Source: Frigoribacterium sp. PvP032 (GTDB lineage: Bacteria > Actinomycetota > Actinomycetes > Actinomycetales > Microbacteriaceae). Taken from it: a stretch of 64,000 bases of DNA. Both the position numbers and the translations under genes were made by a program. The stretch is taken from the NCBI RefSeq assembly GCF_017833035.1, contig NZ_JAFIBM010000001.1, positions 2,108,001-2,172,000 on the forward strand. The letters are read 5' to 3'. The notes under the pieces are model-generated. The model was not told the origin of the DNA, searched no databases, and saw only the letters and a program-made list of their open reading frames with translations. Positions 1-64,000 of this stretch are shown piece after piece (within the stretch, counting starts at the first letter, position 1; every line of letters starts with the position of its first letter).

Positions 1-296
1 GTGCGGCGCCCGATGACGACGGCGTGATCTGGTTCACCCAACGAGTCCAGAGAGGCGGCAACCTTACGGTGCGGATCATCACCACCGACCCGGCGGACCT
101 CAACCAGGACGTCGTGGCAGAGTTCGAGCCCCTAGGGGTGAGCGGTGAGAGCATGGAGCGTCCTCGTCTGCTGGCTCTCGATCTGCCACCAGGCTCGGAT
201 CTCACCAGCGCCAAGACGTTGCTCGCGGTCGGTGTCACCTCCGGCCGCTGGCACATCGAGGAATCTGACGTCAGCGAGGAGTGGGCCGCTCTCTGA
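1..296 (+). CDS. DUF4265-like protein, C-terminal part (5' end outside window)
   Basis: The reading frame is open from the first bases of the window to a stop at 294-296, so the gene probably starts upstream. A GTG at 24 is a possible internal start giving 90 residues. The visible chain has a beta-rich segment (WFTQRV, TVRIITTD), a run resembling LALDLPPGSDL and a C-terminal GRWHIEES. This layout resembles the DUF4265 family, whose function is unknown. The family call is from memory of the pattern. There is no signal peptide or membrane segment. It is the first gene of the accessory region. Confidence 0.5.
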   Translation, partial: AAPDDDGVIWFTQRVQRGGNLTVRIITTDPADLNQDVVAEFEPLGVSGESMERPRLLALDLPPGSDLTSAKTLLAVGVTSGRWHIEESDVSEEWAAL

Positions 297-365
297 CGGG
301 CCGCCGTTAGCGTCCGATGAAGGATGGTTCTTCGGTGACTCTGTGGGCGGGGCTAGCTTGAGCTC

Positions 366-608
366 ATGAGCATCGGAATCGGTGATCCCGTCGTGTTTCC
401 CTCCGTGATCGGTTTGGAGTTCAAGGACGCGGAGAAGGTCGCCTACGCCGCTGGTGTTGTGATCGCGGACTTCGACCCGGACGCGCCCCCCATTGGCGCG
501 ACAGTGTGGCCTCACCCTTACATCGTCACGGCACAAGAGCCGGGGCCCGGAGTTGCGGGCCGGGCTTGGGACTCACTCCGCATTCGAGTCGAGCGCCTGA
601 CCATCTGA
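366..608 (+). CDS. Small PASTA-like domain protein
   Basis: 80 residues. Almost the whole chain resembles one PASTA repeat: VVFPSVIGLEFKDAEKVAYAAG matches the usual V-P-x-V-x-G...A...L opening and EPGPGV matches the closing turn. PASTA domains normally occur in tandem outside the cell on Ser/Thr kinases and penicillin-binding proteins, where they bind peptidoglycan fragments. Here the domain stands alone, with no signal peptide, membrane anchor or kinase. A copy of the dispersed hairpin motif begins 12 bases after the stop. Role unknown. Confidence 0.55.
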   Translation: MSIGIGDPVVFPSVIGLEFKDAEKVAYAAGVVIADFDPDAPPIGATVWPHPYIVTAQEPGPGVAGRAWDSLRIRVERLTI

Positions 609-620
609 TGAGGGGACGAG

Positions 621-647
621 GTGCCCGATAGCCGATCCCTGACGGGG
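621..647 (+). repeat. Dispersed intergenic hairpin motif, copy 1
   Basis: Reads GTGCCCGATAGCCGATC followed by CCTGACGG. It starts 12 bases after the PASTA-like gene. The CGAT/ATC pairing around a five-base loop is weaker here than in other copies. Confidence 0.7.
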
Positions 648-733
648 AACCTGGGCGAACCCAGGAACCCCGCCATCCACAGCGGGGTCTGGGCTGCCCT
701 ACGCAACGTAGACGTGTGTCGGCCCAGCACCTA

Positions 734-756
734 GTGCCCGGTGAAGGATCGGGCAC
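734..756 (+). repeat. Dispersed intergenic hairpin motif, copy 2, strongest hairpin
   Basis: Arms GTGCCCGGT (734-742) and ATCGGGCAC (748-756) pair over nine positions with one G-T wobble around the loop GAAGG. It is followed by CGGACG, like the 3' part of other copies. It lies 113 bases after copy 1 with no gene between. Confidence 0.7.
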
Positions 757-849
757 CGGACGCGTTATCGACTCAAGATCATCGAGAGTGCGAGCCCGTT
801 CAGAGGGTGCTCGTGCCCCCAGCGGCCGCGCCATCGCTAGGGTCAGGAC

Positions 850-1248
850 ATGGACGAGGCCGACAGAGAACTCCTCCGCGAGGCCGAGGCTGAAGTGGCA
901 GCGCTGCCCCACCGCAACCCCCTCACCGACCTGCCACCCCGCCCGGGCGGCGGCCCCGCTGCCGAGACCGCGCCGACCGGTCGGGCTCGCTTGCTCGCCC
1001 CGCTGACCCTCATCGTCTGCTTCGTCACGGCCTGTGCCGAGGGTTCGTGGCTGTGGTTCTCCGCCGCAGACTGGACCTCCTCGTTGTGGTTCGCCGTGCC
1101 GTTCCTCCTGGTTGCCTCGATCGTGCTTGCAATCGTCGCCGGAGCTCTGGGCGGCCGCGCTGGCCGGTGGGCAGGAGTCTGCGGTGGCATCGCCGTCGTA
1201 CCGCCCGTGTGCTTCGTGGTGTCGCTACCCCTGGCGCTCTTCGCGTAG
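850..1248 (+). CDS. Small integral membrane protein
   Basis: 132 residues with a charged, proline-rich cytosolic N-terminus (about residues 1-45) and three hydrophobic segments: LLAPLTLIVCFVTACA, LWFAVPFLLVASIVLAIVAG and VCGGIAVVPPVCFVVSLPL. GGTCAGGAC precedes the ATG. No family is recognised. It sits alone on the + strand between hairpin-motif copies at 734 and 2401, together with the DUF3515 lipoprotein that follows it. Confidence 0.6.
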   Translation: MDEADRELLREAEAEVAALPHRNPLTDLPPRPGGGPAAETAPTGRARLLAPLTLIVCFVTACAEGSWLWFSAADWTSSLWFAVPFLLVASIVLAIVAGALGGRAGRWAGVCGGIAVVPPVCFVVSLPLALFA

Positions 1249-1377
1249 TTCAACCCGGCTAGGGCCGATCAGCTGCACGATGATGCCCGGGCGGCGTCTG
1301 TTTGACGGGGTGCGCTGTGGGCGTCGAAGGCGCCGACGCGGAAGGCCGGGGTACGGTCTCGCCATGGGGGAAGACGA

Positions 1378-1857
1378 ATGCGAGCTGTAACTGCTGTGGT
1401 GGTGGTGGTGGTGGTGGTTGGGGCGTCACTGGCAGGATGCGCGGCGACTGTCCCTATGAGCTCAGCCGACGAGGCCAACGCAGTGGGGTGCGCGCAAGTC
1501 ACAGTGCATCTTCCTGAGACCATCGCTGAGACCGAAGTGAAACGTGAAACAGACGCCCAGGCCACTGGTGCTTGGGGTGAGCCCGCATCTGTCCTGCTTC
1601 GCTGCGGGGTCACAGAGCCAGGTCCCACGGATCTGCCGTGCTACACGATCCAGGGAGTGGATTGGATCGTCGACTCCCCACCAGACGACCCTGACACCGC
1701 CATCCTGACCACCTATGGCCGCTCTCCAGCCGTTGAGGTCGTCTTCGACACAACGACGCTGACGGGCGCTAGCGTCATGGGAGACCTAGCCGATGCCGTC
1801 GGGTACCTTCCGGCCAACGGGCGCGCATGCACGAGCGCCGAAGACTTAACCTCCTGA
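1378..1857 (+). CDS. DUF3515 lipoprotein, copy 1
   Basis: 159 residues. An export signal with an unusual run of valines, encoded by a GTG trinucleotide repeat, ends in the lipobox LAGC, so the protein should be a surface lipoprotein. The mature part has the DUF3515 pattern: WGEPASVLLRCGV, CYTIQGVDWIVD and TTYGRSPAVEVVF. A GGGGGAAGACG ribosome site precedes the ATG. The function of the family is not known. A close paralogue lies on the other strand at 6837-7331, and similarity extends through the C-terminus (TGASVMGDLADAVGYLP). The valine repeat could vary in length without frameshift. Confidence 0.75.
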   Translation: MRAVTAVVVVVVVVGASLAGCAATVPMSSADEANAVGCAQVTVHLPETIAETEVKRETDAQATGAWGEPASVLLRCGVTEPGPTDLPCYTIQGVDWIVDSPPDDPDTAILTTYGRSPAVEVVFDTTTLTGASVMGDLADAVGYLPANGRACTSAEDLTS

Positions 1858-1957
1858 GCCAGGCGTACGGATGCGAAATCGCGGCACGAGCCTTTCGTAG
1901 CCAGCCCTGACGTGAGCCGCCTCTGATGGCTTGGCGCCGTAGACCGACTCCCTGCGT

Positions 1958-2335
1958 CTAGAGCGGGCCAACCCCAACCCGAAGGGCCGGCAGCGACGTG
2001 GTGAGCAACAATGCCGCCGTTCCCAGGCTCACGACGGCTAGGGGCCGGCGTGTTTCGCGTCGGATGCAACTGGCGATCGCGAGGCCAAGGGAGGTGGCGG
2101 ACATGATGCCGACAGGTACCCAGGCCGCGAGAAAGATCGGGTAGAGGAACAGCCAGCCTTCGTTGTCCCAGAGGACGACCGGGGCCCACATCGTGGCGTA
2201 CAGGATGACGTAGGAGATGAGAGCCACAAGGGCCACGATGCCGGCTGCCACGGCAAAGGAACTGGCGGCCACGAGACGAGACGGGCCGGTACGCGGTTCA
2301 TGGGTTTGGCCAGGCCGCTCCGGGGTGGTCGTCAC
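1958..2335 (-). CDS. Small integral membrane protein
   Basis: 125 residues: a polar N-terminus (about 1-18), then three hydrophobic segments (residues about 20-48, 60-85 and 96-115) separated by short charged loops, including RRETRR. No recognisable family. It is the last gene before hairpin-motif copy 3 when read in its own direction. A variant motif (CCCGATGCGGCGTCA) lies just upstream of its start, at 2354-2368. Confidence 0.55.
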   Translation of the reverse strand: MTTTPERPGQTHEPRTGPSRLVAASSFAVAAGIVALVALISYVILYATMWAPVVLWDNEGWLFLYPIFLAAWVPVGIMSATSLGLAIASCIRRETRRPLAVVSLGTAALLLTTSLPALRVGVGPL

Positions 2336-2353
2336 GATCGAAAGCTAGCAGTC

Positions 2354-2368
2354 CCCGATGCGGCGTCA
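2354..2368 (+). repeat. Variant motif CCCGATGCGGCGTCA, copy A
   Basis: A 15-base identical word found again at 4550-4564, also between genes of this region. It shares the CCCGAT start of the dispersed hairpin motif but not the ATCGG arm. Confidence 0.45.
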
Positions 2369-2400
2369 ACCGCCGGTCGACACCTCAGCATCGATTACTG

Positions 2401-2431
2401 GCGCCCGATAGGGGATCGGCTGCCGGACAAG
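2401..2431 (+). repeat. Dispersed intergenic hairpin motif, copy 3
   Basis: GCGCCCGATAGGGGATCGGC followed by TGCCGG. CCGAT and ATCGG form a perfect five-pair stem around AGGGG. It lies between two minus-strand genes. Confidence 0.7.
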
Positions 2432-2435
2432 GGGC

Positions 2436-2804
2436 CTAGGTGAGGCTCGCCTTGATGTCGTGCTCGAGCCTGGTGAAGCGCTCTTGATAGACGGCGTAGT
2501 GCGCCCTGGTTGCGACCAGGTAGCTGCCCTCGTCGCTCGTCATCTTCAGGCGCACTGAGCTGCCCGCTCCTTCAGAAGCGATGGACCACGTGACGACCAT
2601 GGGGATGCGCTTCTTTCCCGCCTGAAGCAGCCCACCTAGAAGCCGGTAGGCAGTTCGAGATCCGAGGTTAACGCTGCCTTCGTGCGCCTGTACTACAGGC
2701 TTCTGCGCCACATCGCGAAGCAGCTCAACTAGCCGTCTGGCGGCCATGTCCGGGGGGAGACCCGTTGAAATGTCGGCGGTGTGCTGGGCGGGCTGGATCG
2801 GCAT
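2436..2804 (-). CDS. Hypothetical protein
   Basis: 122 residues, with no signal peptide or membrane segment. The chain alternates predicted helices (MAARRLVELLRDVAQ, ARAHYAVYQERFTRLEHDIKASL) and strands (RIPMVVTWSIAS, SVRLKMTSDEGSYLV), which suggests a small alpha/beta domain of the kind that binds hydrophobic ligands. I do not recognise the family. It is bracketed by hairpin-motif copies at 2401 and 2842, 4 and 37 bases from its ends, the tightest one-gene interval in the region. Confidence 0.55.
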   Translation of the reverse strand: MPIQPAQHTADISTGLPPDMAARRLVELLRDVAQKPVVQAHEGSVNLGSRTAYRLLGGLLQAGKKRIPMVVTWSIASEGAGSSVRLKMTSDEGSYLVATRAHYAVYQERFTRLEHDIKASLT

Positions 2805-3129
2805 GCCTATTTGTAGCGCACAAGACGAGCCTGGGTAGGAAGTGCCCGATAGACGATCGCTCAGTGGTCCATTGGCCTTCGCGACGTCCCGTTGACGTCG
2901 TGGCCTTTGTTTTCAGGGTCTTCGCCTTTCGCCGCGTCTTCCGTGGTGGTGATGCCCCGGTTCTAGCCGTGTTTCTTCCCCCGGTACGGAGCGCGATTCC
3001 AAGCGCTAGGCCAAGCGGTAGTCCTGCAAGAGGGATAGCCGCGCCATCCAGAGAAACCAGCAGGAAGATGCCGACCGTGACGCCAATGGCGCAGAGAAGA
3101 TAAATCTGTTGGTTGCTTCGAGGCGGCAC
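2725..3129 (-). CDS. Two-helix membrane protein whose frame runs on through a hairpin motif
   Basis: Starts at a GTG (3127-3129). The first 45 residues look genuine: YLLCAIGVTVGIFLLVSL and AIPLAGLPLGLALGIAL are membrane helices, followed by a lysine/arginine-rich tail (RKTRRKAKTLKTK). The frame then continues through the hairpin motif at 2842-2867 and into an antisense-like frame of the next gene, overlapping it by 80 bases. The last 50 or so residues are therefore probably not original. One reading is that the natural 3' end was lost at the motif. The true protein may be about 75-85 residues. Confidence 0.4.
   Translation of the reverse strand: MPPRSNQQIYLLCAIGVTVGIFLLVSLDGAAIPLAGLPLGLALGIALRTGGRNTARTGASPPRKTRRKAKTLKTKATTSTGRREGQWTTERSSIGHFLPRLVLCATNRHADPARPAHRRHFNGSPPGHGRQTAS
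2842..2867 (+). repeat. Dispersed intergenic hairpin motif, copy 4
   Basis: GTGCCCGATAGACGATCGCT followed by CAGTGG. CGAT/ATCG stem around AGACG. The longer frame of the membrane gene at 2725-3129 reads through it. Confidence 0.7.
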
Positions 3130-3335
3130 AGAGGCACAGAGGCCGAAGGCTGGATCGCTGCGTGTCCCGCCAGATGGACGCTCGGTTAACTGGAACCGGC
3201 ATTTGCGAGATTCCTGGCGCGTGCCGCTCCACCCGAGCGCTTACTAATTCATTTGTGGCTCCCGAGATGCAACGCTTTGGACGTTGCCGGCCATGTCTTG
3301 TTCAAACGACTCATTTCCTGAACGGTGGCCCTTTC

Positions 3336-3917
3336 ATGACGAACAGAAACCTCGACGACATGCTGAACAGGAGTCGCCCGGCTACTGCCGAGGCCGATCC
3401 AGATTTGCTGTTCCTCATCGCCCCGATGTCCGAGGCTGCGCGCGCAGAAGCCAAGAAGGTGCGGGTTAGGCCACGCGCGACGCCCGCGTTCCGGCGGCCA
3501 AGTCGCCCTCTGCTCGCCGTGGCGCTGGGAGCCTCGCTCCTCCTCGCAGGCGGCGCCCTCGTCGAGGGCATCCAGCCAAACTACGAGGCGCGCACCACGA
3601 TCGTGCTTAGCCTGCCGGGGGACCCGTTCCTCGACGACGGCGACAGCGCGCCGGCGGAATGCTTGGCCACGCTCATCTTCGACGTCTCAGGAGGCGCGGC
3701 AGAACAGGACAAGGTGGAAGCGGCGGTCCAAGGACACGACTGGTCGGGGCTCGAGTCTCAAGCCGCCGCGCTCGTGCAGAGCGACCGTGGTGACCCCGAC
3801 CTAAACAAGAATGTTGTGGCAACCCTCGATGCGGGCGTCCGCGCAACCCTCGACCCTCAGCTCGTCGGCTTCGCCCAATACGGCGGTGTGGGCCTGAGAT
3901 GCGAGGTCGCCAAGTGA
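3336..3917 (+). CDS. Single-pass membrane protein, possible partner of the following sigma factor
   Basis: 193 residues from the ATG at 3336. Residues about 1-60 are cytosolic and rich in charged residues (LDDMLNRSRP, EAARAEAKKVRVRPR). One membrane helix follows at about 62-80 (LLAVALGASLLLAGGALVEG), then a secreted C-terminal domain with two cysteines. Topology and position next to a sigma-like gene fit an anti-sigma or surface-sensor role, but no zinc-binding anti-sigma motif is visible, so this is inference. Its stop lies 19 bases inside the next gene's longest frame, so the two are probably translated together. Confidence 0.55.
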   Translation: MTNRNLDDMLNRSRPATAEADPDLLFLIAPMSEAARAEAKKVRVRPRATPAFRRPSRPLLAVALGASLLLAGGALVEGIQPNYEARTTIVLSLPGDPFLDDGDSAPAECLATLIFDVSGGAAEQDKVEAAVQGHDWSGLESQAAALVQSDRGDPDLNKNVVATLDAGVRATLDPQLVGFAQYGGVGLRCEVAK

Positions 3918-4492
3918 GCTTCGGTCGCGGGGGGAGCCCTGGACTGGGCGGCAGCACCAGTCGTCGCGAGACACCGACGAGACCGCCCGAATCCGTGGAT
4001 ACGCATATCACGTCCACGATCGACGCGTCGTCGCAGGATCTGCTCGGTTATTTCTTGCGCCGAGTGTCATCGCCGGAAGACGCCGCCGACCTCCTCGGTG
4101 AGACGTTGCTCGTCCTCTGGCGCCGCGCGGACGACCTGCCCGCCGAGCCGCTCGAGGCGCGCTTATGGATGTTCGGCATCGCGCGACGCGTTCTGTCCAC
4201 ATACCGACGCGCGGGTCTACGTCGCGTCGCCCTGGCTGACCGGCTTCGGCTGGAGCTTGAGGTGCGCACATCTGCGTCTGAGCGATCGACCGAAGGCGAG
4301 GAGCTGCATGCTTTGCTCCTCGAACTGGACCTACTCGATCAGGAGATCATCCGCCTGGTGCACTGGGAGGGTTTCTCCCTTGCCGAAGTCGCGACCATCT
4401 TGGCTAGGAGACCGGGCACGATTCGGAGTCGTTACGCGCGTGCGCGCACGTCTCTTCGTAAAGCCATCGACGATCAAAACGGTGGCCTCTGA
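3899..4492 (+). CDS. ECF-like RNA polymerase sigma factor
   Basis: 197 residues from the ATG at 3899; a GTG at 3995 would give a 165-residue form lacking a low-complexity leader. Region 2 is seen in YFLRRVSSPEDAADLLGETLLVLWRRADDLP with the following RLWMFGIARRVLSTYRR. Region 4 is seen in LLLELDLLDQEIIRLVHWEGFSLAEVATILARRPGTIRSRYARAR, a typical sigma-70 helix-turn-helix. It should direct RNA polymerase to a small regulon. The usual order is sigma first, then anti-sigma; here the membrane gene comes first and overlaps. No target promoter can be identified. Confidence 0.75.
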   Translation: MRGRQVSFGRGGSPGLGGSTSRRETPTRPPESVDTHITSTIDASSQDLLGYFLRRVSSPEDAADLLGETLLVLWRRADDLPAEPLEARLWMFGIARRVLSTYRRAGLRRVALADRLRLELEVRTSASERSTEGEELHALLLELDLLDQEIIRLVHWEGFSLAEVATILARRPGTIRSRYARARTSLRKAIDDQNGGL

Positions 4493-4549
4493 TTCCGACC
4501 CACAGATCATCCGACGAGGCGCGCCCTGAACGGCAAGTTCGGGTCGAAT

Positions 4550-4564
4550 GCCCGATGCGGCGTC
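4550..4564 (+). repeat. Variant motif CCCGATGCGGCGTCA, copy B
   Basis: Identical to 2354-2368. It lies 57 bases after the sigma-factor stop and 75 bases before a full hairpin-motif copy. Confidence 0.45.
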
Positions 4565-4638
4565 ATCCATGTAGCGATTCTGGGGCACTGCCAGATGAGA
4601 ACGCGACGATCCTTCGCCGCGACTCGCGGTAAAGAGCG

Positions 4639-4665
4639 GTGTCCGATAGCCGATCGCCTAGCGCG
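4639..4665 (+). repeat. Dispersed intergenic hairpin motif, copy 5
   Basis: GTGTCCGATAGCCGATCGCC followed by TAGCGCG. CGAT/ATCG stem around AGCCG. It is downstream of both flanking genes, which converge here. Confidence 0.7.
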
Positions 4666-4700
4666 CTTGGAATTCTCACCGATCGGCCGATCGCGCGGGT

Positions 4701-4946
4701 TCAATCGTGGACTCGCGGTTTGCCTGGCACGGTCTCGTCGTCTCGGGCGCGTTTGTTTGGGAAAAGGCAGAAGACGGTAATCGATAGGAGAACCAGTAGC
4801 TCGAGAGCCTTCCAGACGGACCATCCGTGGTCAACGGTTGTCCGGTACGTCCCTACGAGGATGACGACGATGCAGACGGCTGCAAGTGCGCGTCGCTTGG
4901 GAACGGGCAGCTTGCGCACAAGCCGCTGCATCTGGCTCTCGGTCAC
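4701..4946 (-). CDS. Small two-helix membrane protein
   Basis: 81 residues: basic N-terminus (RLVRKLPVPKRR), a first helix AALAAVCIVVILVGTY, a short loop, a second helix LELLVLLSITVFCLF and a charged tail. Both ends are probably cytosolic. No known family. It is bracketed by hairpin-motif copies at 4639 and 4992, so it forms a one-gene interval of about 350 bases. Confidence 0.5.
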   Translation of the reverse strand: MTESQMQRLVRKLPVPKRRALAAVCIVVILVGTYRTTVDHGWSVWKALELLVLLSITVFCLFPNKRARDDETVPGKPRVHD

Positions 4947-4991
4947 GACGTCACTTCACCACTTGCGCGACTCTGCGGCAACCCTTGGCAA

Positions 4992-5017
4992 GTGCCCGTT
5001 AGGGGATCCTCTATCGG
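4992..5017 (+). repeat. Dispersed intergenic hairpin motif, copy 6
   Basis: GTGCCCGTTAGGGGATCC followed by TCTATCGG. Here the pairing arms are CCGTTAG and CTATCGG (one mismatch) around a GGATCC-containing loop, a longer fold than in other copies. Confidence 0.6.
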
Positions 5018-5087
5018 ACTTCGCCAGCCCCTCCTTGACGCAGTGATAAGCGTCAGGTTGGACCGATCAGTCTTCTACGGTGTGGCC

Positions 5088-5519
5088 ATGAGGAATAGAC
5101 GCGTCGTGGCCTTGGCTCTGATCGCGGGCCTAATGCCCCTTGCCGCTTGTAGTCATCAAGGGGTCCTGACGCTCGATGCTGCAGAGGCGCAGATACCTAA
5201 CTGCACGACCTTTGACGACGTGGCGGTTGAGACCCTGAACGAGAAAGCTTCCTGTGCCCCAGGAGGATCACGCCTTGTCTTCCCCGATGGTGTTGTTTTC
5301 GAATTACCCGACGAAATCGGCGCCGGGCTCGATCAGCCCGGCGGGGTCGTCGGGCCGGTGTACACATACGTAGGGGTGGGAATTTACGGCGTCTTCGCTA
5401 CGCGCAAGTCCGACGACTGCAAGACCGTCGAGGAGTGGGGCACAGCAGAGGCGCGGGAACGCGTGTATGAAGCTTTCGGAGATGAGTACGGGTGCAAGGG
5501 ACCCAATTCACTACCGTGA
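5088..5519 (+). CDS. Putative lipoprotein
   Basis: 143 residues from the ATG at 5088, chosen because it gives a clean export signal (MRNRRVVALALIAGLMPLAAC) with lipobox LAAC. The mature part carries four further cysteines (NCTTF, ASCAPG, DDCKT, YGCKG), suggesting two disulfides in an oxidising extracellular setting. No family is recognised. It is preceded by hairpin-motif copy 6 and is probably transcribed alone. Confidence 0.6.
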   Translation: MRNRRVVALALIAGLMPLAACSHQGVLTLDAAEAQIPNCTTFDDVAVETLNEKASCAPGGSRLVFPDGVVFELPDEIGAGLDQPGGVVGPVYTYVGVGIYGVFATRKSDDCKTVEEWGTAEARERVYEAFGDEYGCKGPNSLP

Positions 5520-5645
5520 CGGCCACCTCACCAGGCGCGCCCATGGCATATCTGCGGCGGGTCGCTCGGGATGGCGTCGGCCATGTCCGCCTCTTCTCGA
5601 CAACGTGCCTGTACGCGACCGTTGGTTCATTCGTAAAGTTACGAC

Positions 5646-6194
5646 ATGGGCGTGGTTGGGGGGCGAGCTGGAAGTTCGCGAACTGCTGGCGCTGATCGCG
5701 CCCTCAGGGAGGCCTTGTTGTCCGGTGCGGTGCTGGGGGGCCTGGCCTTCTTGGGGATTGCAATGGTGAATGACGACCTGGCCGGTGAGAGTGCGTCCTT
5801 TTCTCTTGTGGGCGTCGTGCTCAGTGCTCTCGTGGGTTGCTTCATCGCTGGTGTTGCCGCGTGCACGGGGCTGGTCGTCATGCGCTTGGTGAGTCCGTAC
5901 AAGCGGCAGGGACGAGTCGGGGTCTGCGCTGGGTCTCTTGCCGCTGGGCTCGCCGCGTGGTTGTTGACTCGAATTCTTATCGTGCCCGAGCTGCTGTTGC
6001 CCAACCTTCTTCCTGCGGTTGCCGGATGCGTCGGTTGCGGGATGGCCGCAATCATCCTGACTCGCTCAGGGCAGGCGGACTCGGTGAGCCTCTCAAAAGC
6101 TCGAGGAACCCGCATGATCCGCTGTGGACAGCCGACATGGACGTCCTGGCTGCACGTCAGTGTTCGGGAGATGATCCGTCAGACGACCGGCTAG
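5646..6194 (+). CDS. Four-helix membrane protein
   Basis: 182 residues. Hydrophobic segments lie at about 24-42 (ALLSGAVLGGLAFLGIAM), 53-82 (two-part, through CFIAGVAACTGLVVM), 93-112 (AGSLAAGLAAWLLTRILIV) and 115-137. There is no obvious ribosome site; TAAAGT at 5634-5639, six bases before the ATG, could be a -10 element giving a leaderless message. The gene converges with the next membrane gene, with a four-base overlap of stop regions. Family not recognised. Confidence 0.5.
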   Translation: MGVVGGRAGSSRTAGADRALREALLSGAVLGGLAFLGIAMVNDDLAGESASFSLVGVVLSALVGCFIAGVAACTGLVVMRLVSPYKRQGRVGVCAGSLAAGLAAWLLTRILIVPELLLPNLLPAVAGCVGCGMAAIILTRSGQADSVSLSKARGTRMIRCGQPTWTSWLHVSVREMIRQTTG

Positions 6195-6667
6195 CAAGCT
6201 GGCGGTGTCTCTCCTCGCGCCAACCGACGCAAGGTCAAGCCGGCCGTGACGCCGGCGCCTAATGCGGCCATCAGACCGATGACCACTCCGGAAAAGACTG
6301 CCTCGGTGAGGATGCCGACAGCCATGCCTGCTGAGATCCCGACAATTGCCGCTGCGGCCGCTGCGGCTAGCGCGTGGCTTCTCGACCTTCCCCAACGGGG
6401 ACGCTGTCGCCACAGCGACGCACTGATGAGTCCGGCGACAGCCCCGAGGAGGGCGAAGGCCACGGCAGCAGGAACTGCATAGACAAGGGAAATCAAGATC
6501 CATTCGGCGATCCCGCCGCCGTCCAGTCCGCTCACGGCGCCCCATACGACCACCCAGAGGATGGGCAATATCAGCGCGCTTCCGGCGCCGACCAGGGCTC
6601 CCGTAGAGACCAAGACGCGTCCGTCCGACCGGTGTGCGCGCGTCGGACGCTTCAAAGCAACGCTCAT
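6191..6667 (-). CDS. Four-helix membrane protein
   Basis: 158 residues: basic N-terminus, then hydrophobic segments at about 20-45, 56-80, 98-120 (an alanine run, AAAAAAAAIVGISAGMAVGIL) and 123-145, with a short RRLARGE tail. General layout resembles the convergent gene at 5646-6194 (similar size, small-residue-rich helices), but sequence identity is not evident. The function is unknown. Confidence 0.5.
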   Translation of the reverse strand: MSVALKRPTRAHRSDGRVLVSTGALVGAGSALILPILWVVVWGAVSGLDGGGIAEWILISLVYAVPAAVAFALLGAVAGLISASLWRQRPRWGRSRSHALAAAAAAAIVGISAGMAVGILTEAVFSGVVIGLMAALGAGVTAGLTLRRLARGETPPAC

Positions 6668-6800
6668 GACGACTCCTCTTTCCCAGCAGGTTAGGGCCTG
6701 CCTACGGCACGAGTATCCCCAGAATCAGGTGCTTCAGCGCGTGCTGCTGGCCCCAGAGGTGTGTGCAGCATCAGAAACGAGCCCCCTCTGCGGGTGACCC

Positions 6801-6827
6801 GTGCCCGATCGGGGGCTCGCTGACCGC
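6801..6827 (+). repeat. Dispersed intergenic hairpin motif, copy 7 (divergent)
   Basis: GTGCCCGATCGGGGGCTCGC followed by TGACCGC. Keeps the GTGCCCGAT start and GCTnGC end, but the central spacing is changed. It lies ten bases before the stop end of the second DUF3515 gene. Confidence 0.5.
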
Positions 6828-6836
6828 TACGCCCGG

Positions 6837-7331
6837 TCAGGAGGGCAAATCTTCGGCGCTCGTGCAAGCTCGTCCAGTCGTTGGGAGATATCCGACAGCA
6901 TCAGCGAGGTCTCCCATGACGCTCGCTCCTGTCAGCTTCGTTGTACTGAAGATCACCTCCACGGCGGGGGAGCGGCCATAGGCGGTCGAGATGGCGCTCT
7001 CGGGGTCGTCCGTCGGTGAATCGACGATCCAGTCGACTCCCTTGATCGTGTAGCAGGGCAGATCCGTGGGACCTGGTTCTGTGGCACCGCAGCGAAGCAG
7101 GACGGACGTAGGTTCTCCCCAGGCGCCAGTGGCTTGGGCATCTGTCTCGCGACGCGTTTCGGTTTCACCCATGGAGTCAGGAAGATGCACGGTGACCTGC
7201 GCGCACTCCACCGAGTTGGCATCGGCGGCAGGGCTCATGGGGACCGCTGCTGCGCATCCTGCTAACGACACCCCGGCGATCGCTGCTGATCCCACAGCTA
7301 CGAGCGGTCTTGCCCGGTTCCGCAACATCAC
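6837..7331 (-). CDS. DUF3515 lipoprotein, copy 2
   Basis: 164 residues (GTG at 7331; an ATG follows at 7326-7328). Export signal with lipobox LAGC, then the same DUF3515 pattern as the gene at 1378-1857: WGEPTSVLLRCGA, CYTIKGVDWIVD, TAYGRSPAVEVIF and an almost identical C-terminus. The start overlaps the stop of the upstream TlpA-like gene, so the two are translationally coupled. Copy 1 has no such partner. The pairing with a thiol-disulfide protein and the two conserved cysteines in each copy allow the guess that TlpA acts on it. Confidence 0.75.
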   Translation of the reverse strand: MMLRNRARPLVAVGSAAIAGVSLAGCAAAVPMSPAADANSVECAQVTVHLPDSMGETETRRETDAQATGAWGEPTSVLLRCGATEPGPTDLPCYTIKGVDWIVDSPTDDPESAISTAYGRSPAVEVIFSTTKLTGASVMGDLADAVGYLPTTGRACTSAEDLPS

Positions 7332-8026
7332 TCAGGCGTCGCTGCCGCTGTCTTGACGAGTGCTCGCAGGATGGACGGATCGACTGCTCCGAGTACGCGA
7401 GCGCTGACACGCCCCTCGGGGTCGAGAACAAACGTCGCGGGGGTCGCATTGGGGGCCGTCTTGCCAGCGAACGCGAGCTGGACACTGCCGGTGTTCACGT
7501 CGATGGCGGTCGGGTAGGTGACGTCGAATTCTTGGGTGAATGCGTCGGCGGTGTCGGGTTGGTCCCTGACGTTGACGCCGAGGAATGTGGCGTCATCGGC
7601 CACCTGCTCGCTGACTGCTTGAAGATTTGTTGCTTCCATCCGGCACGGGACACACGTGGCGTACCAGAAGTTGATGACGGCGACTTTCCCCTGGTAGTCA
7701 GCCGCCGTGATCTTGCTGCCGTCACTCAGCTCGGAGTCGAACTCAATCGGTTCGTCCCGGTCCTCGGGCGCGATTTCGGTCACGAGCTGTTCGGCCGAGA
7801 TGTATCCCTTGCCGTCGCCCCACTGCTGTTCGAGACCTTCAGCCGAGGTGCATCCCGTCACGGCTGCACTGGTGGCGAGCAGTAGGGCCGGAAGGGCTAA
7901 GAGTCGACGTGTTCGCACGCGTGAGAATAACTCGTCGAACCTGCAGACGAGCAGCGTCTCGATGGAGATGGTTCCGGGGCCGCGGAACGCCGACGTGGAT
8001 TCAGCAGCGCTCATCCACGTGCCCAT
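7328..8026 (-). CDS. TlpA/ResA-type thioredoxin lipoprotein
   Basis: 232 residues in the longest frame. An in-frame GTG at 7918 (residue 37) is a better start because it leaves a normal export signal (VRTRRLLALPALLLATSAAVTGC) with the lipobox at residue 59 of the long form. The thioredoxin fold contains the redox motif CVPC at about 125-128 within NFWYATCVPCR, then the cis-proline region TPATFVLD. Such proteins reduce disulfides outside the membrane, often for cytochrome c maturation. No ccdA/resB/ccsA genes lie nearby, and the stop is coupled to a DUF3515 lipoprotein, suggesting a different client. Confidence 0.8.
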   Translation of the reverse strand: MGTWMSAAESTSAFRGPGTISIETLLVCRFDELFSRVRTRRLLALPALLLATSAAVTGCTSAEGLEQQWGDGKGYISAEQLVTEIAPEDRDEPIEFDSELSDGSKITAADYQGKVAVINFWYATCVPCRMEATNLQAVSEQVADDATFLGVNVRDQPDTADAFTQEFDVTYPTAIDVNTGSVQLAFAGKTAPNATPATFVLDPEGRVSARVLGAVDPSILRALVKTAAATPE

Positions 8027-8105
8027 CGCCTCAGATCGCTGCTAGGCGCGATAGCCCCTCTTGGAGGCAACCTGAGAGACACCAACGGCTCAACCGATCG
8101 TCCCT

Positions 8106-8130
8106 CGTCCCGATAGTCGATAGTTGTGCG
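8106..8130 (+). repeat. Dispersed intergenic hairpin motif, copy 8 (partial)
   Basis: GTCCCGATAGTCGATAG then TTGTGCG. It matches the first half of the motif and lies between the divergent TlpA-like and HIT genes. A possible reversed fragment lies just upstream, at about 8036-8056. Confidence 0.45.
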
Positions 8131-8159
8131 CGACACGTGCAGCGGGTTGAGTTGCAGGC

Positions 8160-8534
8160 ATGACAAGGCCATCGGTGTTCGAGCAGATATCGAGCGACGA
8201 GTGGGTTGCGGACAATGCACTGGTTTTCGCGATCCGTGACGCGCACCCAGTGTCGCCTGGACACACCCTCGTCATACCGAGGCGCGCAATTGCAAGCTGG
8301 TTCGACGCGACGCCAGACGAGGTCGCGGCCATGGCAGAGGTGGTGGGGATTGTGAAGGGTCAGCTCGAGATGGCCCACCATCCGGACGGGTACAACGTTG
8401 GCTTCAATGATGGTGCCGCGGCCGGCCAGACCGTCTTCCACGCCCACCTACACGTCATTCCGCGCTTCGACGGCGACGTCGCTTCACCAGAAGGCGGGGT
8501 CCGACATGTGGTGGTCGGGCGGGGCTACTACTGA
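8160..8534 (+). CDS. HIT-family nucleotide hydrolase
   Basis: 124 residues, the usual length for a single HIT domain. The histidine triad HAHLHVIPR places the three histidines at about 94, 96 and 98, with the FNDGAAAGQTVFHAH approach typical of the Hint/DcpS-like branch. These enzymes cleave AMP or GMP from phosphoramidates or dinucleoside polyphosphates in the cytosol. An ATG at 8160 follows GGCATG without a strong ribosome site. Hairpin-motif copies at 8106 and 8547 bracket the gene, making it another single-gene interval. Confidence 0.88.
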   Translation: MTRPSVFEQISSDEWVADNALVFAIRDAHPVSPGHTLVIPRRAIASWFDATPDEVAAMAEVVGIVKGQLEMAHHPDGYNVGFNDGAAAGQTVFHAHLHVIPRFDGDVASPEGGVRHVVVGRGYY

Positions 8535-8546
8535 CGCGTTCTCGCT

Positions 8547-8573
8547 ATCGCCCGATAAAGAATCGGTCATTGG
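8547..8573 (+). repeat. Dispersed intergenic hairpin motif, copy 9
   Basis: ATCGCCCGATAAAGAATCGG followed by TCATTGG. Perfect CCGAT/ATCGG stem with an AAAGA loop that differs from every other copy. It sits between the converging HIT gene and nucleoside-transferase remnant. Confidence 0.7.
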
Positions 8574-8986
8574 AGAACACGAGAGTCCTTGAGATGCTGG
8601 ACGAGACTCGCTGCATCAACCGTCATGGCAGCGAAAATCCGGTAGAGCGTCTCAGATCGATCACTTGGCCCCACTGCCCAGCAACGTTTACCGAGTCCGT
8701 AGGCGATTCCGGCCTCGATGTGCGCCGCTGCGCCGGCGGGGAGGACCAGCACGAAGTGGTCGGCGCCGTGTAGTTCGGCCAGATCTTGGTCGAAGAGGTT
8801 CTGAATGCCCGGCGCGTGAAGGTCCGCGTCGTCCGCGCCTCCCGGAAGGGCGAATTTGGCGGCGTCTTCGTCGTACTCGGCTCGGACGAAGCTGTAGGAC
8901 GACGCCCCCACCTGGTCAAGTGCCTCAACGACGTCGATGATGGCTGCGCGGTTGCGCTAACTACCCGCGACGAAGAAGTGGCTCAC
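8567..8986 (-). pseudogene. Nucleoside 2-deoxyribosyltransferase-like gene with an in-frame TAG
   Basis: From a GTG at 8986 the frame reads SHFFVAGS, then TAG (8957-8959), then RNRAAIIDVVEALDQVG and on to a stop at 8567. The residues on both sides of the TAG match the opening of this family (a beta strand, a G-S phosphate loop, then R-N-R and a helix), so the stop seems to interrupt one gene. The C-terminal half keeps DLAELHGADHFVLVLPAGAAAHIEAGIAYGLGK, the family's substrate-side segment. Translation from a GTG at 8911 would give 114 residues without the N-terminal strand, probably inactive. Confidence 0.6.
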
Positions 8987-9020
8987 GAGCCCACGGTACC
9001 TGTGCAGTTACTCACGATGG

Positions 9021-9048
9021 GTCTGTCCGATAGGCGATCGGCAACCGG
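9021..9048 (+). repeat. Dispersed intergenic hairpin motif, copy 10
   Basis: GTCTGTCCGATAGGCGATCG followed by GCAACCGG. Perfect CCGAT/ATCGG stem around AGGCG. It lies between the pseudogene start and the next minus-strand gene. Confidence 0.7.
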
Positions 9049-9066
9049 TGCTTTGCCGGGGGGCGG

Positions 9067-9630
9067 TCAGGATTCCTCCGCGCGTTGCGTCCCGCAGCCG
9101 AGTGCGGAGGGTGGAACGTCGTCCATGTCGGTTGGTCCAATGTAGGCAGGCTCGAGGGGAGGCAGGGTAGTCATGCTGGTGGCGACGCCAAGTGCGGAGA
9201 TCTTCCCGTCGAAAGTCGGTGACGTGGGGTCGGAGTCGGTGGTGAAGACAACGAAGTAGGCGCCCTCGGTGCCTTGCTGGGTTTCCGTGTTCTCGACGAG
9301 GCCAGTAAGCGTCCACAGCTTCAGGTCGGTGTCGGGTCGGGCGCTGAGCCAGGGCAGGACGGACTCGACTGTGCCGTTCGTGGCGGACGCCTCGTGCAAT
9401 GAGTCGTTGACCACTGCGAGGACTGCTGCCGAAGCGTCCTGGCACGATGGCGTCTTGGCGTCGGAGCCGTCCGGCCAAGCGTCGTCGCTGCCCCGTCCGT
9501 CCACTGAGGTAGGCGTTGTCGTCGCCTGGGGAGCCAATGCCGTCGCATCCAATGCGCAGCCGGTCAGCGTGAGACCCCCGACGATTGCCAGCGCAGCAAG
9601 CACAACAACTCTTGTTTCCCTGTTCCCCAT
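9067..9630 (-). CDS. Putative lipoprotein
   Basis: 187 residues. Export signal with lipobox LTGC at about residue 25, then a threonine/serine/proline linker (about 30-60) and a globular domain with WLSARPDTDLKLWTLTGLV and TEGAYFVVFTTDSDPTSPTFDGKISALGV, which reads like a beta-rich extracellular fold. One cysteine pair (PSCQD, ALGCG) may form a disulfide. No family is recognised. ATG preceded by a weak purine stretch. It is flanked by hairpin-motif copy 10. Confidence 0.6.
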   Translation of the reverse strand: MGNRETRVVVLAALAIVGGLTLTGCALDATALAPQATTTPTSVDGRGSDDAWPDGSDAKTPSCQDASAAVLAVVNDSLHEASATNGTVESVLPWLSARPDTDLKLWTLTGLVENTETQQGTEGAYFVVFTTDSDPTSPTFDGKISALGVATSMTTLPPLEPAYIGPTDMDDVPPSALGCGTQRAEES

Positions 9631-9884
9631 GGAGTCAGGTTAGGGCGTCACCGGATCTGCGTAAGTCAGCCTGGATGATGATCTCCGTGGCTGTAGTGGA
9701 ATCGGCACCGGTGTCCGTTTGTCGCTTTATCACCGATCGCGATAGGCCGCGTCTCCCTAGGTCCTGCCTGCGCGTCCGACTCCATGGAGGCAACAGTCCC
9801 CCGGCACAGGGACGTAGTCGCCCGCCTGTAGAACGCTTCACGACCACCCGCGCGTACCCGACGGCCGGTTGCTGACTGAACACC

Positions 9885-10496
9885 TCATGCCCTGGCCCCT
9901 AAGGATTCGGGGGTCGCCCGCCGGCGAGGTCTCAGCGTCCGACTGGTCGCGAAGAGGCAGGCACTCAGGAATGCCCACCCGAAGAAAGCTGGCTCGACAC
10001 AGACCGTCGCCAGCAGTCCGAGCCCGAGCAAGGCCGCACCGAGGGCGACGGGCAACGGTCGACGCGACAGCGTGGCGATCACCGTCCCGAGAACGGCCGC
10101 GGCAACGCTGGGCACCAGGGGCAACACGGTTGCGGCGATCAGGGGCGATGCCGGGTACTCAGCTCGGCTCGCCACAACGGACCAGGTCGCAGCAAGGGCC
10201 AGTGCGAAGACGGGAGTCGCCGCCGCAAGGCCGGCGACCTGGTGACTTCTCGTCAGCGCCGTCCGGCCCTCGTTCCCAACGAACGATCGGTGCCAGCCAG
10301 CGAGGCAGACCAAGAACGCCGCGACCGCAGACAGGAAGGCAGGCGCAACGACGGCCGATCCGTCGATGCTCACACCGCGCTCCTCCACGGCCTCCCGCAC
10401 GACCAGCACCGGGCCAGCCGCGAGGACCACGCCCATCAGGGGGCCTGCAACCAGGAAGGCCGCAGAAAGGCGAGCCCGCGAGTTGTCACTGGTCAT
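9885..10496 (-). CDS. Polytopic membrane protein
   Basis: 203 residues with six hydrophobic segments at about 10-32, 46-68, 84-108, 117-141, 146-164 and 168-186, connected by short loops; the C-terminus is arginine-rich (RTLRPRRRATPE). No recognisable transport or enzyme motif. The 254 bases downstream, to 9631, contain only a degenerate, possibly reversed motif remnant near 9731-9750. Confidence 0.55.
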   Translation of the reverse strand: MTSDNSRARLSAAFLVAGPLMGVVLAAGPVLVVREAVEERGVSIDGSAVVAPAFLSAVAAFLVCLAGWHRSFVGNEGRTALTRSHQVAGLAAATPVFALALAATWSVVASRAEYPASPLIAATVLPLVPSVAAAVLGTVIATLSRRPLPVALGAALLGLGLLATVCVEPAFFGWAFLSACLFATSRTLRPRRRATPESLGARA

Positions 10497-10818
10497 GGGG
10501 CAAGTGCATCAGCTCAGGACGCGAACGGCATCGTCCAAGAGGCGTATCCGGACCCCTCGCCGACCGCTCGGCAGGGACCCTGCAGTGGGGCGACAGCCCC
10601 CAACATCGTTGTTCAGCGGGTCCTGATGGCGTCCATACCTCGCCAAGAGACCTGCTGACCTTCCCTGCTCTCGTGTCCGATAGCCGGTAGCCGATAGCTG
10701 CCCGGCGAGGTGGAGAGGGGTCGGCTCGCGTAGGTTCGTGTTCATTCGCCCAGAGCCGGAACATTGACCTGTCGGGACCTGTGGCCACTTGCCCTGACGA
10801 GGCATCAGGGGGTGGGGA
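10497..10818. other. Intergenic stretch with one motif copy
   Basis: No convincing coding frame. It contains the doubled hairpin motif at 10673-10707. The only long frames are proline/arginine-rich shadows. Confidence 0.5.
10673..10707 (+). repeat. Dispersed intergenic hairpin motif, copy 11 with internal duplication
   Basis: GTGTCCGATAGCCGGTAGCC then GATAGCTGCCCGGCG. The GATAGCCGGTAGCCGATAG part looks like a slipped duplication of the motif's CCGATAG half. Confidence 0.6.
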
Positions 10819-11356
10819 TGAGGAGAGCACCGGTCTTCCGTAGACGGGAACGCTTGGGAATCTCGGTGGTGGTTCTTCTGACCTACGTGTAGACGTCGTA
10901 CGTCTCGTACGCCATCGTCTCAGTCTTGCTCGACGGTCGAGGGCTTCTGCAAGCTCTTGTTGTCGGGCTCAACCCTGGTTGGGCTCTGCTGCCACTCGGC
11001 TTCTTTGCAGCACTGCTCGGAGCAGCCCTGTTCGGAGTGCTGGGTCGTGCACGACGCTTCAACAGACGGGCGGCGTTAGCCGTCATTGCTGTCCTCTCGA
11101 CTGTCGGAGGGTTACGCCTCATCGCTTTCGCGGGCGAAGCCGCCTTGGTGACGGGCGGCACCGTCCAGAACGTGACACCGGCGGCAACTTCGTGCACCTC
11201 ATCACCGAGATGCTGGTCAGTCTGCTCGTCGTCGCAGCAACCGCGTTGGCAGCTTTCGTGGCAGCGAGGTATCTCGTCACAGATGACAGATCCGGCAGTG
11301 CCCGTCAGACGATCTTTCGACGCGACGGTTGCGACGTCGATCCTCGAGGTGGGTAG
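10819..11356 (+). pseudogene. Broken membrane-protein gene (stop plus frameshifts)
   Basis: An ATG at 10819 opens MRRAPVFRRRERLG in one frame. Hydrophobic sequence continues in a second frame (ISVVVLLTYV), hits TAG at 10890-10892, and resumes as YVSYAIVSVLLDGR, then three more helices up to about 11160. From about 11180 the membrane-like sequence moves to a third frame (LITEMLVSLLVVAATALAAFVAARYLVTDD) that ends at 11356. Helix-like segments spread over three frames point to a decayed gene. An alternative is a shorter intact protein from TTG at 10926. Confidence 0.5.
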
Positions 11357-11400
11357 GAGCTGCCCTGTTGCTGGCGTCATTGCTCGGCCAGGATGAGGAC

Positions 11401-11823
11401 ATGAACACGGGGAAGTGGGGCCGGTTGGCGATAGTGCTCCTGGCGGCCGGGGCGCTAGCGGGCTGCTCCGTCGCTACAACGAATGACGTCTTTGCGGACG
11501 AGCAGGTCACTTCGGACACGCTGCCGCAGGTCGAGAGTGTGGTGCTTGAGGATCTAGTGCCGGAGTCGGCGCGATACCTCGGCGAGGCGGAGGGCTCTCG
11601 GTACTGGGCCGCGCGGAACGCGGATGACGAGTTCTGCGTCCTCACCCAGGTTGTCGAAGGCGAACCTGAGGACATGATGTCCGCCTGCAGCCCGGGCGAT
11701 GGGGACACGCTCACAAGCTCGTTGAGCGGTGGACCCTCAGCGTCCTGGTCGGCCGTTGAAAATCCGACTGTGCCGGATGGCAGCACGCTGCTTCGCGGCC
11801 ACCTCGTGGTGTCGCCCCGCTGA
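11401..11823 (+). CDS. Putative lipoprotein
   Basis: 140 residues from the ATG at 11401, preceded by GGATGAGGAC. Export signal with lipobox LAGC, then an acidic mature domain with one cysteine pair (EFCVLT, SACSPG). The segment GSRYWAARNADDEFCVLTQV resembles small secreted proteins of actinomycetes in which a cell-surface domain follows a flexible linker. Its function is not known. It converges with the next membrane gene, with hairpin-motif copy 12 between them. Confidence 0.6.
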   Translation: MNTGKWGRLAIVLLAAGALAGCSVATTNDVFADEQVTSDTLPQVESVVLEDLVPESARYLGEAEGSRYWAARNADDEFCVLTQVVEGEPEDMMSACSPGDGDTLTSSLSGGPSASWSAVENPTVPDGSTLLRGHLVVSPR

Positions 11824-11921
11824 CTAGCCATTCGGTCAGTCGCCCTGTGGCGGACAACCGTGCCCGAACACGCCTCGAACGGGCTGGCTTGGCGTTCGTA
11901 TCGCCCCCAGTGTGACCAACC

Positions 11922-11949
11922 CGTCTCGGTAGGCGATCGCTTAGCGGTG
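11922..11949 (+). repeat. Dispersed intergenic hairpin motif, copy 12
   Basis: CGTCTCGGTAGGCGATCGCT followed by TAGCGGTG. CGGT/ATCG pairing around AGGCG uses a wobble. It contains the stop codon (11941-11943) of the minus-strand gene. Confidence 0.65.
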
Positions 11950-12468
11950 ATCAATCGTCGTAGCTCGCTTCTCGGCGCGTGATTTTTGTGACGGGGTGGC
12001 AGGCGTTCCGGTTCTGGTGGTGGAGAACAGCAGGGAGAGCAGCGCGAGCGCGCTGATGCCGCTCACGCACAGCAACACCAAGTGCCAGGGGGTGCGGAGT
12101 CCACCGGAAACTCCGAAGGCGTCGGCGACGTCCATGCCGAGCGGGAAAGCGGCGAAGAACGAGACGGGGGCTCCCAGGACCAGCAAGCCGAGGTGCAGCG
12201 TCGCGATGGCGCTCAGCGAGAGCCGAGCCCGACGGCCCATGGTGCTGGCCGCTACTGAGAGCCCTACCCCAATCAGTCCCACAATCACGAGGGACCAGGT
12301 CAGCGCGGTGAGATCGCTGCCGAAGTCATCGAGTGCCTGTGCTATCTCGGTTCTCGTAAGGTCCGGGACTGCTGCTCGTGGCTCCAACCAGCCCAGGGAC
12401 ACGACCATGACGCCGGCGTAGAGGGCGACAAGAAGAGGTCCGCCGACGACAACGGCACGTACTGGCAC
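11941..12468 (-). CDS. Four-helix membrane protein
   Basis: 175 residues from a GTG at 12468, chosen because upstream sequence in frame is low-complexity and basic. Hydrophobic segments: about 5-27 (VVVGGPLLVALYAGVMVVSLGW), 52-75, 88-112 and 128-150. An acidic extracellular loop (DLTRTEIAQALDDFGSDLTALT) separates the first two. The tail is basic. The family is not recognised. The stop lies within a hairpin-motif copy, so any rearrangement at the motif would alter its C-terminus. Confidence 0.5.
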   Translation of the reverse strand: MPVRAVVVGGPLLVALYAGVMVVSLGWLEPRAAVPDLTRTEIAQALDDFGSDLTALTWSLVIVGLIGVGLSVAASTMGRRARLSLSAIATLHLGLLVLGAPVSFFAAFPLGMDVADAFGVSGGLRTPWHLVLLCVSGISALALLSLLFSTTRTGTPATPSQKSRAEKRATTIDHR

Positions 12469-12596
12469 GATGTCGACCGTATGGCCCGCTTGTTCGCCGA
12501 CGCGTCCATCGGGCGGTTGATCCTGTGCCGGCAGACGATCGTTCTGCGGTCGCAACTGCGCGGACCCGCGGGCTATTTCACGGCCAAGATGAGGCG

Positions 12597-12851
12597 ATGA
12601 CAGAGCTGCAGGGCGCCGCCGTGGTCTTCGCACCCCTGTTCGCGATCTTCGGGGTCTGCTTCATCGTGTTCCACCAGCACATCTCCGACGCCGCTCGCAG
12701 GGCCTACGAGGAGCAGGGGCGGCGGATCGGCCCCCAGACCCAGTCGCCAGGGCTGATGATCGTCGGCGGGATCGGCATGCTGATCATCTCGACTGTGATC
12801 GTGCTCTACGCCTTCACCGACGTGTTTCCTCCTCCTCCTCCTCCGCAGTAG
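12597..12851 (+). CDS. Small two-helix membrane protein with polyproline tail
   Basis: 84 residues from the ATG at 12597 (GATGAGGCG upstream). Helix 1 is AAVVFAPLFAIFGVCFIVF, then a cytosolic loop (HQHISDAARRAYEEQGRRIGPQTQSP), helix 2 GLMIVGGIGMLIISTVIVLYAF, and a tail ending in six prolines encoded by a CCT repeat. The loop pattern is common in small actinobacterial membrane proteins of unknown role. It starts 129 bases from the divergent membrane gene, and a hairpin-motif copy begins 18 bases after the stop. Confidence 0.6.
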   Translation: MTELQGAAVVFAPLFAIFGVCFIVFHQHISDAARRAYEEQGRRIGPQTQSPGLMIVGGIGMLIISTVIVLYAFTDVFPPPPPPQ

Positions 12852-12868
12852 CTCTCGTCCGGAGCGCT

Positions 12869-12898
12869 GTTCGATGGGGGATCGGCCAGCGAGCCGGA
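12869..12898 (+). repeat. Dispersed intergenic hairpin motif, copy 13
   Basis: TGTTCGATGGGGGATCGGCC followed by AGCGAGCCGG. CGAT/ATCG stem around GGGGG. It follows the polyproline-tailed gene. Confidence 0.65.
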
Positions 12899-13010
12899 AC
12901 GAAATGCATCTGCGACGGGACGTTCTGTTGGTGAAGAAAGCGACGAGCCGAGCGAAAGGAAAGAAGGGCCTGACACCCGATGGTTCAACAGGACATGAGA
13001 CGCTGCCGCG

Positions 13011-13349
13011 ATGACTGACTCACCTGTTGCTCGAACGACTCTGTTGGATCAGGACCTCGGCGCTGTGACCAGCGTCTCGCATGTGGAGGTGCGCCGGATC
13101 TCGATCGCGCCCGCCACGACCGGCGGTGCCCACGTGCACAACGGGCCGGTCTTCGGCACGATCGAGAGCGGCTCCGTCACTTTCCAGATCGGCACGGGCA
13201 CCGAGGTCGTCCTGAGGGCTGGTGACGTCTTCTACGAGCCGGCCGGGGTCGTGGTCTCGAAGTTCGACACCACAGACGAACCCGTGGTGTTCCTCGGCTA
13301 CTTCCTGCTCGACGACGGCGCCGTTCCCGAGATCCGGTTCACCTCGTAG
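13011..13349 (+). CDS. Single-domain cupin protein
   Basis: 112 residues, one cupin_2 beta barrel. The first cupin motif is visible as GGAHVHNGPVFGTIESG (metal-binding histidines at about 44 and 46), followed by LRAGDVFYEPAGV for the second motif, in which the usual histidine is replaced by proline/alanine. Small cupins act as sugar or pyruvate-type isomerases, dioxygenases or ligand sensors; the sequence does not decide between them. ATG at 13011. It lies near the right edge of the motif-rich region. Confidence 0.75.
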   Translation: MTDSPVARTTLLDQDLGAVTSVSHVEVRRISIAPATTGGAHVHNGPVFGTIESGSVTFQIGTGTEVVLRAGDVFYEPAGVVVSKFDTTDEPVVFLGYFLLDDGAVPEIRFTS

Positions 13350-13455
13350 AACTGTCCGGCAGCGATGGATGCTCGAGTCGCTCAGGGTCTCGCCGACATG
13401 AACGCTCCTGGCCGCCGGGTCCCGCGGGGATCGGTCGGGTTGTCAGCGTTGAGGG

Positions 13456-13581
13456 ATGCTTGGAAATCTGACTGGTTCGCACGTCGCCGTCTTGGTCGGC
13501 GTGATCGTTCTCGCCGTCGCACTGGTCGTTCTCGCTGCGTGGCTCATCGCCGTCATCGTGAGGCGATCGGGGCCACGATGA
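13456..13581 (+). CDS. 41-residue single-pass membrane miniprotein, TatA-like N-terminus
   Basis: The frame reads MLGNLTGSHVAVLVGVIV, continues as one long hydrophobic helix and ends in AVIVRRSGPR. The first seven residues are identical to the TatA encoded at 36220 (MLGNLTG), which is followed there by W-H; here it is S-H. The amphipathic helix and tail of TatA are missing. A GAGGG stretch touches the ATG, too close for a normal ribosome site. It may be a real miniprotein or a chance frame; codon use and the clean helix favour the former. Confidence 0.4.
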   Translation: MLGNLTGSHVAVLVGVIVLAVALVVLAAWLIAVIVRRSGPR

Positions 13582-13748
13582 GAAGTCGAGTCTCGTAGGC
13601 GATGGGAGGGGCGTTCCTGTCCGTCGCCTACGTGGCCGTGGTGGGGTTCCTGACGCTCCGCATGATCCGCGTCCGGGGTGGCGCCGTGCTCGGCTTCGAC
13701 AATTCTCTCGTGACGAGCACCCTGGTTCTCAGAGCTAGCCGATTCCTG

Positions 13749-13791
13749 CGGGGGCGGGCCCGGAGCGGGCGATCCACCTGCCCGCCCCGGG
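13749..13791 (-). terminator. Hairpin downstream of the hydrolase gene
   Basis: GC-rich arms (GGGGCGGGC and GCCCGCCCC) just after the minus-strand hydrolase stop. No clear T-run. Confidence 0.5.
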
Positions 13792-13797
13792 CTGCCG

Positions 13798-14778
13798 TCA
13801 GGGCGTGGGGTCGAGGAGGCGCCCGGTCCAGTCGCGCAGGGCGGTGACGGCCCGGCGCGACAGGGTCGCTCCCGGCATCATGCTCGCCGACCCGTGGAAC
13901 GCTCCCGGCCACACGTGCAGCTCCGCCTGCACGCCGGCCGCCCAGAGCGCGCTGGCCCAGGTGACGGTCTCGTCGCGGAACACCTCGGCGCTGCCGCAGT
14001 CGACGTACGCCGGCGGAAGGCCCACGAGGTCGGTCGCGCGGCCGGGAGCGGCGTAGATCGACACGTCGCCGCCGCCGCGACGGTCGCCGAGGTAGGCGTC
14101 CCAGCCGAACCGGGTCATCTCGCGGTCGGCGACGCCCACCCCGTCGAACTGCCGGGCGGAGACGGTCGCGTCGCGGTCGTCGAGCATGGGGCTGACGAGC
14201 ACCTGCCCCACGACGGCCGGCCCCTGTCGGTCGCGGGCGAGGAGCGCCGTGCCCGCAGCGAGCCCTGCCCCGGCGCTCTGGCCGACCAGGACGATCCGCT
14301 CGGGGTCGACGCCGAGCTCGTCGGCGTGCTCGGCGACCCAGACGAGGCCCGCGTAGCAGTCCTCGACCGGGTACGGGTCGGGGTGCTCCGGGGCGAGACG
14401 GTAGTCGGGGCTGACCAGGACGACGTCGTGCACGAACAGCCAGTCGTCGTACGAGTCGAGGTTGCCGAGGTGGTGGCCGAACATCATGCCGCCGCCGTGG
14501 ATCGCGTAGGCGCAGGCCGCCGTCCCGGTGCGGCCGATGCGCTGGATCACGGCGAGGGCGATCGGCTCGCCGAGGTGCCCGGGCACGGTGATGCTGCGCC
14601 TCTCGAGACCGCGGGCGCGCAGTCCTTCGTCGAGCTGCGCCTCCGTCATGTCCAGCTGTCGCATGCGCGGCAGCATCTCGGCCTCGAGGCGGAAGTGGCC
14701 GCGGGCGTCCATCGCCTCCAAGAAGGGCACGAACTCGGGGTCGAACGGCGGGCGAGGCAGGGCGGTGGTGTCAGGCAC
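13798..14778 (-). CDS. Alpha/beta hydrolase of the hormone-sensitive-lipase type
   Basis: 326 residues. The oxyanion-hole motif HGGG is at about 94-97 and the nucleophile elbow GQSAGAG has its serine at about 168. The acid is probably in DCGSAEVFRDE and the histidine in FHGS near residue 300. These enzymes hydrolyse small esters in the cytosol; substrate cannot be told. The start overlaps the stop of the MFS gene by eight bases, so pump and hydrolase form an operon. This pairing suggests handling of an ester-containing toxic compound. Confidence 0.85.
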   Translation of the reverse strand: MPDTTALPRPPFDPEFVPFLEAMDARGHFRLEAEMLPRMRQLDMTEAQLDEGLRARGLERRSITVPGHLGEPIALAVIQRIGRTGTAACAYAIHGGGMMFGHHLGNLDSYDDWLFVHDVVLVSPDYRLAPEHPDPYPVEDCYAGLVWVAEHADELGVDPERIVLVGQSAGAGLAAGTALLARDRQGPAVVGQVLVSPMLDDRDATVSARQFDGVGVADREMTRFGWDAYLGDRRGGGDVSIYAAPGRATDLVGLPPAYVDCGSAEVFRDETVTWASALWAAGVQAELHVWPGAFHGSASMMPGATLSRRAVTALRDWTGRLLDPTP

Positions 14779-16318
14779 GAGAGGTCTCCTGGGTGGTGGG
14801 GGCGAGAGTGGTGGGAACGAGAGTGGTCGAGGGGGCAGGTGCAGTGGTGCTGGGGGCCAGGTCGGCAGTTCGTGCCCGGAGCATCCCGACCACGACGAGC
14901 ACGGCGGCGACGACGGCGAGGCCGAGCCCGGCGACGGTGAGGGCGTCCTCGAAGGCCGCGAGCCGCGGGGCCGTCCACGGGGTGGTCGTGATGCTCCCGT
15001 TGACGAACGCCGCGACGATCGTGCCCGCGGCGGCGACCGCGGCTCCTCCCGCGAGCTCGCTGGAGGTGTCGACTAGGGCAGCGCCGACCGAGGTGCGGTC
15101 GGCGGGGAGGCCCGTGAGCACGGAGGCTCCGGCCACGACGCCGACGACGCGCATGCCGGCGGCGACGAGCACGAGAGCCACGAGCACCCAGCCGTACCCG
15201 TGACGGCTCAGGGCGCCGAAGACGGCGAGGCCGGACACGACCGAGGCCGCGCTGATCCACGCCGCCCGGCCGAGGCCCACCCGCTGCACGAACGGCCCCA
15301 CGAGACGACCTCCGGCCAGGAGCACGACGACCTGCGGCAGCGTGCCCACGGCGGCGAGGGCCGGCGGCCAGCCCCAGGCGAACTGCAGCTGCAGCGTCAC
15401 GAGGTACGACAGCCCGGCTACGGCGAGGCCCGACGCTGCCTTGAACGCGAGGCCGCTCGACACCAGGGGGCGGGCGAGCAGGTGCACGTCGACCACCGGG
15501 TGCCGCGCCGTCCGCAGGCGCACGACGAACCCGGCCCCGCACGCGACGGTCAGCACGACGGCGGCCCACCCCCACGAGGAGGCGGTGGCCGGCCCGACGA
15601 GGACGGTCGGCGTCACGAGCAGCCCCGCCACGGTCGCGGTGCCGAGCAGTGCCCCGCCCACGTCGACGGGGTCGCTCCGCAGCCCGGCTGCGTCATCTCG
15701 AGCGACGCCGCACCGGATACCGACGAACGCGAGCACGGCGATCGGCACGTCGGCCAGCAGCAGCACCTGCCACGGAGCGGCGGCGAGCACGAACCCGCCG
15801 ACGGTCGGGCCGACGGCGAGGCCGACGAGGCCCGCGGTCGAGATCACCGTGAGGGCCCGGACACGGAGGCCCTCGTCGTCGAACAGCCGGAACGCCAACG
15901 CCATCGACCCTGGGGTGGTCATCGCTGCGGCGACGCCCGTCAGCACCCGGACGGCGATGAGCTGCTCCGTGGTCGTGACCGCCACGGTGGCGAGGCTCGC
16001 CACGGCCAGCAGCGCGAGGCCCGCGAGCATGACGCGGCGGCGCCCCACGCGGTCGGCGACGGCGCCGAAGAGCAGCATGAGCCCGCCGAACGCGACCGCG
16101 TAGGCGCCCGACACCCACTGCAGGCCGGTCGTCGAGGAGCCCAGCTCGCGACCGATCGTCGGCAGGGCGACGTTGAGGACAGAAGTGTCGAGCATCTCGA
16201 ACAGGAACACCGCGGACAACCCGGCCAGGGCGATCCACGCATCGGACAGCCGCGGAGGCGCGTCGCCAGCACGCAGCCGACGGCGGGAGAGAGAGGTACT
16301 GGGGGACACGAGATGCAC
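14771..16318 (-). CDS. MFS multidrug efflux transporter, DHA2 (14-helix) type
   Basis: 515 residues with about 14 membrane segments. Typical motifs: LDTSVLNVALPTIGREL in helix 1 (motif D1), GAVADRVGRRRVM (motif A) between helices 2 and 3, and LAVGPTVGGFVL (motif C) in helix 5, which marks drug/proton antiporters of the EmrB/QacA group. It should export hydrophobic compounds using the proton gradient. It is the first gene of a two-gene operon with the hydrolase. No regulator gene is adjacent; an inverted repeat lies 110 bases upstream. Confidence 0.87.
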   Translation of the reverse strand: MHLVSPSTSLSRRRLRAGDAPPRLSDAWIALAGLSAVFLFEMLDTSVLNVALPTIGRELGSSTTGLQWVSGAYAVAFGGLMLLFGAVADRVGRRRVMLAGLALLAVASLATVAVTTTEQLIAVRVLTGVAAAMTTPGSMALAFRLFDDEGLRVRALTVISTAGLVGLAVGPTVGGFVLAAAPWQVLLLADVPIAVLAFVGIRCGVARDDAAGLRSDPVDVGGALLGTATVAGLLVTPTVLVGPATASSWGWAAVVLTVACGAGFVVRLRTARHPVVDVHLLARPLVSSGLAFKAASGLAVAGLSYLVTLQLQFAWGWPPALAAVGTLPQVVVLLAGGRLVGPFVQRVGLGRAAWISAASVVSGLAVFGALSRHGYGWVLVALVLVAAGMRVVGVVAGASVLTGLPADRTSVGAALVDTSSELAGGAAVAAAGTIVAAFVNGSITTTPWTAPRLAAFEDALTVAGLGLAVVAAVLVVVGMLRARTADLAPSTTAPAPSTTLVPTTLAPTTQETSRA

Positions 16319-16425
16319 TCCTTCTGGGAAGAAGTGGCGACTCGTTCGATGCCGCGTGCGGGTGCGTCGCAGAGCGCGACGCCTTTTACCTCAGTGACGT
16401 GCACGATACACGGGCAGCTGCCAAA

Positions 16426-16446
16426 GGAGAACTCCAGCAGTTCTCC
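16426..16446. promoter_or_regulatory. Perfect inverted repeat upstream of the MFS operon
   Basis: GGAGAACT and AGTTCTCC separated by CCAGC. It lies between the MFS start and the VOC stop, both minus strand, so it could be an operator for the pump or a terminator for the VOC gene. Confidence 0.45.
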
Positions 16447-16457
16447 CGCTCACGCAG

Positions 16458-16485
16458 GTGCCCGACAAGGGATCAGCGGCCGGGC
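16458..16485 (+). repeat. Dispersed intergenic hairpin motif, copy 14 (last seen)
   Basis: GTGCCCGACAAGGGATCAGC followed by GGCCGGGC. The stem is weakened (CGA/ATC region changed). It is the rightmost copy found in the window. Confidence 0.6.
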
Positions 16486-16553
16486 CTACCGAGCCGGCGC
16501 GTCCTCAGGCGTGAACACCACAGTGCGATGGTGATCAGGCTGATCTCTCGGCT

Positions 16554-16988
16554 TCACTTCGTCAGTGACTGGGCGAGCATCACGAGGATGCCGCTCGGTC
16601 CTCGGAGGTACGTGAGCTCGTAGACGCCCTCGTAGTCAGCGACACCTCGGAGCGGGTAGCAACCGTGGCGTGCCGCGATCTTGAGCGCCTCCTCGATGTC
16701 GTCGACGGAGAAGGCGACGCGGTGCATGCCGATCTCGTTCGGCAGGGTGGGTGCCGTCTCGACGGCGTCGGGGTGGAGGTACTCGAAGAGCTCGAGGTGC
16801 CCTTGGCCGCCGGGCGTCGCGAGGAGCGCGATCTTCGCGTGGTTGCCGTCGAGACCCACGGCGGTGTCGGCCCAGTCGCCGCTGATCGTGTCGCGGCCGA
16901 CGAGCTCGAGGCCGAGATCGGTGAAGAACGAGATCGCGGCGTCGATGTCGCGGACGGTGATGCCGACGTTCTCCATCGTGATGGCCAT
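16554..16988 (-). CDS. VOC-superfamily protein (glyoxalase/dioxygenase-like)
   Basis: 144 residues from the ATG at 16988. Two paired beta-alpha-beta-beta-beta units: MENVGITVRDIDAAISFFTDLGLELVGRD and IGMHRVAFSVDDIEEALKIAARHG. Metal ligands may be His/Glu in these units (HLELFEY, MHRVAF). The family covers glyoxalase I, ring-cleaving dioxygenases and drug-binding proteins, so the substrate is undecided. A longer frame from 17063 would add an N-terminal (Ile-Gly) repeat encoded by a hexanucleotide repeat, which is unlikely to be translated. It follows the hydrolase gene on the same strand. Confidence 0.75.
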   Translation of the reverse strand: MAITMENVGITVRDIDAAISFFTDLGLELVGRDTISGDWADTAVGLDGNHAKIALLATPGGQGHLELFEYLHPDAVETAPTLPNEIGMHRVAFSVDDIEEALKIAARHGCYPLRGVADYEGVYELTYLRGPSGILVMLAQSLTK

Positions 16989-17004
16989 GGCTGGCAGGGT
17001 AACC

Positions 17005-17040
17005 CCGATGCCGATACCGATACCGATACCGATACCGATG
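17005..17040. repeat. Hexanucleotide tandem repeat (CCGATA/G)x6
   Basis: Six head-to-tail CCGAT(A/G) units between the hydrolase stop (17045) and the VOC start (16988). It lies in the leader of the VOC gene. Confidence 0.85.
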
Positions 17041-17044
17041 GATC

Positions 17045-17935
17045 TCAACCGTCGTGGCTCCACTCAGCGATCATGGAGATCGTCGTGGCGAATTCGTCGA
17101 GGGCGGGCCTGTTCAGGAATGCGTGCCGCGTGCCAGGGAGGACGTGATGCTCCAGGTCGGTTCCCGCGGCGGCGAGCTCAGCGGCGAAGAGGTCGCCGGA
17201 CGCGCGCATGTTGTCGTGCTCGGCATTGACGACGAGAGTCCGTGGAAAGCCAGCGAGTTCATGGCCACCGGGGAAAGCGAGGCGGTCGCTCAGCGAACCT
17301 CTCGACCCGGCGTAGTTGCGGTTCATCACGTCCAACGCCCACGGAGCATGACTGATCCGGCGGTGCCGACGAGATCGCTGACGAGGGTCTCGCGCTCGGG
17401 GATGCTCGGAGTGGAAGAAGCCGTAGACGAAGACGGCGCCTGCCGGGCGGAGGCCCTCATCTGCGGCACGAAGGGTCGCAGCGGCGGCGAGGCACGCACC
17501 CGCACTCGCCCCGCCGAGGATCACCCCTTCTGGTGATCGAGCACTCACTTCGCGGTACGCCGTGAGGACATCGTCCAGTGGCAGAGGGAATCGCCCTCGC
17601 GCGCGTCCTGTCCGTGATCTGACCCAGCCCAAGCCCGGCGGAGGCGCCAAGCGGTAACCCACGGTGGCCACAGCCACTCCCTGCCGTGCGAGCGCGCCTG
17701 CAACGTCATGTGCTTCCGGCTGGTGGAGGCTGCCTCGGATGAAGCCACCCCCATGCAGCCAGAGCAGCGTCGGGCCTGGGACCGGTCCTACGTCAGCTGC
17801 TGGTTCGTAGTAGCGAACGGGGACTGTGTCCTCGGAGTCGGCGGCGATTTCCGACGCGGCGCGAGCGGGATCAGACGGCGGCATGGTGTCCGATCTCGCG
17901 TCGACCTGTTTGTCCTCTGAACTCGTAGTGCTCAT
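17045..17935 (-). CDS. Alpha/beta hydrolase (lipase/esterase-like)
   Basis: 296 residues. HGGGFIRG (about 62-69) is the oxyanion motif, GGASAGA the nucleophile elbow with serine near 147, DNMRASGD contributes the acid region, and GTRHAFLN the catalytic histidine near 273. A basic insertion (RSRTGRARGR, RDPRQRSRRHRR) between the core strands is unusual and makes the chain less regular than its relatives. It is probably cytosolic, with no signal peptide. It is followed 56 bases later by the VOC gene on the same strand. Confidence 0.8.
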   Translation of the reverse strand: MSTTSSEDKQVDARSDTMPPSDPARAASEIAADSEDTVPVRYYEPAADVGPVPGPTLLWLHGGGFIRGSLHQPEAHDVAGALARQGVAVATVGYRLAPPPGLGWVRSRTGRARGRFPLPLDDVLTAYREVSARSPEGVILGGASAGACLAAAATLRAADEGLRPAGAVFVYGFFHSEHPRARDPRQRSRRHRRISHAPWALDVMNRNYAGSRGSLSDRLAFPGGHELAGFPRTLVVNAEHDNMRASGDLFAAELAAAGTDLEHHVLPGTRHAFLNRPALDEFATTISMIAEWSHDG

Positions 17936-18208
17936 GCCAGATCGCAGGTTCAGCCTGCGCGCTCACTTTCTCGGCTCCCGAAGGCGGTAGAGGGCGGGAG
18001 CAGCGCCTTCGGGCAGGATCTGGGGATCGGCAGGAAGGGGCTCATAGCTGGGCCAGAACGACACAGCCACAAGATAGCCCAGCAAGTGGACAGGGACTCG
18101 CGTGTCCCACGAACGATCTCCCGCCGCTGGCCTGGAGCCGTGGGCGGCGCCGGCGGCCTTCCGGAGAGCCGCGGCTGCACCGAGCAGAGCACCTGCGGCG
18201 GCAGACGA
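17936..18208 (-). other. Intergenic stretch with a possible gene remnant
   Basis: A minus-strand frame ending at 17963 reads VPVHLLGYLVAVSFWPSYEP then LPADPQILPEGAAPALYRLR, which looks protein-like (one membrane segment and a proline-rich tail). The frame has no acceptable start before it enters the NDH-2 terminator, so if real it is a 3' remnant. Nothing else is seen. Confidence 0.3.
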
Positions 18209-18244
18209 AGGAGGCGCGCCCCGGTCACCCGGGACGCGCCTCCT
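18209..18244 (-). terminator. Strong hairpin after NDH-2
   Basis: Arms of about 16 bases (AGGAGGCGCGCCCCGG and its near complement, one mismatch) around TCA, 18 bases after the stop. Confidence 0.75.
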
Positions 18245-18261
18245 GCGATCAGACGGTCGCG

Positions 18262-19656
18262 CTACTTCTTGGCGGCGCCGGCCTTCGTCGCGGGCTTCGC
18301 CGCGCTCTTCGACTCGGTCGCGGGGTCCGACTTCGGCTCGACGACCTGGGTCACCTTGAGGAACCCGGCACGCGGGTCCTTCAGGCCGACGAGGGGCGTC
18401 TGGTCGCGCCCGCCGAAGAAGTTCGTGATCCAGCCGGTGAGGATGCGCCACTTGCGGTTCAGCGTGGGCATCGCGTACAGGTGGTACCCGCGGTGCGCGA
18501 GCCAGGCCGGCACGTTCGTGACGGACACGCCCTTGAGCACGCCCGCGCCCTTGCCGATGCCGTAGCTCGCGACGGTGCCGAGCGACTCGTGGCGGTACTC
18601 GGAAGCCGGGGCGCCCGAGAGCGCCGCGATCACGTTGTCCGCGACGGTGACCGCCTGGCGCACGGCGTTCTGCGCGTTCGGCGGGTAGTAGGCGGGCTGC
18701 TTCTCGGCGAGCAGGTTCGGCACCTGCGCGACGTCGCCGAGCGCCCAGACTCCGTCGAGCTTCTCGCCCTGCTCGGTCTCGACCTGCAGGGTGGCGCTGA
18801 CGTTGACGTGGCCCTTCGGGCCGAGCGGCAGGCCGAGGTCGGCGACCACGGGGTTGGGCTTGACGCCCGCCGTCCAGACGATGGTGCCGGCGGGGACGGT
18901 CTCGCCGTCGCTGAGGACGACGTTCCCGTCGACGCACGAGGGCATCGTGGTGCCGAGACGCACGTCGATGCCGCGGCCACGGAGGTGGCCGAGGGTCCAC
19001 TTCGAGAGCTCGGGGCCGACCTCGGGCGCGACACGGTCGAGCGCCTCGACGAGGACGAACCGCAGCTCGTCCCGCGACAGGGTCGGGAACTGGTCGACGG
19101 CCGCCTTGGCGGCGTCGTCCAGCTCGGCCATCGCCTCGACGCCGGTGTAGCCGCCGCCGACGAAGACGACGGTGAGCAGCTTGCGACGCGTGGCGGCGTC
19201 GGTGACCGACGCGGCTTCCGAGATGTTGCCGAGGATGCGGTCGCGGACGTACTGCGCCTCCTCCACGCTCTTGAAGCCGACGCCGTTCTCGGCAAGGCCC
19301 GGCGTCGGGAACGTACGCGTGACGGCGCCCAGGGCGACGACGAGCTGGTCGTAGGCCAGCACCTGGTCACGACCGTCGGCCGTGGTGACGGTGACCTTCT
19401 TCGCTGCCGAGTCGAGGCCCGTGACCCCGGCCTCGATCACGGACGTCTTGCGGAGCGCCTTCCGCAGCTGCACGGTGACGTCGCGCGGGGCGATGTGCCC
19501 GCCCGCGACCTCCGGCAGGAACGGCTGGTACGTGTAATACGGCGACTGGTCGACCAGCGTGATGCTGGCGCTCTGCGGCGGACGACGCTTCTGGAGCTCG
19601 AGTGCGGCGGTGAGCCCGGCGGAACCCCCGCCGAGGATGATGATTCGCTGTGTCAT
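18262..19656 (-). CDS. ndh: Type II NADH:menaquinone dehydrogenase (NDH-2)
   Basis: 464 residues from the ATG at 19656, preceded by GGGAGGAA. The FAD-binding Rossmann motif is ILGGGSAGLTAALEL at the N-terminus, the NADH-binding motif VVFVGGGYTGVEAMAEL lies near 165, and WALGDVAQVPN is the second FAD contact. The C-terminal amphipathic region (GWITNFFGGRD) anchors it to the membrane, and a lysine/alanine-rich tail follows (SKSAAKPATKAGAAKK). It passes electrons from NADH to menaquinone without pumping protons and feeds the cytochrome bcc-aa3 branch encoded at 55-64 kb. Confidence 0.9.
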   Translation of the reverse strand: MTQRIIILGGGSAGLTAALELQKRRPPQSASITLVDQSPYYTYQPFLPEVAGGHIAPRDVTVQLRKALRKTSVIEAGVTGLDSAAKKVTVTTADGRDQVLAYDQLVVALGAVTRTFPTPGLAENGVGFKSVEEAQYVRDRILGNISEAASVTDAATRRKLLTVVFVGGGYTGVEAMAELDDAAKAAVDQFPTLSRDELRFVLVEALDRVAPEVGPELSKWTLGHLRGRGIDVRLGTTMPSCVDGNVVLSDGETVPAGTIVWTAGVKPNPVVADLGLPLGPKGHVNVSATLQVETEQGEKLDGVWALGDVAQVPNLLAEKQPAYYPPNAQNAVRQAVTVADNVIAALSGAPASEYRHESLGTVASYGIGKGAGVLKGVSVTNVPAWLAHRGYHLYAMPTLNRKWRILTGWITNFFGGRDQTPLVGLKDPRAGFLKVTQVVEPKSDPATESKSAAKPATKAGAAKK

Positions 19657-19744
19657 GGATGTGTTCCTCCCTGCGACGACCGTACTCTGCGGGCAGCACG
19701 CGGGGCGAGCCGCCGGGCCGGGCGCGGCGATGCCCGGACGCACG

Positions 19745-19779
19745 ACGACGCCCCGGCCTCAGGAGGCGCGGGGCGTCGT
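19745..19779 (-). terminator. Hairpin after the acidic repeat protein
   Basis: Arms ACGACGCCCCG and CGGGGCGTCGT with an inner GCCTC/GAGGC pairing, downstream of the stop at 19804. Confidence 0.7.
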
Positions 19780-19803
19780 GCGGGGGAGCGAGCGTCGACC
19801 CCG

Positions 19804-20055
19804 TCAGCGGTCGGAGGGGACGTCCGAGTCGGTGTACGAGCCGTCGGCCTCGCCGTCGTGGGGGCCGGCCGTCGTGCCGCCGTCCTCCGGGATGTCGCTG
19901 TCGACGTACGAGCCGTCCGACTCGCTCGACGTCGTGCTGTCGTGCGAGACGTGCGTGTCGCCGTCGACGTGGCCCTCGTGGTGCTCGTGGTGCTCGGTGC
20001 TGGTGTGCTCCGTGTGCTCGTGCTGCTCGTCGGTGCCGTGGTGCTCGGTGCCCAT
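19804..20055 (-). CDS. Small acidic, histidine-rich repeat protein
   Basis: 83 residues from the ATG at 20055 (ACGGAGGCACC upstream). Residues about 5-38 are rich in His, Glu and Thr (HHGTDEQHEHTEH and on). The second half holds two copies of a short repeat, DGSYVDSDIPED and DGSYTDSDVPSD, separated by a Gly-rich spacer. The chain has no hydrophobic core and is probably disordered. Histidine and acid content suggest metal binding, and the SDxP repeats could be a docking or phosphorylation motif, both inference. No family name is known to me. Confidence 0.65.
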   Translation of the reverse strand: MGTEHHGTDEQHEHTEHTSTEHHEHHEGHVDGDTHVSHDSTTSSESDGSYVDSDIPEDGGTTAGPHDGEADGSYTDSDVPSDR

Positions 20056-20147
20056 GGGGTGCCTCCGTGTTCGTCGTGGTGGTCGGCGTCCTCGCCGCCC
20101 GTGCGGTTCACAGTAGACGGGCGGGGTGTGCGGTGGGTCAGAACCCG

Positions 20148-21125
20148 TCAGAACCCCTCGTTCTCCCGGGTGACGTACGGCGTCTCGAGGCGGTCGAGCT
20201 CGTCGTCGGTCAGCCAGAGGTCGGCGGAGGCGACGGCGTCGTCGAGGTGCTGCATCTTCGTCGCGCCGACGATGGGCGCCGACACGACCTCCTGCTGGCG
20301 CACCCACGCCAGGGCGATCTGCGCGCGCGACACTCCCCGTTCTTCGGCCACCTCGGCGACGGCCGCGGCGACGCGACGGTCGCCCTCCTCCTGCTGCTTG
20401 TAGAGGGTCTGCCCGAAGCGGTCGGTCTCGGTGCGCGCCGTCGTGGCGTCCCAGTCGCGGGTCAGCTTGCCGCGGGCCAGCGGCGACCACGGGATGACGC
20501 CGACGCCCTGGTCGAGGCAGAGCGGGTGCATCTCCCGCTCCTCCTCGCGCTGCACCAGGCTGTACTGGTCCTGCATCGAGACGAACCGGGTCCAGCCGCC
20601 GAGGTCGGCCGTGTGCTGCGCCTTCGCGAACTGCCAGGCCCACATGCTCGACGCGCCGATGTACCGCGCCTTGCCCGAGCGGACGACGTCGTGCAGCGCC
20701 TCCATCGTCTCCTCGATCGGCGTCTCGGGGTCCCAGCGGTGGATCTGGTACAGGTCGACGTGGTCGGTGCCGAGCCTGCGCAGGCTGTCGTCGATCGCGC
20801 TCATGATGTGGGCCCGCGAGAGCCCGGCTCCGTTCGGCCCGTCGTTCATCCGGCCGTTGACCTTCGTCGCGATCACGACCTCGTCGCGTCGCGCGTAGTC
20901 GGCGAGGGCCCGTCCGACGATCTCCTCGCTCGTGCCGTCGCTGTACACGTCGGCGGTGTCGAAGGTGGTGACGCCCTGCTCGAGCGCCCGACGGATGAAC
21001 GGTCGCGACGCCTCCTCGTCGAGGGTCCACTCGTGGGCGCCCCTGCCCGGCACGCCGAAGCTCATGCAGCCGAGGATGACGGTCGAGACCCGCAGGCCGC
21101 TCGTGCCGAGTCTGGTGTGCTCCAT
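20148..21125 (-). CDS. Aldo/keto reductase
   Basis: 325 residues, a complete TIM-barrel reductase. The catalytic tetrad is visible: Asp56 and Tyr61 in TFDTADVYSDG, Lys88 in IATKVN and His129 in LYQIHRWD. NADPH contacts are expected at PWSPLARGKL and IVGATKMQHLDDA. The insert NGRMNDGPNGAGLSR is typical of the group that includes YajO and Tas-like proteins. It reduces aldehydes or ketones in the cytosol; substrate unknown. It stands alone, with ATG at 21125. Confidence 0.88.
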   Translation of the reverse strand: MEHTRLGTSGLRVSTVILGCMSFGVPGRGAHEWTLDEEASRPFIRRALEQGVTTFDTADVYSDGTSEEIVGRALADYARRDEVVIATKVNGRMNDGPNGAGLSRAHIMSAIDDSLRRLGTDHVDLYQIHRWDPETPIEETMEALHDVVRSGKARYIGASSMWAWQFAKAQHTADLGGWTRFVSMQDQYSLVQREEEREMHPLCLDQGVGVIPWSPLARGKLTRDWDATTARTETDRFGQTLYKQQEEGDRRVAAAVAEVAEERGVSRAQIALAWVRQQEVVSAPIVGATKMQHLDDAVASADLWLTDDELDRLETPYVTRENEGF

Positions 21126-21184
21126 GGTGTTCGTCCTCTCGTCCGGCCCGCTCGCGTGCGGGCCCTCTCTCGTCGAGGGCGAGA

Positions 21185-22072
21185 CTATGCCCGGCCGCGC
21201 AGCACGCCGGCCAGGTGCGCGATCGCACGCCGCGCCTCCCTGGTCCAGGGCGCGCCGACGAAGACGTGGAACGCACCGCGGTAGACGCGCAGCTCGCCAG
21301 GTGCCCCGACCCGGGCGAGTCGCCGGGCCAGCTCCTTGGCGTCGGCGACGAACAGGTCACGGTCGCCCTGGTAGGTGAAGACGGGCGGGAGGCCGGCCAG
21401 GTCGCCGAACAGCGGGCTGACGAGCGGGTCGCGTCGGTCGCGGTCGCCGGCCCACCAGGCCCCGGCGGCGACGAGGCCGTCGCGTCCCAGCATGGGGTCG
21501 AGGTCGGCGAGCCACGGCACCTCGGGGTCGCTCAGGGTCGCGTCGAGCCAGGGCGAGACCAACAGCACCGAGGAGGCGGCGGGCCGGCCCGTGTCCCGGT
21601 GACGCATCGCCTGGGCCAAGGCGAGCGCGCCGCCGGCCGAGTCGCCGCCGAGGTGCACGACGTCGGCCCCCTCGGCGCGGAGACCGTCGTGCACGGAGTC
21701 GAGCAGCCGCACCGCGTCGTCGACGTCGTGCTCGGGCGCGAGCCCGTACAGCGGGACGGTGACCGTCACGCCGGAGGCGCGGACCAGCCGGGCGAGGAGG
21801 GCCCAGTGGGTGCGCAGCGCCGGGTACACGTACGCACCGCCGCACGTCCAGATCAGATGTGCCCCGGTCGAGCCCCGGCGCGGGGTGATCCTGACGACGC
21901 GCTGCCCCTCGACGGTCGTCTCCGTCACGACGGCGACGCGGTGAAGCTCCCGGGGGATCGGCGCCGCCTCCAGGCCGCGCTTCGCGATCTCACGCCGCAC
22001 GCTCTCCTCGCTGCGCGTCGTGCGGGGGAACAGGTACAGCAGCGAGCGTGTGGCGGCCATGAGGAGCGACAT
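21185..22072 (-). CDS. Alpha/beta hydrolase with a changed oxyanion motif
   Basis: 295 residues. The nucleophile elbow LGGDSAGGALAL is normal for the lipase/esterase family, with Asp in GDRDLFVADA and His in GAFHVFVG. The usual HGGG is replaced by TCGGAYVY, a change seen in steryl-acetyl-hydrolase-like branches. The N-terminal 20 residues (LLMAATRSLLYLFPRTTR) may associate with the membrane. Substrate unknown. It runs towards the aldo/keto reductase on the same strand, 59 bases apart. Confidence 0.8.
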   Translation of the reverse strand: MSLLMAATRSLLYLFPRTTRSEESVRREIAKRGLEAAPIPRELHRVAVVTETTVEGQRVVRITPRRGSTGAHLIWTCGGAYVYPALRTHWALLARLVRASGVTVTVPLYGLAPEHDVDDAVRLLDSVHDGLRAEGADVVHLGGDSAGGALALAQAMRHRDTGRPAASSVLLVSPWLDATLSDPEVPWLADLDPMLGRDGLVAAGAWWAGDRDRRDPLVSPLFGDLAGLPPVFTYQGDRDLFVADAKELARRLARVGAPGELRVYRGAFHVFVGAPWTREARRAIAHLAGVLRGRA

Positions 22073-22126
22073 GAGCCGACCCTACGGCTCCCGACGATCC
22101 CGACGAGGAGAGTCGCGCCGGGAAAG

Positions 22127-22158
22127 AAGAAAGGCCCCGCCGAAGCGGGGCCGTTCTT
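22127..22158 (-). terminator. Terminator of tRNA-Leu
   Basis: 14-base arms (AAGAAAGGCCCCGC and near complement) around CGAA, with a T-rich 3' side on the minus strand, about 58 bases after the tRNA end. Confidence 0.75.
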
Positions 22159-22215
22159 GTGACACTGTCTCAACCAATGTCGTGATCTCAAGAACTGGAA
22201 CAGTCTTGCGATCGG

Positions 22216-22300
22216 TGTCCGAGGGGGGACTTGAACCCCCACGCCCTATACGGGCACTAGCACCTCAAGCTAGCGCGTCTGCCATTTCCGCCACCCGGAC
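22216..22300 (-). tRNA. tRNA-Leu (anticodon GAG)
   Basis: Read on the minus strand, the acceptor stem GTCCGGG pairs with CTCGGAC (one G-T). The anticodon arm CTAGC-TTGAGGT-GCTAG places GAG at the anticodon, decoding CUC/CUU. A long variable arm (TGCCCGTATAGGGCG) marks a class II leucine tRNA, and the T arm GGGGG-TTCAAGT-CCCCC is intact. The 3' CCA is not encoded. I see no integrase or direct repeat beside it, so it does not look like an attachment site. Confidence 0.93.
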
Positions 22301-22398
22301 TGGATGGTGCCTGCCGAAGCCGACCACGAAACACTAGCACGGCGGCGGAGGCACTTCTGACCACGGGCAGGAGGCGGTCGCCGGGTACCGTGGACGGC

Positions 22399-23721
22399 AT
22401 GACGACGAGCGCTCCGCAGCCGGACCACCACGACCTCGACGAGACGGCCGTCATCGCGCGCGACCTGATCCGCTTCGACACCTCCAACTACGGCGGCGGC
22501 AGGTCCGAGGGCGAGGCCGACGCGGCCGAGTACGTCGCCGAGGCCCTGCGGGCACTCGACCTCGAGCCGCAGCTCTTCGAGTCCGAGCCGGGCCGCGTCA
22601 GCGTGGTCGCCCGGGTCGAGGGCGCAGACCGTGCGAAGCCCGGCCTCGTCGTGCACGGCCACCTCGACGTCGTCCCCGCCGACCCGGCGAACTGGTCGGT
22701 CGACCCGTTCGCGGGCGTGGTGAAGGACGACATGCTCTGGGGCCGCGGCGCCGTCGACATGAAGAACATGGACGCGATGATGCTGACGTCGCTCGGCGAC
22801 ATCATCCGCTCCGGCGAGCGCCCCGCCCGCGACCTGGTCGTCGGCTTCTTCGCCGACGAGGAGGCCGGGGGAGTGCTCGGCTCGCACTTCCTGGTGAAGG
22901 AGCACCCCGACCTCTTCGCCGGGGCGACCGAGGCCATCAGCGAGGTGGGCGGCTACTCGACCTACATCGACGGGCGGCGCTCGTACCTGCTGCAGACGGG
23001 CGAGAAGGCGCTGATCTGGATCACGCTCCGCACCCGCGGCACGGCGGGCCACGGCTCGCAGATGATCAAGGCGAACGCGGTGACGCGGCTCGCGGAGGCG
23101 GTCGCCGCGCTCGGTCGCCAGGAGTGGCCCATCGCCCTCACCGAGACGACGACGGCGCTGCTGCGCGAGGTCGCGCGCATCCTCGACGTCGACGTCACGC
23201 AGACGGCGCCCGACGAGCTCGTGCTGCACACGGGCACGGCGCAGGGCTTCATCCGCGGGTCGCTCCGCACGACCACGAACCCGACGATGCTGACGGCGGG
23301 CTACAAGCACAACGTCGTCCCCGACACGGCGGAGGCGCGGGTCGACATCCGCTGCATGCCCGGCGAGGAGGAGGCGGTCCTCGCCCAGGTGCGCGAGCTC
23401 GTCGGCGACGACGTCGAGATCGAGACCGTGCACACCGACATCGGGCTCGAGACGCCGTTCTCGGGCGACCTCGTCGAGGCGATCACCGCCACGCTGCAGC
23501 GGCACGACCCCGGCGCGCCCGTGCTGCCCTACCTGCTCTCCGGCGGCACCGACAACAAGGCGCTGAGCCTGCTGGGAATCGCCGGCTACGGCTTCGCCCC
23601 GCTGCGCCTGGGGGAGGACATGGACTTCCCGGCGATGTTCCACGGCGTCGACGAGCGGGTCCCGCTCGACGCACTAGCCTTTGGCAGTCGCGTCCTCCGG
23701 GACCTCCTGGCGACCTACTGA
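22399..23721 (+). CDS. M20-family metallopeptidase/deacylase
   Basis: 440 residues from the ATG at 22399 (a GTG at 22390 is possible). The first zinc ligand is in GHLDVVPAD, the bridging Asp in WGRGAVDMKNMD and the catalytic Glu pair in FFADEEAGG. A dimerisation domain fills the middle, and the final metal histidine is in AMFHGVDERVP. The family includes ArgE, DapE, carboxypeptidase G2 and aminoacylase; the sequence does not decide the substrate. It lies 25 bases before uppP, so the three genes to 25.8 kb may be one transcript. Confidence 0.85.
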   Translation: MTTSAPQPDHHDLDETAVIARDLIRFDTSNYGGGRSEGEADAAEYVAEALRALDLEPQLFESEPGRVSVVARVEGADRAKPGLVVHGHLDVVPADPANWSVDPFAGVVKDDMLWGRGAVDMKNMDAMMLTSLGDIIRSGERPARDLVVGFFADEEAGGVLGSHFLVKEHPDLFAGATEAISEVGGYSTYIDGRRSYLLQTGEKALIWITLRTRGTAGHGSQMIKANAVTRLAEAVAALGRQEWPIALTETTTALLREVARILDVDVTQTAPDELVLHTGTAQGFIRGSLRTTTNPTMLTAGYKHNVVPDTAEARVDIRCMPGEEEAVLAQVRELVGDDVEIETVHTDIGLETPFSGDLVEAITATLQRHDPGAPVLPYLLSGGTDNKALSLLGIAGYGFAPLRLGEDMDFPAMFHGVDERVPLDALAFGSRVLRDLLATY

Positions 23722-23746
23722 CACCCCCACCAGAAGGGCACCCCGC

Positions 23747-24589
23747 GTGGAGCATCTCCTCCAGGCACTCCTGCTCGGCCTCGTCCAGGGCCTGACGGAG
23801 TTCCTCCCCATCTCGTCGAGCGCGCACCTGCGCCTCGTCGGTCTGTTCTTCTCCGACCCCGACGCCGCGGCGGCCTTCGACCCGGGCGCGACGTTCACCG
23901 CGATCACGCAGCTCGGCACCGAGCTCGCGGTCGTCATCTACTTCTGGGGAGACATCAAGCGGATCGTCACACGCTGGTTCCAGGGCATCACGGGCAAGAT
24001 CCCCCGCACCGACCCCGACGTGCGGATGGGCTGGCTCGTCATCATCGGCACGGTCCCGATCGTGCTGGTGGGCTACTTCGCGCAGGAGTACATCCGCACG
24101 GTGTTCCGCTCGCTCTGGATCGTCGCGATCGTGCTCATCGTCTTCGGCGTGCTGCTCGGCCTCGCCGACCGGCTCGGCAAGAAAACGGCCCGCTTCGACG
24201 AGATGACCTACGGCCACGGCATCGCGGTCGGCGTCGCCCAGGTGCTGGCGCTCTTCCCCGGCGTCTCCCGCTCGGGCGCGACGACGACCGCGGCGCTGAG
24301 CCTCGGCTACACGCGGCCCGCCGCGGCCCGGTTCTCGTTCCTCCTCGCCGTGCCCGCGGTCTTCGGCAGCGGCCTCTTCGAGCTGGTCCAGAGCTTCAGC
24401 GAGCCGGGCCCCTACTCGCTCGGCGAGACCCTGGCAGCGACGGTCGTGGCGTTCGTCGTCGGGTTCGTCGTGATCGCCTTCTTCATGAACTACATCTCGA
24501 AGCGCAGCTTCCTGCCCTTCGTGGTCTACCGGATCCTGCTCGGCGGCGTGCTGCTGGTCCTGCTCGGCACGGGAGTGGTGGCCGCATGA
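23747..24589 (+). CDS. uppP: Undecaprenyl-diphosphate phosphatase
   Basis: 280 residues from the GTG at 23747. The BacA signatures are present: GLTEFLPISSSAHL near the N-terminus and LFPGVSRSGATTTAALSLGYTR in the middle, both needed for catalysis. About eight membrane segments. It dephosphorylates undecaprenyl diphosphate so that the lipid carrier can be reused in peptidoglycan synthesis, and overproduction gives bacitracin resistance in other species. The stop overlaps the mshC start (ATGA), an arrangement that is conserved in actinomycetes. Confidence 0.94.
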   Translation: MEHLLQALLLGLVQGLTEFLPISSSAHLRLVGLFFSDPDAAAAFDPGATFTAITQLGTELAVVIYFWGDIKRIVTRWFQGITGKIPRTDPDVRMGWLVIIGTVPIVLVGYFAQEYIRTVFRSLWIVAIVLIVFGVLLGLADRLGKKTARFDEMTYGHGIAVGVAQVLALFPGVSRSGATTTAALSLGYTRPAAARFSFLLAVPAVFGSGLFELVQSFSEPGPYSLGETLAATVVAFVVGFVVIAFFMNYISKRSFLPFVVYRILLGGVLLVLLGTGVVAA

Positions 24590-25845
24590 GGTCCTGGAAC
24601 GCACCCGTCGTCCCTGCACTGCCCGGCGACGGACCGCTGCCTGTCCTCTGGGACACGGCCACCGCCTCCTTCGTGACGACCCGCCCGGTCGACGGCGCGG
24701 CGACGCTGTACGTCTGCGGCATCACGCCCTACGACGCCACGCACCTCGGCCACGCGAGCACCTACCTCGCCTTCGACTCGCTCGTGCGCGTCTGGCGGGA
24801 CGCGGGCCTCCGGGTGACCTACGCGCAGAACACCACCGACGTCGACGACCCGCTGCTCGAGCGCGCCACGGCGACGGGCGTCGACTGGCGGGCCCTCGCC
24901 GCCTCGCAGACCGATCTCTTCCGCTCGGACATGGAGCACCTCGCCGTCGTGCCGCCCGAGCACTACGTCGCGGTGACCGACGTCGTGGGCGACGTGGCCG
25001 ACGCCGTCGCGGGCCTGATCGACACGGGCGTCGCCTACCGCGTCGAGACCCCGGGCTCCGAGGCCGGCGACGACGTGTACTTCGACGTCCGCGGCGCCGA
25101 GCGCGACACCTCCTGGCACCTCGGGCTCGAGAGCCGCTACGACGGGCCGACGATGGCCCGCTTCTTCGCCGAGCGCGGGGGAGACCCCGACCGGGCAGGC
25201 AAGCGCGACCCGCTCGACCCGCTGCTCTGGCGGGCAGCCCGTGCCGACGAGCCGTCCTGGCCGTCGTCCGTCGGCCCCGGCCGACCGGGCTGGCACATCG
25301 AGTGCACGGTCATCGCCGAGCAGCACCTCGGCGCCACCGCCACGGTGGCGGGCGGCGGCAGCGACCTCGTGTTCCCGCACCACGAGATGAGCACGGCCCA
25401 CGCGACGGCGATAGGCGGCGAGCCGTCCGCCCGACAGTGGGCGCACGCCGGGATGGTCGCCTACCAGGGCGAGAAGATGAGCAAGTCGCTCGGCAACCTC
25501 GTCAAGGTCAGCGAGCTCGTCTCCGCAGGTCACGACGCCCGTGCCGTCCGGCTCGCGATCACGGCGCACCACTGGCGGTCCGACTGGGAGTGGCTCGACG
25601 ACGACCTCGTCGACGCCGAGGCACGTCTCGCGAGCTGGACGACCTGGGCGGACGGCGTCGGGGCGCAGGAGGCGGGGGCCGGGACGACGCCGCTGCTCGC
25701 CGCCCTGCGCGCCGCCCTCTCGGACGATCTCGACACGCCCAGGGCGATCAGGGCCGTCGACGACCACGTGGCCGCCGGCCGACCGGCGACCGCCGTCGAC
25801 GTCGACGCTGTGGACGCGCTGCTCGGGATCGACCTCCGGCGCTGA
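24586..25845 (+). CDS. mshC: Cysteine:GlcN-Ins ligase (mycothiol synthesis)
   Basis: 419 residues, close to the usual 412. It is built like a cysteinyl-tRNA synthetase: zinc ligand Cys44 in YVCGITPYD, the HIGH-like HLGH at about 53-56, WHIECTVIAEQHLG and the KMSKS loop EKMSKSLGN. The shortened C-terminus and the ITPYDATHLGHA signature distinguish MshC from CysS. It joins cysteine to GlcN-inositol with ATP, the third enzymatic step to mycothiol, the actinobacterial replacement for glutathione. Translationally coupled to uppP. Confidence 0.94.
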   Translation: MRSWNAPVVPALPGDGPLPVLWDTATASFVTTRPVDGAATLYVCGITPYDATHLGHASTYLAFDSLVRVWRDAGLRVTYAQNTTDVDDPLLERATATGVDWRALAASQTDLFRSDMEHLAVVPPEHYVAVTDVVGDVADAVAGLIDTGVAYRVETPGSEAGDDVYFDVRGAERDTSWHLGLESRYDGPTMARFFAERGGDPDRAGKRDPLDPLLWRAARADEPSWPSSVGPGRPGWHIECTVIAEQHLGATATVAGGGSDLVFPHHEMSTAHATAIGGEPSARQWAHAGMVAYQGEKMSKSLGNLVKVSELVSAGHDARAVRLAITAHHWRSDWEWLDDDLVDAEARLASWTTWADGVGAQEAGAGTTPLLAALRAALSDDLDTPRAIRAVDDHVAAGRPATAVDVDAVDALLGIDLRR

Positions 25846-25917
25846 GCCGCACAGGCGCCGAGCCGCACAGGCGCTGACGTAACCTCACGACACACGGTCC
25901 CTGACATACTGAACGGG

Positions 25918-27264
25918 ATGTCTGCCCTCGACTGCCCCGCCGACGCGGACGAGACCGTCTGGCGACGTGGCACCCTGACCCGCCGCCAGGCCAGGGGCGA
26001 CGTCTGGCTGGCAGCCGGTCTCCTCGGCCTCGGGCTCCTCACCCTCTGGCTCGCGTCGGTGGCCGTCGAGGGCAGCGACGTCCAGGCTGCCGCTCCGCCG
26101 GAGGCGCTCGCCTGGCTGGTCGCGCTCTGCGCCCCGACGGCGCTGAGGCGGCGCGCGCCCGTCACCGTCATGGTGGTCGTCAGCGCGGTCTTCATCCTCA
26201 GCCAGCTGCGCAGCTACCCCGACTCGACGGCGCCGTCGATCATCGAGTTCCTCGTCATCTACACGGCCAACGCCTGGGCCAGCTCGCGTCGCGTCGCGGT
26301 GATCGGCAGCGCGGTCGTGACCGCCGCGATGCTCGTCTGGCTCGGCGTCGCCGTGCTCGGGCCGCTCCAGCAGGGCGGCCCGATGCTCGCCTCGACCGTC
26401 GCGGGCGTCGTCTACTCGTTCGTCCTCAACCTGCTGTTCTTCGTCTCGGCCGTCTGGTTCGGCCGGTCGTCCCGCGTCTCGGCCGCCCGCCTCCACGCGC
26501 TCGAGCGCGCCGGAATCGACCTCCGTGCCGCGCAGGAGCTCGTCGCCGAGCAGGCCATCGGCGAGGAGCGCACCCGCATCGCCCGCGAGCTGCACGACGT
26601 CGTCGCCCACCACGTCGCCGTGATCGCCATCCAGGCGGGCGCGGCGCGGCGCACGCTCGATCGGCCAGAGGTCGCGAGCGGTGCGCTCAGCGCCGTCGAG
26701 TCGACGGCGCGCACCGCCATCGACGAGCTGGAGCGCCTGCTCACCGTGCTCCGGGCGCAGGACGGCACCCCGCACGAGGGGCCGACCGGGCTCGCGGCCC
26801 TCCCGCAGCTCGTCGCCGAGACCCGCCGACTCGGCCTCGACGTCCGCTTCAGCACCCACGGCGAGCGCTTCGACGTGCCCGAGAGCGTCGGGGTCACCCT
26901 GTTCCGGGTCGTCCAGGAGGCGCTGACCAACACCCTGAAGCACGCCTCGGCCGGCGTCGCGGACGTCCGCCTGCGCTTCCGCGACCGCGCCGTCGAGGTC
27001 GAGGTCACGGACGACGGCGTGGGCGGCGCGGCCTCCTCGTCGCCCCGCGGGCACGCCCCCGCCGGGACGCGAGGCTCCGGCCTCGGCCAGCGCGGCATGC
27101 GCGAGCGCGTCGACCTGCACGGCGGCGAGCTTCACGTCGGCCCGCACGCCAGGGGCGGCTACCGCGTGCGTGCCGTGCTGCCCGCGGTCCGGTCCACGCC
27201 GGTGGTCGACGACGCCGCTGACGCCGCCGCACCCGACGACTCCCGAGAGGCACGCACGCGATGA
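25918..27264 (+). CDS. Sensor histidine kinase (HisKA_3 type)
   Basis: 448 residues. The N-terminal half has about five membrane segments (residues 25-185) with short extracellular loops. The phospho-acceptor motif is RIARELHDVVAHHVAVIAIQ, with the histidine near 225. The ATP-binding domain shows EALTNTLKHAS (N box), VTDDGVGG (G1) and GSGLGQRGMRERV (G2). This is the short-loop kinase type that works with NarL-like regulators. The signal is unknown. The stop overlaps the response-regulator start by four bases. Confidence 0.92.
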   Translation: MSALDCPADADETVWRRGTLTRRQARGDVWLAAGLLGLGLLTLWLASVAVEGSDVQAAAPPEALAWLVALCAPTALRRRAPVTVMVVVSAVFILSQLRSYPDSTAPSIIEFLVIYTANAWASSRRVAVIGSAVVTAAMLVWLGVAVLGPLQQGGPMLASTVAGVVYSFVLNLLFFVSAVWFGRSSRVSAARLHALERAGIDLRAAQELVAEQAIGEERTRIARELHDVVAHHVAVIAIQAGAARRTLDRPEVASGALSAVESTARTAIDELERLLTVLRAQDGTPHEGPTGLAALPQLVAETRRLGLDVRFSTHGERFDVPESVGVTLFRVVQEALTNTLKHASAGVADVRLRFRDRAVEVEVTDDGVGGAASSSPRGHAPAGTRGSGLGQRGMRERVDLHGGELHVGPHARGGYRVRAVLPAVRSTPVVDDAADAAAPDDSREARTR

Positions 27265-28013
27265 CCGCCGACGCACCCGACATGCCCGACGCCGCCGACG
27301 CCCCCGGCTCCCCTCGTCGCCGGCGCGAGGCGCAGCGCCCGGTCCGGGTCCTCCTCGCCGACGACCAGGACCTCGTCCGGGCCGGCTTCCGGATCATCCT
27401 GGAGACCGTTCCCGACGTGGTCGTCGTGGGCGAGGCGAGGGACGGGCTCGAGGCCGTCGCCCTCGCCGCCTCGACCGCGCCGGACGTCGTCGTCATGGAC
27501 GTCGAGATGCCCGGCATCGACGGCCTGGAGGCGACGCGTCGCCTCCTCGAGGCCGCGGCGCCCGGCGGCCCTGCCGTGCTCGTCCTCACGACGTTCGGTC
27601 GCGGCGAGTACCTGTTCAGGGCGCTCCGTGCGGGGGCGAGCGGGTTCCTGCTCAAGACGTCCAGCCCGGAGGAGCTGATCGAGGCGATCGCCGTCGTGCA
27701 CCGCGGCGACGCGCTGCTCGCCCCCGAGCTGACCCGGCGCGTCGTCGCCGCCGCCATCGCCGAGGCCGTCGTGCCCGTCATCGAGCCGAGTCCCCGCCTC
27801 GCCGCCCTCACCGACCGCGAGCGCGAGGTGCTCGACCGGATGGCGACCGGCTGCTCGAACGCCGAGATCGCGCGCGACCTGTACCTCGGCGAGGCGACCG
27901 TGAAGACCCACGTGTCGAACGTGCTGACGAAGCTCGGGCTCCGCGACCGGACGGCCGCCGTCGTCTTCGCCTACGAGAACGGCGTGGTCGTCCCGGGCGA
28001 GGCGCCTCGATAG
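27261..28013 (+). CDS. NarL/LuxR-family response regulator
   Basis: 250 residues. The receiver domain starts near residue 28 (VRVLLADDQDLVRAGF) with the phospho-acceptor Asp80 in DVVVMDVEMPG and the conserved Lys in FLLKTSSPEEL. The C-terminal LuxR helix-turn-helix is LTDREREVLDRMATGCSNAE through EATVKTHVSNVLTKLG. The first 27 residues are a disordered Asp/Pro-rich leader. It is coupled to the kinase, and the ABC exporter 143 bases downstream on the same strand is a likely target. Confidence 0.92.
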   Translation: MTADAPDMPDAADAPGSPRRRREAQRPVRVLLADDQDLVRAGFRIILETVPDVVVVGEARDGLEAVALAASTAPDVVVMDVEMPGIDGLEATRRLLEAAAPGGPAVLVLTTFGRGEYLFRALRAGASGFLLKTSSPEELIEAIAVVHRGDALLAPELTRRVVAAAIAEAVVPVIEPSPRLAALTDREREVLDRMATGCSNAEIARDLYLGEATVKTHVSNVLTKLGLRDRTAAVVFAYENGVVVPGEAPR

Positions 28014-28156
28014 CCCGTGTTCCTCCGCCGCACGGGTGACGGCCCGCTGGGTCGCGAGTCGGACGCGCCCGCCGCCCGCCGCCTCCTACGCTGAGGTCGA
28101 CGGCCGACCCCGGCTGACGCCACAGGGCCGCGCGGCGCCGCCCGGAGGGAGGGCCA

Positions 28157-29041
28157 GTGCTCCAGCTCGACCACGTCCGACGCTCGTTCGGCGGCCGGAC
28201 CGCGCTCGACGACGTCTCGTTCGACGTCGCCGACGGCCGGCTCACCGGCTTCGTCGGGGCGAACGGCGCCGGGAAGACCACGACGATGCGGATCGTCCTC
28301 GGGGTGCTCGCCGCCGACTCCGGCGAGGTCAGGTGGGACGGCGTCCCGCTCGGCGACGAGGTGCGCCGCAGCTTCGGCTACATGCCGGAGGAGCGCGGCC
28401 TGTACCCGAAGATGACCGTGGTCGCGCAGCTGGTCTACCTGGCACGCCTGCACGGCGTCGGCCGGGCGGAGGCCCGTCGCCGCGCACTCGAGGTGCTCGA
28501 CCGGCTCGGCCTGGGGGAGCGGGCGGGGGACAAGCTCGACAGCCTCTCCCTCGGGAACCAGCAGCGGGTCCAGATCGCTGCGGCGCTCGTCCACGAGCCG
28601 CGGATGCTCGTGCTCGACGAGCCGTTCTCGGGCCTGGACCCGATCGCGGTCGACGCGGTCGTCGCGGTGCTGCGCGAGCAGGCCGCGGCAGGGGTGCCCG
28701 TCCTCTTCTCGAGCCACCAGCTCGACGTCGTCGAGCGGCTCTGCGACGACCTCGTCGTGATCGCCGACGGCACCGTCAGGGCTGCCGGGCCGAGGGACGA
28801 GCTGCAGGCGCGGTTCGCCAGGGCTCGCTGGCGCATCGTCGTCGACGACGACGCGGGCTGGCTCCGCGACGTGTCGGGGGTCACCGTCGTCGAGCTGGAC
28901 GGCCCCGTGGCCCTCGTCGAGCTGGCCGCCGGTGTCGACGACCAGGCCGTGCTGGCGGCCGGGCTCCGGCACGGGCCGGTGCGCGCGTTCCACCCCGTCC
29001 TGCCCCGGCTCGCCGAGATCTTCGAGGAGGTAGTCCGATGA
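28157..29041 (+). CDS. ABC transporter ATP-binding protein
   Basis: 294 residues from the GTG at 28157 (GGAGGGAGGG just upstream). Walker A GANGAGKTT near 37-45, signature LSLGNQQRVQ, Walker B MLVLDEPFSGLDP and the H-loop SSHQLD are all present. A C-terminal extension of about 80 residues after the H-loop is usual for drug or lantibiotic exporter ATPases. The stop overlaps the permease start (ATGA). With the kinase/regulator pair just upstream this has the layout of a stress- or antibiotic-responsive export module. Confidence 0.92.
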   Translation: MLQLDHVRRSFGGRTALDDVSFDVADGRLTGFVGANGAGKTTTMRIVLGVLAADSGEVRWDGVPLGDEVRRSFGYMPEERGLYPKMTVVAQLVYLARLHGVGRAEARRRALEVLDRLGLGERAGDKLDSLSLGNQQRVQIAAALVHEPRMLVLDEPFSGLDPIAVDAVVAVLREQAAAGVPVLFSSHQLDVVERLCDDLVVIADGTVRAAGPRDELQARFARARWRIVVDDDAGWLRDVSGVTVVELDGPVALVELAAGVDDQAVLAAGLRHGPVRAFHPVLPRLAEIFEEVVR

Positions 29042-30168
29042 CGCCCGTCAGCCGTGCTGCCGGGCGGACCACGGACCAGCCCGCTCCTCACGGGCTGCTG
29101 TGGGTCGTCGCCCGACGCGAGATGGCGGTCAAGCTGCGCGACCGTGCGTTCATCGTGAGCGGCCTCGTCATGCTCGTCCTCATCGCCGCCGCGCTCGTCG
29201 TGCCGGCGCTGCTCGCGGGCGGGCCCGACCGCGTCGCGGTGCTCGACGCCCCGACGGCCGCCGTCGTCGAGGCGACCGGCGCGGAGGCCGTCACGACCCG
29301 GTCAGAGGACGACGCGACGGAGGCGGTCCGCTCGGGCGACGTCGACGCCGCGGTGCTGCCCGACGCCTCGTCGCCCACCGGTCTGCGTGTCGTGGCCCTC
29401 GAGTCGGTCTCGAACGTGCTCGTGCTGGGCGTCAGCGAGGCGTCGCCCGTCGAGCTGTTGGAGCCCTCCGACGCCGACCCCCTGGTCTCCGTGTTCGCGC
29501 CGCTCGCCTTCGGGGTCCTCTTCATGACGACGTCGCTGCTCTTCGGGCTGAGCATCGCGCAGAGCGTGGTGGAGGAGAAGCAGACCCGCGTCGTCGAGAT
29601 CCTGGTCGCCGCGGTGCCGGTCCGTACGCTGCTCGCTGGCAAGGTGCTGGGCGCCGCCGTCCTGGCGATCGCCCAGACGGCCGTGCTCGCCGCGGTCGCC
29701 CTCGGCGGCCTCGCGCTGACGGGCCGGGCCGACGCCCTGCCCGCGGACCTCCTGCCTTCGCTGGCGTCGGCGGTCGGCTGGTACGTGCCGTTCTTCGTCG
29801 CCGGGTTCTTGCTGCTGGCCGGCATGTGGGCCGTGGCCGGCGCCCTCGTGTCGCGCATCGAGGACCTGGGCTCGACGACGACGCCCGTGCAGCTGCTCGT
29901 GATGCTGCCGTTCTTCGCCACCGTGTTCGTGAACACGCCGGGGCCGGCCCTCACCGCGTTGTCGTTCGTGCCGTTCAGCGCCCCGGTGGCCATGCCGGTG
30001 CGGATGGTGCTCGAGGGCGGGGTCCCGACCTGGCAGCCGCTCGTGGCCCTGGGGCTGCTCGTCGTGTGCGCCGCCGCCGTCGTGCTCGTCGCGGCGCGCC
30101 TGTACGAGGGGTCGCTGCTCCGCACGGGCGGCACGGCATCGCTCGGCCAGGCCTGGCGTCGCCGGTAG
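29038..30168 (+). CDS. ABC transporter permease (ABC-2 type)
   Basis: 376 residues from the ATG at 29038. One N-terminal membrane helix (IVSGLVMLVLIAAALVVPALLAG) is followed by an extracellular domain of about 110 residues, then five more helices from about 160. The cytosolic turn VVEEKQTRVVEILVAAVPVRTLLAGKVLG is the NatB-type signature. It probably exports a hydrophobic compound or ion with the ATPase upstream. It converges with the PAC2 gene, whose stop lies 22 bases away. Confidence 0.88.
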   Translation: MTPVSRAAGRTTDQPAPHGLLWVVARREMAVKLRDRAFIVSGLVMLVLIAAALVVPALLAGGPDRVAVLDAPTAAVVEATGAEAVTTRSEDDATEAVRSGDVDAAVLPDASSPTGLRVVALESVSNVLVLGVSEASPVELLEPSDADPLVSVFAPLAFGVLFMTTSLLFGLSIAQSVVEEKQTRVVEILVAAVPVRTLLAGKVLGAAVLAIAQTAVLAAVALGGLALTGRADALPADLLPSLASAVGWYVPFFVAGFLLLAGMWAVAGALVSRIEDLGSTTTPVQLLVMLPFFATVFVNTPGPALTALSFVPFSAPVAMPVRMVLEGGVPTWQPLVALGLLVVCAAAVVLVAARLYEGSLLRTGGTASLGQAWRRR

Positions 30169-30190
30169 GCGAGTCCGGCAGGTGACGCCG

Positions 30191-31168
30191 CTAGGGAGCC
30201 GGAGGCAGGCGCGGGTCGTCAGGGCCCTTGCCGTCGTTGCGGCGCAGGTAGCGCTCGAACTCCTCCGCGATCGCCTCGCCGCTCGCCTCGGGCGAGTCCA
30301 CGGTGTCGCGCGCCTGCTCGAGCTGCTCGATGTAGCCGGCCATGTCGTCGTCGTCCGAGGCGAGGGCGTCGATGCCCTGCTCCCACGCGGCGGACTCGGC
30401 CTCGAGGTCGCCCCGGGGGATGCTGACTCCCGCGACCTCGTCGAGCTTCTCGATCAGGGCGAGGGTCGCCTTCGGCGACGGCGAGGCGTGCACGTAGTGC
30501 GGCACCTGGGCCCAGATCGACAGGGTCGGGACACCGGCGGACTCGACCGCGTCGCCCAGGACGGAGAGGATTCCGACGGGGCCCTCGTAGGTGCTGCGCT
30601 CCAGCGCCAGCTCGCCCCGCACCTCCTCGTTGTCGCTGCTGACGAACACCGAGATCGGGCGCGTGTGCGGCACGTCGGCGAGCATGGCGCCGAGGAACAC
30701 GACGGCGGACACGTCGTGCACGTCGATCAGGTCCACCACCTCTGCCGCGAAGCCGCGCCAGCTGCGCGAGGGCTCGGCACCGAGCAGCACGAAGACGTCG
30801 GGGGCGTCGCCCGCGGGGCCGGTCGCCGGCGTCGAGGCCAGCTCGGGCGAGGCGTGCAGCTGGATGCGCGGCCACACCAGGGTGCGGACGCCGTCGTCGT
30901 CGTAGCCGACCTGTGGCCGGTTGAACTGGTAGTCGATGTACCGCTCGCCGTCGAGCTCGGCGACGGGCTCGAGGGCGAGGGTGTCGACGATGCTGCGGGC
31001 GACGCCGCTGGCGGCCTCGCCGGCGTCGTTCCAGCCCTCGAAGGCCACGACCAGGAGGCGCCCGGTCGCGAACGACGGGGTGCCGCCCACCGCGGACCCC
31101 TCGGTCGTCGTCTCGCCGGGCGTCGTCTCGCCGGGCACTGCGTCGCCGGGCACTGCGGAGTCGGGCAC
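30191..31168 (-). CDS. PAC2-family protein
   Basis: 325 residues from a GTG at 31168 (GGTGAGGAT upstream). After a repetitive leader (VPGDAVPGETTPGETT) the PAC2 domain starts at about 37: LLVVAFEGWNDAGEAASG, FNRPQVGY, VFVLLGAEPSRSWR and GAMLADVPHTRPI. The C-terminal quarter is a charged helical tail (MAGYIEQLEQARDTV) as in other actinobacterial members. PAC2 proteins assist proteasome assembly in eukaryotes; the bacterial role is not settled. It is divergent from the HAD-trmI genes, which in other actinomycetes lie next to the Pup-proteasome locus. Confidence 0.85.
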   Translation of the reverse strand: MPDSAVPGDAVPGETTPGETTTEGSAVGGTPSFATGRLLVVAFEGWNDAGEAASGVARSIVDTLALEPVAELDGERYIDYQFNRPQVGYDDDGVRTLVWPRIQLHASPELASTPATGPAGDAPDVFVLLGAEPSRSWRGFAAEVVDLIDVHDVSAVVFLGAMLADVPHTRPISVFVSSDNEEVRGELALERSTYEGPVGILSVLGDAVESAGVPTLSIWAQVPHYVHASPSPKATLALIEKLDEVAGVSIPRGDLEAESAAWEQGIDALASDDDDMAGYIEQLEQARDTVDSPEASGEAIAEEFERYLRRNDGKGPDDPRLPPAP

Positions 31169-31249
31169 GTGATCCTCACCGGCCGGGCACGGTCCCCGGC
31201 ATCTCGCCGTCCACGATAGTCGCCCCCGTCTCCCGTAGACTCGTGCCCC

Positions 31250-31942
31250 GTGAACGACTCCCTGCCTGCCGCCGTCCTCTGGGACATGGACGGAACCCTC
31301 GTCGACACCGAGCCCTATTGGTTCGACTCCCAGGTCGACCTCGTCGCCTCCTTCGGCGGCACCTGGACGAAGGAGCTCGGCGACACCCTGATCGGCTCGG
31401 GCCTCTGGCACTCGGCCGCCGTGCTGCAGCAGCACGGCGTCGACCTGCCGGCGGACGAGATCATCGACCGGCTCACGACCGAGGTGCTGACGCGCTGCGC
31501 CGAGCACGTGCCGTGGCGACCGGGGGCCCGCGAGCTGCTCGCGGAGCTCCGCGAGGCAGGTGTCCCGACGGCGCTCGTCACCATGTCGATCCGCCGGATG
31601 GCCCAGTTCATGGTCGACGCCATCGGCGACGACTCGTTCGACGCCGTCGTGGCCGGCGACGAGGTCGAGCACAGCAAGCCGCACCCCGAGGCCTACCTCC
31701 GCGGCGCCGAGCTGCTGGCCGTCGACGTCGCCGACTGCGTCGCCATCGAGGACAGCGTGCCGGGGCTCACCTCGGCCATGGCAGCGGGGGCCGTGGCCCT
31801 CGGCGTCGAGCACGCCGCCCCGCTCGCGGACGACTCCGGCTACGTCCGACGCGACACCCTCGTCGGCGTCCGCCTGGCCGACCTGCGCGAGATGCACGCG
31901 GCGGGCCGACGCGCGGCCGCTGCACGCACCTCCGACTCCTGA
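31250..31942 (+). CDS. HAD-superfamily phosphatase
   Basis: 230 residues. The nucleophile motif LWDMDGTLVDTEP has Asp12 and Asp14; motif II is VTMS, and motifs III/IV are KPHPEAYLRGA and VAIEDSVPGLTSAM. A helical cap of subclass I lies between residues 20 and 85. It should dephosphorylate a small sugar phosphate or nucleotide; the target is not predictable. GTG start. It is followed 75 bases later by trmI, and this neighbourhood is conserved in actinomycetes. Confidence 0.88.
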   Translation: MNDSLPAAVLWDMDGTLVDTEPYWFDSQVDLVASFGGTWTKELGDTLIGSGLWHSAAVLQQHGVDLPADEIIDRLTTEVLTRCAEHVPWRPGARELLAELREAGVPTALVTMSIRRMAQFMVDAIGDDSFDAVVAGDEVEHSKPHPEAYLRGAELLAVDVADCVAIEDSVPGLTSAMAAGAVALGVEHAAPLADDSGYVRRDTLVGVRLADLREMHAAGRRAAAARTSDS

Positions 31943-33082
<1,140 letters not shown>

Positions 33083-33149
33083 GCTGTCCTCCGCATCACC
33101 AGCGACCCGCCAGTCGCGGCCACCGGCCGCAGCCCAGGAAAGAGCCTCC

Positions 33150-34079
33150 GTGCGCAAGATCCCCGCCCTCGTCGTGACCGTCGGCCTTCTGGCCTCGCTG
33201 ACCGCGTGTGCGACGACCCCCGCGCCGGGCTCCGCCGGGTGCCCGCCCACGGGCGACGCCGCCTCGGTCGTCACCGCCACCGGCGCCTTCGGCGAGAAGC
33301 CGGACGCCCAGGTGCCGAGCCCCATCGTCACGACCGAGACGCAGGTCTCGACCCTGATCGAGGGCACCGGCGACCGGATCCTCGAGGGCACGCCGGTCAT
33401 CATCGACTACACCCTCTACGACGGCACCACGGGCGCCGAGGTCGAGGACTCGGGCTACGACGGCAGCCTGAACGCGCCCATCACGGTCGGCGGGAACGCC
33501 CTCGCGCCGCTCGCCTCCGCCCTGGAGTGCTCACGAGTCGGCTCCAGGGTCGCGGTCGCCATCAAGGCCTCCGAGCTCTCGGCGTCGGTCAACGGCGGCG
33601 CGGGCGCCACCGACGACGACCCCGACGCGGCCTACGTCGCGATCGTCGACATCCGCCAGTCGTTCCTCGCCAAGGCGAACGGCCGTCCCGTGCTGGCTGC
33701 GCAGGGCATGCCCGCCGTCGTCCGGGCTCCTGACGGCGCCCCCGGCGTCACCGTCCCCGCGGCCTCGGCGCCCACCTCGCCCGAGTCGCACCTCGTCCTC
33801 GACGGCTCCGGCCGCGAGCTCGCCGCCGACGACACCGCCGTCGTGCAGTTCACCGCCGTGACGTGGGCCTCGCCCTCGACCGTCGCGACGTCGTCGTGGA
33901 CCAACGGCGGGTCGGCCACGTCGCTGCCGCTCGGGGACGAGCAGATCCCCGCGTCGATCCGAGACGCGCTCGTCGGCACTCCCATCGGCTCGCAGGTCAT
34001 GGTCGTCGTGCCCGCCGACGAGGCCGGGGGCGTTCCCCAGCCGCTCGTCTACGTCTTCGACGTCCTGGGCGCGCTCTGA
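33150..34079 (+). CDS. FKBP-type peptidyl-prolyl isomerase lipoprotein
   Basis: 309 residues from a GTG. The signal peptide ends in the lipobox LTAC near residue 20. The mature chain has two FKBP-like halves: GDRILEGTPVIIDYTLYDG to about 175, and a second with SGRELAADDTAVVQFTAVTW and IPASIRDALVGTPIGSQVMVVVPAD, the segment matching FKBP strands and flap. Several active-site aromatics are missing in the first half. It should act outside the cell on secreted protein folding. This gene usually precedes pafBC in actinomycetes, as it does here. Confidence 0.85.
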   Translation: MRKIPALVVTVGLLASLTACATTPAPGSAGCPPTGDAASVVTATGAFGEKPDAQVPSPIVTTETQVSTLIEGTGDRILEGTPVIIDYTLYDGTTGAEVEDSGYDGSLNAPITVGGNALAPLASALECSRVGSRVAVAIKASELSASVNGGAGATDDDPDAAYVAIVDIRQSFLAKANGRPVLAAQGMPAVVRAPDGAPGVTVPAASAPTSPESHLVLDGSGRELAADDTAVVQFTAVTWASPSTVATSSWTNGGSATSLPLGDEQIPASIRDALVGTPIGSQVMVVVPADEAGGVPQPLVYVFDVLGAL

Positions 34080-34171
34080 TCCGCCTCCCCGCGCCGGTCC
34101 GGCACACCGTGTCGGCACCGCCGCACGCCCCCGGGGCCCCCGGCCTCGCGGGCGTGTCCTAGGATCGAGCC

Positions 34172-35191
34172 GTGGCAGCCGTCCGCGCTCCGCGCATCCC
34201 CGTCGAGGAGCGCCTCTTCAGCCTCGTGCTCGCCCTCCTCGCGACCGACTCCGGCCTGACGAAGACCGAGGTCCTCTCCACGGTCCAGGGCTACCGGCAG
34301 AAGTACGTCGCCGGCGGCGACAACGCCGCCCTCGAGCGACAGTTCGAGCGTGACAAAGACGACATCCGCGAGCTCGGGGTGCCGCTTGAGACCGTCGACG
34401 ACCCCTCCGCGGCCGGTGACAACCACCTCCTGCGCTACCGCATCCTCCGCGGCGACTACGAGCTCCCGCTCGACATCTCCTTCTCGCCGGAGGAGACGGC
34501 GCTGCTCACGCTCGCCGGCATGGTCTGGCGCGAGGGCACGCTCTCGGCCGAGTCACGCCGCGCGCTGCTCAAGCTGCGGTCCCTGGGAGGCGCGACGAAC
34601 GTCCCCGAGCTCGCCTACGCACCGCGCGTGCGCAGCCGCGACGCCGCCTTCGAGCCCCTGCGCACCGCCCTCGACCGCGGCGTGCTCGTGCGCTTCGACT
34701 ACCTCAAGCCCGGCGAGGTCGCGCCGCGCCGACGCGAGGTGGCGCCCTTCGCCCTGGTCCAGCACATGGGCCGGTGGATGGTCTCCGTCGTCGAGCCGGA
34801 CACGTCGTCCCGCAAGAACTTCCTGCTGTCGCGCATCGTCGGCCCGGTGACCGTCACCTCGAGGGTGTTCCCGCGCCCCTCGGACGCCACCGCCGACTCC
34901 GCGCTCGAGGGCCTCGACCGGCTGTGGGAGCAGAACACGGCCACGGTCCGCACCGCCCCCGACTCGGACGCCCGCACGCGCCTCGGCGCGCGACGCGGCA
35001 CCGTCGCGGGCGACGACGACGTGCTGCTGGTGCACTACAGCGACCGCCAGGTCCTGGCCGAGGAGCTCACGTCGTTCGGGCCCGAGGTCGTCGTCCTGGC
35101 GCCCGTCGAGCTGCGCGACCTCGTGGCGTCGCGCCTCCGTGACCTCGCCGCGGACCACGCCGTCGCCGAGCAAGGGGGAGCAGCCTCGTGA
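34172..35191 (+). CDS. pafB: WYL-domain transcriptional activator PafB
   Basis: 339 residues from a GTG. The N-terminal winged helix spans about 1-80 (EERLFSLVLALLATDSGLTKTEVLSTVQGY), the WYL domain about 160-235 (VRFDYLKPGEVAPRRREVAPFALVQHMGRWMVSVVE), followed by a WCX-type C-terminal domain. In mycobacteria PafB and PafC form the activator of a large RecA-independent DNA-damage regulon, sensing single-stranded DNA through the WYL domains. The stop overlaps the pafC start by four bases. Confidence 0.92.
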   Translation: MAAVRAPRIPVEERLFSLVLALLATDSGLTKTEVLSTVQGYRQKYVAGGDNAALERQFERDKDDIRELGVPLETVDDPSAAGDNHLLRYRILRGDYELPLDISFSPEETALLTLAGMVWREGTLSAESRRALLKLRSLGGATNVPELAYAPRVRSRDAAFEPLRTALDRGVLVRFDYLKPGEVAPRRREVAPFALVQHMGRWMVSVVEPDTSSRKNFLLSRIVGPVTVTSRVFPRPSDATADSALEGLDRLWEQNTATVRTAPDSDARTRLGARRGTVAGDDDVLLVHYSDRQVLAEELTSFGPEVVVLAPVELRDLVASRLRDLAADHAVAEQGGAAS

Positions 35192-36207
35192 CCGATCGCC
35201 TTCCTGCCCTGCACGCCACCGACAAGCTCGCCTTCCTGCTGTCGCTCGTGCCCTGGCTGATCGACCACGAGCGGGTCAGCGTCGCCGAGGCCGCCGCCCA
35301 CTTCGGCGTCGGCGTCAGCGACATCCGGCGTGCGGTCGAGCTGATCGCCGTCTCCGGCATCCCCGGCGACACGGCCCAGTACCAGCACGCCGACCTGTTC
35401 GACATCGCGTGGGACGACTTCGAGCAGAACGACGTCATCGTCCTCACGAACCTGGTCGCCATCGACGACACGCCCCGCTTCTCGGCGCGCGAGGCCGCCG
35501 CGCTGATCGCCGGTCTGCAGTACCTGTCGTCGCTGCCCGAGAACGCCGACCGCGGCGCCGTCGCGTCGCTGATGTCGAAGCTGTCGCGAGGCGCCTCGGG
35601 GGAGCCGAGCCAGGTCGCCGTGGCGCAGGAGGGGACGAGCGAGGTGCTCGCCCTCGTCCGCGAGGCGGTCGAGCGCGGGGTGCAGCTCGAGTTCGACTAC
35701 GCGGGCGTGCGGGGCCTCGTCGAGCGCCGCCGGGTCGACCCACTCCGGGTCGAGTCCCTCGACGCCGACTGGTACCTGCGCGGCTGGGACCACCTGAGGG
35801 AGGCGCTCCGCACGTTCCGCCTCGACCGAATCGCGTCGCCTGCCCTCACCGACGCGCGCATCACGCACCGCGCCTCCGACCTCTCCCTGCCCGACACGCT
35901 CTTCGAGGGATCACCGGACGACCTCGACGTCGTCGTCGAGATCGACGCGGCGGCCGCGCCGCTGCTGGACGACTACCGGCCGACCGACGCCGAGGACGCG
36001 GGGGAGGGACGCACCCGCCTCACCCTCCGGGTCGGCCACGTGGGCACCGTCGCCCGTCTCGTCAGCGGGCTCCCGGGCCGCGCCCGCGTGGTCGCGCCGG
36101 ACGAGGCTCGTCGTGCTGTCGCGAGCTGGGCCGCCGAGGCCGCCGCGCGCTACGACCAGGCCCCGTCACAGGCTGCGGGTTACACTGGTGGCTCCCCTTC
36201 CCGCTAG
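35188..36207 (+). CDS. pafC: WYL-domain transcriptional activator PafC
   Basis: 339 residues, a diverged copy of PafB. The N-terminal domain LPALHATDKLAFLLSLVPWLIDHERVSVAEAAAHFGV is a winged helix, the WYL motif itself is in ADWYLRGWDHLREALRTFRLDRI, and the WCX domain follows. It acts with PafB in the DNA-damage response. GTG start coupled to pafB (GTGA). The name comes from the proteasome accessory locus, although no Pup or proteasome gene is present in the window. Confidence 0.92.
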   Translation: MTDRLPALHATDKLAFLLSLVPWLIDHERVSVAEAAAHFGVGVSDIRRAVELIAVSGIPGDTAQYQHADLFDIAWDDFEQNDVIVLTNLVAIDDTPRFSAREAAALIAGLQYLSSLPENADRGAVASLMSKLSRGASGEPSQVAVAQEGTSEVLALVREAVERGVQLEFDYAGVRGLVERRRVDPLRVESLDADWYLRGWDHLREALRTFRLDRIASPALTDARITHRASDLSLPDTLFEGSPDDLDVVVEIDAAAAPLLDDYRPTDAEDAGEGRTRLTLRVGHVGTVARLVSGLPGRARVVAPDEARRAVASWAAEAAARYDQAPSQAAGYTGGSPSR

Positions 36208-36219
36208 GAGACACCCCTC

Positions 36220-36477
36220 ATGCTCGGAAACCTCACCGGCTGGCACCTGATCATCATCCTGGCGATCATCCTGCTGCTGTTCGGCGCCCCCAAGCTCCCC
36301 GCACTCGCGAAGAGCATCGCCCAGTCGATGCGCATCTTCAAGAACGAGATCGGCGACGACAAGAAGGCGAGTGACGACGACGTCACCCGCAGCTCGACGA
36401 CCGACAGCACCCTGCGTCGCGACGCCGAGGCCCCGACCGTCCGCCCCACCAGCGGCGACGACCACCTGAAGAACTGA
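36220..36477 (+). CDS. tatA: Sec-independent translocase subunit TatA
   Basis: 85 residues, normal for TatA. N-terminal membrane helix WHLIIILAIILLLFGAPKLPAL with the FGxxKLP hinge, then an amphipathic helix (AKSIAQSMRIFKNEIGDD) and an acidic, disordered tail. It forms the pore for export of folded twin-arginine proteins, such as the Rieske protein QcrA encoded at 56.8 kb. ATG at 36220, 13 bases after pafC, and three bases before tatC, so it is part of one operon. Confidence 0.95.
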   Translation: MLGNLTGWHLIIILAIILLLFGAPKLPALAKSIAQSMRIFKNEIGDDKKASDDDVTRSSTTDSTLRRDAEAPTVRPTSGDDHLKN

Positions 36478-36480
36478 CGC

Positions 36481-37317
36481 GTGGCCACGACGACGACTCG
36501 TGGCACCGACGAGGGCGACCAGGCGCCCCGAGGCTCGCGGAAGCGATCGGCCGACGGGCGGATGTCCCTGGGCGCGCACCTCGTCGAGCTGCGCAAGCGC
36601 CTCTTCCGCTCTGCCCTCGCCCTCATCCTCGCGAGCGTCGCGGGCTGGTTCGTCTCGCAGTACGTCCTCGACTTCCTGCGACAGCCTGTGCTCGTGCTGG
36701 CCGGCGGCAACGCCAGCGAGGCCGTGCTCAACTACGGCCAGATCACCAGCAGCTTCGACCTGCGGATGCAGATCGCCGTCACCGTCGGCGTCATCCTCAG
36801 CAGCCCCGTCTGGCTGTACCAGGTCTGGGCGTTCATCGTCCCGGCGCTCGTCCGCCGCGAGAAGCTGTACGCGGTCGGGTTCATCGGCTCGGCGATCCCG
36901 CTCTTCCTGCTCGGCTGCCTGAGCGGCGTCTACGTCCTGCCGAACATCGTTCGCGTGCTCACGGGCTTCGTCTCGGAGCAGGACGCGGCGATCATCGACG
37001 CGAAGCAGTACTTCGACTTCGTGCTCAAGCTCGTCCTCGCCTGCGGCATCGCGTTCGTCCTGCCCGTCTTCCTCGTGCTCCTCAACTTCGTCGGCGTCAT
37101 CAGCGCGGGTGCCATCATCAAGGGATGGCGCGTCGCGATCCTGTTGATCGCCGTCTTCACCGCCATCGCGACGCCCGCGGCCGACGTCTTCTCGATGTTC
37201 CTGCTCGCGGTCCCCATGGTGTTCCTCTACTTCGTCGCCGCCGGCGTCGCCTGGATCCACGACCGAGGGGTGGCCAAGCGGGCCGCAGCGCTCGACGCCG
37301 AACTCGCCGGAGGGTGA
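36481..37317 (+). CDS. tatC: Sec-independent translocase subunit TatC
   Basis: 278 residues from a GTG. Six membrane helices with the signature MSLGAHLVELRKRLFRSALAL at the N-terminus, SSPVWLYQVWAFIVPALVRRE at the second loop, and GVISAGAIIKGWRVAILLIAV before the fifth helix. TatC binds the twin-arginine signal. A charged N-terminal extension of about 30 residues (TTTRGTDEGDQAPRGSRKR) precedes the core. No tatB gene is adjacent, as is usual in this phylum, where tatB is elsewhere. Operon with tatA and helY. Confidence 0.95.
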   Translation: MATTTTRGTDEGDQAPRGSRKRSADGRMSLGAHLVELRKRLFRSALALILASVAGWFVSQYVLDFLRQPVLVLAGGNASEAVLNYGQITSSFDLRMQIAVTVGVILSSPVWLYQVWAFIVPALVRREKLYAVGFIGSAIPLFLLGCLSGVYVLPNIVRVLTGFVSEQDAAIIDAKQYFDFVLKLVLACGIAFVLPVFLVLLNFVGVISAGAIIKGWRVAILLIAVFTAIATPAADVFSMFLLAVPMVFLYFVAAGVAWIHDRGVAKRAAALDAELAGG

Positions 37318-37321
37318 CCCC

Positions 37322-39844
37322 ATGACCAGCAGCGACCTCAGCCCGGCCGCCCGCTTCGCCGCCTCGAAGAACCGCGTCCGCACCCCGCAGCTGCAGTCGT
37401 TCCGGTCGCGGCTGGGCTTCTCGCTCGACCCGTTCCAGGAGGCGGCCTGCGCCTCCGTCGAGGAGGGCTCGAGCGTCCTCGTCGCCGCGCCCACCGGCGC
37501 CGGCAAGACACTCGTCGCCGAGTTCGCCATCCACCTGGCGATGCAGCACCCCCGCGACAAGGTCTTCTACACGGCGCCGATGAAGGCGCTGAGCAACCAG
37601 AAGTTCCAGGAGCTCGTGGCCGAGTACGGCGCCTCCGAGGTCGGCCTCCTCACGGGCGACACGAACGTCAACTCGCGCGCCCGCATCGTCGTCATGACGA
37701 CCGAGGTGCTCCGCAACATGATCTACGCGGGCTCCGAGATGCTCGACGACCTGCGCTACGTCGTGCTCGACGAGGTGCACTTCCTGGCCGACCGGTTCCG
37801 CGGGGCGGTGTGGGAAGAAGTGATCATCCACCTCCCGCTCGACGTCCGACTCATCTCGCTCAGCGCGACGGTCTCGAACGCCGAGGAGTTCGGCGACTGG
37901 CTGCAGACGGTGCGCGGCGGCACCGACGTGATCGTCTCCGAGGACCGCCCGGTGCCGCTCGACCAGCACGTCCTCGTCGGGGGCAAGTTCCTCGACCTGT
38001 TCGACTCGAGCGGGCAGGCGGCCACCAACCGCGTCAACCCCGAGCTGCTGCGGGCCACGTCGCTGTCGAGACGAGGAGGCGGCAGCCGGCGCGAGCGCGG
38101 CGGTCGCGACGGCTTCTCGGGCCGCGGCCCGCGCGGCCACGTCGTGCCGCCGACGCAGCACGCCCAGGGGCGCCTCGACCGCTGGAAGATCGTCGAGATG
38201 CTCGACGACCAGAACCTGCTGCCCGCGATCTTCTTCGTCTTCAGCCGGGTCGGCTGCGACCAGGCCGTCAAGCAGGTGCTGCGCTCGGGCATCCGCCTCA
38301 CGACCGCCGACCAGCGCCAGGAGATCCGAGAGATCGTCGAGGCGCGGTGCCGCACCCTGCGCGACGAGGACCTCGCCGTGCTCGGCTACTGGCAGTGGCT
38401 CGACGGACTCGAACGCGGGGTCGCCGCACACCACGCCGGCCTGCTGCCCGCCTTCAAGGAGGTGGTCGAAGAACTGTTCCAGAAGAAGCTCGTCAAGGTC
38501 GTCTTCGCCACCGAGACCCTGGCGCTCGGCATCAACATGCCCGCGCGCACGGTCGTGCTCGAGAAGCTCGAGAAGTTCAACGGCGAGGCCCGCGTGCCGA
38601 TCACGCCGGGGGAGTACACGCAGCTGACCGGCCGTGCCGGCCGTCGCGGCATCGACGTCGAGGGCCACTCGCTGATCCAGTGGCAGCAGGGCCTCGACCC
38701 GCAGGCGGTCGCGAGCCTCGCCTCCCGCCGGACCTACCCGATGAACTCCAGCTTCCGCCCGACCTACAACATGGCCGTGAACCTGATCGAGCAGTTCGGC
38801 CGGTCGCGCACCCGTGAGGTGCTCGAGACGTCGTTCGCGCAGTTCCAGGCCGACCGCGCCGTCGTCGACCTGGCGCGCAAGGTCCGCACGCAGCAAGAGA
38901 GCCTCGACGGCTACGCCCGCAGCATGCAGTGCCACCTCGGCGACTTCGGCGAGTACACGACCATCCGCCGTGAGCTCGGCGACCTCGAGAAGCAGGGCGC
39001 GGCCCGGGCCGACTCCCAGTCACGGGCCGAGCACGACAAGCGCCAGCGGCACCTCGCCGACCTGCGCCGTCGGCTCCGACAGCACCCCTGCCACGCCTGC
39101 CCCGAGCGCGAGCAGCACGCCCGCTGGTCGGAGCGCTGGTGGAAGCTCAAGAAGCAGACCGATCAGCTCTCTGCACAGATCAGGGGGCGCACCGGCGCCG
39201 TCGCCAAGGTCTTCGACCGGGTCACCGACGTGCTTCTCGACCGTGGCTACCTCGAGCCCGCGTCGCCGCGGTCGTCGACGTCCGGCGCTGCCGCGCCCGG
39301 CTCGTCCAGGCGAGGAGGCGACCGCACGGCCGAGGTCGCGGTCACGTCCACGGGACGCACCCTCCGACGCATCTACGGCGACCGCGACCTGCTCGTCGCC
39401 GAGAGCCTGCGACTCGGCCTCTGGGACGCGCTGGACGTGCCCTCGATGGCCGCGATGGCGGCCACGCTCGTGTACGAGCCCCGCCGCGACGAGGGGCAGC
39501 TCAGCGAGCGGTTCCTGCCCCGCGGCGCCTACCGCGAGGCGCTCGACGAGACGCAGAAGCTGTGGGCCGAGCTCGACGACCTCGAACAGGAGCACAGGCT
39601 GCCCGGCAGCAACCCGCCCGCGCCGGGGCTCGCCCTGGCCATGCACCGGTGGGCCAGGGGAGCGGACCTCGACTCCGTCCTCGAGGACGCCGAGCTCGCG
39701 GCGGGCGACTTCGTCCGCTGGACGAAGCAGACCATCGACCTGCTCGACCAGCTGTCCGTGGTGGCCGACCTGCCCGTCGGGCCGATCGCGCGCCGGGCGC
39801 TCGACGCCGTGCGACGCGGGATCGTCTCCTACTCGGCGGTCTGA
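37322..39844 (+). CDS. helY: Ski2/Mtr4-like DEAD-box RNA helicase
   Basis: 840 residues. Helicase motifs: APTGAGKTLVAEFA (I), TAPMKALSNQKF (Ia), LDEVHFLADRFRG (DEVH, II), LSATVSN (III), HHAGLLPAFKEVVEELF, FATETLALGINMPARTV and TQLTGRAGRRGID (VI). The C-terminal half has the helical Ski2-type domain with a CxxC...C cluster (HPCHACPERE). A disordered Gly/Arg insertion lies at about 245-275. Mycobacterial HelY lies in the same position after tatC. Probably acts in RNA turnover. ATG at 37322. Confidence 0.93.
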   Translation: MTSSDLSPAARFAASKNRVRTPQLQSFRSRLGFSLDPFQEAACASVEEGSSVLVAAPTGAGKTLVAEFAIHLAMQHPRDKVFYTAPMKALSNQKFQELVAEYGASEVGLLTGDTNVNSRARIVVMTTEVLRNMIYAGSEMLDDLRYVVLDEVHFLADRFRGAVWEEVIIHLPLDVRLISLSATVSNAEEFGDWLQTVRGGTDVIVSEDRPVPLDQHVLVGGKFLDLFDSSGQAATNRVNPELLRATSLSRRGGGSRRERGGRDGFSGRGPRGHVVPPTQHAQGRLDRWKIVEMLDDQNLLPAIFFVFSRVGCDQAVKQVLRSGIRLTTADQRQEIREIVEARCRTLRDEDLAVLGYWQWLDGLERGVAAHHAGLLPAFKEVVEELFQKKLVKVVFATETLALGINMPARTVVLEKLEKFNGEARVPITPGEYTQLTGRAGRRGIDVEGHSLIQWQQGLDPQAVASLASRRTYPMNSSFRPTYNMAVNLIEQFGRSRTREVLETSFAQFQADRAVVDLARKVRTQQESLDGYARSMQCHLGDFGEYTTIRRELGDLEKQGAARADSQSRAEHDKRQRHLADLRRRLRQHPCHACPEREQHARWSERWWKLKKQTDQLSAQIRGRTGAVAKVFDRVTDVLLDRGYLEPASPRSSTSGAAAPGSSRRGGDRTAEVAVTSTGRTLRRIYGDRDLLVAESLRLGLWDALDVPSMAAMAATLVYEPRRDEGQLSERFLPRGAYREALDETQKLWAELDDLEQEHRLPGSNPPAPGLALAMHRWARGADLDSVLEDAELAAGDFVRWTKQTIDLLDQLSVVADLPVGPIARRALDAVRRGIVSYSAV

Positions 39845-39886
39845 GGCGGTCTCCGCCTCTCAGCCAGGCCCCCGTAGGATCGCACG

Positions 39887-41551
39887 GTGCCCCTCCGCGT
39901 GACCGACTTCCGCCTGCCGCTCTGGGTGGCCGTCCTCGTGGCGGCCGGGGCCGGGGTCGTGCTCGACGCGGGCTTCCCCGACGGTGACGTCTGGCCCCTC
40001 GCCTTCGTCGGCATCGCCCTCGTGCTGGTGTCGCTCCGCGGCCGCCGTGCCGGGGGAGCGTTCCTCGTCGGTCTCGTCGCCGGGCTCTCGTTCTACCTCG
40101 TCCACATCTTCTGGGCGACCCTCTACCTCGGGCTGCTGCCCTGGATCGCGCTCTCGACGCTCGAGGCCCTCTTCTTCGGCGGCGGGGCCGTGCTCATCGC
40201 CCTCGCCTACCGCTGGGTGCCGCGCATCTGGCCCGGCCTCGTCGGCCAGGCCGTCGTCGTCCCGGTCGTCGTGGCCGGCCTCTGGACCCTCCGCGAGTTC
40301 GTCGCGGGCAACTGGCCGTACGGCGGCTTCGCCTGGGGCCGCATGGCGCTCAGCCAGTCGCAGAGCCCCTTCGCCGGGCTCGTGGCGTGGGTCGGCATCT
40401 CGGGGCTGAGCTTCCTCATGGTCGCCCTCGTCGCCGCCCTGATCCAGCTCGCCCTGATGGTGACGCTGCCCCGCGCGACCCGGCTGCTGGCGGCGGCCAT
40501 CGCCGTCGTCGCCGTGCTCGCCGTCCCCGCCTGGCCCACCTCGTCGAGCGGCACCGCCCGCATCGCCGGCGTGCAGGGCAACGGCCCGGCGGGCTACTTC
40601 GACGAGCGCGAGCAGGGCGACCTGCTCAACTCCCAGGTGCTCGCGATGAGCGGCCTCCAGCCCGGCGACGACCTCGACCTCGTCGTCTGGCCAGAGGGCG
40701 GCAGCGACCGTGACCCCACACGTGACGCCTACGGCCGCTACGTCTTCGACGCGATCACGACCGGCTACGACGCCCCCCTGCTCTCCGGGGTCATCACGCA
40801 GAGCGACGACGGCGAGACCGTCTGGAACTCCTCGATCCTCTGGGACGACGGGGAGGTGCAGGGCCAGTACGACAAGAAGCACCCGATCCCGTTCGGCGAG
40901 TACGTGCCCGACCGCGCGTTCTGGCGACCGTTCGCCCCCGACCTCATCGACCTCATCGCCCGCGACTACACGCCCGGCACGCGGCCCGAGGCCATGACGA
41001 TCGGCGACTTCACCGCGGGCATCTCGATCTGCTTCGACATCGTCGACGATCAGCTCGTCACGAACATGATGCGCGACGGCGCCCAGGTGATCATCGCCCA
41101 GACCAACAACGCCGACTTCGGCGACACCGACGAGAACGCCCAGCAGCTGGCCATCGCCCGGCTGCGGGCCATCGAGACGGCGCGGCCGGTCGTCAACGTC
41201 TCGACCATCGCCTCCAGCCGGGTCATCGACGCTCGCGGAGAGATCGTCGCGGGCGTGCAGGACTTCACGGCCGGCACCATGGTCCACACGGTCGACCTCG
41301 GCACGGGGACGACACCGGCCGTCGTCGACAGCCGGGCGATCGAGCTCTTCGTGTCGTTCCTCGGGCTCGCCCTGCTCGTCCTCTCGCGGGTGCTGATCGG
41401 TGGTCGCCGCAGCCGGCGCCGCCGGCTGCTCGAGTCCGCACCGTGGGCAGCGCTCTCGTCCCCGCGGCTGGCCGCCGAGAGGCCGCGCGCCCTGGAGGAG
41501 GAGCTCGACGACCCGGGCCAGTTCGACTCGGTGCGCGGCCGGCGACGCTGA
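39887..41551 (+). CDS. lnt: Apolipoprotein N-acyltransferase
   Basis: 554 residues from a GTG. About six membrane helices (residues 10-205) precede a nitrilase-fold domain outside the membrane. The catalytic triad is visible: Glu270 in VVWPEGGSD, Lys330/331 in QYDKKHPIPFGEY and Cys382 in GISICFDIV. A seventh helix (FVSFLGLALLVLSRVLIGG) and a basic tail close the chain. It adds the third acyl chain to lipoproteins, such as those encoded in this window. It ends at a bidirectional terminator shared with rbpA. Confidence 0.92.
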   Translation: MPLRVTDFRLPLWVAVLVAAGAGVVLDAGFPDGDVWPLAFVGIALVLVSLRGRRAGGAFLVGLVAGLSFYLVHIFWATLYLGLLPWIALSTLEALFFGGGAVLIALAYRWVPRIWPGLVGQAVVVPVVVAGLWTLREFVAGNWPYGGFAWGRMALSQSQSPFAGLVAWVGISGLSFLMVALVAALIQLALMVTLPRATRLLAAAIAVVAVLAVPAWPTSSSGTARIAGVQGNGPAGYFDEREQGDLLNSQVLAMSGLQPGDDLDLVVWPEGGSDRDPTRDAYGRYVFDAITTGYDAPLLSGVITQSDDGETVWNSSILWDDGEVQGQYDKKHPIPFGEYVPDRAFWRPFAPDLIDLIARDYTPGTRPEAMTIGDFTAGISICFDIVDDQLVTNMMRDGAQVIIAQTNNADFGDTDENAQQLAIARLRAIETARPVVNVSTIASSRVIDARGEIVAGVQDFTAGTMVHTVDLGTGTTPAVVDSRAIELFVSFLGLALLVLSRVLIGGRRSRRRRLLESAPWAALSSPRLAAERPRALEEELDDPGQFDSVRGRRR

Positions 41552-41595
41552 CCGCTCCTCACGACGTCCACGACATCACCGGGGCGCGGGACGCA

Positions 41596-41633
41596 CATCG
41601 GCCCCGGCGTCGTGACGACGACCGGGGCCGATG
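41596..41633. terminator. Bidirectional terminator between lnt and rbpA
   Basis: 12-base arms CATCGGCCCCGG and CCGGGGCCGATG with further pairing in the loop, between converging genes. Confidence 0.75.
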
Positions 41634-41668
41634 GTGGGGGGCGGGCTGGGGACCAGCACGCCGGGAGC

Positions 41669-42034
41669 TCAGGCTCCGATGGCCTGCTTGCCGCGACGCG
41701 CACGGAGGAACGTCAGGCGCTCCTCGAGGAGCTCCTCGAGTTCTTCACGGCTGCGTCGCTCGAGCAGCATGTCCCAGTGGCTCCTGGGGACCTTGACGTC
41801 TCCGGCCTCGATCTCGACGGGCTTGCCGTCCGCGGCGAGCAGGCGACCTTCTTGGCCGCTCTTCGGCGACTGCCAGATGTCGGGGATCTCCGCGTCGGCC
41901 GCGAAGACCATGTCGAACTCCGTGCCGTCCGCCGTCTGGTAGACGGCACGCTTCCGGGGTGAGAACTCCACGCCCTCTTCGCTCTGCAGGCTCTGACTGC
42001 CGAGCCGCATTCCACGCAAACTGCGATCTGCCAT
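41669..42034 (-). CDS. rbpA: RNA polymerase-binding protein RbpA
   Basis: 121 residues. The N-terminus MADRSLRGMRLGSQSL and the C-terminal sigma-interacting part HWDMLLERRSREELEELLEERL are characteristic, with the basic linker before it. RbpA binds sigma A and the promoter and stabilises open complexes in actinomycetes. The central zinc-binding cysteines of the Streptomyces protein are absent (WQSPKSGQEG), as in many zinc-free versions. ATG at 42034; the gene is probably transcribed from its own strong promoter upstream of 42034. Confidence 0.95.
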   Translation of the reverse strand: MADRSLRGMRLGSQSLQSEEGVEFSPRKRAVYQTADGTEFDMVFAADAEIPDIWQSPKSGQEGRLLAADGKPVEIEAGDVKVPRSHWDMLLERRSREELEELLEERLTFLRARRGKQAIGA

Positions 42035-42120
42035 TGTGTGGTCTCCTCTCGCGTTGCAATCTCCCGTTGTAACGTCAGGTCGGGTCTGCCTGTTTCATCC
42101 GGGACGGATTCACAGTCCGC

Positions 42121-42912
42121 TCACAGTGCCCTGGCAGTGGCGGCCCGCACCTCGGCCAGGGCAAGATCTGCCCTGTCGGAGACGAGGCCGTGCACGCCGA
42201 GGGCGAGCAGCCGCCGCATGGCGACAGGGTCGTTGACGGTCCACACGTGGGTCTCGACGCCGACGGCCTCGAGGTCGCGGACCCGGCGTCGCGTGACGAC
42301 GCGGAGGGGGCCCTGGCGCTCTGGCACCTGGACGGCGCCGCAGCCGCGGAGCACCCGTGCCATCAGGCGTCGGCGCAGCGCCGTGACGGGCAGGGCGCCG
42401 AGGGCGACGACCGCGATCACGCCCCAGGACGACGCGGAGGTCGCGACGCCCGGCAGGCCCGCCAGCACACGGCTGCGGATGCGCTGGTCGAACGAGGTGA
42501 GGAGCACTCGGTGCTCGGCACCCGCGCGCCGGACTGCGTCGATCGTCGGGCCGACGGCCTCGGCGACCTTGACGTCGATGTTGAAGCGGGTCTCGGGGAA
42601 CGCGGCCAGCGCCTCCTCGAGGGTGGGCATCTCGTACCCGCCCTCGAGCCGGACGAGACGGAACTCGGCCAGCGTCAGGTCGTGGACCTGCACGTCACGA
42701 CCGGCTACCCGCGACAGGTCGGGGTCGTGGCTCACGACGGCGACCCCGTCGCTCGTGGCGTGCACGTCGGTCTCGACGTAGAGCGCGCCCGCGGCGATCG
42801 CCTGCACGAAAGACGCCGTCGTGTTCTCGGGCACGTCGAGGGCGAGGCCCCGGTGCGCGAGCACCCTCGGCGTCGGCGCCTCGAACCAGACGGAGGCGCG
42901 GGCCGGCACCAC
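42121..42912 (-). CDS. Glycerophosphodiester phosphodiesterase family protein
   Basis: 263 residues from a GTG. The GDPD signature is VLAHRGLALDVPENTTASF with His20, then YVETDVHATSDGVAVVSHDPDLSRV and FNIDVKV with metal-binding residues, ending in WTVNDPVAMRRLLALGVHGLVSDR. It hydrolyses glycerophosphodiesters to sn-glycerol 3-phosphate and an alcohol, and would feed the glycerol pathway encoded at 49-54 kb. No signal peptide, so it is cytosolic. Its start overlaps the upstream SPFH stop by one base. Confidence 0.9.
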   Translation of the reverse strand: MVPARASVWFEAPTPRVLAHRGLALDVPENTTASFVQAIAAGALYVETDVHATSDGVAVVSHDPDLSRVAGRDVQVHDLTLAEFRLVRLEGGYEMPTLEEALAAFPETRFNIDVKVAEAVGPTIDAVRRAGAEHRVLLTSFDQRIRSRVLAGLPGVATSASSWGVIAVVALGALPVTALRRRLMARVLRGCGAVQVPERQGPLRVVTRRRVRDLEAVGVETHVWTVNDPVAMRRLLALGVHGLVSDRADLALAEVRAATARAL

Positions 42913-44072
42913 TAGGGAGCTGCCGGGGGAGCGGTGGGCGGCACGTCCGTGCTGCCGTCCGACGATCCTGCCGTGTCGGCGGAGCCCGTCGTGTCGGCGG
43001 AGCCCGTCGTGTCGCTGGAGCCCGTCGTGCCGGCGGACCCTGGCAGGTCACCAGCCCCGGGGCGCGTGACGGTGGGGAAGCCGAGATCGGGCTCGCTGCC
43101 GAGGTCGACGGTCGTGGCGAGGTCGGGCGTCTGCTCGGTCTCGGACACCTTCGTGGTGCCGCGGTCGACCCAGCCCGGCGCCGACGGGTCCTTCGGGGCG
43201 AAGAACCCGGAGCCGATGCCCTTGAGCGCCTCGGTGAGCTCGCTCGGGATGATCCAGAGCTTGTTCGCCGAGCCCTCGGCCAGCTTCGGCAGCGTCTGGA
43301 GGTACTGGTAGGCGAGCAGCTTCGGGTCGGGGTCGCCCAGGTGGATCGCGTTGAAGACGGTCTCGATGGCCTCGGCCTCGCCCTGTGCGCGCAGCACCTG
43401 GGCCCTGGCGTCGCCCTCGGCCCGGAGGATGGCCGACTGACGCGACCCCTCGGCCTCGAGGATCTGCGACTGCTTCGTGCCCTCGGCGGTGAGGATCGCG
43501 GCACGGCGGTTGCGCTCGGCGCGCATCTGCTGCTCCATCGAGTCCTGGATGGACAGGGGCGGGTCGATCGCCTTGAGCTCGACGCGCCCGACGCGGATGC
43601 CCCACTTGCCGGTGGCCTCGTCGAGGACGATGCGGAGCTGCCCGTTGATGTTGTCCCGGCTGGTCAGGGCCTCTTCGAGGTTGAGCCCGCCGACGACGTT
43701 GCGGAGGGTCGTGGTGGTCAGCTGCTCGACCGCGCCGAGGTAGTTGGCGATCTCGTAGGTCGCCGCCCGCGCGTCCGTCACCTGGAAGTAGACGACCGTG
43801 TCGATCGAGACGACCAGGTTGTCCTCGGTGATGACCGGCTGCGGCGGGAACGAGACGACCTGCTCGCGCATGTCGATGAGCGGCCGCACCCGGTCGATGA
43901 ACGGGACGAGCAGGTTCAGCCCGGGCATGAGGGTCTTGTGGTACTTGCCGAGCCGCTCGACGACGCCGGCGCTGGCCTGCGGGATGATCCGCACGGCTCG
44001 GAACAGCACGACGAGCACGAAGACGACGACGATCGCGACGACGACGACGGTCACGATGGTGGTGGGGTCCAT
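42912..44072 (-). CDS. SPFH/stomatin-like membrane protein
   Basis: 386 residues from the ATG at 44072. N-terminal membrane helix (IVTVVVVAIVVVFVLVVLFRAVRI), then the SPFH domain: PQASAGVVERLGKYHKTLMPGLNLLVPFID through the AILTAEGTKQSQILEAEGSRQ coiled coil rich in alanine and glutamate. A C-terminal tail has Thr/Gly/Ser/Asp repeats (TTGSADTTGSADTAGSSDGS) encoded by imperfect tandem codons. Such proteins form large ring assemblies in membrane domains and often act with NfeD proteins, encoded just upstream on the same strand. Confidence 0.9.
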   Translation of the reverse strand: MDPTTIVTVVVVAIVVVFVLVVLFRAVRIIPQASAGVVERLGKYHKTLMPGLNLLVPFIDRVRPLIDMREQVVSFPPQPVITEDNLVVSIDTVVYFQVTDARAATYEIANYLGAVEQLTTTTLRNVVGGLNLEEALTSRDNINGQLRIVLDEATGKWGIRVGRVELKAIDPPLSIQDSMEQQMRAERNRRAAILTAEGTKQSQILEAEGSRQSAILRAEGDARAQVLRAQGEAEAIETVFNAIHLGDPDPKLLAYQYLQTLPKLAEGSANKLWIIPSELTEALKGIGSGFFAPKDPSAPGWVDRGTTKVSETEQTPDLATTVDLGSEPDLGFPTVTRPGAGDLPGSAGTTGSSDTTGSADTTGSADTAGSSDGSTDVPPTAPPAAP

Positions 44073-44083
44073 GGTCAGTCCCT

Positions 44084-44548
44084 TCAGGCGGGGACGACCA
44101 GGGCGGTCGACCCCTCGATGGCTGTGACGACGACCGGCGCGCCGGTGTCGAGGACGATCCCGGCCGAGGCCGGGGGAGAGGGGAGGAGGCGGGCCGTCCA
44201 CGTCTCGCCGTTGGCCAGCTTGACCTGGCCGCCGTCGACGCCGATCGGCACGACGACGGTGCCGCGGATGCCCATGAGCGCCGCCAGGTTGCTGGGTGTC
44301 GGGTCGCCGCCCTTGCCGAGCGCGCGGAGGAGGGGCGGCCGGACCGTGAAGAGCAGGAGGACGGCGATCAGCCCGGCGACGATGACCTGCAGCCACCACG
44401 GCGCCCCGAACAGGCCGGCGAGGAGACCGCCGGCGCTGCCGATGGCCAGCATGAGGAAGGTCAGCTCGAGGGTCGTGACCTCGACCACCACGAAGACGAG
44501 GAGCAGCCCGATCCAGATCAGCCACGCCCACTGGGTGACGACGTCCAT
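44084..44548 (-). CDS. NfeD-like membrane protein
   Basis: 154 residues from the ATG at 44548 (a longer start at 44572 is possible). Three membrane helices (WLIWIGLLLVFVVVEVTT, MLAIGSAGGLLAGLFGAPWWL and IVAGLIAVLLLFTVRP) precede an OB-fold domain of about 70 residues: MGIRGTVVVPIGVDGGQVKLANGETWTARL. NfeD and stomatin-like proteins are normally encoded together and act in membrane quality control. The gene is 11 bases upstream of the SPFH gene. The NfeD serine-protease domain is absent (short form). Confidence 0.88.
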   Translation of the reverse strand: MDVVTQWAWLIWIGLLLVFVVVEVTTLELTFLMLAIGSAGGLLAGLFGAPWWLQVIVAGLIAVLLLFTVRPPLLRALGKGGDPTPSNLAALMGIRGTVVVPIGVDGGQVKLANGETWTARLLPSPPASAGIVLDTGAPVVVTAIEGSTALVVPA

Positions 44549-44684
44549 GTCGGCCTCCTTCGCCTCGCGCATCGCGTGGTCTCGAAGCTATCAGGGGCGA
44601 CCGACAGCGGGACGGGGGGACCGATAGTCTCGAGGCGGTCCGTCGGGACCCGCCGCACGCCCCCACGACAGTCTGGAGCCCACC

Positions 44685-45452
44685 GTGTCCAACCCCCTCG
44701 CCGCAGGATCCCTCGCCGGCAAGCGCGCCCTCGTCACCGGCTCGTCCCGGGGCATCGGGGCCGACACGGTCGGCTACCTCGCCGAGGCAGGCGCCCGCGT
44801 CGTCGTCAACTACCGAAACAAGGAGAAGCGCGCGCTCCAGCTCGTCGGCAAGATCGAGGCAGCCGGCGGCGAGGCGATCGCCGTCGGCGCCGACCTCACC
44901 GACGCCGAGAGCCTCGACGCCATGTTCGCGCAGGTGCGCGAGGCGTTCGGCGGTCTCGACGTGCTCGTCATGAACGCCTCGGGCGGCATGGAGACCGGCA
45001 TGGCCGAGGACTACGCCCTGAAGCTCAACCGCGACGCGCAGGTCGACCTGCTGACGGCCGCCCTGCCGCTGATGGCCCCCGGCTCGCGCGTCGTCTTCGT
45101 CACGAGCCACCAGGCGCACTTCATCCGCACCACCGAGACGATGCCCGAGTACCTGCCCGTCGCCCTCAGCAAGCGCGCGGGGGAGGACGCCCTGCGCGAG
45201 ATGCTCCCGCAGCTCGAGGCCGCCGGTGTCGAGTTCGTCGTCGTCTCGGGCGACATGATCGAGGGCACCATCACCGCGACGCTGCTCGAGCGCTCGAACC
45301 CGGGGGCGATCTCGTCGCGGAAAGAGAGCGCGGGCAAGCTGTACAACGTCGCCGAGTTCGCAGCCGAGGTCGCGTCGGCGGCCGTCGACCCGGTGCCGGC
45401 CGACCACACGCGCTACGTGGGCGACACGAGCGACTTCGCCCCGCTGGTCTGA
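44685..45452 (+). CDS. Short-chain dehydrogenase/reductase family protein, atypical
   Basis: 255 residues from a GTG. The cofactor motif TGSSRGIG is at about 18-25, NYRN and GADLTDAES contact the adenosine (NADP type), and NASGG stands for NNAG. The catalytic serine is seen in VTSHQAHF. The usual YxxxK is replaced by VALSK (LPVALSKRAGEDAL), so the catalytic tyrosine is not in its normal place; a Tyr three residues further upstream might serve. The substrate is unknown. The gene is followed 14 bases later by a NUDIX gene. Confidence 0.82.
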   Translation: MSNPLAAGSLAGKRALVTGSSRGIGADTVGYLAEAGARVVVNYRNKEKRALQLVGKIEAAGGEAIAVGADLTDAESLDAMFAQVREAFGGLDVLVMNASGGMETGMAEDYALKLNRDAQVDLLTAALPLMAPGSRVVFVTSHQAHFIRTTETMPEYLPVALSKRAGEDALREMLPQLEAAGVEFVVVSGDMIEGTITATLLERSNPGAISSRKESAGKLYNVAEFAAEVASAAVDPVPADHTRYVGDTSDFAPLV

Positions 45453-45466
45453 GACGGGGGCACCTC

Positions 45467-45922
45467 GTGACCGAGCGCGTCGTCCGTCCGACCTCCCGCC
45501 TCCTCGTGCTCGACGAGCAGGACCGCCTCCTGCTCATGCGGACGAAGGCGCCCGACACGAGCGGCTCGTCCCGATGGATCACGCCCGGAGGCGGCGTCGA
45601 CCCAGGGGAGGACCACGCGCAGGCGGCCGTCCGCGAGCTGCTCGAGGAGACCGGGCAGGTGGTGGCCGACGTCGGCCCCGTCGTCCGCGTCGACGACTTC
45701 GAGGTGCCGTGGGACGCCGCTGACCACACGCACGGCCACGCCGAGTTCTTCGTCGTGCGGCTGCCGCACTTCGAGGTCGTCGACGACGGCTGGACCGACG
45801 ACGAGCGCGTCGACATCCTCGAGTCGCGCTGGTGGTCGCTGTCCGAGCTCGAGTCGACCGCCGAGCCGGTCGAGCCTGCCGACCTGACGACGCTGCTGCG
45901 CGACGTGCTCTCACACGGCTGA
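45467..45922 (+). CDS. NUDIX hydrolase
   Basis: 151 residues from the GTG at 45467. The NUDIX box fits the consensus exactly: GGVDPGEDHAQAAV followed by RELLEETGQ. The N-terminal strand RLLVLDEQDRLLLMRTKAP and the C-terminal SRWWSLSELE are typical of MutT-like pyrophosphohydrolases acting on nucleoside diphosphate derivatives. The precise substrate is not predictable. It lies directly after the SDR gene and probably shares its transcript. Confidence 0.9.
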   Translation: MTERVVRPTSRLLVLDEQDRLLLMRTKAPDTSGSSRWITPGGGVDPGEDHAQAAVRELLEETGQVVADVGPVVRVDDFEVPWDAADHTHGHAEFFVVRLPHFEVVDDGWTDDERVDILESRWWSLSELESTAEPVEPADLTTLLRDVLSHG

Positions 45923-46013
45923 TCAGTACCCCTCTCGGCCCTCTGCATAGGCGCTGATAATGCACATTATGTCAGCTCGCTGATCCGTACCCCACCTCCC
46001 GGCCCTCCGACAT
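45918..46013 (+). repeat. Direct repeat pair flanking an AT-rich palindrome
   Basis: GCTGATCAGTACCCC (45918) and GCTGATCCGTACCCC (45979) begin two related segments, both ending with CGGCCCTC and CAT. Between them is ATAATG-CA-CATTAT (45957-45970), unusually AT-rich here. It overlaps the NUDIX 3' end and lies upstream of the next gene. Confidence 0.6.
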
Positions 46014-46035
46014 CCTCCCGGTGTTCAGTCGGCGC

Positions 46036-46506
46036 ATGAGCGACCACAAGACACCGGACGACGCCCACCTCCGACCTGACGGCGTCGACGACGCGACGAT
46101 CGCCGCGCTCGGCAAGCTCTCCGAGGCCCTCGAGGTCGTCGAGCACGCCCGCGGCCTGCTGTACGGCTTCCACAGGCTCACCGGCAAGGCGGACCTGGCC
46201 CTCGGCGAAGCCGTCGACCTGCTGCGCGAGGCCGGCCACGACGAGCACGCGGACGCCCTCGAGCGCGACCTCGTCGGGCGCAACGTCGTCGAGGGCCGCT
46301 GGACCTTCCAGATCGTCGAGGACTACGACGACACCTACTGGTCCGAGTTCCGTCGCAGCGAGGCGGCCGTGCGCGACGCGCTGGCGGGCGGCAGGCGGCA
46401 CGTGTTCGAGTCCGAGATGAAGGAGGAGCGGCGCAGCCCCGGCCGACGGCACCACGAGTCACGACCGGCCGAGCAGCACGGCTCCCCCGGCGACGACTCC
46501 CGCTGA
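46036..46506 (+). CDS. Conserved actinobacterial protein of unknown function
   Basis: 156 residues from the ATG at 46036 (a GTG at 46021 is possible). The conserved core is LLYGFHRLTGKADLALGEAVDLLREAGHDEHADALERDLVGRNVVEGRWTFQIVEDYDDTYW, mostly helical, followed by a charged, disordered tail. I recognise the core as a widespread actinobacterial hypothetical, but no function is known to me. The upstream gap carries the palindrome at 45957-45970. It is followed 70 bases later by folE. Confidence 0.75.
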   Translation: MSDHKTPDDAHLRPDGVDDATIAALGKLSEALEVVEHARGLLYGFHRLTGKADLALGEAVDLLREAGHDEHADALERDLVGRNVVEGRWTFQIVEDYDDTYWSEFRRSEAAVRDALAGGRRHVFESEMKEERRSPGRRHHESRPAEQHGSPGDDSR

Positions 46507-46576
46507 GCCCTTCGGGCCCGCTGGGAACTGCCCACGGCGCGCGGGCCCTGGCGAGGCCACCTGGCAGGATGGCGAG

Positions 46577-47170
46577 ATGACCCCGCCTCCTGTCGACCGG
46601 CCGCGCATCGAGGCCGCCGTCACCGAGATCCTCGCGGCGATCGGCGAGGACGGCACGCGTGAGGGCCTCCTCTCGACGCCCCGACGCGTCGCCGAGGCGT
46701 ACGCCGAGTTCTTCGCAGGCCTCGACGTCGACGCCGCCGAGCTCGTCCGATCGTCGGCCGTCGCGTCCGACCCCGAGAAGCTCGGCGAGCTCGTCGTGGT
46801 CCGCGGCATCGCGCTGCGGTCCGTCTGTGAGCACCACCTCCTGCCGTTCGTCGGCCAGGCCCACGTGGCCTACGTGCCGGGCGAGCGGATCGTCGGCCTC
46901 GGCACCGTGCCCCGCGTGGTCGACGCCGTGGCCTCGCGGCCCCAGCTGCAGGAGCGCCTGGGCGAGGAGATCGCCGACGCCTTCGTCGTGGGCCTCTCCC
47001 CCGCCGGCGTCCTGGTCGTCCTCGACGCGGTGCACGGCTGCGTCACGACGCGCGGCCCGCGGCAGACCGGCAGCTCCACGCTCACGGTCGCGAGCCGCGG
47101 AGCCCTCGCCGAGCCCGGCGCCAGGGCCGAGGCGATCGCGCTCATCACGGCAGGTGGCGACCGTGCCTGA
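46577..47170 (+). CDS. folE: GTP cyclohydrolase I
   Basis: 197 residues. The zinc site is visible: Cys84 and His87 in RSVCEHHLLPF and a second Cys in VHGCVTTRG. Other conserved segments are DGTREGLLSTPRRVAEAYAEFF and GLGTVPRVVDAVASRPQLQERL. It converts GTP to dihydroneopterin triphosphate, the first step of folate and pteridine synthesis. ATG at 46577. The stop lies eight bases inside the next gene, so the two are translationally coupled. Confidence 0.95.
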   Translation: MTPPPVDRPRIEAAVTEILAAIGEDGTREGLLSTPRRVAEAYAEFFAGLDVDAAELVRSSAVASDPEKLGELVVVRGIALRSVCEHHLLPFVGQAHVAYVPGERIVGLGTVPRVVDAVASRPQLQERLGEEIADAFVVGLSPAGVLVVLDAVHGCVTTRGPRQTGSSTLTVASRGALAEPGARAEAIALITAGGDRA

Positions 47171-48071
47171 GTCGTCGCTCCCGGTGTTCGTCGCTCCCCC
47201 GCTGCGCTTCCCCGTGCGCACGATCGGCCGCCGCACCTTCGACTTCTCCCGCCAGGTGGCCGTGATGGCCGTGGTCAACCGCACCCCCGACTCCTTCTTC
47301 GACCAGGGCCGGACCTTCGCGCTCGACGCGGCCGTCCAGGCGGCCGTCGACGCGGCCGAGGCCGGTGCCGACTGGGTCGACATCGGCGGCGTCCCGTTCG
47401 CGCCGGGTCCGGAGCTGTCGGCCGCGGACGAGCTCGACCGGGTGCTGCCGGTCGTCCAGGCCCTCGCCGCCGTGTCCGACGTCGTCATCTCTGTCGACAC
47501 GTTCCGGCCAGAGGTGGCTGCGGCGGTGATCGGGGCAGGGGCAGGGGTCGTCAACGACACGACCGGGCTGCACGACCCGCGGCTCGCCGACGTCGTGGCC
47601 GACAGCGGAGCGACCCTCGTCGTCACGCACAGCCTCGCCGCCCCGCGCCGCCCGCACCCGCGGCCGCACTACGACGACATCGCCCGCGAGGTGGCCGACC
47701 TGCTCGCCCGTCGCGTCGACGTCGCCCTCGCCCACGGCGTCCGGGAGGACCAGATCATCGTCGACCCCGGCCACGACCTCAACAAGACGACCGTGCACAC
47801 CCTCGAGCTGACCCGCCGGCTCGGCGAGGTCGCCGCACTCGGGCACCCCGTGCTCGCGGCGGTCTCGAACAAGGACTTCGTCGGCGAGTCCCTCGACCGG
47901 GCCAAGCCCGACCGTCTCGCGGGCTCCCTGGCGGCCGCCGTCGCGAGCGTCTTCCTCGGCGCCCGCATCGTGCGGATGCACGATGCCCGCGCCTCCGTCG
48001 ACGCTGCCCGCATGGTCGAGGCGATCCTCGGCTGGCGACGACCCGTGCACGCCGTGCACAACGTCTCGTGA
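47163..48071 (+). CDS. FolP2-type dihydropteroate synthase homologue
   Basis: 302 residues from the GTG at 47163. TIM-barrel pterin-binding fold: VMAVVNRTPDSFFDQGRTF, IGGVPFAPG, ISVDTFRPEVAAAVI, VVNDTTG and IIVDPGHDLNKTT. It matches the FolP2 type: NRTPDSF replaces NVTPDSF, and AVSNKDFVGES replaces the SRKSF sulfonamide/pABA loop of true DHPS. The Mycobacterium FolP2 lacks DHPS activity, so this protein may make a different pterin or act as a carrier. It lies between folE and a RibD-like gene, without folB or folK. Confidence 0.8.
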   Translation: MPESSLPVFVAPPLRFPVRTIGRRTFDFSRQVAVMAVVNRTPDSFFDQGRTFALDAAVQAAVDAAEAGADWVDIGGVPFAPGPELSAADELDRVLPVVQALAAVSDVVISVDTFRPEVAAAVIGAGAGVVNDTTGLHDPRLADVVADSGATLVVTHSLAAPRRPHPRPHYDDIAREVADLLARRVDVALAHGVREDQIIVDPGHDLNKTTVHTLELTRRLGEVAALGHPVLAAVSNKDFVGESLDRAKPDRLAGSLAAAVASVFLGARIVRMHDARASVDAARMVEAILGWRRPVHAVHNVS

Positions 48072-48859
48072 CCGGCTCGGGCGGCTCGCGCCTCGTCCGC
48101 GTGGTCCCCGGGGGCCACGAGGAGGCGCCCCTCACCGACGCGGACCTGCTGGCGACGCTCTCCCCCCACGACCGCGGCCGTCCGTGCCTCCGCGTCAACT
48201 TCGTGACGACCCTCGACGGCGCCTCCACCTCGGACGGCATCTCCGGCTCGCTCGGCGGCCCGGCCGACGGCCGGGTCTTCGACCTCCTGAGGCGCGTGAC
48301 CGACGTCGTCGTCGTCGGCGCGGGCACCGTCCGCGACGAGGGCTACGGCGCGATGCGGCTGGACGACGACGCGGCATCGTGGCGCGAGGAGGCGGGCCTC
48401 GCGCCCCAGCCCGTCTTCGCACTCGTCTCGGGATCGCTCCGGCTCGACCCCGAGTCGACCGTCTTCACCGAGGCGCCGGTGCGGCCCGTCGTCCTGACCA
48501 CGGAACGGGCCGACCCGACAGCACGTCGGGCGCTCGAGCGCGTCGCCGACGTGGTGGCCTGCGGCGACGAGCGGGTCGACCCGCACCTCCTGCGCGACGC
48601 CCTGGTCGAGCGCGGCCTGGCCCAGATGCACTGCGAGGGCGGTCCTCGCCTCTTCGGCGACCTCGTGCGGGCCGACGCCGTCGACGAGCTGTTCCTCACC
48701 GTCTCTCCGTTGCTCGAGGGCGGCCACGGGCTGCGGATCAGCCAGGGCGCAGACGGCGACGGCTCGAGCCCGCTGCGGCGGATGCGGCTCGCCCACGTGC
48801 TGCAGGACGGCGACGAGCTGCTCACCTGGTACGTGCGGGACCGGGAGCCGGGCGCCTGA
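48068..48859 (+). CDS. RibD C-terminal-like pyrimidine reductase family protein
   Basis: 263 residues from a GTG overlapping folP2 by four bases. It matches the reductase domain of RibD: PCLRVNFVTTLDGASTSDGISGSLGG, TDVVVVGAGTVRDEGYG, and HCEGGPRLFGDLVRADAVDELFLTVSPLLEGG, which bind NADPH and the substrate. The deaminase domain is missing. In riboflavin synthesis the domain reduces a pyrimidine ribosyl amine; here the context with folE and folP2 suggests a pterin or another heterocycle, which is inference. Confidence 0.82.
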   Translation: MTGSGGSRLVRVVPGGHEEAPLTDADLLATLSPHDRGRPCLRVNFVTTLDGASTSDGISGSLGGPADGRVFDLLRRVTDVVVVGAGTVRDEGYGAMRLDDDAASWREEAGLAPQPVFALVSGSLRLDPESTVFTEAPVRPVVLTTERADPTARRALERVADVVACGDERVDPHLLRDALVERGLAQMHCEGGPRLFGDLVRADAVDELFLTVSPLLEGGHGLRISQGADGDGSSPLRRMRLAHVLQDGDELLTWYVRDREPGA

Positions 48860-48881
48860 GGCCGACCGTCTGACACGACGA

Positions 48882-48913
48882 GGGGAGCGGCACCGCGAAC
48901 GGCGCCGCTCCCC
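48882..48913. terminator. Bidirectional terminator between the RibD-like gene and dhaM
   Basis: Arms GGGGAGCGGC and GCCGCTCCCC around a GC-rich loop, between converging genes. Confidence 0.7.
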
Positions 48914-48934
48914 CGCACGGCGGATCTCGTCGGG

Positions 48935-49639
48935 TCAGCCCTGCGAGGCCTCCGCACCCTCGCCGAACCCGCCCTCGATCAGCGCGACGAGGTCGTCGAC
49001 GGCCTGCTGTGCGTCCGGCCCCGTGGCCATCAGCGACACGGTCGACCCGATGCCGAGTCCGAGCCCCATGATGCGGAGCAGGCTCTTCGCGTCGACGCCG
49101 TTCACCGTCACGTCCGCCTGGAAGCGGGAGGCGTGGGTCACGAGCTCGGCAGCGGGCCGGGCGTGCAGGCCCGACGCGTTGACGAGCACGGCCGACCGCT
49201 CGACAGCGTCGCCGCCGCGCAGCTCACGCTCGTCGGCGTGCGGATCGGCGACGCCCGTCGCGCTGCGGGCCGCCTCGGCGACCTGGGCCAGCGAGCCGCC
49301 GGTCTCGGCCGCGACGGCCGCGGCCACCGCTCCCTCGACGATCGGCGCGTCGACGATGACGACGCGCTCCTTCTCGGCGTCGTCGAGGAAGTCGACGGCG
49401 GTCTCCGACGTGAGCACGGCGGAGCCCAGGTCGCAGAGCACGACGACTCCCCCGCCGCCGCCGGCCGTGCCGAGCGCGGCCGAGACGGCGTCGAAGCTCG
49501 TGCCGATGCCGCCCTCGTCGGTCCCGCCCGCCGCGACGAGGGTGGTGGTGGGCGCCATCTGGCGGGCGAGCTCGACGGTGCCCTCGGCGATCTTGGAGCT
49601 GTGCGAGACGACGACGATGCCGACGGAGGCCATGGTCAC
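48935..49639 (-). CDS. dhaM: DhaM-HPr fusion, dihydroxyacetone kinase phosphotransfer subunit
   Basis: 234 residues (GTG at 49639; ATG at 49633 is possible). Residues 1-130 form the mannose-type EIIA domain with the phospho-histidine in VVVSHSSKIAEG and VVLCDLGSAVLTSE. Residues about 148-230 form an HPr domain with NASGLHARPAAELV (phospho-His) and SLLRIMGLGLGIGSTV. It passes phosphate from the PTS to DhaL-ADP. There is no EI domain in this chain, so a separate PtsI elsewhere must charge it. It is coupled to dhaL by a four-base overlap. Confidence 0.93.
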   Translation of the reverse strand: MTMASVGIVVVSHSSKIAEGTVELARQMAPTTTLVAAGGTDEGGIGTSFDAVSAALGTAGGGGGVVVLCDLGSAVLTSETAVDFLDDAEKERVVIVDAPIVEGAVAAAVAAETGGSLAQVAEAARSATGVADPHADERELRGGDAVERSAVLVNASGLHARPAAELVTHASRFQADVTVNGVDAKSLLRIMGLGLGIGSTVSLMATGPDAQQAVDDLVALIEGGFGEGAEASQG

Positions 49640-50307
49640 GCCTCCCCGGAGGTCGTCGTCGCGGCGGCCGCGACGTCCTCGGCGGCGTCCGCGGCGGCGG
49701 CGAGGATGAGCGCGGACGACTGCGCGCCCGGGTCCCTGTGCCCCACCGCGCGTTCGCCGAGGTAGCTCGCTCGCCCCTTGCGGGCGACGAGCGGCTCGGT
49801 CGACTCGGCACCGGCCGCGGCGGCGTCGGCCGCTGCACGCAGGACCGCCCCTGGCTCGCTGCCCGCGTCCGCGGCGGCCTTCGCCGCGTCCGTCGCGGGG
49901 GTCCAGGCGTCGATCATCGTCTTGTCGCCGACCTCGGCCTTGCCCCGGAGCACGGCGCCGTCGCGCGCCGCGGCCACGAAGGCCGCCACGGCGGCCGAGT
50001 CGAGCTCGGTCGCGTCGCCCAGCGCACCCGCGCCCTTGAGGAACGCGGTGCCGAGCAGGGGCCCGGAGGCGCCTCCCACGGTCGAGATCAGGGTCGTCGC
50101 GACCATCTTGAGCAGGGCGCCCGGCGTGGCGTCGTCCGGCTGCGAGGCCAGCTTCGCGCGGACGGCCGAGAAGCCCCGCTCCAGGTTCTCGCCGTGGTCG
50201 CCGTCGCCGATCTCGCGGTCGAGCTCGACGAGCGCCGACCGGTTCTCGCTGACGGTGTCGGCCGCGCGCTCGACGAAGCGGCGGGCCCAGGTGGAGTCCA
50301 GTGTCAT
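49636..50307 (-). CDS. dhaL: Dihydroxyacetone kinase, ADP-binding subunit DhaL
   Basis: 223 residues from the ATG at 50307. The nucleotide/metal site is DREIGDGDHGENLERGF, with further contacts in GGASGPLLGTAFLKGAG and GDKTMIDAWTPA; the C-terminus has RKGRASYLGERAVGHRDPGAQS. In the PTS-dependent kinase DhaL keeps its ADP bound as a cofactor that is rephosphorylated by DhaM. Gene order dhaK-dhaL-dhaM on the minus strand is standard. The 50-base gap to dhaK suggests one transcript. Confidence 0.94.
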   Translation of the reverse strand: MTLDSTWARRFVERAADTVSENRSALVELDREIGDGDHGENLERGFSAVRAKLASQPDDATPGALLKMVATTLISTVGGASGPLLGTAFLKGAGALGDATELDSAAVAAFVAAARDGAVLRGKAEVGDKTMIDAWTPATDAAKAAADAGSEPGAVLRAAADAAAAGAESTEPLVARKGRASYLGERAVGHRDPGAQSSALILAAAADAAEDVAAAATTTSGEA

Positions 50308-50357
50308 GTCGTCCTTCTCTCGGGTGTCGGGTGTCTGGTCTGGTGCGCGGCGCCGGG

Positions 50358-51359
<1,002 letters not shown>

Positions 51360-51461
51360 CGAAGTCCCTCCCTGGAACGGGCGCGGTGCACGGGCGGCAC
51401 CGTCGCGCCTCGAAGCTACTCCGGGCGGGGCCGGTGCAGGGAGGGCGCGCTCCGCTGCCCG

Positions 51462-51475
51462 TGCACATATGTGCA
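51462..51475. promoter_or_regulatory. Perfect 14-base palindrome TGCACATATGTGCA
   Basis: It lies between divergent dhaK and glpF, 103 bases upstream of dhaK and 112 upstream of glpF. Length and symmetry fit a dimeric repressor site. Confidence 0.65.
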
Positions 51476-51586
51476 TCCGTGGTGATTCGGGTGGCGGCCG
51501 GGGTGTTCCCCGGGTCTATGGTGATGCCACACGCTCACCGCGGAGGTGCACAGTCGCACCCCGCCCGACGACTAAGGAAGGTCGAC

Positions 51587-52324
51587 GTGGACCTGGGAAC
51601 GATTTTTCTCTCTGAGCTGGTGGGCACCGCCATGCTCCTCACCCTCGGTGGCGGCGTGGTCGCCAACGTGGCCCTCACGAAGTCGAAGGGCTTCAACGGC
51701 GGCACCCTGATGGTGAACTTCGGCTGGGGCCTCGCGGTCTTCGCCGGCATCTCGGTGTCGTACTCCTCCGGCGCCCACCTCAACCCGGCCGTCAGCATCG
51801 CGCAGCTGATCCTCGGCAACATCGACTTCCCGCAGTTCCTCGTCTACGTCGCGGCGCAGATGGTCGGTGCGATCATCGGTGCGGTCATCGTGTGGCTGGC
51901 CTACAAGAACCACTTCGACGAGGAGCCGGACCCGGCCTCGAAGCTCGGCGTGTTCTCGACCGGCCCTGCCATCCGCAACTACGGCTGGAACCTGGTCACC
52001 GAGATCATCGGCACCTTCGTGCTGGTGTTCGTCATCATCGCCTTCACCAACGGCAGCGCCGCCCCGGCCAACCTGGGCGCTCTCGGCGGCCTCGCCGTCG
52101 GTCTCCTCGTCGTCGGCATCGGCGCGTCCCTCGGCGGCCCGACCGGCTACGCCATCAACCCGGCCCGTGACCTCGGGCCGCGCATCGCCCACGCCCTGCT
52201 GCCCATCAAGGGCAAGGGCTCGAGCGACTGGTCCTACGCCTGGGTGCCCGTGGTGGGCCCCCTGGTCGGCGGTGCGCTCGCAGCGCTGCTGTCGTACCCG
52301 CTCCTCCCCCTCATCAACGGCTAG
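51587..52324 (+). CDS. glpF: Glycerol facilitator (aquaglyceroporin)
   Basis: 245 residues from the GTG at 51587. Six membrane helices and the two pore half-helices with the NPA motifs: GAHLNPAVSIAQ and GYAINPARDLGPR. The Asp after the second NPAR is the mark of glycerol-conducting members. The cytosolic loop KNHFDEEPDPASKLGVFSTGP is like that of other actinobacterial GlpF proteins. It lets glycerol diffuse in; the kinase gene follows. The purine-rich AAGGAAGG upstream is a good ribosome site. Confidence 0.93.
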   Translation: MDLGTIFLSELVGTAMLLTLGGGVVANVALTKSKGFNGGTLMVNFGWGLAVFAGISVSYSSGAHLNPAVSIAQLILGNIDFPQFLVYVAAQMVGAIIGAVIVWLAYKNHFDEEPDPASKLGVFSTGPAIRNYGWNLVTEIIGTFVLVFVIIAFTNGSAAPANLGALGGLAVGLLVVGIGASLGGPTGYAINPARDLGPRIAHALLPIKGKGSSDWSYAWVPVVGPLVGGALAALLSYPLLPLING

Positions 52325-52369
52325 CAGGCCGGCCACACCCGTTCTACGACTGCACCGCGGGGACACCCG

Positions 52370-52401
52370 GGACACGCTCCGGCCCAGGCCGGGGCGTGTC
52401 C
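52370..52401 (+). terminator. Long hairpin between glpF and glpK
   Basis: 15-base arms GGACACGCTCCGGCC and GGCCGGGGCGTGTCC with one G-T pair, centred on CA. No T-run, so it may attenuate rather than stop transcription into glpK. Confidence 0.6.
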
Positions 52402-52444
52402 TCCCTGCCCGGTGCACACCATCAACGACGAAGGAGAACCACCC

Positions 52445-53962
52445 GTGAGCGACGACTACATCCTGGCGATCGACCAGGGCACCACCAGCACCCGCGCGAT
52501 CGTCTTCGACCACTCGGGCTCGATCGTGTCCACCGGCCAGAAGGAGCACGAGCAGATCTTCCCGCGCGCCGGCTGGGTCGAGCACGACCCCGCCGAGATC
52601 TGGGAGAACACCCGCGAGGTCATCGGCCAGGCCCTGTCCCGCGCCGACATCACGCGCCACAACATCAAGGCCGTCGGCATCACCAACCAGCGCGAGACCG
52701 CCGTCGTGTGGGACAAGACCACCGGCAAGGCCGTCTACAACGCCATCGTCTGGCAGGACACCCGCACCCAGTCGATCGTCGACCGCCTCGCGGCCGACGG
52801 CGGCGTCGAGCGCTTCAAGCCCGTCGTGGGCCTGCCGCTCGCGACCTACTTCTCGGGCACGAAGGTCGTCTGGATCCTCGAGAACGTCGAGGGCGCCCGC
52901 GAGAAGGCCGAGGCCGGCGACCTGCTGTTCGGCACGACCGACACCTGGGTCCTCTGGAACCTCACCGGCGGCACCGAGGGCGGCGTCCACGTCACCGACG
53001 TCACCAACGCCTCGCGCACCCTCTTCATGGACCTCGAGACGCTCGAGTGGCGCGACGACATCCTCGAGGCCTTCGACGTCCCCCGCTCGATGCTGCCCGA
53101 GATCAAGAGCTCGTCCGAGGTCTACGGCACGGTCGAAGCCTCCAGCCTCCTCCGCGAGGTCCCGATCGCCGGCATCCTGGGCGACCAGCAGGCCGCGACC
53201 TTCGGCCAGGCCGCCTTCGACCAGGGCGAGTCGAAGAACACGTACGGCACCGGCAACTTCCTGATCTTCAACACGGGAGAGGAGATCGTCCACTCCAAGA
53301 ACGGCCTCCTGACGACGCTGGGCTACAAGCTCGGCGACGCGGCGCCGCACTACGCGCTCGAGGGCTCGATCGCCGTCACCGGCTCGCTGATCCAGTGGCT
53401 CCGCGACAACCTGGGCATCATCGGCTCCGCCCCCGAGGTGGAAGAGCTCGCCAAGAGCGTCGAGGACAACGGCGGCGTCTACTTCGTGCCTGCGTTCTCC
53501 GGCCTCTTCGCGCCGTACTGGCGCTCGGACGCCCGTGGTGCCCTCGTCGGCCTCACGCGCTACGTCAACAAGGGCCACATCGCCCGCGCCGCCCTGGAGG
53601 CGACGGCGTTCCAGACGCGCGAGGTGCTCGACGCGGTCAACGCCGACTCGGGCGTCGACCTGACCGAGCTGAAGGTCGACGGCGGCATGACCGGCAACGA
53701 CGCTCTGATGCAGTTCCAGGCCGACATCCTGAACGTGCCCGTGGTGCGTCCGGTCGTCGCCGAGACCACCGCGCTGGGCGCCGCCTACGCGGCCGGCCTC
53801 GCGGTCGGCTTCTGGGAGACGCTCGACGACCTGCGCTCGAACTGGCAGGAGGACAAGCGCTGGACGCCGAACATCGACGCGGACGAGCGCGATCGCACCC
53901 TCCGCCTCTGGAAGAAGGCCGTCACGAAGACCTTCGACTGGGTCGACGAGGACGTCAACTGA
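52445..53962 (+). CDS. glpK: Glycerol kinase
   Basis: 505 residues from the GTG at 52445, preceded by GAAGGAGAACC. FGGY-family kinase: [20 protein letters not shown] (ATP site), [29 protein letters not shown], and [36 protein letters not shown] with the catalytic Asp, then [19 protein letters not shown]. It phosphorylates glycerol to sn-glycerol 3-phosphate. The glpD gene for the next step is not in this window. It ends at a strong hairpin. Confidence 0.96.
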
Positions 53963-54021
53963 CGCCAGCCTCACCTGAGGTGACAGCACGCTGACACGAG
54001 CTCCACGCGAGCTGACAGCAC

Positions 54022-54051
54022 GAGGGCCCGTTCCGTCAGGAACGGGCCCTC
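54022..54051. terminator. Terminator between glpK and trpD
   Basis: 13-base arms GAGGGCCCGTTCC and GGAACGGGCCCTC around GTCA, between converging genes. Confidence 0.8.
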
Positions 54052-54120
54052 CGTCGTGTCCGAGCCGACCGCCTCCTCGGGACCTCTGCAGGCAGCCCCG
54101 CAGGAGGCGGTCGGCACGGC

Positions 54121-55173
54121 TCAGCGCCGGGTGGCGGCCACCCAGTCGTCCAGCTTGCGGGAGGCGGCGCCCGAGTCGATCGCCTGGGCGGCGACCAGCA
54201 GCTGCTCGCGGAACCGGGTCAGGATCGGCCGGTCGCGCTCGGCCGGGTCCTGGGCGAGCCGGTAGGACACGAGGCCGGCCGCGGCGTTGAGCAGGACGAT
54301 GTCGCGGACCGGCCCGGTCTCGCCGTCGAGGACTCGACGGGCCACCCCGGCGTTGTGCTCGGCGTCGCCGCCCACGAGGTCGGCGATGGCGGCACGCGGG
54401 ATCCCGAGCTCGAGGGGGTCCAGGTCGTGCTCGGTCACCGAGCCGGCCGACACCTCCCAGATGTGGCTGTGGCCCGTGGTCGTGAGCTCGTCGAGACCGT
54501 CGTCGCCGCGGAACACCAGGGCCGTCGCCCCCCGCGTCTGGAACACGCCGACGATCAGCGCGACCTTCTCGGGCGACGCGACGCCGACCGCGCTCGCCTC
54601 GGGTCGAGCCGGGTTGACGAGCGGGCCGAGGAAGTTGAACACCGTGGGCACGCCGATCTCGCGGCGGACCGCGGCGGCGTGGCCGAACCCGGGGTGGAAC
54701 GCGGCCGCGAAGGCGAACGTGAGCCCCACCTCCCCCAGCACCTCGGCGACCCGGTCGGCGCCGAGCCCCAGGTCGATGCCGAGGGCCGCCAGCACGTCGG
54801 ACGACCCCGACGACGAGCTCGCCGCGCGGTTGCCGTGCTTGATGACGGGGACGCCCGTCGACGCGACGACGACGGACGCCATCGTCGACACGTTCACCGT
54901 GCCGAAGCGGTCGCCGCCCGTGCCCACGATGTCGACGGCCATGGAGTCGACGGGCAGCGGCACCGCGTGGGCGAGCACGGCGTCGCGGAAGCCCACGATC
55001 TCGTCGACGGTCTCGCCCTTCGCCCGGAGCGCCACGAGGAACGCCGCGAGCTGAGCCGGGGTCGCCTCCCCCACCATGACGCGCTCCATCGCCCAGGTCG
55101 CCTCGCTGATCGAGAGGTCGTGCCCGGAGAGCAGCTGGTCGATGAGGAAGGGCCAGGTCAGGTCGTCGATCAT
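54121..55173 (-). CDS. trpD: Anthranilate phosphoribosyltransferase
   Basis: 350 residues. The phosphoribosyl site is [22 protein letters not shown] followed by [21 protein letters not shown], and the anthranilate/metal site includes [30 protein letters not shown]. The N-terminal helices ([27 protein letters not shown]) dimerise. It makes phosphoribosyl anthranilate in tryptophan synthesis. It stands apart from other trp genes, and its divergent position next to ctaE is common in actinomycetes. ATG at 55173. Confidence 0.95.
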
Positions 55174-55239
55174 GCCGCCAAGGCTAGCGGCGCACAGGGT
55201 GGCCCATTACATAGCTCGTCGTCAACGCAAAATCCACCA

Positions 55240-55266
55240 CCCGGGGTTTCCTGCGCAAACCCTGGG
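55240..55266. promoter_or_regulatory. Inverted repeat before ctaE
   Basis: CCCGGGGTTT and AAACCCTGGG around CCTGCGC (one mismatch), immediately upstream of the putative ctaE -10 element and in the trpD-ctaE divergent gap. Confidence 0.5.
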
Positions 55267-55278
55267 CCGGTTACCAGG

Positions 55279-55284
55279 CATAAT
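55279..55284 (+). promoter_or_regulatory. Putative -10 element of a leaderless ctaE transcript
   Basis: CATAAT ends seven bases before the GTG at 55292, so transcription would start at or next to the start codon. Confidence 0.45.
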
Positions 55285-55291
55285 GGTCGAC

Positions 55292-55927
55292 GTGACAAGT
55301 ACCTCTCTCTCGAGACCTTCTGCAGGACCGGTCGTGAACCGGCCGAGCACGGTTGCCGTGGGCACCATCGTGTGGCTCGGCAGCGAGGTCATGTTCTTCG
55401 CCGGCCTCTTCGCGATCTACTTCACGCTGCGCAGCACCTCCCCCGGCCTGTGGGCTGCGGAGACCGCCAAGCTCGACGTGCCGTTCGCCCTGACGAACAC
55501 GATCATGCTCGTGCTCTCGTCGGTCACCTGCCAGTTCGGCGTCTTCGCCGCCGAGCGCATGCAGGCACGACGCACCGGCAAGCTGTTCCAGGTCGGCTCG
55601 TGGGGCATGGTCGAGTGGTTCTTCCTCACCTACTCCATGGGCGCCGCGTTCATCTGCCTGCAGGTCTTCGAGTACGCGCACCTCATCTCCGAGCACGTCA
55701 CCCTCAGCTCAAGCGCCTACGGCTCGGCCTTCTACATGACGACCGGGTTCCACGGGGCCCACGTCATCGGCGGGCTCATCGCGTTCCTGCTCACGATCGG
55801 CCGCGCCTTCGCCGTCAAGAACTTCGGTCACAAGGAGGCGACGACCGCCATCGTCGTCTCGTACTACTGGCACTTCGTCGACGTGGTGTGGATCGGCCTC
55901 TTCATGGTCGTCTACGTCCTCAAATAG
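55292..55927 (+). CDS. ctaE: Cytochrome c oxidase (aa3) subunit III
   Basis: 211 residues from the GTG at 55292, chosen because a -10-like element fits a leaderless start and the N-terminus TSTSLSRPS matches the family; an ATG at 55283 adds three residues. Five to six membrane helices with [59 protein letters not shown] and [20 protein letters not shown], all typical of CtaE. Subunit III supports proton uptake and stability of the oxidase. First gene of ctaE-qcrC-qcrA-qcrB. Confidence 0.94.
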
Positions 55928-55948
55928 GCATTGGATCCCTCGCACAGC

Positions 55949-56794
55949 ATGTTCCTCAAAAGCTCAGCAGCCACGTCCTCTCCTGAGGGCCGCACGCCCA
56001 AGCGCCGCCCGGCCAAGACCGGTCGCCGCAGCCCCCTGGCCACGGCCTCGCTCCTCCTGGTCGGCCTGCTGACCACCGGCGGTGCCTACGCCCTCTTCTC
56101 GTCCACCGCCACGGCCGACGAGAGCACCACCTCTGCCGCCTCGCAGCAGAGCATCGACGAGGGCCAGAAGCTCTTCGCCTCGAACTGCGCCACCTGCCAC
56201 GGCCTCGCCGCCGACGGCACGGGCGAGGGCCCCAGCCTCATCGGCGTAGGTGCGGCCTCGGTCGACTTCCAGGTCGGCACGGGACGCATGCCCATGGCGG
56301 CCAACGGCCCCCAGGCCGAAGAGAAGCCGACGCAGTTCACCGACGACCAGGTCTACGACCTCGCCGCCTACGTCGCCTCGCTGGCCCCCGGCCCCGCGAT
56401 CCCCGACGACGAGTACCTGCAGGCTGACGGCGACACCACCAACGGTGCCGAACTGTTCCGCATCAACTGCGCCATGTGCCACAACGTCGCCGGTGCAGGA
56501 GGCGCCCTCACCGAGGGCAAGTACGCCCCCGCACTCGACGGCGTCAGCGGCGCTCACATCTACGAGGCCATGCTGACCGGTCCGCAGAACATGCCCGTCT
56601 TCAACGACCTCAACCTGTCCCCGCAGGACAAGGCCGACGTCATCACCTACCTCAAGTACCTGGAGAAGAACCCGTCGCCCGGCGGGTTCGAGCTCGGGAG
56701 CCTCGGCCCCGTCGCCGAGGGCCTCTTCATCTGGATCTTCGGCCTCGGCGCGATCGTCGCCGTGACCATCTGGCTCACCGCCCGGTCCAACTGA
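55949..56794 (+). CDS. qcrC: Menaquinol-cytochrome c reductase dihaem cytochrome c subunit
   Basis: 281 residues from the ATG at 55949; a TTG at 55931 adds six residues. Basic N-terminus, one membrane helix (ATASLLLVGLLTTGGAYALF), then two cytochrome c domains with haem motifs CATCH (about 80-84) and CAMCH (about 174-178), and a second C-terminal helix (GLFIWIFGLGAIVAVTIWLTA). The dihaem subunit replaces soluble cytochrome c in the actinobacterial supercomplex and hands electrons directly to the aa3 oxidase. Confidence 0.94.
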   Translation: MFLKSSAATSSPEGRTPKRRPAKTGRRSPLATASLLLVGLLTTGGAYALFSSTATADESTTSAASQQSIDEGQKLFASNCATCHGLAADGTGEGPSLIGVGAASVDFQVGTGRMPMAANGPQAEEKPTQFTDDQVYDLAAYVASLAPGPAIPDDEYLQADGDTTNGAELFRINCAMCHNVAGAGGALTEGKYAPALDGVSGAHIYEAMLTGPQNMPVFNDLNLSPQDKADVITYLKYLEKNPSPGGFELGSLGPVAEGLFIWIFGLGAIVAVTIWLTARSN

Positions 56795-56832
56795 CCCGCG
56801 ACTCTCCCGCACTCCACGAAAGGCAAGAAACC

Positions 56833-57900
56833 ATGGCACAGCACGACGACGAGGCCCCGATCACGGGCTCGGCTGTCGAGAAGCATGAGCCTCGACAGGT
56901 GTCGGCCGGCACGGCCGTCGTCACGACGGACGTCTTCGAGAACCCGGGTGAGCCGCCCCACCGCGACCGCGTCACCGACATCGACCCCCGGGCCGAGAAG
57001 CGTGCCGAGCGCCAGGTCAGCATCTGGTTCTTCCTCTCGATCGTCGGCAGCATCGGTGCCATCGGCGCCTACGTGGCTTTCCCGATCACGTCCGGCGACT
57101 CGGGCTCCGTCCGCCTGAACAACCTCTTCCTGGGCCTCGGCATCGCCCTCGGCCTGCTCTCCGTCGGCATCGGTGCGGTGCACTGGTCGAAGACGCTGAT
57201 GCCTGCGCGCGAGATCACGGAGATGCGCCACAGCACCCGTGGCACGGACGAGACCCGCGAGAAGGCCGTCGAGGTCTTCTCGCTGGGCAACCAGGAGTCG
57301 GGCTTCGGTCGTCGTGCCCTGATCCGCAACAGCCTCATCGGCGCACTCGTCGCCACTCCCCTGCCGGCCGTCGTGATCTTCCGCGACCTGGCCCCGGCTG
57401 AAGACCCCAACGAGGTCCTCCGTCACACCCTCTGGGAAGACGGCATGCACCTCACCCGCGACCCTGACGGCTCGCGCATCAGAGCGTCCGACGTGACCCT
57501 GGGCTCGGTGTTCCACGTGATCCCCGAGAACCTGAACGAGTCGGAGCACCTCCTCGAGGAGAAGGCGAAGGCAGCAGTGCTGCTCATGCGCCTGAAGCCC
57601 GAGGACCTCAACATCCCTGAAGGCCGCGAGGGATGGCAGTACGACGGCATCGTCGCGTACTCCAAGATCTGCACGCACGTAGGGTGCCCCGTGGCGCTCT
57701 ACGAGCAGCAGACACACCACCTGCTCTGCCCCTGCCACCAGTCGACCTTCGACGTGACGAACAACTGCGAAGTGATCTTCGGACCGGCCAAGCGGCCGCT
57801 CCCGCAGCTGCCCATCGCCGTGGACTCCGACGGGTACCTCGTCGCGCAGAGCGACTTCCACGAACCTGTGGGCCCTAGCTTCTGGGAGCGCGAAAAGTGA
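56833..57900 (+). CDS. qcrA: Menaquinol-cytochrome c reductase Rieske iron-sulfur subunit
   Basis: 355 residues from the ATG at 56833 (AAAGGCAAGAAACC upstream). Three membrane helices, as is usual in actinomycetes, at about 62-84, 95-116 and 165-185. The Rieske motifs are CTHVGC (Cys280, His282) and CPCHQS (Cys299, His302) near the C-terminus. A basic stretch before helix 3 (GFGRRALIRN) contains the twin-arginine signal for Tat export, so it depends on TatAC encoded at 36 kb. Coupled to qcrB by a GTGA overlap. Confidence 0.95.
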   Translation: MAQHDDEAPITGSAVEKHEPRQVSAGTAVVTTDVFENPGEPPHRDRVTDIDPRAEKRAERQVSIWFFLSIVGSIGAIGAYVAFPITSGDSGSVRLNNLFLGLGIALGLLSVGIGAVHWSKTLMPAREITEMRHSTRGTDETREKAVEVFSLGNQESGFGRRALIRNSLIGALVATPLPAVVIFRDLAPAEDPNEVLRHTLWEDGMHLTRDPDGSRIRASDVTLGSVFHVIPENLNESEHLLEEKAKAAVLLMRLKPEDLNIPEGREGWQYDGIVAYSKICTHVGCPVALYEQQTHHLLCPCHQSTFDVTNNCEVIFGPAKRPLPQLPIAVDSDGYLVAQSDFHEPVGPSFWEREK

Positions 57901-59564
57901 TCACCACCACCCCTGCACCGAGCACGGAGACGACTACGTCCGAGGGCTCGAACACGACCACCACGGCACCGGCGTTCGCCCCCACCAGGACGAACAAGAT
58001 CTTCGGGGCCGCGGCGAACTACGTCGACGAGCGCACCAGCATGTCGGGCCTCGTCCGCGAGGTGGGTCGCAAGATCTTCCCCGACCACTGGTCGTTCATG
58101 CTCGGCGAGGTCGCGCTCTACTCGTTCGTCGTGATCCTGCTCTCGGGCACGTTCCTGACGTTCTTCTTCCAGCCGTCCATGGCCGAGGTCAACTACAACG
58201 GCTCGTACGTGCCGCTCAAGGGCCTCAACATGTCGGCCGCCATGGCCTCGACGCTGGACATCTCGTTCGACATCCGCGGCGGGCTCCTGTTCCGCCAGAT
58301 CCACCACTGGGCAGCCCTGCTGTTCGTGGCGTCGATCATGCTGCACATGCTGCGCGTCTACTTCACCGGCGCGTTCCGCAAGCCGCGTGAGATCAACTGG
58401 GTCGTCGGCTTCACCCTCTGGGTGCTGGCCATGGCCGAGGGCTTCACCGGCTACTCGCTCCCCGACGACCTGCTCTCCGGGAACGGCGCGCGGATCATCG
58501 ACGGCATGGTCAAGGGCATCCCCGTGATCGGCGTCTGGATCTCGTACCTGCTCTTCGGCGGCGAGTTCCCCGGCACCGACATGGTGGGTCGCTTCTACTC
58601 GCTGCACATCATGCTGCTGCCGGCGCTCCTGATCGCCCTCCTCGGTGTCCACCTCCTGCTGCTCATCATCAACAAGCACACGCAGTGGGCCGGCCCCGGC
58701 AAGACCAACGAGAACGTCGTCGGCGTGCCCGTCATGCCGGTCTTCGCCGCCAAGGCCGGTGGGTTCTTCTTCATCGTCTTCGGCGTCCTGGTCCTGATCG
58801 CCTCGCTCTTCACGATCAACCCGATCTGGAACTACGGCCCCTACGACCCGTCCCCGGTCTCTGCGGGAACACAGCCTGACTGGTACATCGGCTTCGCGGA
58901 CGGCGCGCTGCGACTGGTGCCGCCGGGCTGGGAGTTCCTGTTCTTCGGCTACACGGTGTCGATGAACATCCTGGCGCCCATCGGCGTCCTGGTGATCTTC
59001 ATCCTCGCGGTGCTGCTGTACCCGTTCCTCGAGGCATGGGTGACCGGCGACAAGCGCGAACACCACATCCTCGACCGTCCCCGCAACGCTCCCACCCGTA
59101 CGGCGATCGGTGCTGCTGGCATCGTCGTCTACGCAGCTCTCTGGGCCGCGGCCAGCTCGGACATCATGGCGACGCACTTCAGGCTCTCGCTGAACTTCGT
59201 GATCCACTCGGTCCAGGCCGTGCTGATCATCGGTCCGTTCCTGGCCTTCTGGATCACCAAGCGCGTCTGCCTGGCGCTCCAGAAGAAGGACCGCGAGATC
59301 GCCCTGCACGGCTACGAGTCCGGTCGCATCGTCCGCCTCCCCGGTGGCGAGTACGTCGAGGTCCACGAGCAGCTCGACGAGTACGAGCGCTGGCGTCTGC
59401 TCAACTTCAACGAGTACGAGCCGCTGATGATCCGTCCCAACGCGAACGGCCAGATCACTCCCCTGCAGCGCGTTCGTGCATCGGTCTCGACGTTCTTCTT
59501 CGAGGACCGCATCGCACCGGTCAAGCGCTCGGAGATCGAGGCCTCGCACCACGACGAGCACTGA
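57897..59564 (+). CDS. qcrB: Menaquinol-cytochrome c reductase cytochrome b subunit
   Basis: 555 residues from a GTG. Eight or so membrane helices; the haem-ligating histidines lie in RQIHHWAALLFVASIMLHMLRVYF and SLHIMLLPALLIALLGVHLLLL. The quinol site region GYSLPDDLLSGNG and the PYDPSPV (in place of PEWY) segment are seen, followed by an actinobacterial C-terminal extension of about 120 residues. It oxidises menaquinol. Last gene of the operon, with a terminator 17 bases after the stop. Confidence 0.96.
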   Translation: MITTTPAPSTETTTSEGSNTTTTAPAFAPTRTNKIFGAAANYVDERTSMSGLVREVGRKIFPDHWSFMLGEVALYSFVVILLSGTFLTFFFQPSMAEVNYNGSYVPLKGLNMSAAMASTLDISFDIRGGLLFRQIHHWAALLFVASIMLHMLRVYFTGAFRKPREINWVVGFTLWVLAMAEGFTGYSLPDDLLSGNGARIIDGMVKGIPVIGVWISYLLFGGEFPGTDMVGRFYSLHIMLLPALLIALLGVHLLLLIINKHTQWAGPGKTNENVVGVPVMPVFAAKAGGFFFIVFGVLVLIASLFTINPIWNYGPYDPSPVSAGTQPDWYIGFADGALRLVPPGWEFLFFGYTVSMNILAPIGVLVIFILAVLLYPFLEAWVTGDKREHHILDRPRNAPTRTAIGAAGIVVYAALWAAASSDIMATHFRLSLNFVIHSVQAVLIIGPFLAFWITKRVCLALQKKDREIALHGYESGRIVRLPGGEYVEVHEQLDEYERWRLLNFNEYEPLMIRPNANGQITPLQRVRASVSTFFFEDRIAPVKRSEIEASHHDEH

Positions 59565-59580
59565 CTCACCAGCACCACCC

Positions 59581-59614
59581 GGAGGGCCCGACCGCACCAG
59601 CGGTCGGGCCCTCC
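59581..59614 (+). terminator. Terminator of ctaE-qcrCAB
   Basis: 15-base arms GGAGGGCCCGACCGC and GCGGTCGGGCCCTCC around ACCA. Confidence 0.8.
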
Positions 59615-59624
59615 GCCGTTCGCG

Positions 59625-59795
59625 CAGGTCCTCCGGCACCCGCACCTCCGGCCGGTCCTGCACCTCCGACCGACTCCGCACCTCCGACCGCCTCCGCCGC
59701 TCCGGGCCGCCCCTGCCCGCCCCTCCGGCCGGCTCCGCCCCTCCGGCCGGCTCCGCCCCCTCCGGGCCGCCCCTGCCCGCCCGGGCCGATCCTGC
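59625..59795 (+). repeat. Pyrimidine-rich imperfect tandem repeat
   Basis: About ten short units built on CACCTCCGaCCG and CCTCCGGCCGGCTCCGCCC, the latter repeated twice and followed by a repeated GGGCCGCCCCTGCCCGCC. Almost all C and G on this strand, with no coding frame that I trust. Confidence 0.65.
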
Positions 59796-59930
59796 ACGGG
59801 ATGACACGGCTGCTGTCCCGCCTGGAGATGTTGCGGCGGGTTCCCGTACCTCGCGGCGGGTGAGCACCTGCCCTCTGGCATCAGTGGCAACCGGTTCCCA
59901 CTCCCCCAGCCCTCACCCTCACAACGGGTG

Positions 59931-60375
59931 CGGCGGGTTCCCGCAGCCCTCGGCGGGTTCCTGCCGCACTCGGCGGGTTCCCGCGGCCCTGGGCGGGTCC
60001 GCGCTGACCCGCCGGGGACGACAACAACCCGCCGAACGCATCTACACCGCGTCGACGCATGCCTGTGGTCGCCGAGAGGGCTGCCTGCAGGATCCTCCGG
60101 GTTCGGCGGGTTCCTGCCGCACTCGGCGGGTTCCCACAGCCCTCGGCGGGTCCGTGCTGACCCGCCGAGGACGAGGGCAACCCGCCCAACCCGTTCTACC
60201 GCGTCGATCCATGCCCCTGGTCGCCAAGAGAGCTGCCTGCAGGATCCTCCGGGTTCGGCGGGTTCTCGCCGCGATCGGCGGGTTCCCGCGGCCCTGGGCG
60301 GGTCCGGGCTGACCCGCCGGGGACGACAGCAACCCGCCGACTCCAGCCGGTCCGTCTCGATGGACTGGCGACACC
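59931..60375 (+). repeat. Tandem repeat of about 152 bp with nested 20-bp units
   Basis: Units begin at 59952, 60105 and 60257 (153 and 152 bases apart). Each begins with 20-base subunits led by CGGCGGGTTC(C/T), contains the hairpin GGCGGGTC-N6-GACCCGCC, then a unique spacer ending in CTGCCTGCAGGATCCTCCGG. The third unit is incomplete at its 3' end. Non-coding, between the converging respiratory operons. Confidence 0.8.
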
Positions 60376-60743
60376 GACGGTAGTCCGGCGTGGAGCCCCC
60401 ACCGCAGCCAGGCGGGCCTGTCGTGCTGCCTTCGGTACGCTGTGCCCGCCACCCGTCCGCCTCCTGTGACCACAGGCGGGCAAGCGCCAACCTGCATCGG
60501 TGCCAGGGACTTGGCGGCGGCTCGGGCCCTCCGGGCCGGGAGCCGTGGCCCAGAGGGCTCCGGCGGGTTCCCGTGGCCGCTGGCGGGCGGGCGTGAACCC
60601 GCCCCGGGTGGCGGGAACCCGCCGACATGACAGGACGACACCGGTAGCTGGTCCGTGCCCGTACCTTGGGCTCCCCAGAGGTTGCCATGCGCCGGGCACT
60701 ACTACGCCGACGAGCCGGCTAGCTCCTCACGGCCGCAACGACA
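60376..60743. other. Non-coding remainder of the qcrB-ctaF gap
   Basis: No convincing gene. It holds scattered further words GGCGGGTTCCCG (about 60562) and inverse copies AACCCGCC (about 60597 and 60618), which make the outer edge of the repeat region. Confidence 0.5.
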
Positions 60744-60775
60744 GATGCCGCCCACCCGTGAGGGTGAGCGGCATC
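60744..60775 (-). terminator. Terminator of ctaC-ctaD-ctaF
   Basis: 14-base arms GATGCCGCCCACCC and GGGTGAGCGGCATC (one mismatch) around GTGA, 18 bases after the ctaF stop. Confidence 0.75.
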
Positions 60776-60792
60776 CATGCAGGACCCGAGGG

Positions 60793-61209
60793 TCAGTGGG
60801 CGAAGTTGCCCCGGTAGTACTCGTAGACCCAGCCGACGAGGGCGACGGCGACGAGGGCCCCACCGATGTAGATGATCCACATGCCGACCGCGAGGGCCAG
60901 GAAGATCAGGCCACAGGAGAAGGCGAGGAGGATGGGCCACCACGACCACGGGCTGAAGTGCCCGAGCTCGGGGTCGCCGTCGTCGATGTTCGCGTCCGGA
61001 CGGTCCTCAGCGAGCTCGCCGCCCTGGGCCGCGTGCGAGCGACCCATGTAGAAGGCGAGGAACACGCCCAGGGCGCCAGCCAGACCGATGCCCATGGTGC
61101 CGGCCCACTCGACACGTCCGACGTCGATGAGGCTCCAGATGACGTACACGGCGTCCATCAGGAAGAAGAAGATCGCGAGGATCCAGAACAGGGTCGCGTT
61201 GGTTCTCAT
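60793..61209 (-). CDS. ctaF: Cytochrome c oxidase subunit IV, actinobacterial type
   Basis: 138 residues from the ATG at 61209. Four membrane helices: LFWILAIFFFLMDAVYVIWSL, MGIGLAGALGVFLAFYMG, WWPILLAFSCGLIFLALAVGMWIIYI and GALVAVALVGWVYEYYRG. The EDRPDANIDDGDPELGHFSPWSWWP loop is the family signature. The subunit stabilises the aa3 oxidase in the bcc-aa3 supercomplex. It follows ctaD by four bases, with ctaC-ctaD-ctaF in one operon. Confidence 0.95.
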   Translation of the reverse strand: MRTNATLFWILAIFFFLMDAVYVIWSLIDVGRVEWAGTMGIGLAGALGVFLAFYMGRSHAAQGGELAEDRPDANIDDGDPELGHFSPWSWWPILLAFSCGLIFLALAVGMWIIYIGGALVAVALVGWVYEYYRGNFAH

Positions 61210-61213
61210 CGGA

Positions 61214-62956
61214 CTACTTCACCTCGTTGCTGGATGCGTCGTACGTGGGGGCCTCGGGTGCGTCCTTGACCGGACCGATGCCGACGGGGATGCCTGCCTC
61301 GGGGTGGTTGAGGTCGAACGCCGGCGACTCCGAGCGGATGCGCGGGATCGACGTGAAGTTGTGACGGGGCGGCGGGCACGAGGTGGCCCACTCGAGCGAA
61401 CGGGAGTAGCCCCAGGGGTCGTTGACCTCGACCTTGGGCGCCCGACGCGCGGTGATGTAGACGTTGTAGAGGAACGGCAGGATCGAGACGCCGAGCAGCA
61501 TGGCGCCGATCGTCGACAGCTGGTTCATCCACGTGAAGTGGTCCTCGGCCTGATAGGTCGCGTAGCGACGGGGCATGCCCATGACGCCGAGCCAGTGCTG
61601 GATGAGGAACGTCGTGTGGAAGCCGATGAACAGCATCCAGAAGTGGATCTTGCCGAGACGCTCGTTGAGCATCTTGCCCGTCCACTTCGGCCACCAGAAG
61701 TAGAAGCCGGAGAACATGGCGAAGACGACCGTGCCGAACACCACGTAGTGGAAGTGCGCCACGACGAAGTAGGTGTCGGAGACGTGGAAGTCGAGCGGCG
61801 GCGAGGCGAGGATGACACCGGTCAGACCACCGAAGGTGAACGTGACCAGGAAGCCGATCGCCCAGAGCATCGGGGTCTCGAACGTGACCGATCCGCGCCA
61901 CATCGTGCCGATCCAGTTGAAGATCTTCACGCCGGTGGGGACCGCGATGAGCATCGTCATCAGCGAGAAGAACGGCAGCAGGACGGAGCCGGTGACGTAC
62001 ATGTGGTGCGCCCAGACGGTGACCGAGAGTGCGGCGATGGAGATCGTCGCGTACACGAGCGTCTTGTAGCCGAAGATCGGCTTGCGGCTGAAGACCGGGA
62101 AGACCTCGGACACGATGCCGAAGAACGGCAACGCGATGATGTACACCTCAGGGTGACCGAAGAACCAGAAGAGGTGCTGCCACAGGATGGCGCCTCCGTT
62201 GGCCGGGTTGAAGACCTGTGCGTCGAACACCCGGTCGAACCCGAGCCCGAACAGCGCCGCGGCCAGCACGGGGAAGGCCATGATCACGAGGATCGAGGTG
62301 ATCAGCGTGTTCCAGGTGAAGATCGGCATGCGCCACATCGTCATGCCGGGGGCGCGCATGGTCACGATCGTGGTGATGAAGTTCACCGAGCCGAGGATGG
62401 TGCTGAATCCGGTCATGCCGAGCCCGAAGACCCACAAGTTGCCGCCGAGCCCTGGTGAGAACGTCGTGTCCGACAACGGCGCGTAGGCGAACCAGCCGAA
62501 GGAGGCGGCGCCCTGGGGGGTGAGGAAGCCGGCGACCGCGATGAGCGAGCCGAACAGGTAGAGCCAGAAGGCGAAGCCGTTCAGTCGCGGGAAGGCGACG
62601 TCGGGCGCACCGATCTGCAGCGGCATCAGGGCGTTGGCGAAGCCCGAGAACAGCGGCGTCGCGAACATGAGCAGCATGATCGTGCCGTGCATGGTGAAGA
62701 GCTGGTTGTACTGCTCTTTGGTCTGGACGATCTCGAGCCCGGGAGCGAAGAGCTGCGCACGGATGAGCAGCGCCATCACCCCGCCGAGGCAGAAGAACAG
62801 GAACGACGCGATCAGGTACATGTACCCGATGGTCTTGTGATCGGTCGACGTCAACCACGTGACGACGACGTTGCCCTTGCGGCCGACCTTCGAGGCGCCG
62901 AAGTTCTGGCCGGAGGAGGTGCCGCCTGTGGTGGGGCGGGTGGCGGTGGCTGTCAT
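61214..62956 (-). CDS. ctaD: Cytochrome c oxidase (aa3) subunit I
   Basis: 580 residues, with 12 membrane helices. Haem a and a3-CuB ligands are present: [28 protein letters not shown] (CuB His with the His-Tyr link), [10 protein letters not shown] (two CuB histidines) and [15 protein letters not shown] (haem a3 and a ligands). The K and D pathway residues lie in these helices ([10 protein letters not shown]-like region [16 protein letters not shown]). It reduces oxygen to water and pumps protons. The operon is on the minus strand facing qcrB. Confidence 0.97.
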
Positions 62957-62969
62957 CGAACCCGTGCCT

Positions 62970-63857
62970 TTACTTCTCGTCCGAACCGGCGGCGACGGGC
63001 GCCTCGTTGTTCGGCTGGTTGGTGTTGGTGTTGTACTGGTCGCCGAGGAGGCCGGTGTTGCCCTCGTCGGCGAGCGTGCTGAGGTAGTCCTCGTACTCGC
63101 TCTCGGAGACGACCTTCACGTTGAAGAGCATCAGGGAGTGGTACTCGCCACAGAGCTCGGCGCACTTGCCCGTGAACGTGCCCTCTTTCTCGGGCGTGAA
63201 GTACATGAAGTTGGTCTTGCCGGGGATCGTGTCCTTCTTGTAGAGGAAGTCGACGATCCAGAACGAGTGGGCGACGTCGCGCGACTTGAGGTCGATCTGG
63301 ACGGTCTTGCCGACGGGCAGGTACAGGACCGGGAGCGCGTCCTGGTCGACCTCGCCGCTCGGGAGCTCCTGGGCCTGGATGCCCTGGTAGTAGACGCTGT
63401 CGTCTTCTTGCTGCTGGTCTATGTAGTTGAAGTCCCACGCCCAGCGCTTGGCGTAGACGTCGATCTTGACGTCGGGGTTGGCCGTCGGCTCTTCGATGGC
63501 GGCCTGGTCGCGCGCGGTGAAGGCGAAGAAGCCCAGCACGAGGATGAGCGGCACGACCGTGTAGAAGATCTCGATCGGCATGTTGTAGCGGAGCTGCACG
63601 GGCAGGCCCGTCTGGCCCTTGCGACGCCGGTAGGCGATGCAGGTCCAGATGATGAGGCCCCAGACGATGAGGCCGACGATCAGCAGGACGATCCACGACG
63701 TGACCCAGAGGCCGATGATGCTGTCGACGTGGTTGGTCGTGCCCGCAGTGGTGGGGAGCCAGCCCTGGAGCTGCTCGGGCGTACATCCCGCGAGGACGAG
63801 GGCCATGACGGCGGCCACGGGGATGGCGGCCCAACGAAGACGGCGGTTAGAACGCAC
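62970..63857 (-). CDS. ctaC: Cytochrome c oxidase (aa3) subunit II
   Basis: 295 residues from a GTG. The signal peptide ends in the lipobox LAGC (Cys25), so it is a lipoprotein that also has two membrane helices (about 50-74 and 95-115). The CuA site is complete: His197 in VAHSFWIV and Cys232, Cys236, His240 and Met243 in [13 protein letters not shown]. It takes electrons from the haems of QcrC. A GAGAGGTAAC ribosome site precedes the start. The 143 bases beyond show no gene. Confidence 0.96.
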
Positions 63858-64000
63858 TGTTACCTCTCGGATGACACGACAGCTTGGGGTCTTCCCAGTC
63901 TAGGACGGGACTTCCCTAGCCTACTCGCAGGTTGACCAGGCCTCTGCACACGGCCCCGCCGAGTCGTTCGAGCACGAGGCACCTGGACGTGCGAGAGGGA
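63858..64000. other. Upstream region of ctaC
   Basis: No coding frame is convincing. Contains the ctaC ribosome site; a TAGACT or TAGGCT hexamer on the minus strand could be the -10, but this is not firm. Confidence 0.35.

Follow-up and report, generated by a model that had tools for sequence, protein, structure and literature searches.

What are the short hairpin motifs that recur between the genes in the first 17 kb of this stretch of Frigoribacterium sp. PvP032 DNA (the window, 64,000 nucleotides)? A preliminary description had tentatively taken them for cassette-array sites of a recombinase other than that of attC sites, with REP-like elements or shared terminators as the main alternatives. 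The present analysis agrees, having found arrays, a recombinase gene at their heads, cassette turnover and joins at the centre of the site. The motifs probably (about 0.83, from comparison of sequences) belong to arrays of gene cassettes in the chromosome, and serve as crossover sites for a small serine recombinase encoded at the array heads.

Sites in the window

The array in the window (array A) is formed by imperfectly palindromic sites of about 28 bp, each with two imperfectly inverted arms flanking a central AT (Table 1). These short near-palindromes lie between genes, and the adjoining genes are unrelated and, as first described, face both ways. A PWM was trained on 257 unique sites from other Frigoribacterium genomes only, with the present genome and the array heads excluded. 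At a score of at least 12 it found 16 sites in the window, all in 1-17000 and all 16 scoring best on the + strand; the same PWM found no site at this score in 17001-64000, confirming the absence of copies noted from 17 to 64 kb. A control of 100 first-order Markov sequences of 17 kb each gave a mean of 0.13 sites and a maximum of 1. The 18-mer of the preliminary description, with 3 mismatches allowed, gave 5 matches against 0.31 expected, one being the minus-strand reading of the 4641 site.

Twelve of the 14 positions originally listed (621, 734, 2401, 2842, 4639, 4992, 8106, 8547, 9021, 11922, 12869 and 16458) were recovered; those at 6801, where the motif has no central AT, and 10673 fell under the threshold. 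The list was also incomplete, four sites being added (at about 308, 11296, 12522 and 12964). That the clear copies all read the same way on the + strand is true by the matrix (16/16), but five window sites (centres 324, 748, 2415, 5006 and 12538) are symmetric, not directed, when the arms are scored apart. CTAGCGG, described as an extension of the core, does belong to the site but is really its variable right arm, NYNAYCGG. The consensus over 336 sites has a central AT and arms other than those of attC, whose GTTRRRY core had already been noted as lacking.

The interval 5007..8120 may be made up of several cassettes, with a presumably decayed motif near 6801; the interval 9037-11312 has a degenerate motif near 10673. 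The cassette 8562-9037 occurs at the same length in array G012_1 and inside longer intervals of three more arrays. The G+C content is 0.62-0.66 in 1-14 kb and 0.69-0.76 from 18 to 56 kb; in the final 8 kb of the window it is low again (0.64-0.68), yet sites are absent there.

Table 1 Features of the window (site scores from the PWM)
Feature	Position	Strand	Remarks
3' end of DUF4265 gene, which follows the recombinase gene in the head interval	1..296	+	
Site, centre 324/325	311..338	+	score 19.3
80-aa ORF, cassette 324-635	366..608	+	no Pfam family
Site, centre 635/636	622..649	+	score 27.4
113-bp interval without ORF, inverted repeat inside	636..748	.	same-length relatives in arrays G006_1, G004_2
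Site, centre 748/749	735..762	+	score 23.5
Interval with three genes	749..2415		850-1248 (+); 1378-1857 (+, DUF3515); 1958-2335 (-)
Site, centre 2415/2416	2402..2429	+	score 32.0
122-aa gene, cassette 2415-2856	2436..2804	-	no Pfam family
Site, centre 2856/2857	2843..2870	+	score 34.8
Protein gene without family (3336-3917) overlapping ECF sigma factor gene (3899-4492)	3336..4492	+	interval 2856-4653
Site, centre 4653/4654	4640..4667	+	score 26.4
81-aa gene, cassette 4653-5006	4701..4946	-	no Pfam family
Site, centre 5006/5007	4993..5020	+	score 30.2
Interval with four genes	5007..8120		5646-6194 (+); 6191-6667 (-); 6837-7331 (-, DUF3515); 7328-8026 (-, AhpC/TSA thioredoxin-like)
Site, centre 8120/8121	8107..8134	+	score 16.8
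HIT-domain protein, cassette 8120-8562	8160..8534	+	
Site, centre 8562/8563	8549..8576	+	score 25.0
Gene with weak nucleoside 2-deoxyribosyltransferase match (under cut-off)	8567..8911	-	cassette 8562-9037, 475 bp
Site, centre 9037/9038	9024..9051	+	score 29.8
Two genes without assigned family (9067-9630, 9885-10496)	9067..10496	-	interval 9037-11312
Site, centre 11312/11313	11299..11326	+	score 15.7
Gene without assigned family, cassette 11312-11936	11401..11823	+	
Site, centre 11936/11937	11923..11950	+	score 23.1
Site, centre 12538/12539	12525..12552	+	score 18.5
84-aa gene, cassette 12538-12881	12597..12851	+	92% identical stretch in G013_2 interval
Site, centre 12881/12882	12868..12895	+	score 24.2
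Weak site, centre 12980/12981	12967..12994	+	score 12.0
Last site found, centre 16472/16473	16459..16486	+	score 19.4
NAD(P)H dehydrogenase-like gene (name from sequence), right bound of insertion	18262..19743	-	

Array head and recombinase

Array A begins 0.95 kb to the left of the window (C1:2107040) with a variant site (centre C1:2107054/5), a conserved leader and a recombinase gene (C1:2107185-2107754). The product is a small serine recombinase of 189 aa with matches to PF00239 and PF02796 (HTH_7). Its residues R7, S9, R45, D67, R68 and R71 align with catalytic positions of gamma-delta resolvase, and the C-terminal HTH is present. A search for a recombinase gene next to the array had been proposed, and one was found at the array heads; the suggestion of a tyrosine recombinase or transposase was wrong in detail, the gene being that of the small serine recombinase. 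No transposase was seen among 28 proteins checked against Pfam, and no IntI-type tyrosine recombinase lies beside the array.

Head-type recombinases (at least 86% identity over at least 150 residues) gave 46 matches, 42 of them at least 93% identical. The arrays of 33 were used, 20 as selected stretches and 13 read for no more than 10.6 kb beyond the head. Of these 33 heads, 30 carry GGTCGTTCATCGGGACA without a mismatch, and the flank to its left varies; a head consensus was built on 28 of the 33. The conserved leader includes a TGTCCCGCAAAAATGCCCGG block at -50 and could hold the accessory sites of a three-part res. The centre is GT in all 28 head sites called and AT in 288 of 308 cassette sites. 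Read in reverse, the head right arm is the arm motif of the cassette left arm, and the cassette matrix detects the site upstream of the recombinase's own gene. The arrays begin with a recombinase gene whose upstream region holds a version of the site. For three of the 33 heads (G006_2, G015_1 and one in G011) the stretch examined contained no cassette site; one of these stretches was just 3.7 kb.

Because sequences diverge at the 3' end of the recombinase gene, a site was considered there too, but by eye the arms misfit. An attI-like insertion at the head was also considered. Only 4 of 336 Frigoribacterium sites came before a head, in 139 kb of upstream sequence as against 567 kb downstream, and head sites have GT at the centre, so no attI is claimed.

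Behaviour of the cassettes

For comparison of the intervals between sites, 242 of 300 were used, leaving aside the head intervals and any shorter than 120 bp or longer than 5000 bp. Single linkage at 70% coverage sorted them into 153 families, of which 43 have at least two members; 12 additional matches were inverted. The median interval was 0.75 kb. Recurring cassettes have different neighbours across the 33 arrays: the right neighbour was the same in 10 cases and different in 123, the left in 10 and 150. One cassette of 1414 bp recurs at 97-100% identity in five arrays, spread over four genomes.

The position of the joins was read from pairs of sites alike on one side only, with heads excluded and flank identity of at least 0.9, which left 57 of 174 right-only and 53 of 89 left-only head-free pairs; 664 of 43956 pairs, of intermediate similarity, were unclassed. 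Right-only pairs (76 distinct sites) were at background at -4/-3 and at 0.88-1.00 from -1 to +9, whereas left-only pairs (73 sites) stayed at 0.83-1.00 as far as +1 and were back at background by +3. The switch in homology is thus confined to about 6 bp around the central AT (-3 to +3). Two filled/empty pairs display a hybrid site.

The locus of array A holds 19-28 kb in the 3 of 16 genomes where it is filled, and measures just 58-116 bp in six sister genomes, in which the NAD(P)H dehydrogenase-like gene adjoins the left-flank MFS gene. Array A evidently fills an intergenic gap that is empty in those six genomes; the 58-116-bp gap is too diverged for an exact attB to be drawn. In seven genomes the locus is about 2.2 kb. 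The comparison of gene content between sister strains that had been proposed as a check thus revealed cassettes gained, lost and reshuffled, with joins at the site centre. In these alignments the intervals behave as cassettes (right half-site, cargo, left half-site) that come and go, and that pass from one array or species to another, by joining at the central AT.

Occurrence in the genome, genus and family

A second array in the same genome lies at C1:929882-954460, possibly reaching 965 kb. Both arrays are headed by the recombinase, and all 18 matches at up to 2 mismatches to a 17-base core fall within them. A search of the genome for the head-type enzyme found just two copies at E<=0.001.

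The search of whole genomes and relatives suggested earlier found the sites clustered in arrays, 299 of 336 in one orientation. The matrix makes the sites look more uniformly directed than they are: scored arm by arm, 82 of 318 AT-centred sites look left-left or right-right, and 37 of the 336 were called '-'. By our own gene calls, 125 genes run with the site direction and 151 against it. An element of 96-97 bp that is bounded on either side by a right-type arm was observed in 14 arrays.

All 16 Frigoribacterium genomes have the sites, with 16-74 strand matches each (a near-palindrome being counted once per strand), where the reversed pattern gives 0-2, and all 16 have the recombinase. A further serine recombinase of 40-44% identity is present in 8 of them, and the system also occurs on a Frigoribacterium plasmid. 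In the family sample, 42 of 299 genomes match the site at up to 2 mismatches, against 6 for the reversed pattern. Site matches occur in 10/10 genomes with a recombinase at least 85% identical; at E<=1e-60 a recombinase was found in 47 genomes, 29 of which are without a site match, all 29 recombinases being below 80% identity. G019, G046 and G268 have many sites and no recombinase at E<=1e-60 (in G019, 11 of 22 candidates scored). In Frigoribacterium and at three Curtobacterium loci the arrays are found downstream of the recombinase. At several Arthrobacter-group loci they are upstream of it, as they are on Curtobacterium plasmid D35, whose sites are of mixed orientation.

Proposed mechanism

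As is typical of small serine recombinases, the site has inverted arms and exchange is centred on AT. Recombinase dimers would bind both arms and two sites would synapse; both strands would be cut at the AT with a 2-bp stagger, and the subunits would rotate and rejoin the ends. Between direct repeats this would excise the cassette as a circle with one site, and the reverse reaction would insert it. The head GT site and conserved leader may serve the enzyme as a res-like regulatory site of its own, one that would for the most part be unable to exchange with the AT sites of the cassettes. This would explain why the Frigoribacterium head is fixed at the left edge with turnover downstream. Overlap matching would bar head-cassette exchange in this way and leaves cassette entry unexplained. 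The cassettes probably carry their own promoters, since their genes face either way. The well-studied Tn3 resolvase requires accessory sites and favours resolution (PMC9943657); the cassettes here show only a site I.

Alternative explanations

The sites are short intergenic near-palindromes with unrelated adjoining genes, as REP-like elements, shared terminators or operator sites might be, and ordinary homologous recombination between such repeats could shuffle what lies between them. This is very improbable. Homology switches within 6 bp or less at the centre and not across the 28-bp repeat, which contradicts homologous recombination between repeats; clustering, prevailing orientation and the central switch together speak against REP elements and terminators. 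The sites are mostly in one orientation while genes face both ways, and close matches in the own genome are confined to the two recombinase-headed arrays.

More plausible, though still unlikely, is that these are true site-specific cassettes worked in trans by another serine recombinase or by XerC/XerD, the head gene merely resolving its own element. The head centre GT is unlike the cassette centre AT, recombinases of 40-44% identity occur in half of the genus genomes, and in the family sample sites are sometimes present where no close recombinase match was obtained. The head right arm nevertheless reproduces the cassette left arm motif in reverse, the cassette matrix picks up the enzyme's own upstream site, and head-type recombinases, 42 of 46 at least 93% identical, are present in every genus genome. 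The own genome adds to its two head-type copies only two XerC/XerD-like PF00589 proteins within the families searched. Distances from these two to the closest array are 0.24 and 0.56 Mb; the best named equivalogs are XerD (328.7 bits against 329.6) and XerC (291.8 against 335.15), both below cut-off, and on the integron integrase model they score 118 and 98 bits against a cut-off of 265. An unusual integron (IntI with attC-type sites), which would share the cassette logic, array polarity and mobile small genes, is hardly credible when these are the genome's only PF00589 proteins. attC sites have boxes RYYYAAC ... GTTRRRY, and the sites here have an AT centre and no such boxes. A survey reports no complete integrons in Actinobacteria (PMC9024848). 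Exchange by the head-encoded serine recombinase is the preferred reading.

Significance

Integrons are the textbook platform for gene-cassette capture and shuffling. The arrays, if correctly read, would be a second, chemically unrelated solution, chromosomal in every Frigoribacterium species examined and also on a plasmid. The literature searched held no description of such a system. It is likely that they represent an integron-independent class of cassette capture: a serine recombinase of the resolvase type would work on repeated crossover sites that consist of site I alone, and the central dinucleotide would keep head GT and cassette AT apart. The class would extend from all 16 Frigoribacterium genomes examined to Curtobacterium and Arthrobacter-group relatives (Micrococcales) with diverged sites, filling a niche that integrons leave empty in Actinobacteria. 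Questions that become open to direct test are the route by which an enzyme of the resolvase type came to shuffle cassettes, the way in which cassettes are taken up, and the use of the many small cargo genes without assigned family to these bacteria. GT and AT site pairs of one enzyme, if confirmed, might be used in DNA assembly.

Comparison with known systems

The enzyme family and catalytic residues are those of Tn3-family/gamma-delta resolvase, Sin and the DNA invertases. With Tn3/gamma-delta the heads also share a site I that precedes the gene and leads into a conserved region, possibly the accessory part of res. Tn3-type resolvases resolve cointegrates (PMC9943657); here site I alone is repeated between cargo genes.

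In integrons and superintegrons, too, small-gene cassettes form arrays with one site per cassette and a recombinase gene at one end, and cassettes, some gene-less, are common to several species in different order. Integrons, however, have a tyrosine recombinase and attC where these arrays have a small serine recombinase and a site of about 28 bp with a central AT. Unlike integrons, the arrays also have a head site with a different central dinucleotide and a recombinase inside the first interval. Integron cassette genes mostly run in one direction, served by the Pc promoter; no such direction was found in our gene calls, the genes here facing both ways. By analogy, cassette exchange at these sites is integron-like in behaviour, not in descent.

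The pdif/dif modules of Acinetobacter (XerC/XerD) likewise have genes framed by short sites and shuffled as modules with no integron integrase. There host XerC/XerD are reported to act on dif-like sites, mostly on plasmids, whereas here a serine recombinase heads the arrays and the sites are inverted arms around AT.

In the staphylococcal cassette chromosome a serine recombinase (Ccr) also inserts blocks of genes into the chromosome. Its elements are large islands, and composite tandem elements are possible. Ccr models are 442-558 positions long, against 189 residues for the enzyme here, whose arrays are built of far shorter intervals.

Results and discussion

A consensus from 336 sites in 33 arrays, GGGTGCCCGATAGGCGATCGGTCACCGGGC, is made up of two arms, imperfect inverted repeats of each other, which flank an AT; this AT is the centre of 288/308 cassette sites. 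The left arm is better conserved than the right (15.3 against 9.8 bits over the 336 sites). To avoid circularity, the matrix used on the window was trained only on sites of other genomes (257 unique, heads excluded). At a score of at least 12 it found 16 sites in the window, all within the first 17 kb, and none in the other 47 kb, in agreement with the preliminary description, which had seen no motif from 17 to 64 kb; first-order Markov random sequence gave a mean of 0.13 sites over 100 trials. Twelve of the 14 motif positions proposed there were recovered, two were not and four sites were added. The whole-genome search that it had called for, run here with a 17-base core and at most two mismatches, gave 18 matches in the single 3.33 Mb contig, all in two clusters (see Table). 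On this contig the window spans C1:2108001-2172000.

The preliminary description also held that the clear copies share one orientation. This stands for the best strand of the window sites (+ in 16/16), and 299 of all 336 sites were called +, but among 318 sites with an AT centre, separate scoring of the two arms made 82 appear left-left or right-right. A reversed-sequence control for this arm-by-arm scoring gave no site of any kind. Left-left and right-right sites would be the expected outcome of inversion via the palindromic AT overlap. A 96-97-bp element, conserved and carrying a right-type arm at either end, is found repeatedly in differing contexts and reverses site polarity. In several cassettes, the palindrome AACGATCGTT lies a few bases ahead of the site.

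Pairs among 297 + sites were classed by flank homology: 289 were homologous on the right only, 90 on the left only, 21 on both sides and 42892 on neither, with 664 left unclassed. Because many right-only pairs are heads (174/289 remain after their removal), the crossover test was rerun without heads at an identity of at least 0.9. In 57 right-only and 53 left-only pairs, which share sites (76 and 73 distinct, respectively) and hence are not independent, the switch between background and near-identity fell between positions -3 and +3, on the GATC centred on the AT. Homologous recombination over the 28-bp repeat was rejected, as it would spread the switch rather than confine it to these few bases.

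The intervals between sites (300, median 752 bp) behave as cassettes. The 242/300 usable ones formed 153 families, 43 of them multi-member, whose members had the same right neighbour in 10 comparisons and a different one in 123 (left neighbour: 10 and 150). One 1414-bp cassette was found in five arrays of four genomes at 97-100% identity, and in every copy its two ends fall on the same AT positions. A search at a flank identity of at least 0.8 yielded just two filled/empty pairs with a hybrid site. The first is a 465-bp cassette in G004 that is missing from G006, with one base differing 16 bases left of the centre; the second is a 4336-bp segment with six internal sites in PvP032's second array, also missing from G006.

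Both arrays of the PvP032 genome open with a head: a variant site, a leader of about 130 bp and a 189-aa ORF encoding a small serine recombinase. The protein has a resolvase N-terminal domain and an HTH_7 domain. In array A, the window's array, this gene sits just left of the window, beyond the view of the preliminary description. The nearest PDB match is the DNA-invertase of 4m6f (E 6e-33), which we take to be Gin, followed by gamma-delta resolvase. Residues R7, S9, R45, D67, R68 and R71 align with catalytic positions of the latter. The sequence GGTCGTTCATCGGGACA is exact in 30/33 heads; those of G002_1 and G013_2 differ by one base, and that of G011_2 begins 59 bp ahead of the gene with a different leader. 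The 28 heads aligning gap-free share a conserved leader block, containing TGTCCCGCAAAAATGCCCGG at -50, and vary in the left flank. The centre is GT in 28/28 called heads, and a head with this centre would not be expected to exchange with AT cassettes. At the 3' ends of the recombinase genes of the 33 arrays, identity between arrays ends at the final codons; the genes that follow are of several types, and in some arrays the following gene overlaps the recombinase stop codon.

Position, shared arm motif and co-occurrence suggest that the recombinase acts on these sites. The leader may be a res-like accessory region; in PMC9943657, Tn3 res is described as one crossover and two accessory sites, and Sin res as having one accessory site.

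Sites (16-74 strand matches, vs 0-2 with the reversed pattern) and recombinase occur in 16/16 Frigoribacterium genomes. In the family sample, 42/299 genomes match at up to two mismatches, against six for the pattern in reverse, and a few further genera show clear clusters. Site matches are present in 10/10 family-sample genomes with a recombinase at least 85% identical, and in 8/37 of the others with one at E<=1e-60; the site-rich G019, G046 and G268 have no recombinase at E<=1e-60. With the Frigoribacterium matrix, a site lies 122-150 bp ahead of the recombinase start in 32/58 loci from other genera (three matches in reversed-sequence controls of the same loci). In six Arthrobacter-group loci (L042, L045, L056, L065, L073 and L078), the recombinase gene is preceded by 5-9 sites; sites are upstream in mixed orientation on the Curtobacterium plasmid D35, and downstream on a Frigoribacterium plasmid. 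Rothia koreensis (L040:5646) and Brevibacterium yomogidense (L087:9261) share 92% identity over 60 bases left of the site, with unrelated right flanks; most remaining cross-locus pairs in this comparison are heads.

Array A is bounded by MFS-type and NADH dehydrogenase-like genes (named from sequence), the latter lying 1.8 kb to the right of its last site. Their spacing is 19.3 kb in G000, 27.8 kb in G012 and 23.8 kb in G013, 58-116 bp in six other genomes and about 2.2 kb in the remaining seven. At this position array A has one cassette family in common with the G012 array and one with the G013 array.

Window cargo comprises two DUF3515 proteins, an ECF sigma factor, a HIT protein, an AhpC/TSA thioredoxin-like protein and a cupin, and many small proteins match no family. 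The second array carries an alpha/beta hydrolase, a HAD phosphatase and an HTH regulator. By our own gene calls, 125 genes run with the sites and 151 against.

Table. Positions of sites, elements and selected cargo (C1, contig; unprefixed positions, window)
Feature	Position	Remark
Site cluster, window's array	C1:2108.6-2119.3 kb	17-base core matches, at most two mismatches
Site cluster, second array	C1:932.5-951.3 kb	17-base core matches, at most two mismatches
DUF3515 gene, array A	1378-1857 (+)	opposite strand to the next
DUF3515 gene, array A	6837-7331 (-)	
113-bp interval without ORF	636-748	inverted repeat CCTGGGCGAACCCAGG; recurs at equal length in two other genomes, there adjoining the 1414-bp cassette
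Tandem GGGTTCTC-type repeats	L005:19005-19040	immediately left of array A head
96-97-bp element	G001_1, G001_2, G002_1, G004_1, G007_1-3, G008_1, G009_2, G010_1, G012_1, G013_1, G013_2, G014_3	14/33 arrays
96-97-bp element	L108, near 40.3 kb	plasmid locus
Palindrome AACGATCGTT	C1:933.6 kb	also 3' ends of 1414-bp and 762-bp cassettes

A search through titles and abstract openings, in a collection of mainly open-access papers without bioRxiv preprints, gave no account of a small serine recombinase driving cassette arrays. The IntegronFinder 2.0 paper (PMC9024848) reports no complete integrons in Actinobacteria. The best named equivalogs of the genome's two PF00589 proteins are XerD and XerC, one protein scoring just below and the other well below cut-off; both are far below the integron integrase cut-off, and their gene neighbours resemble, by eye, parA and dprA. 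An integron was rejected since these proteins are XerC/XerD-like and the sites, unlike those of integrons, are not attC, as the preliminary description had recognised. The arrays work like an integron, yet do not belong among integrons.
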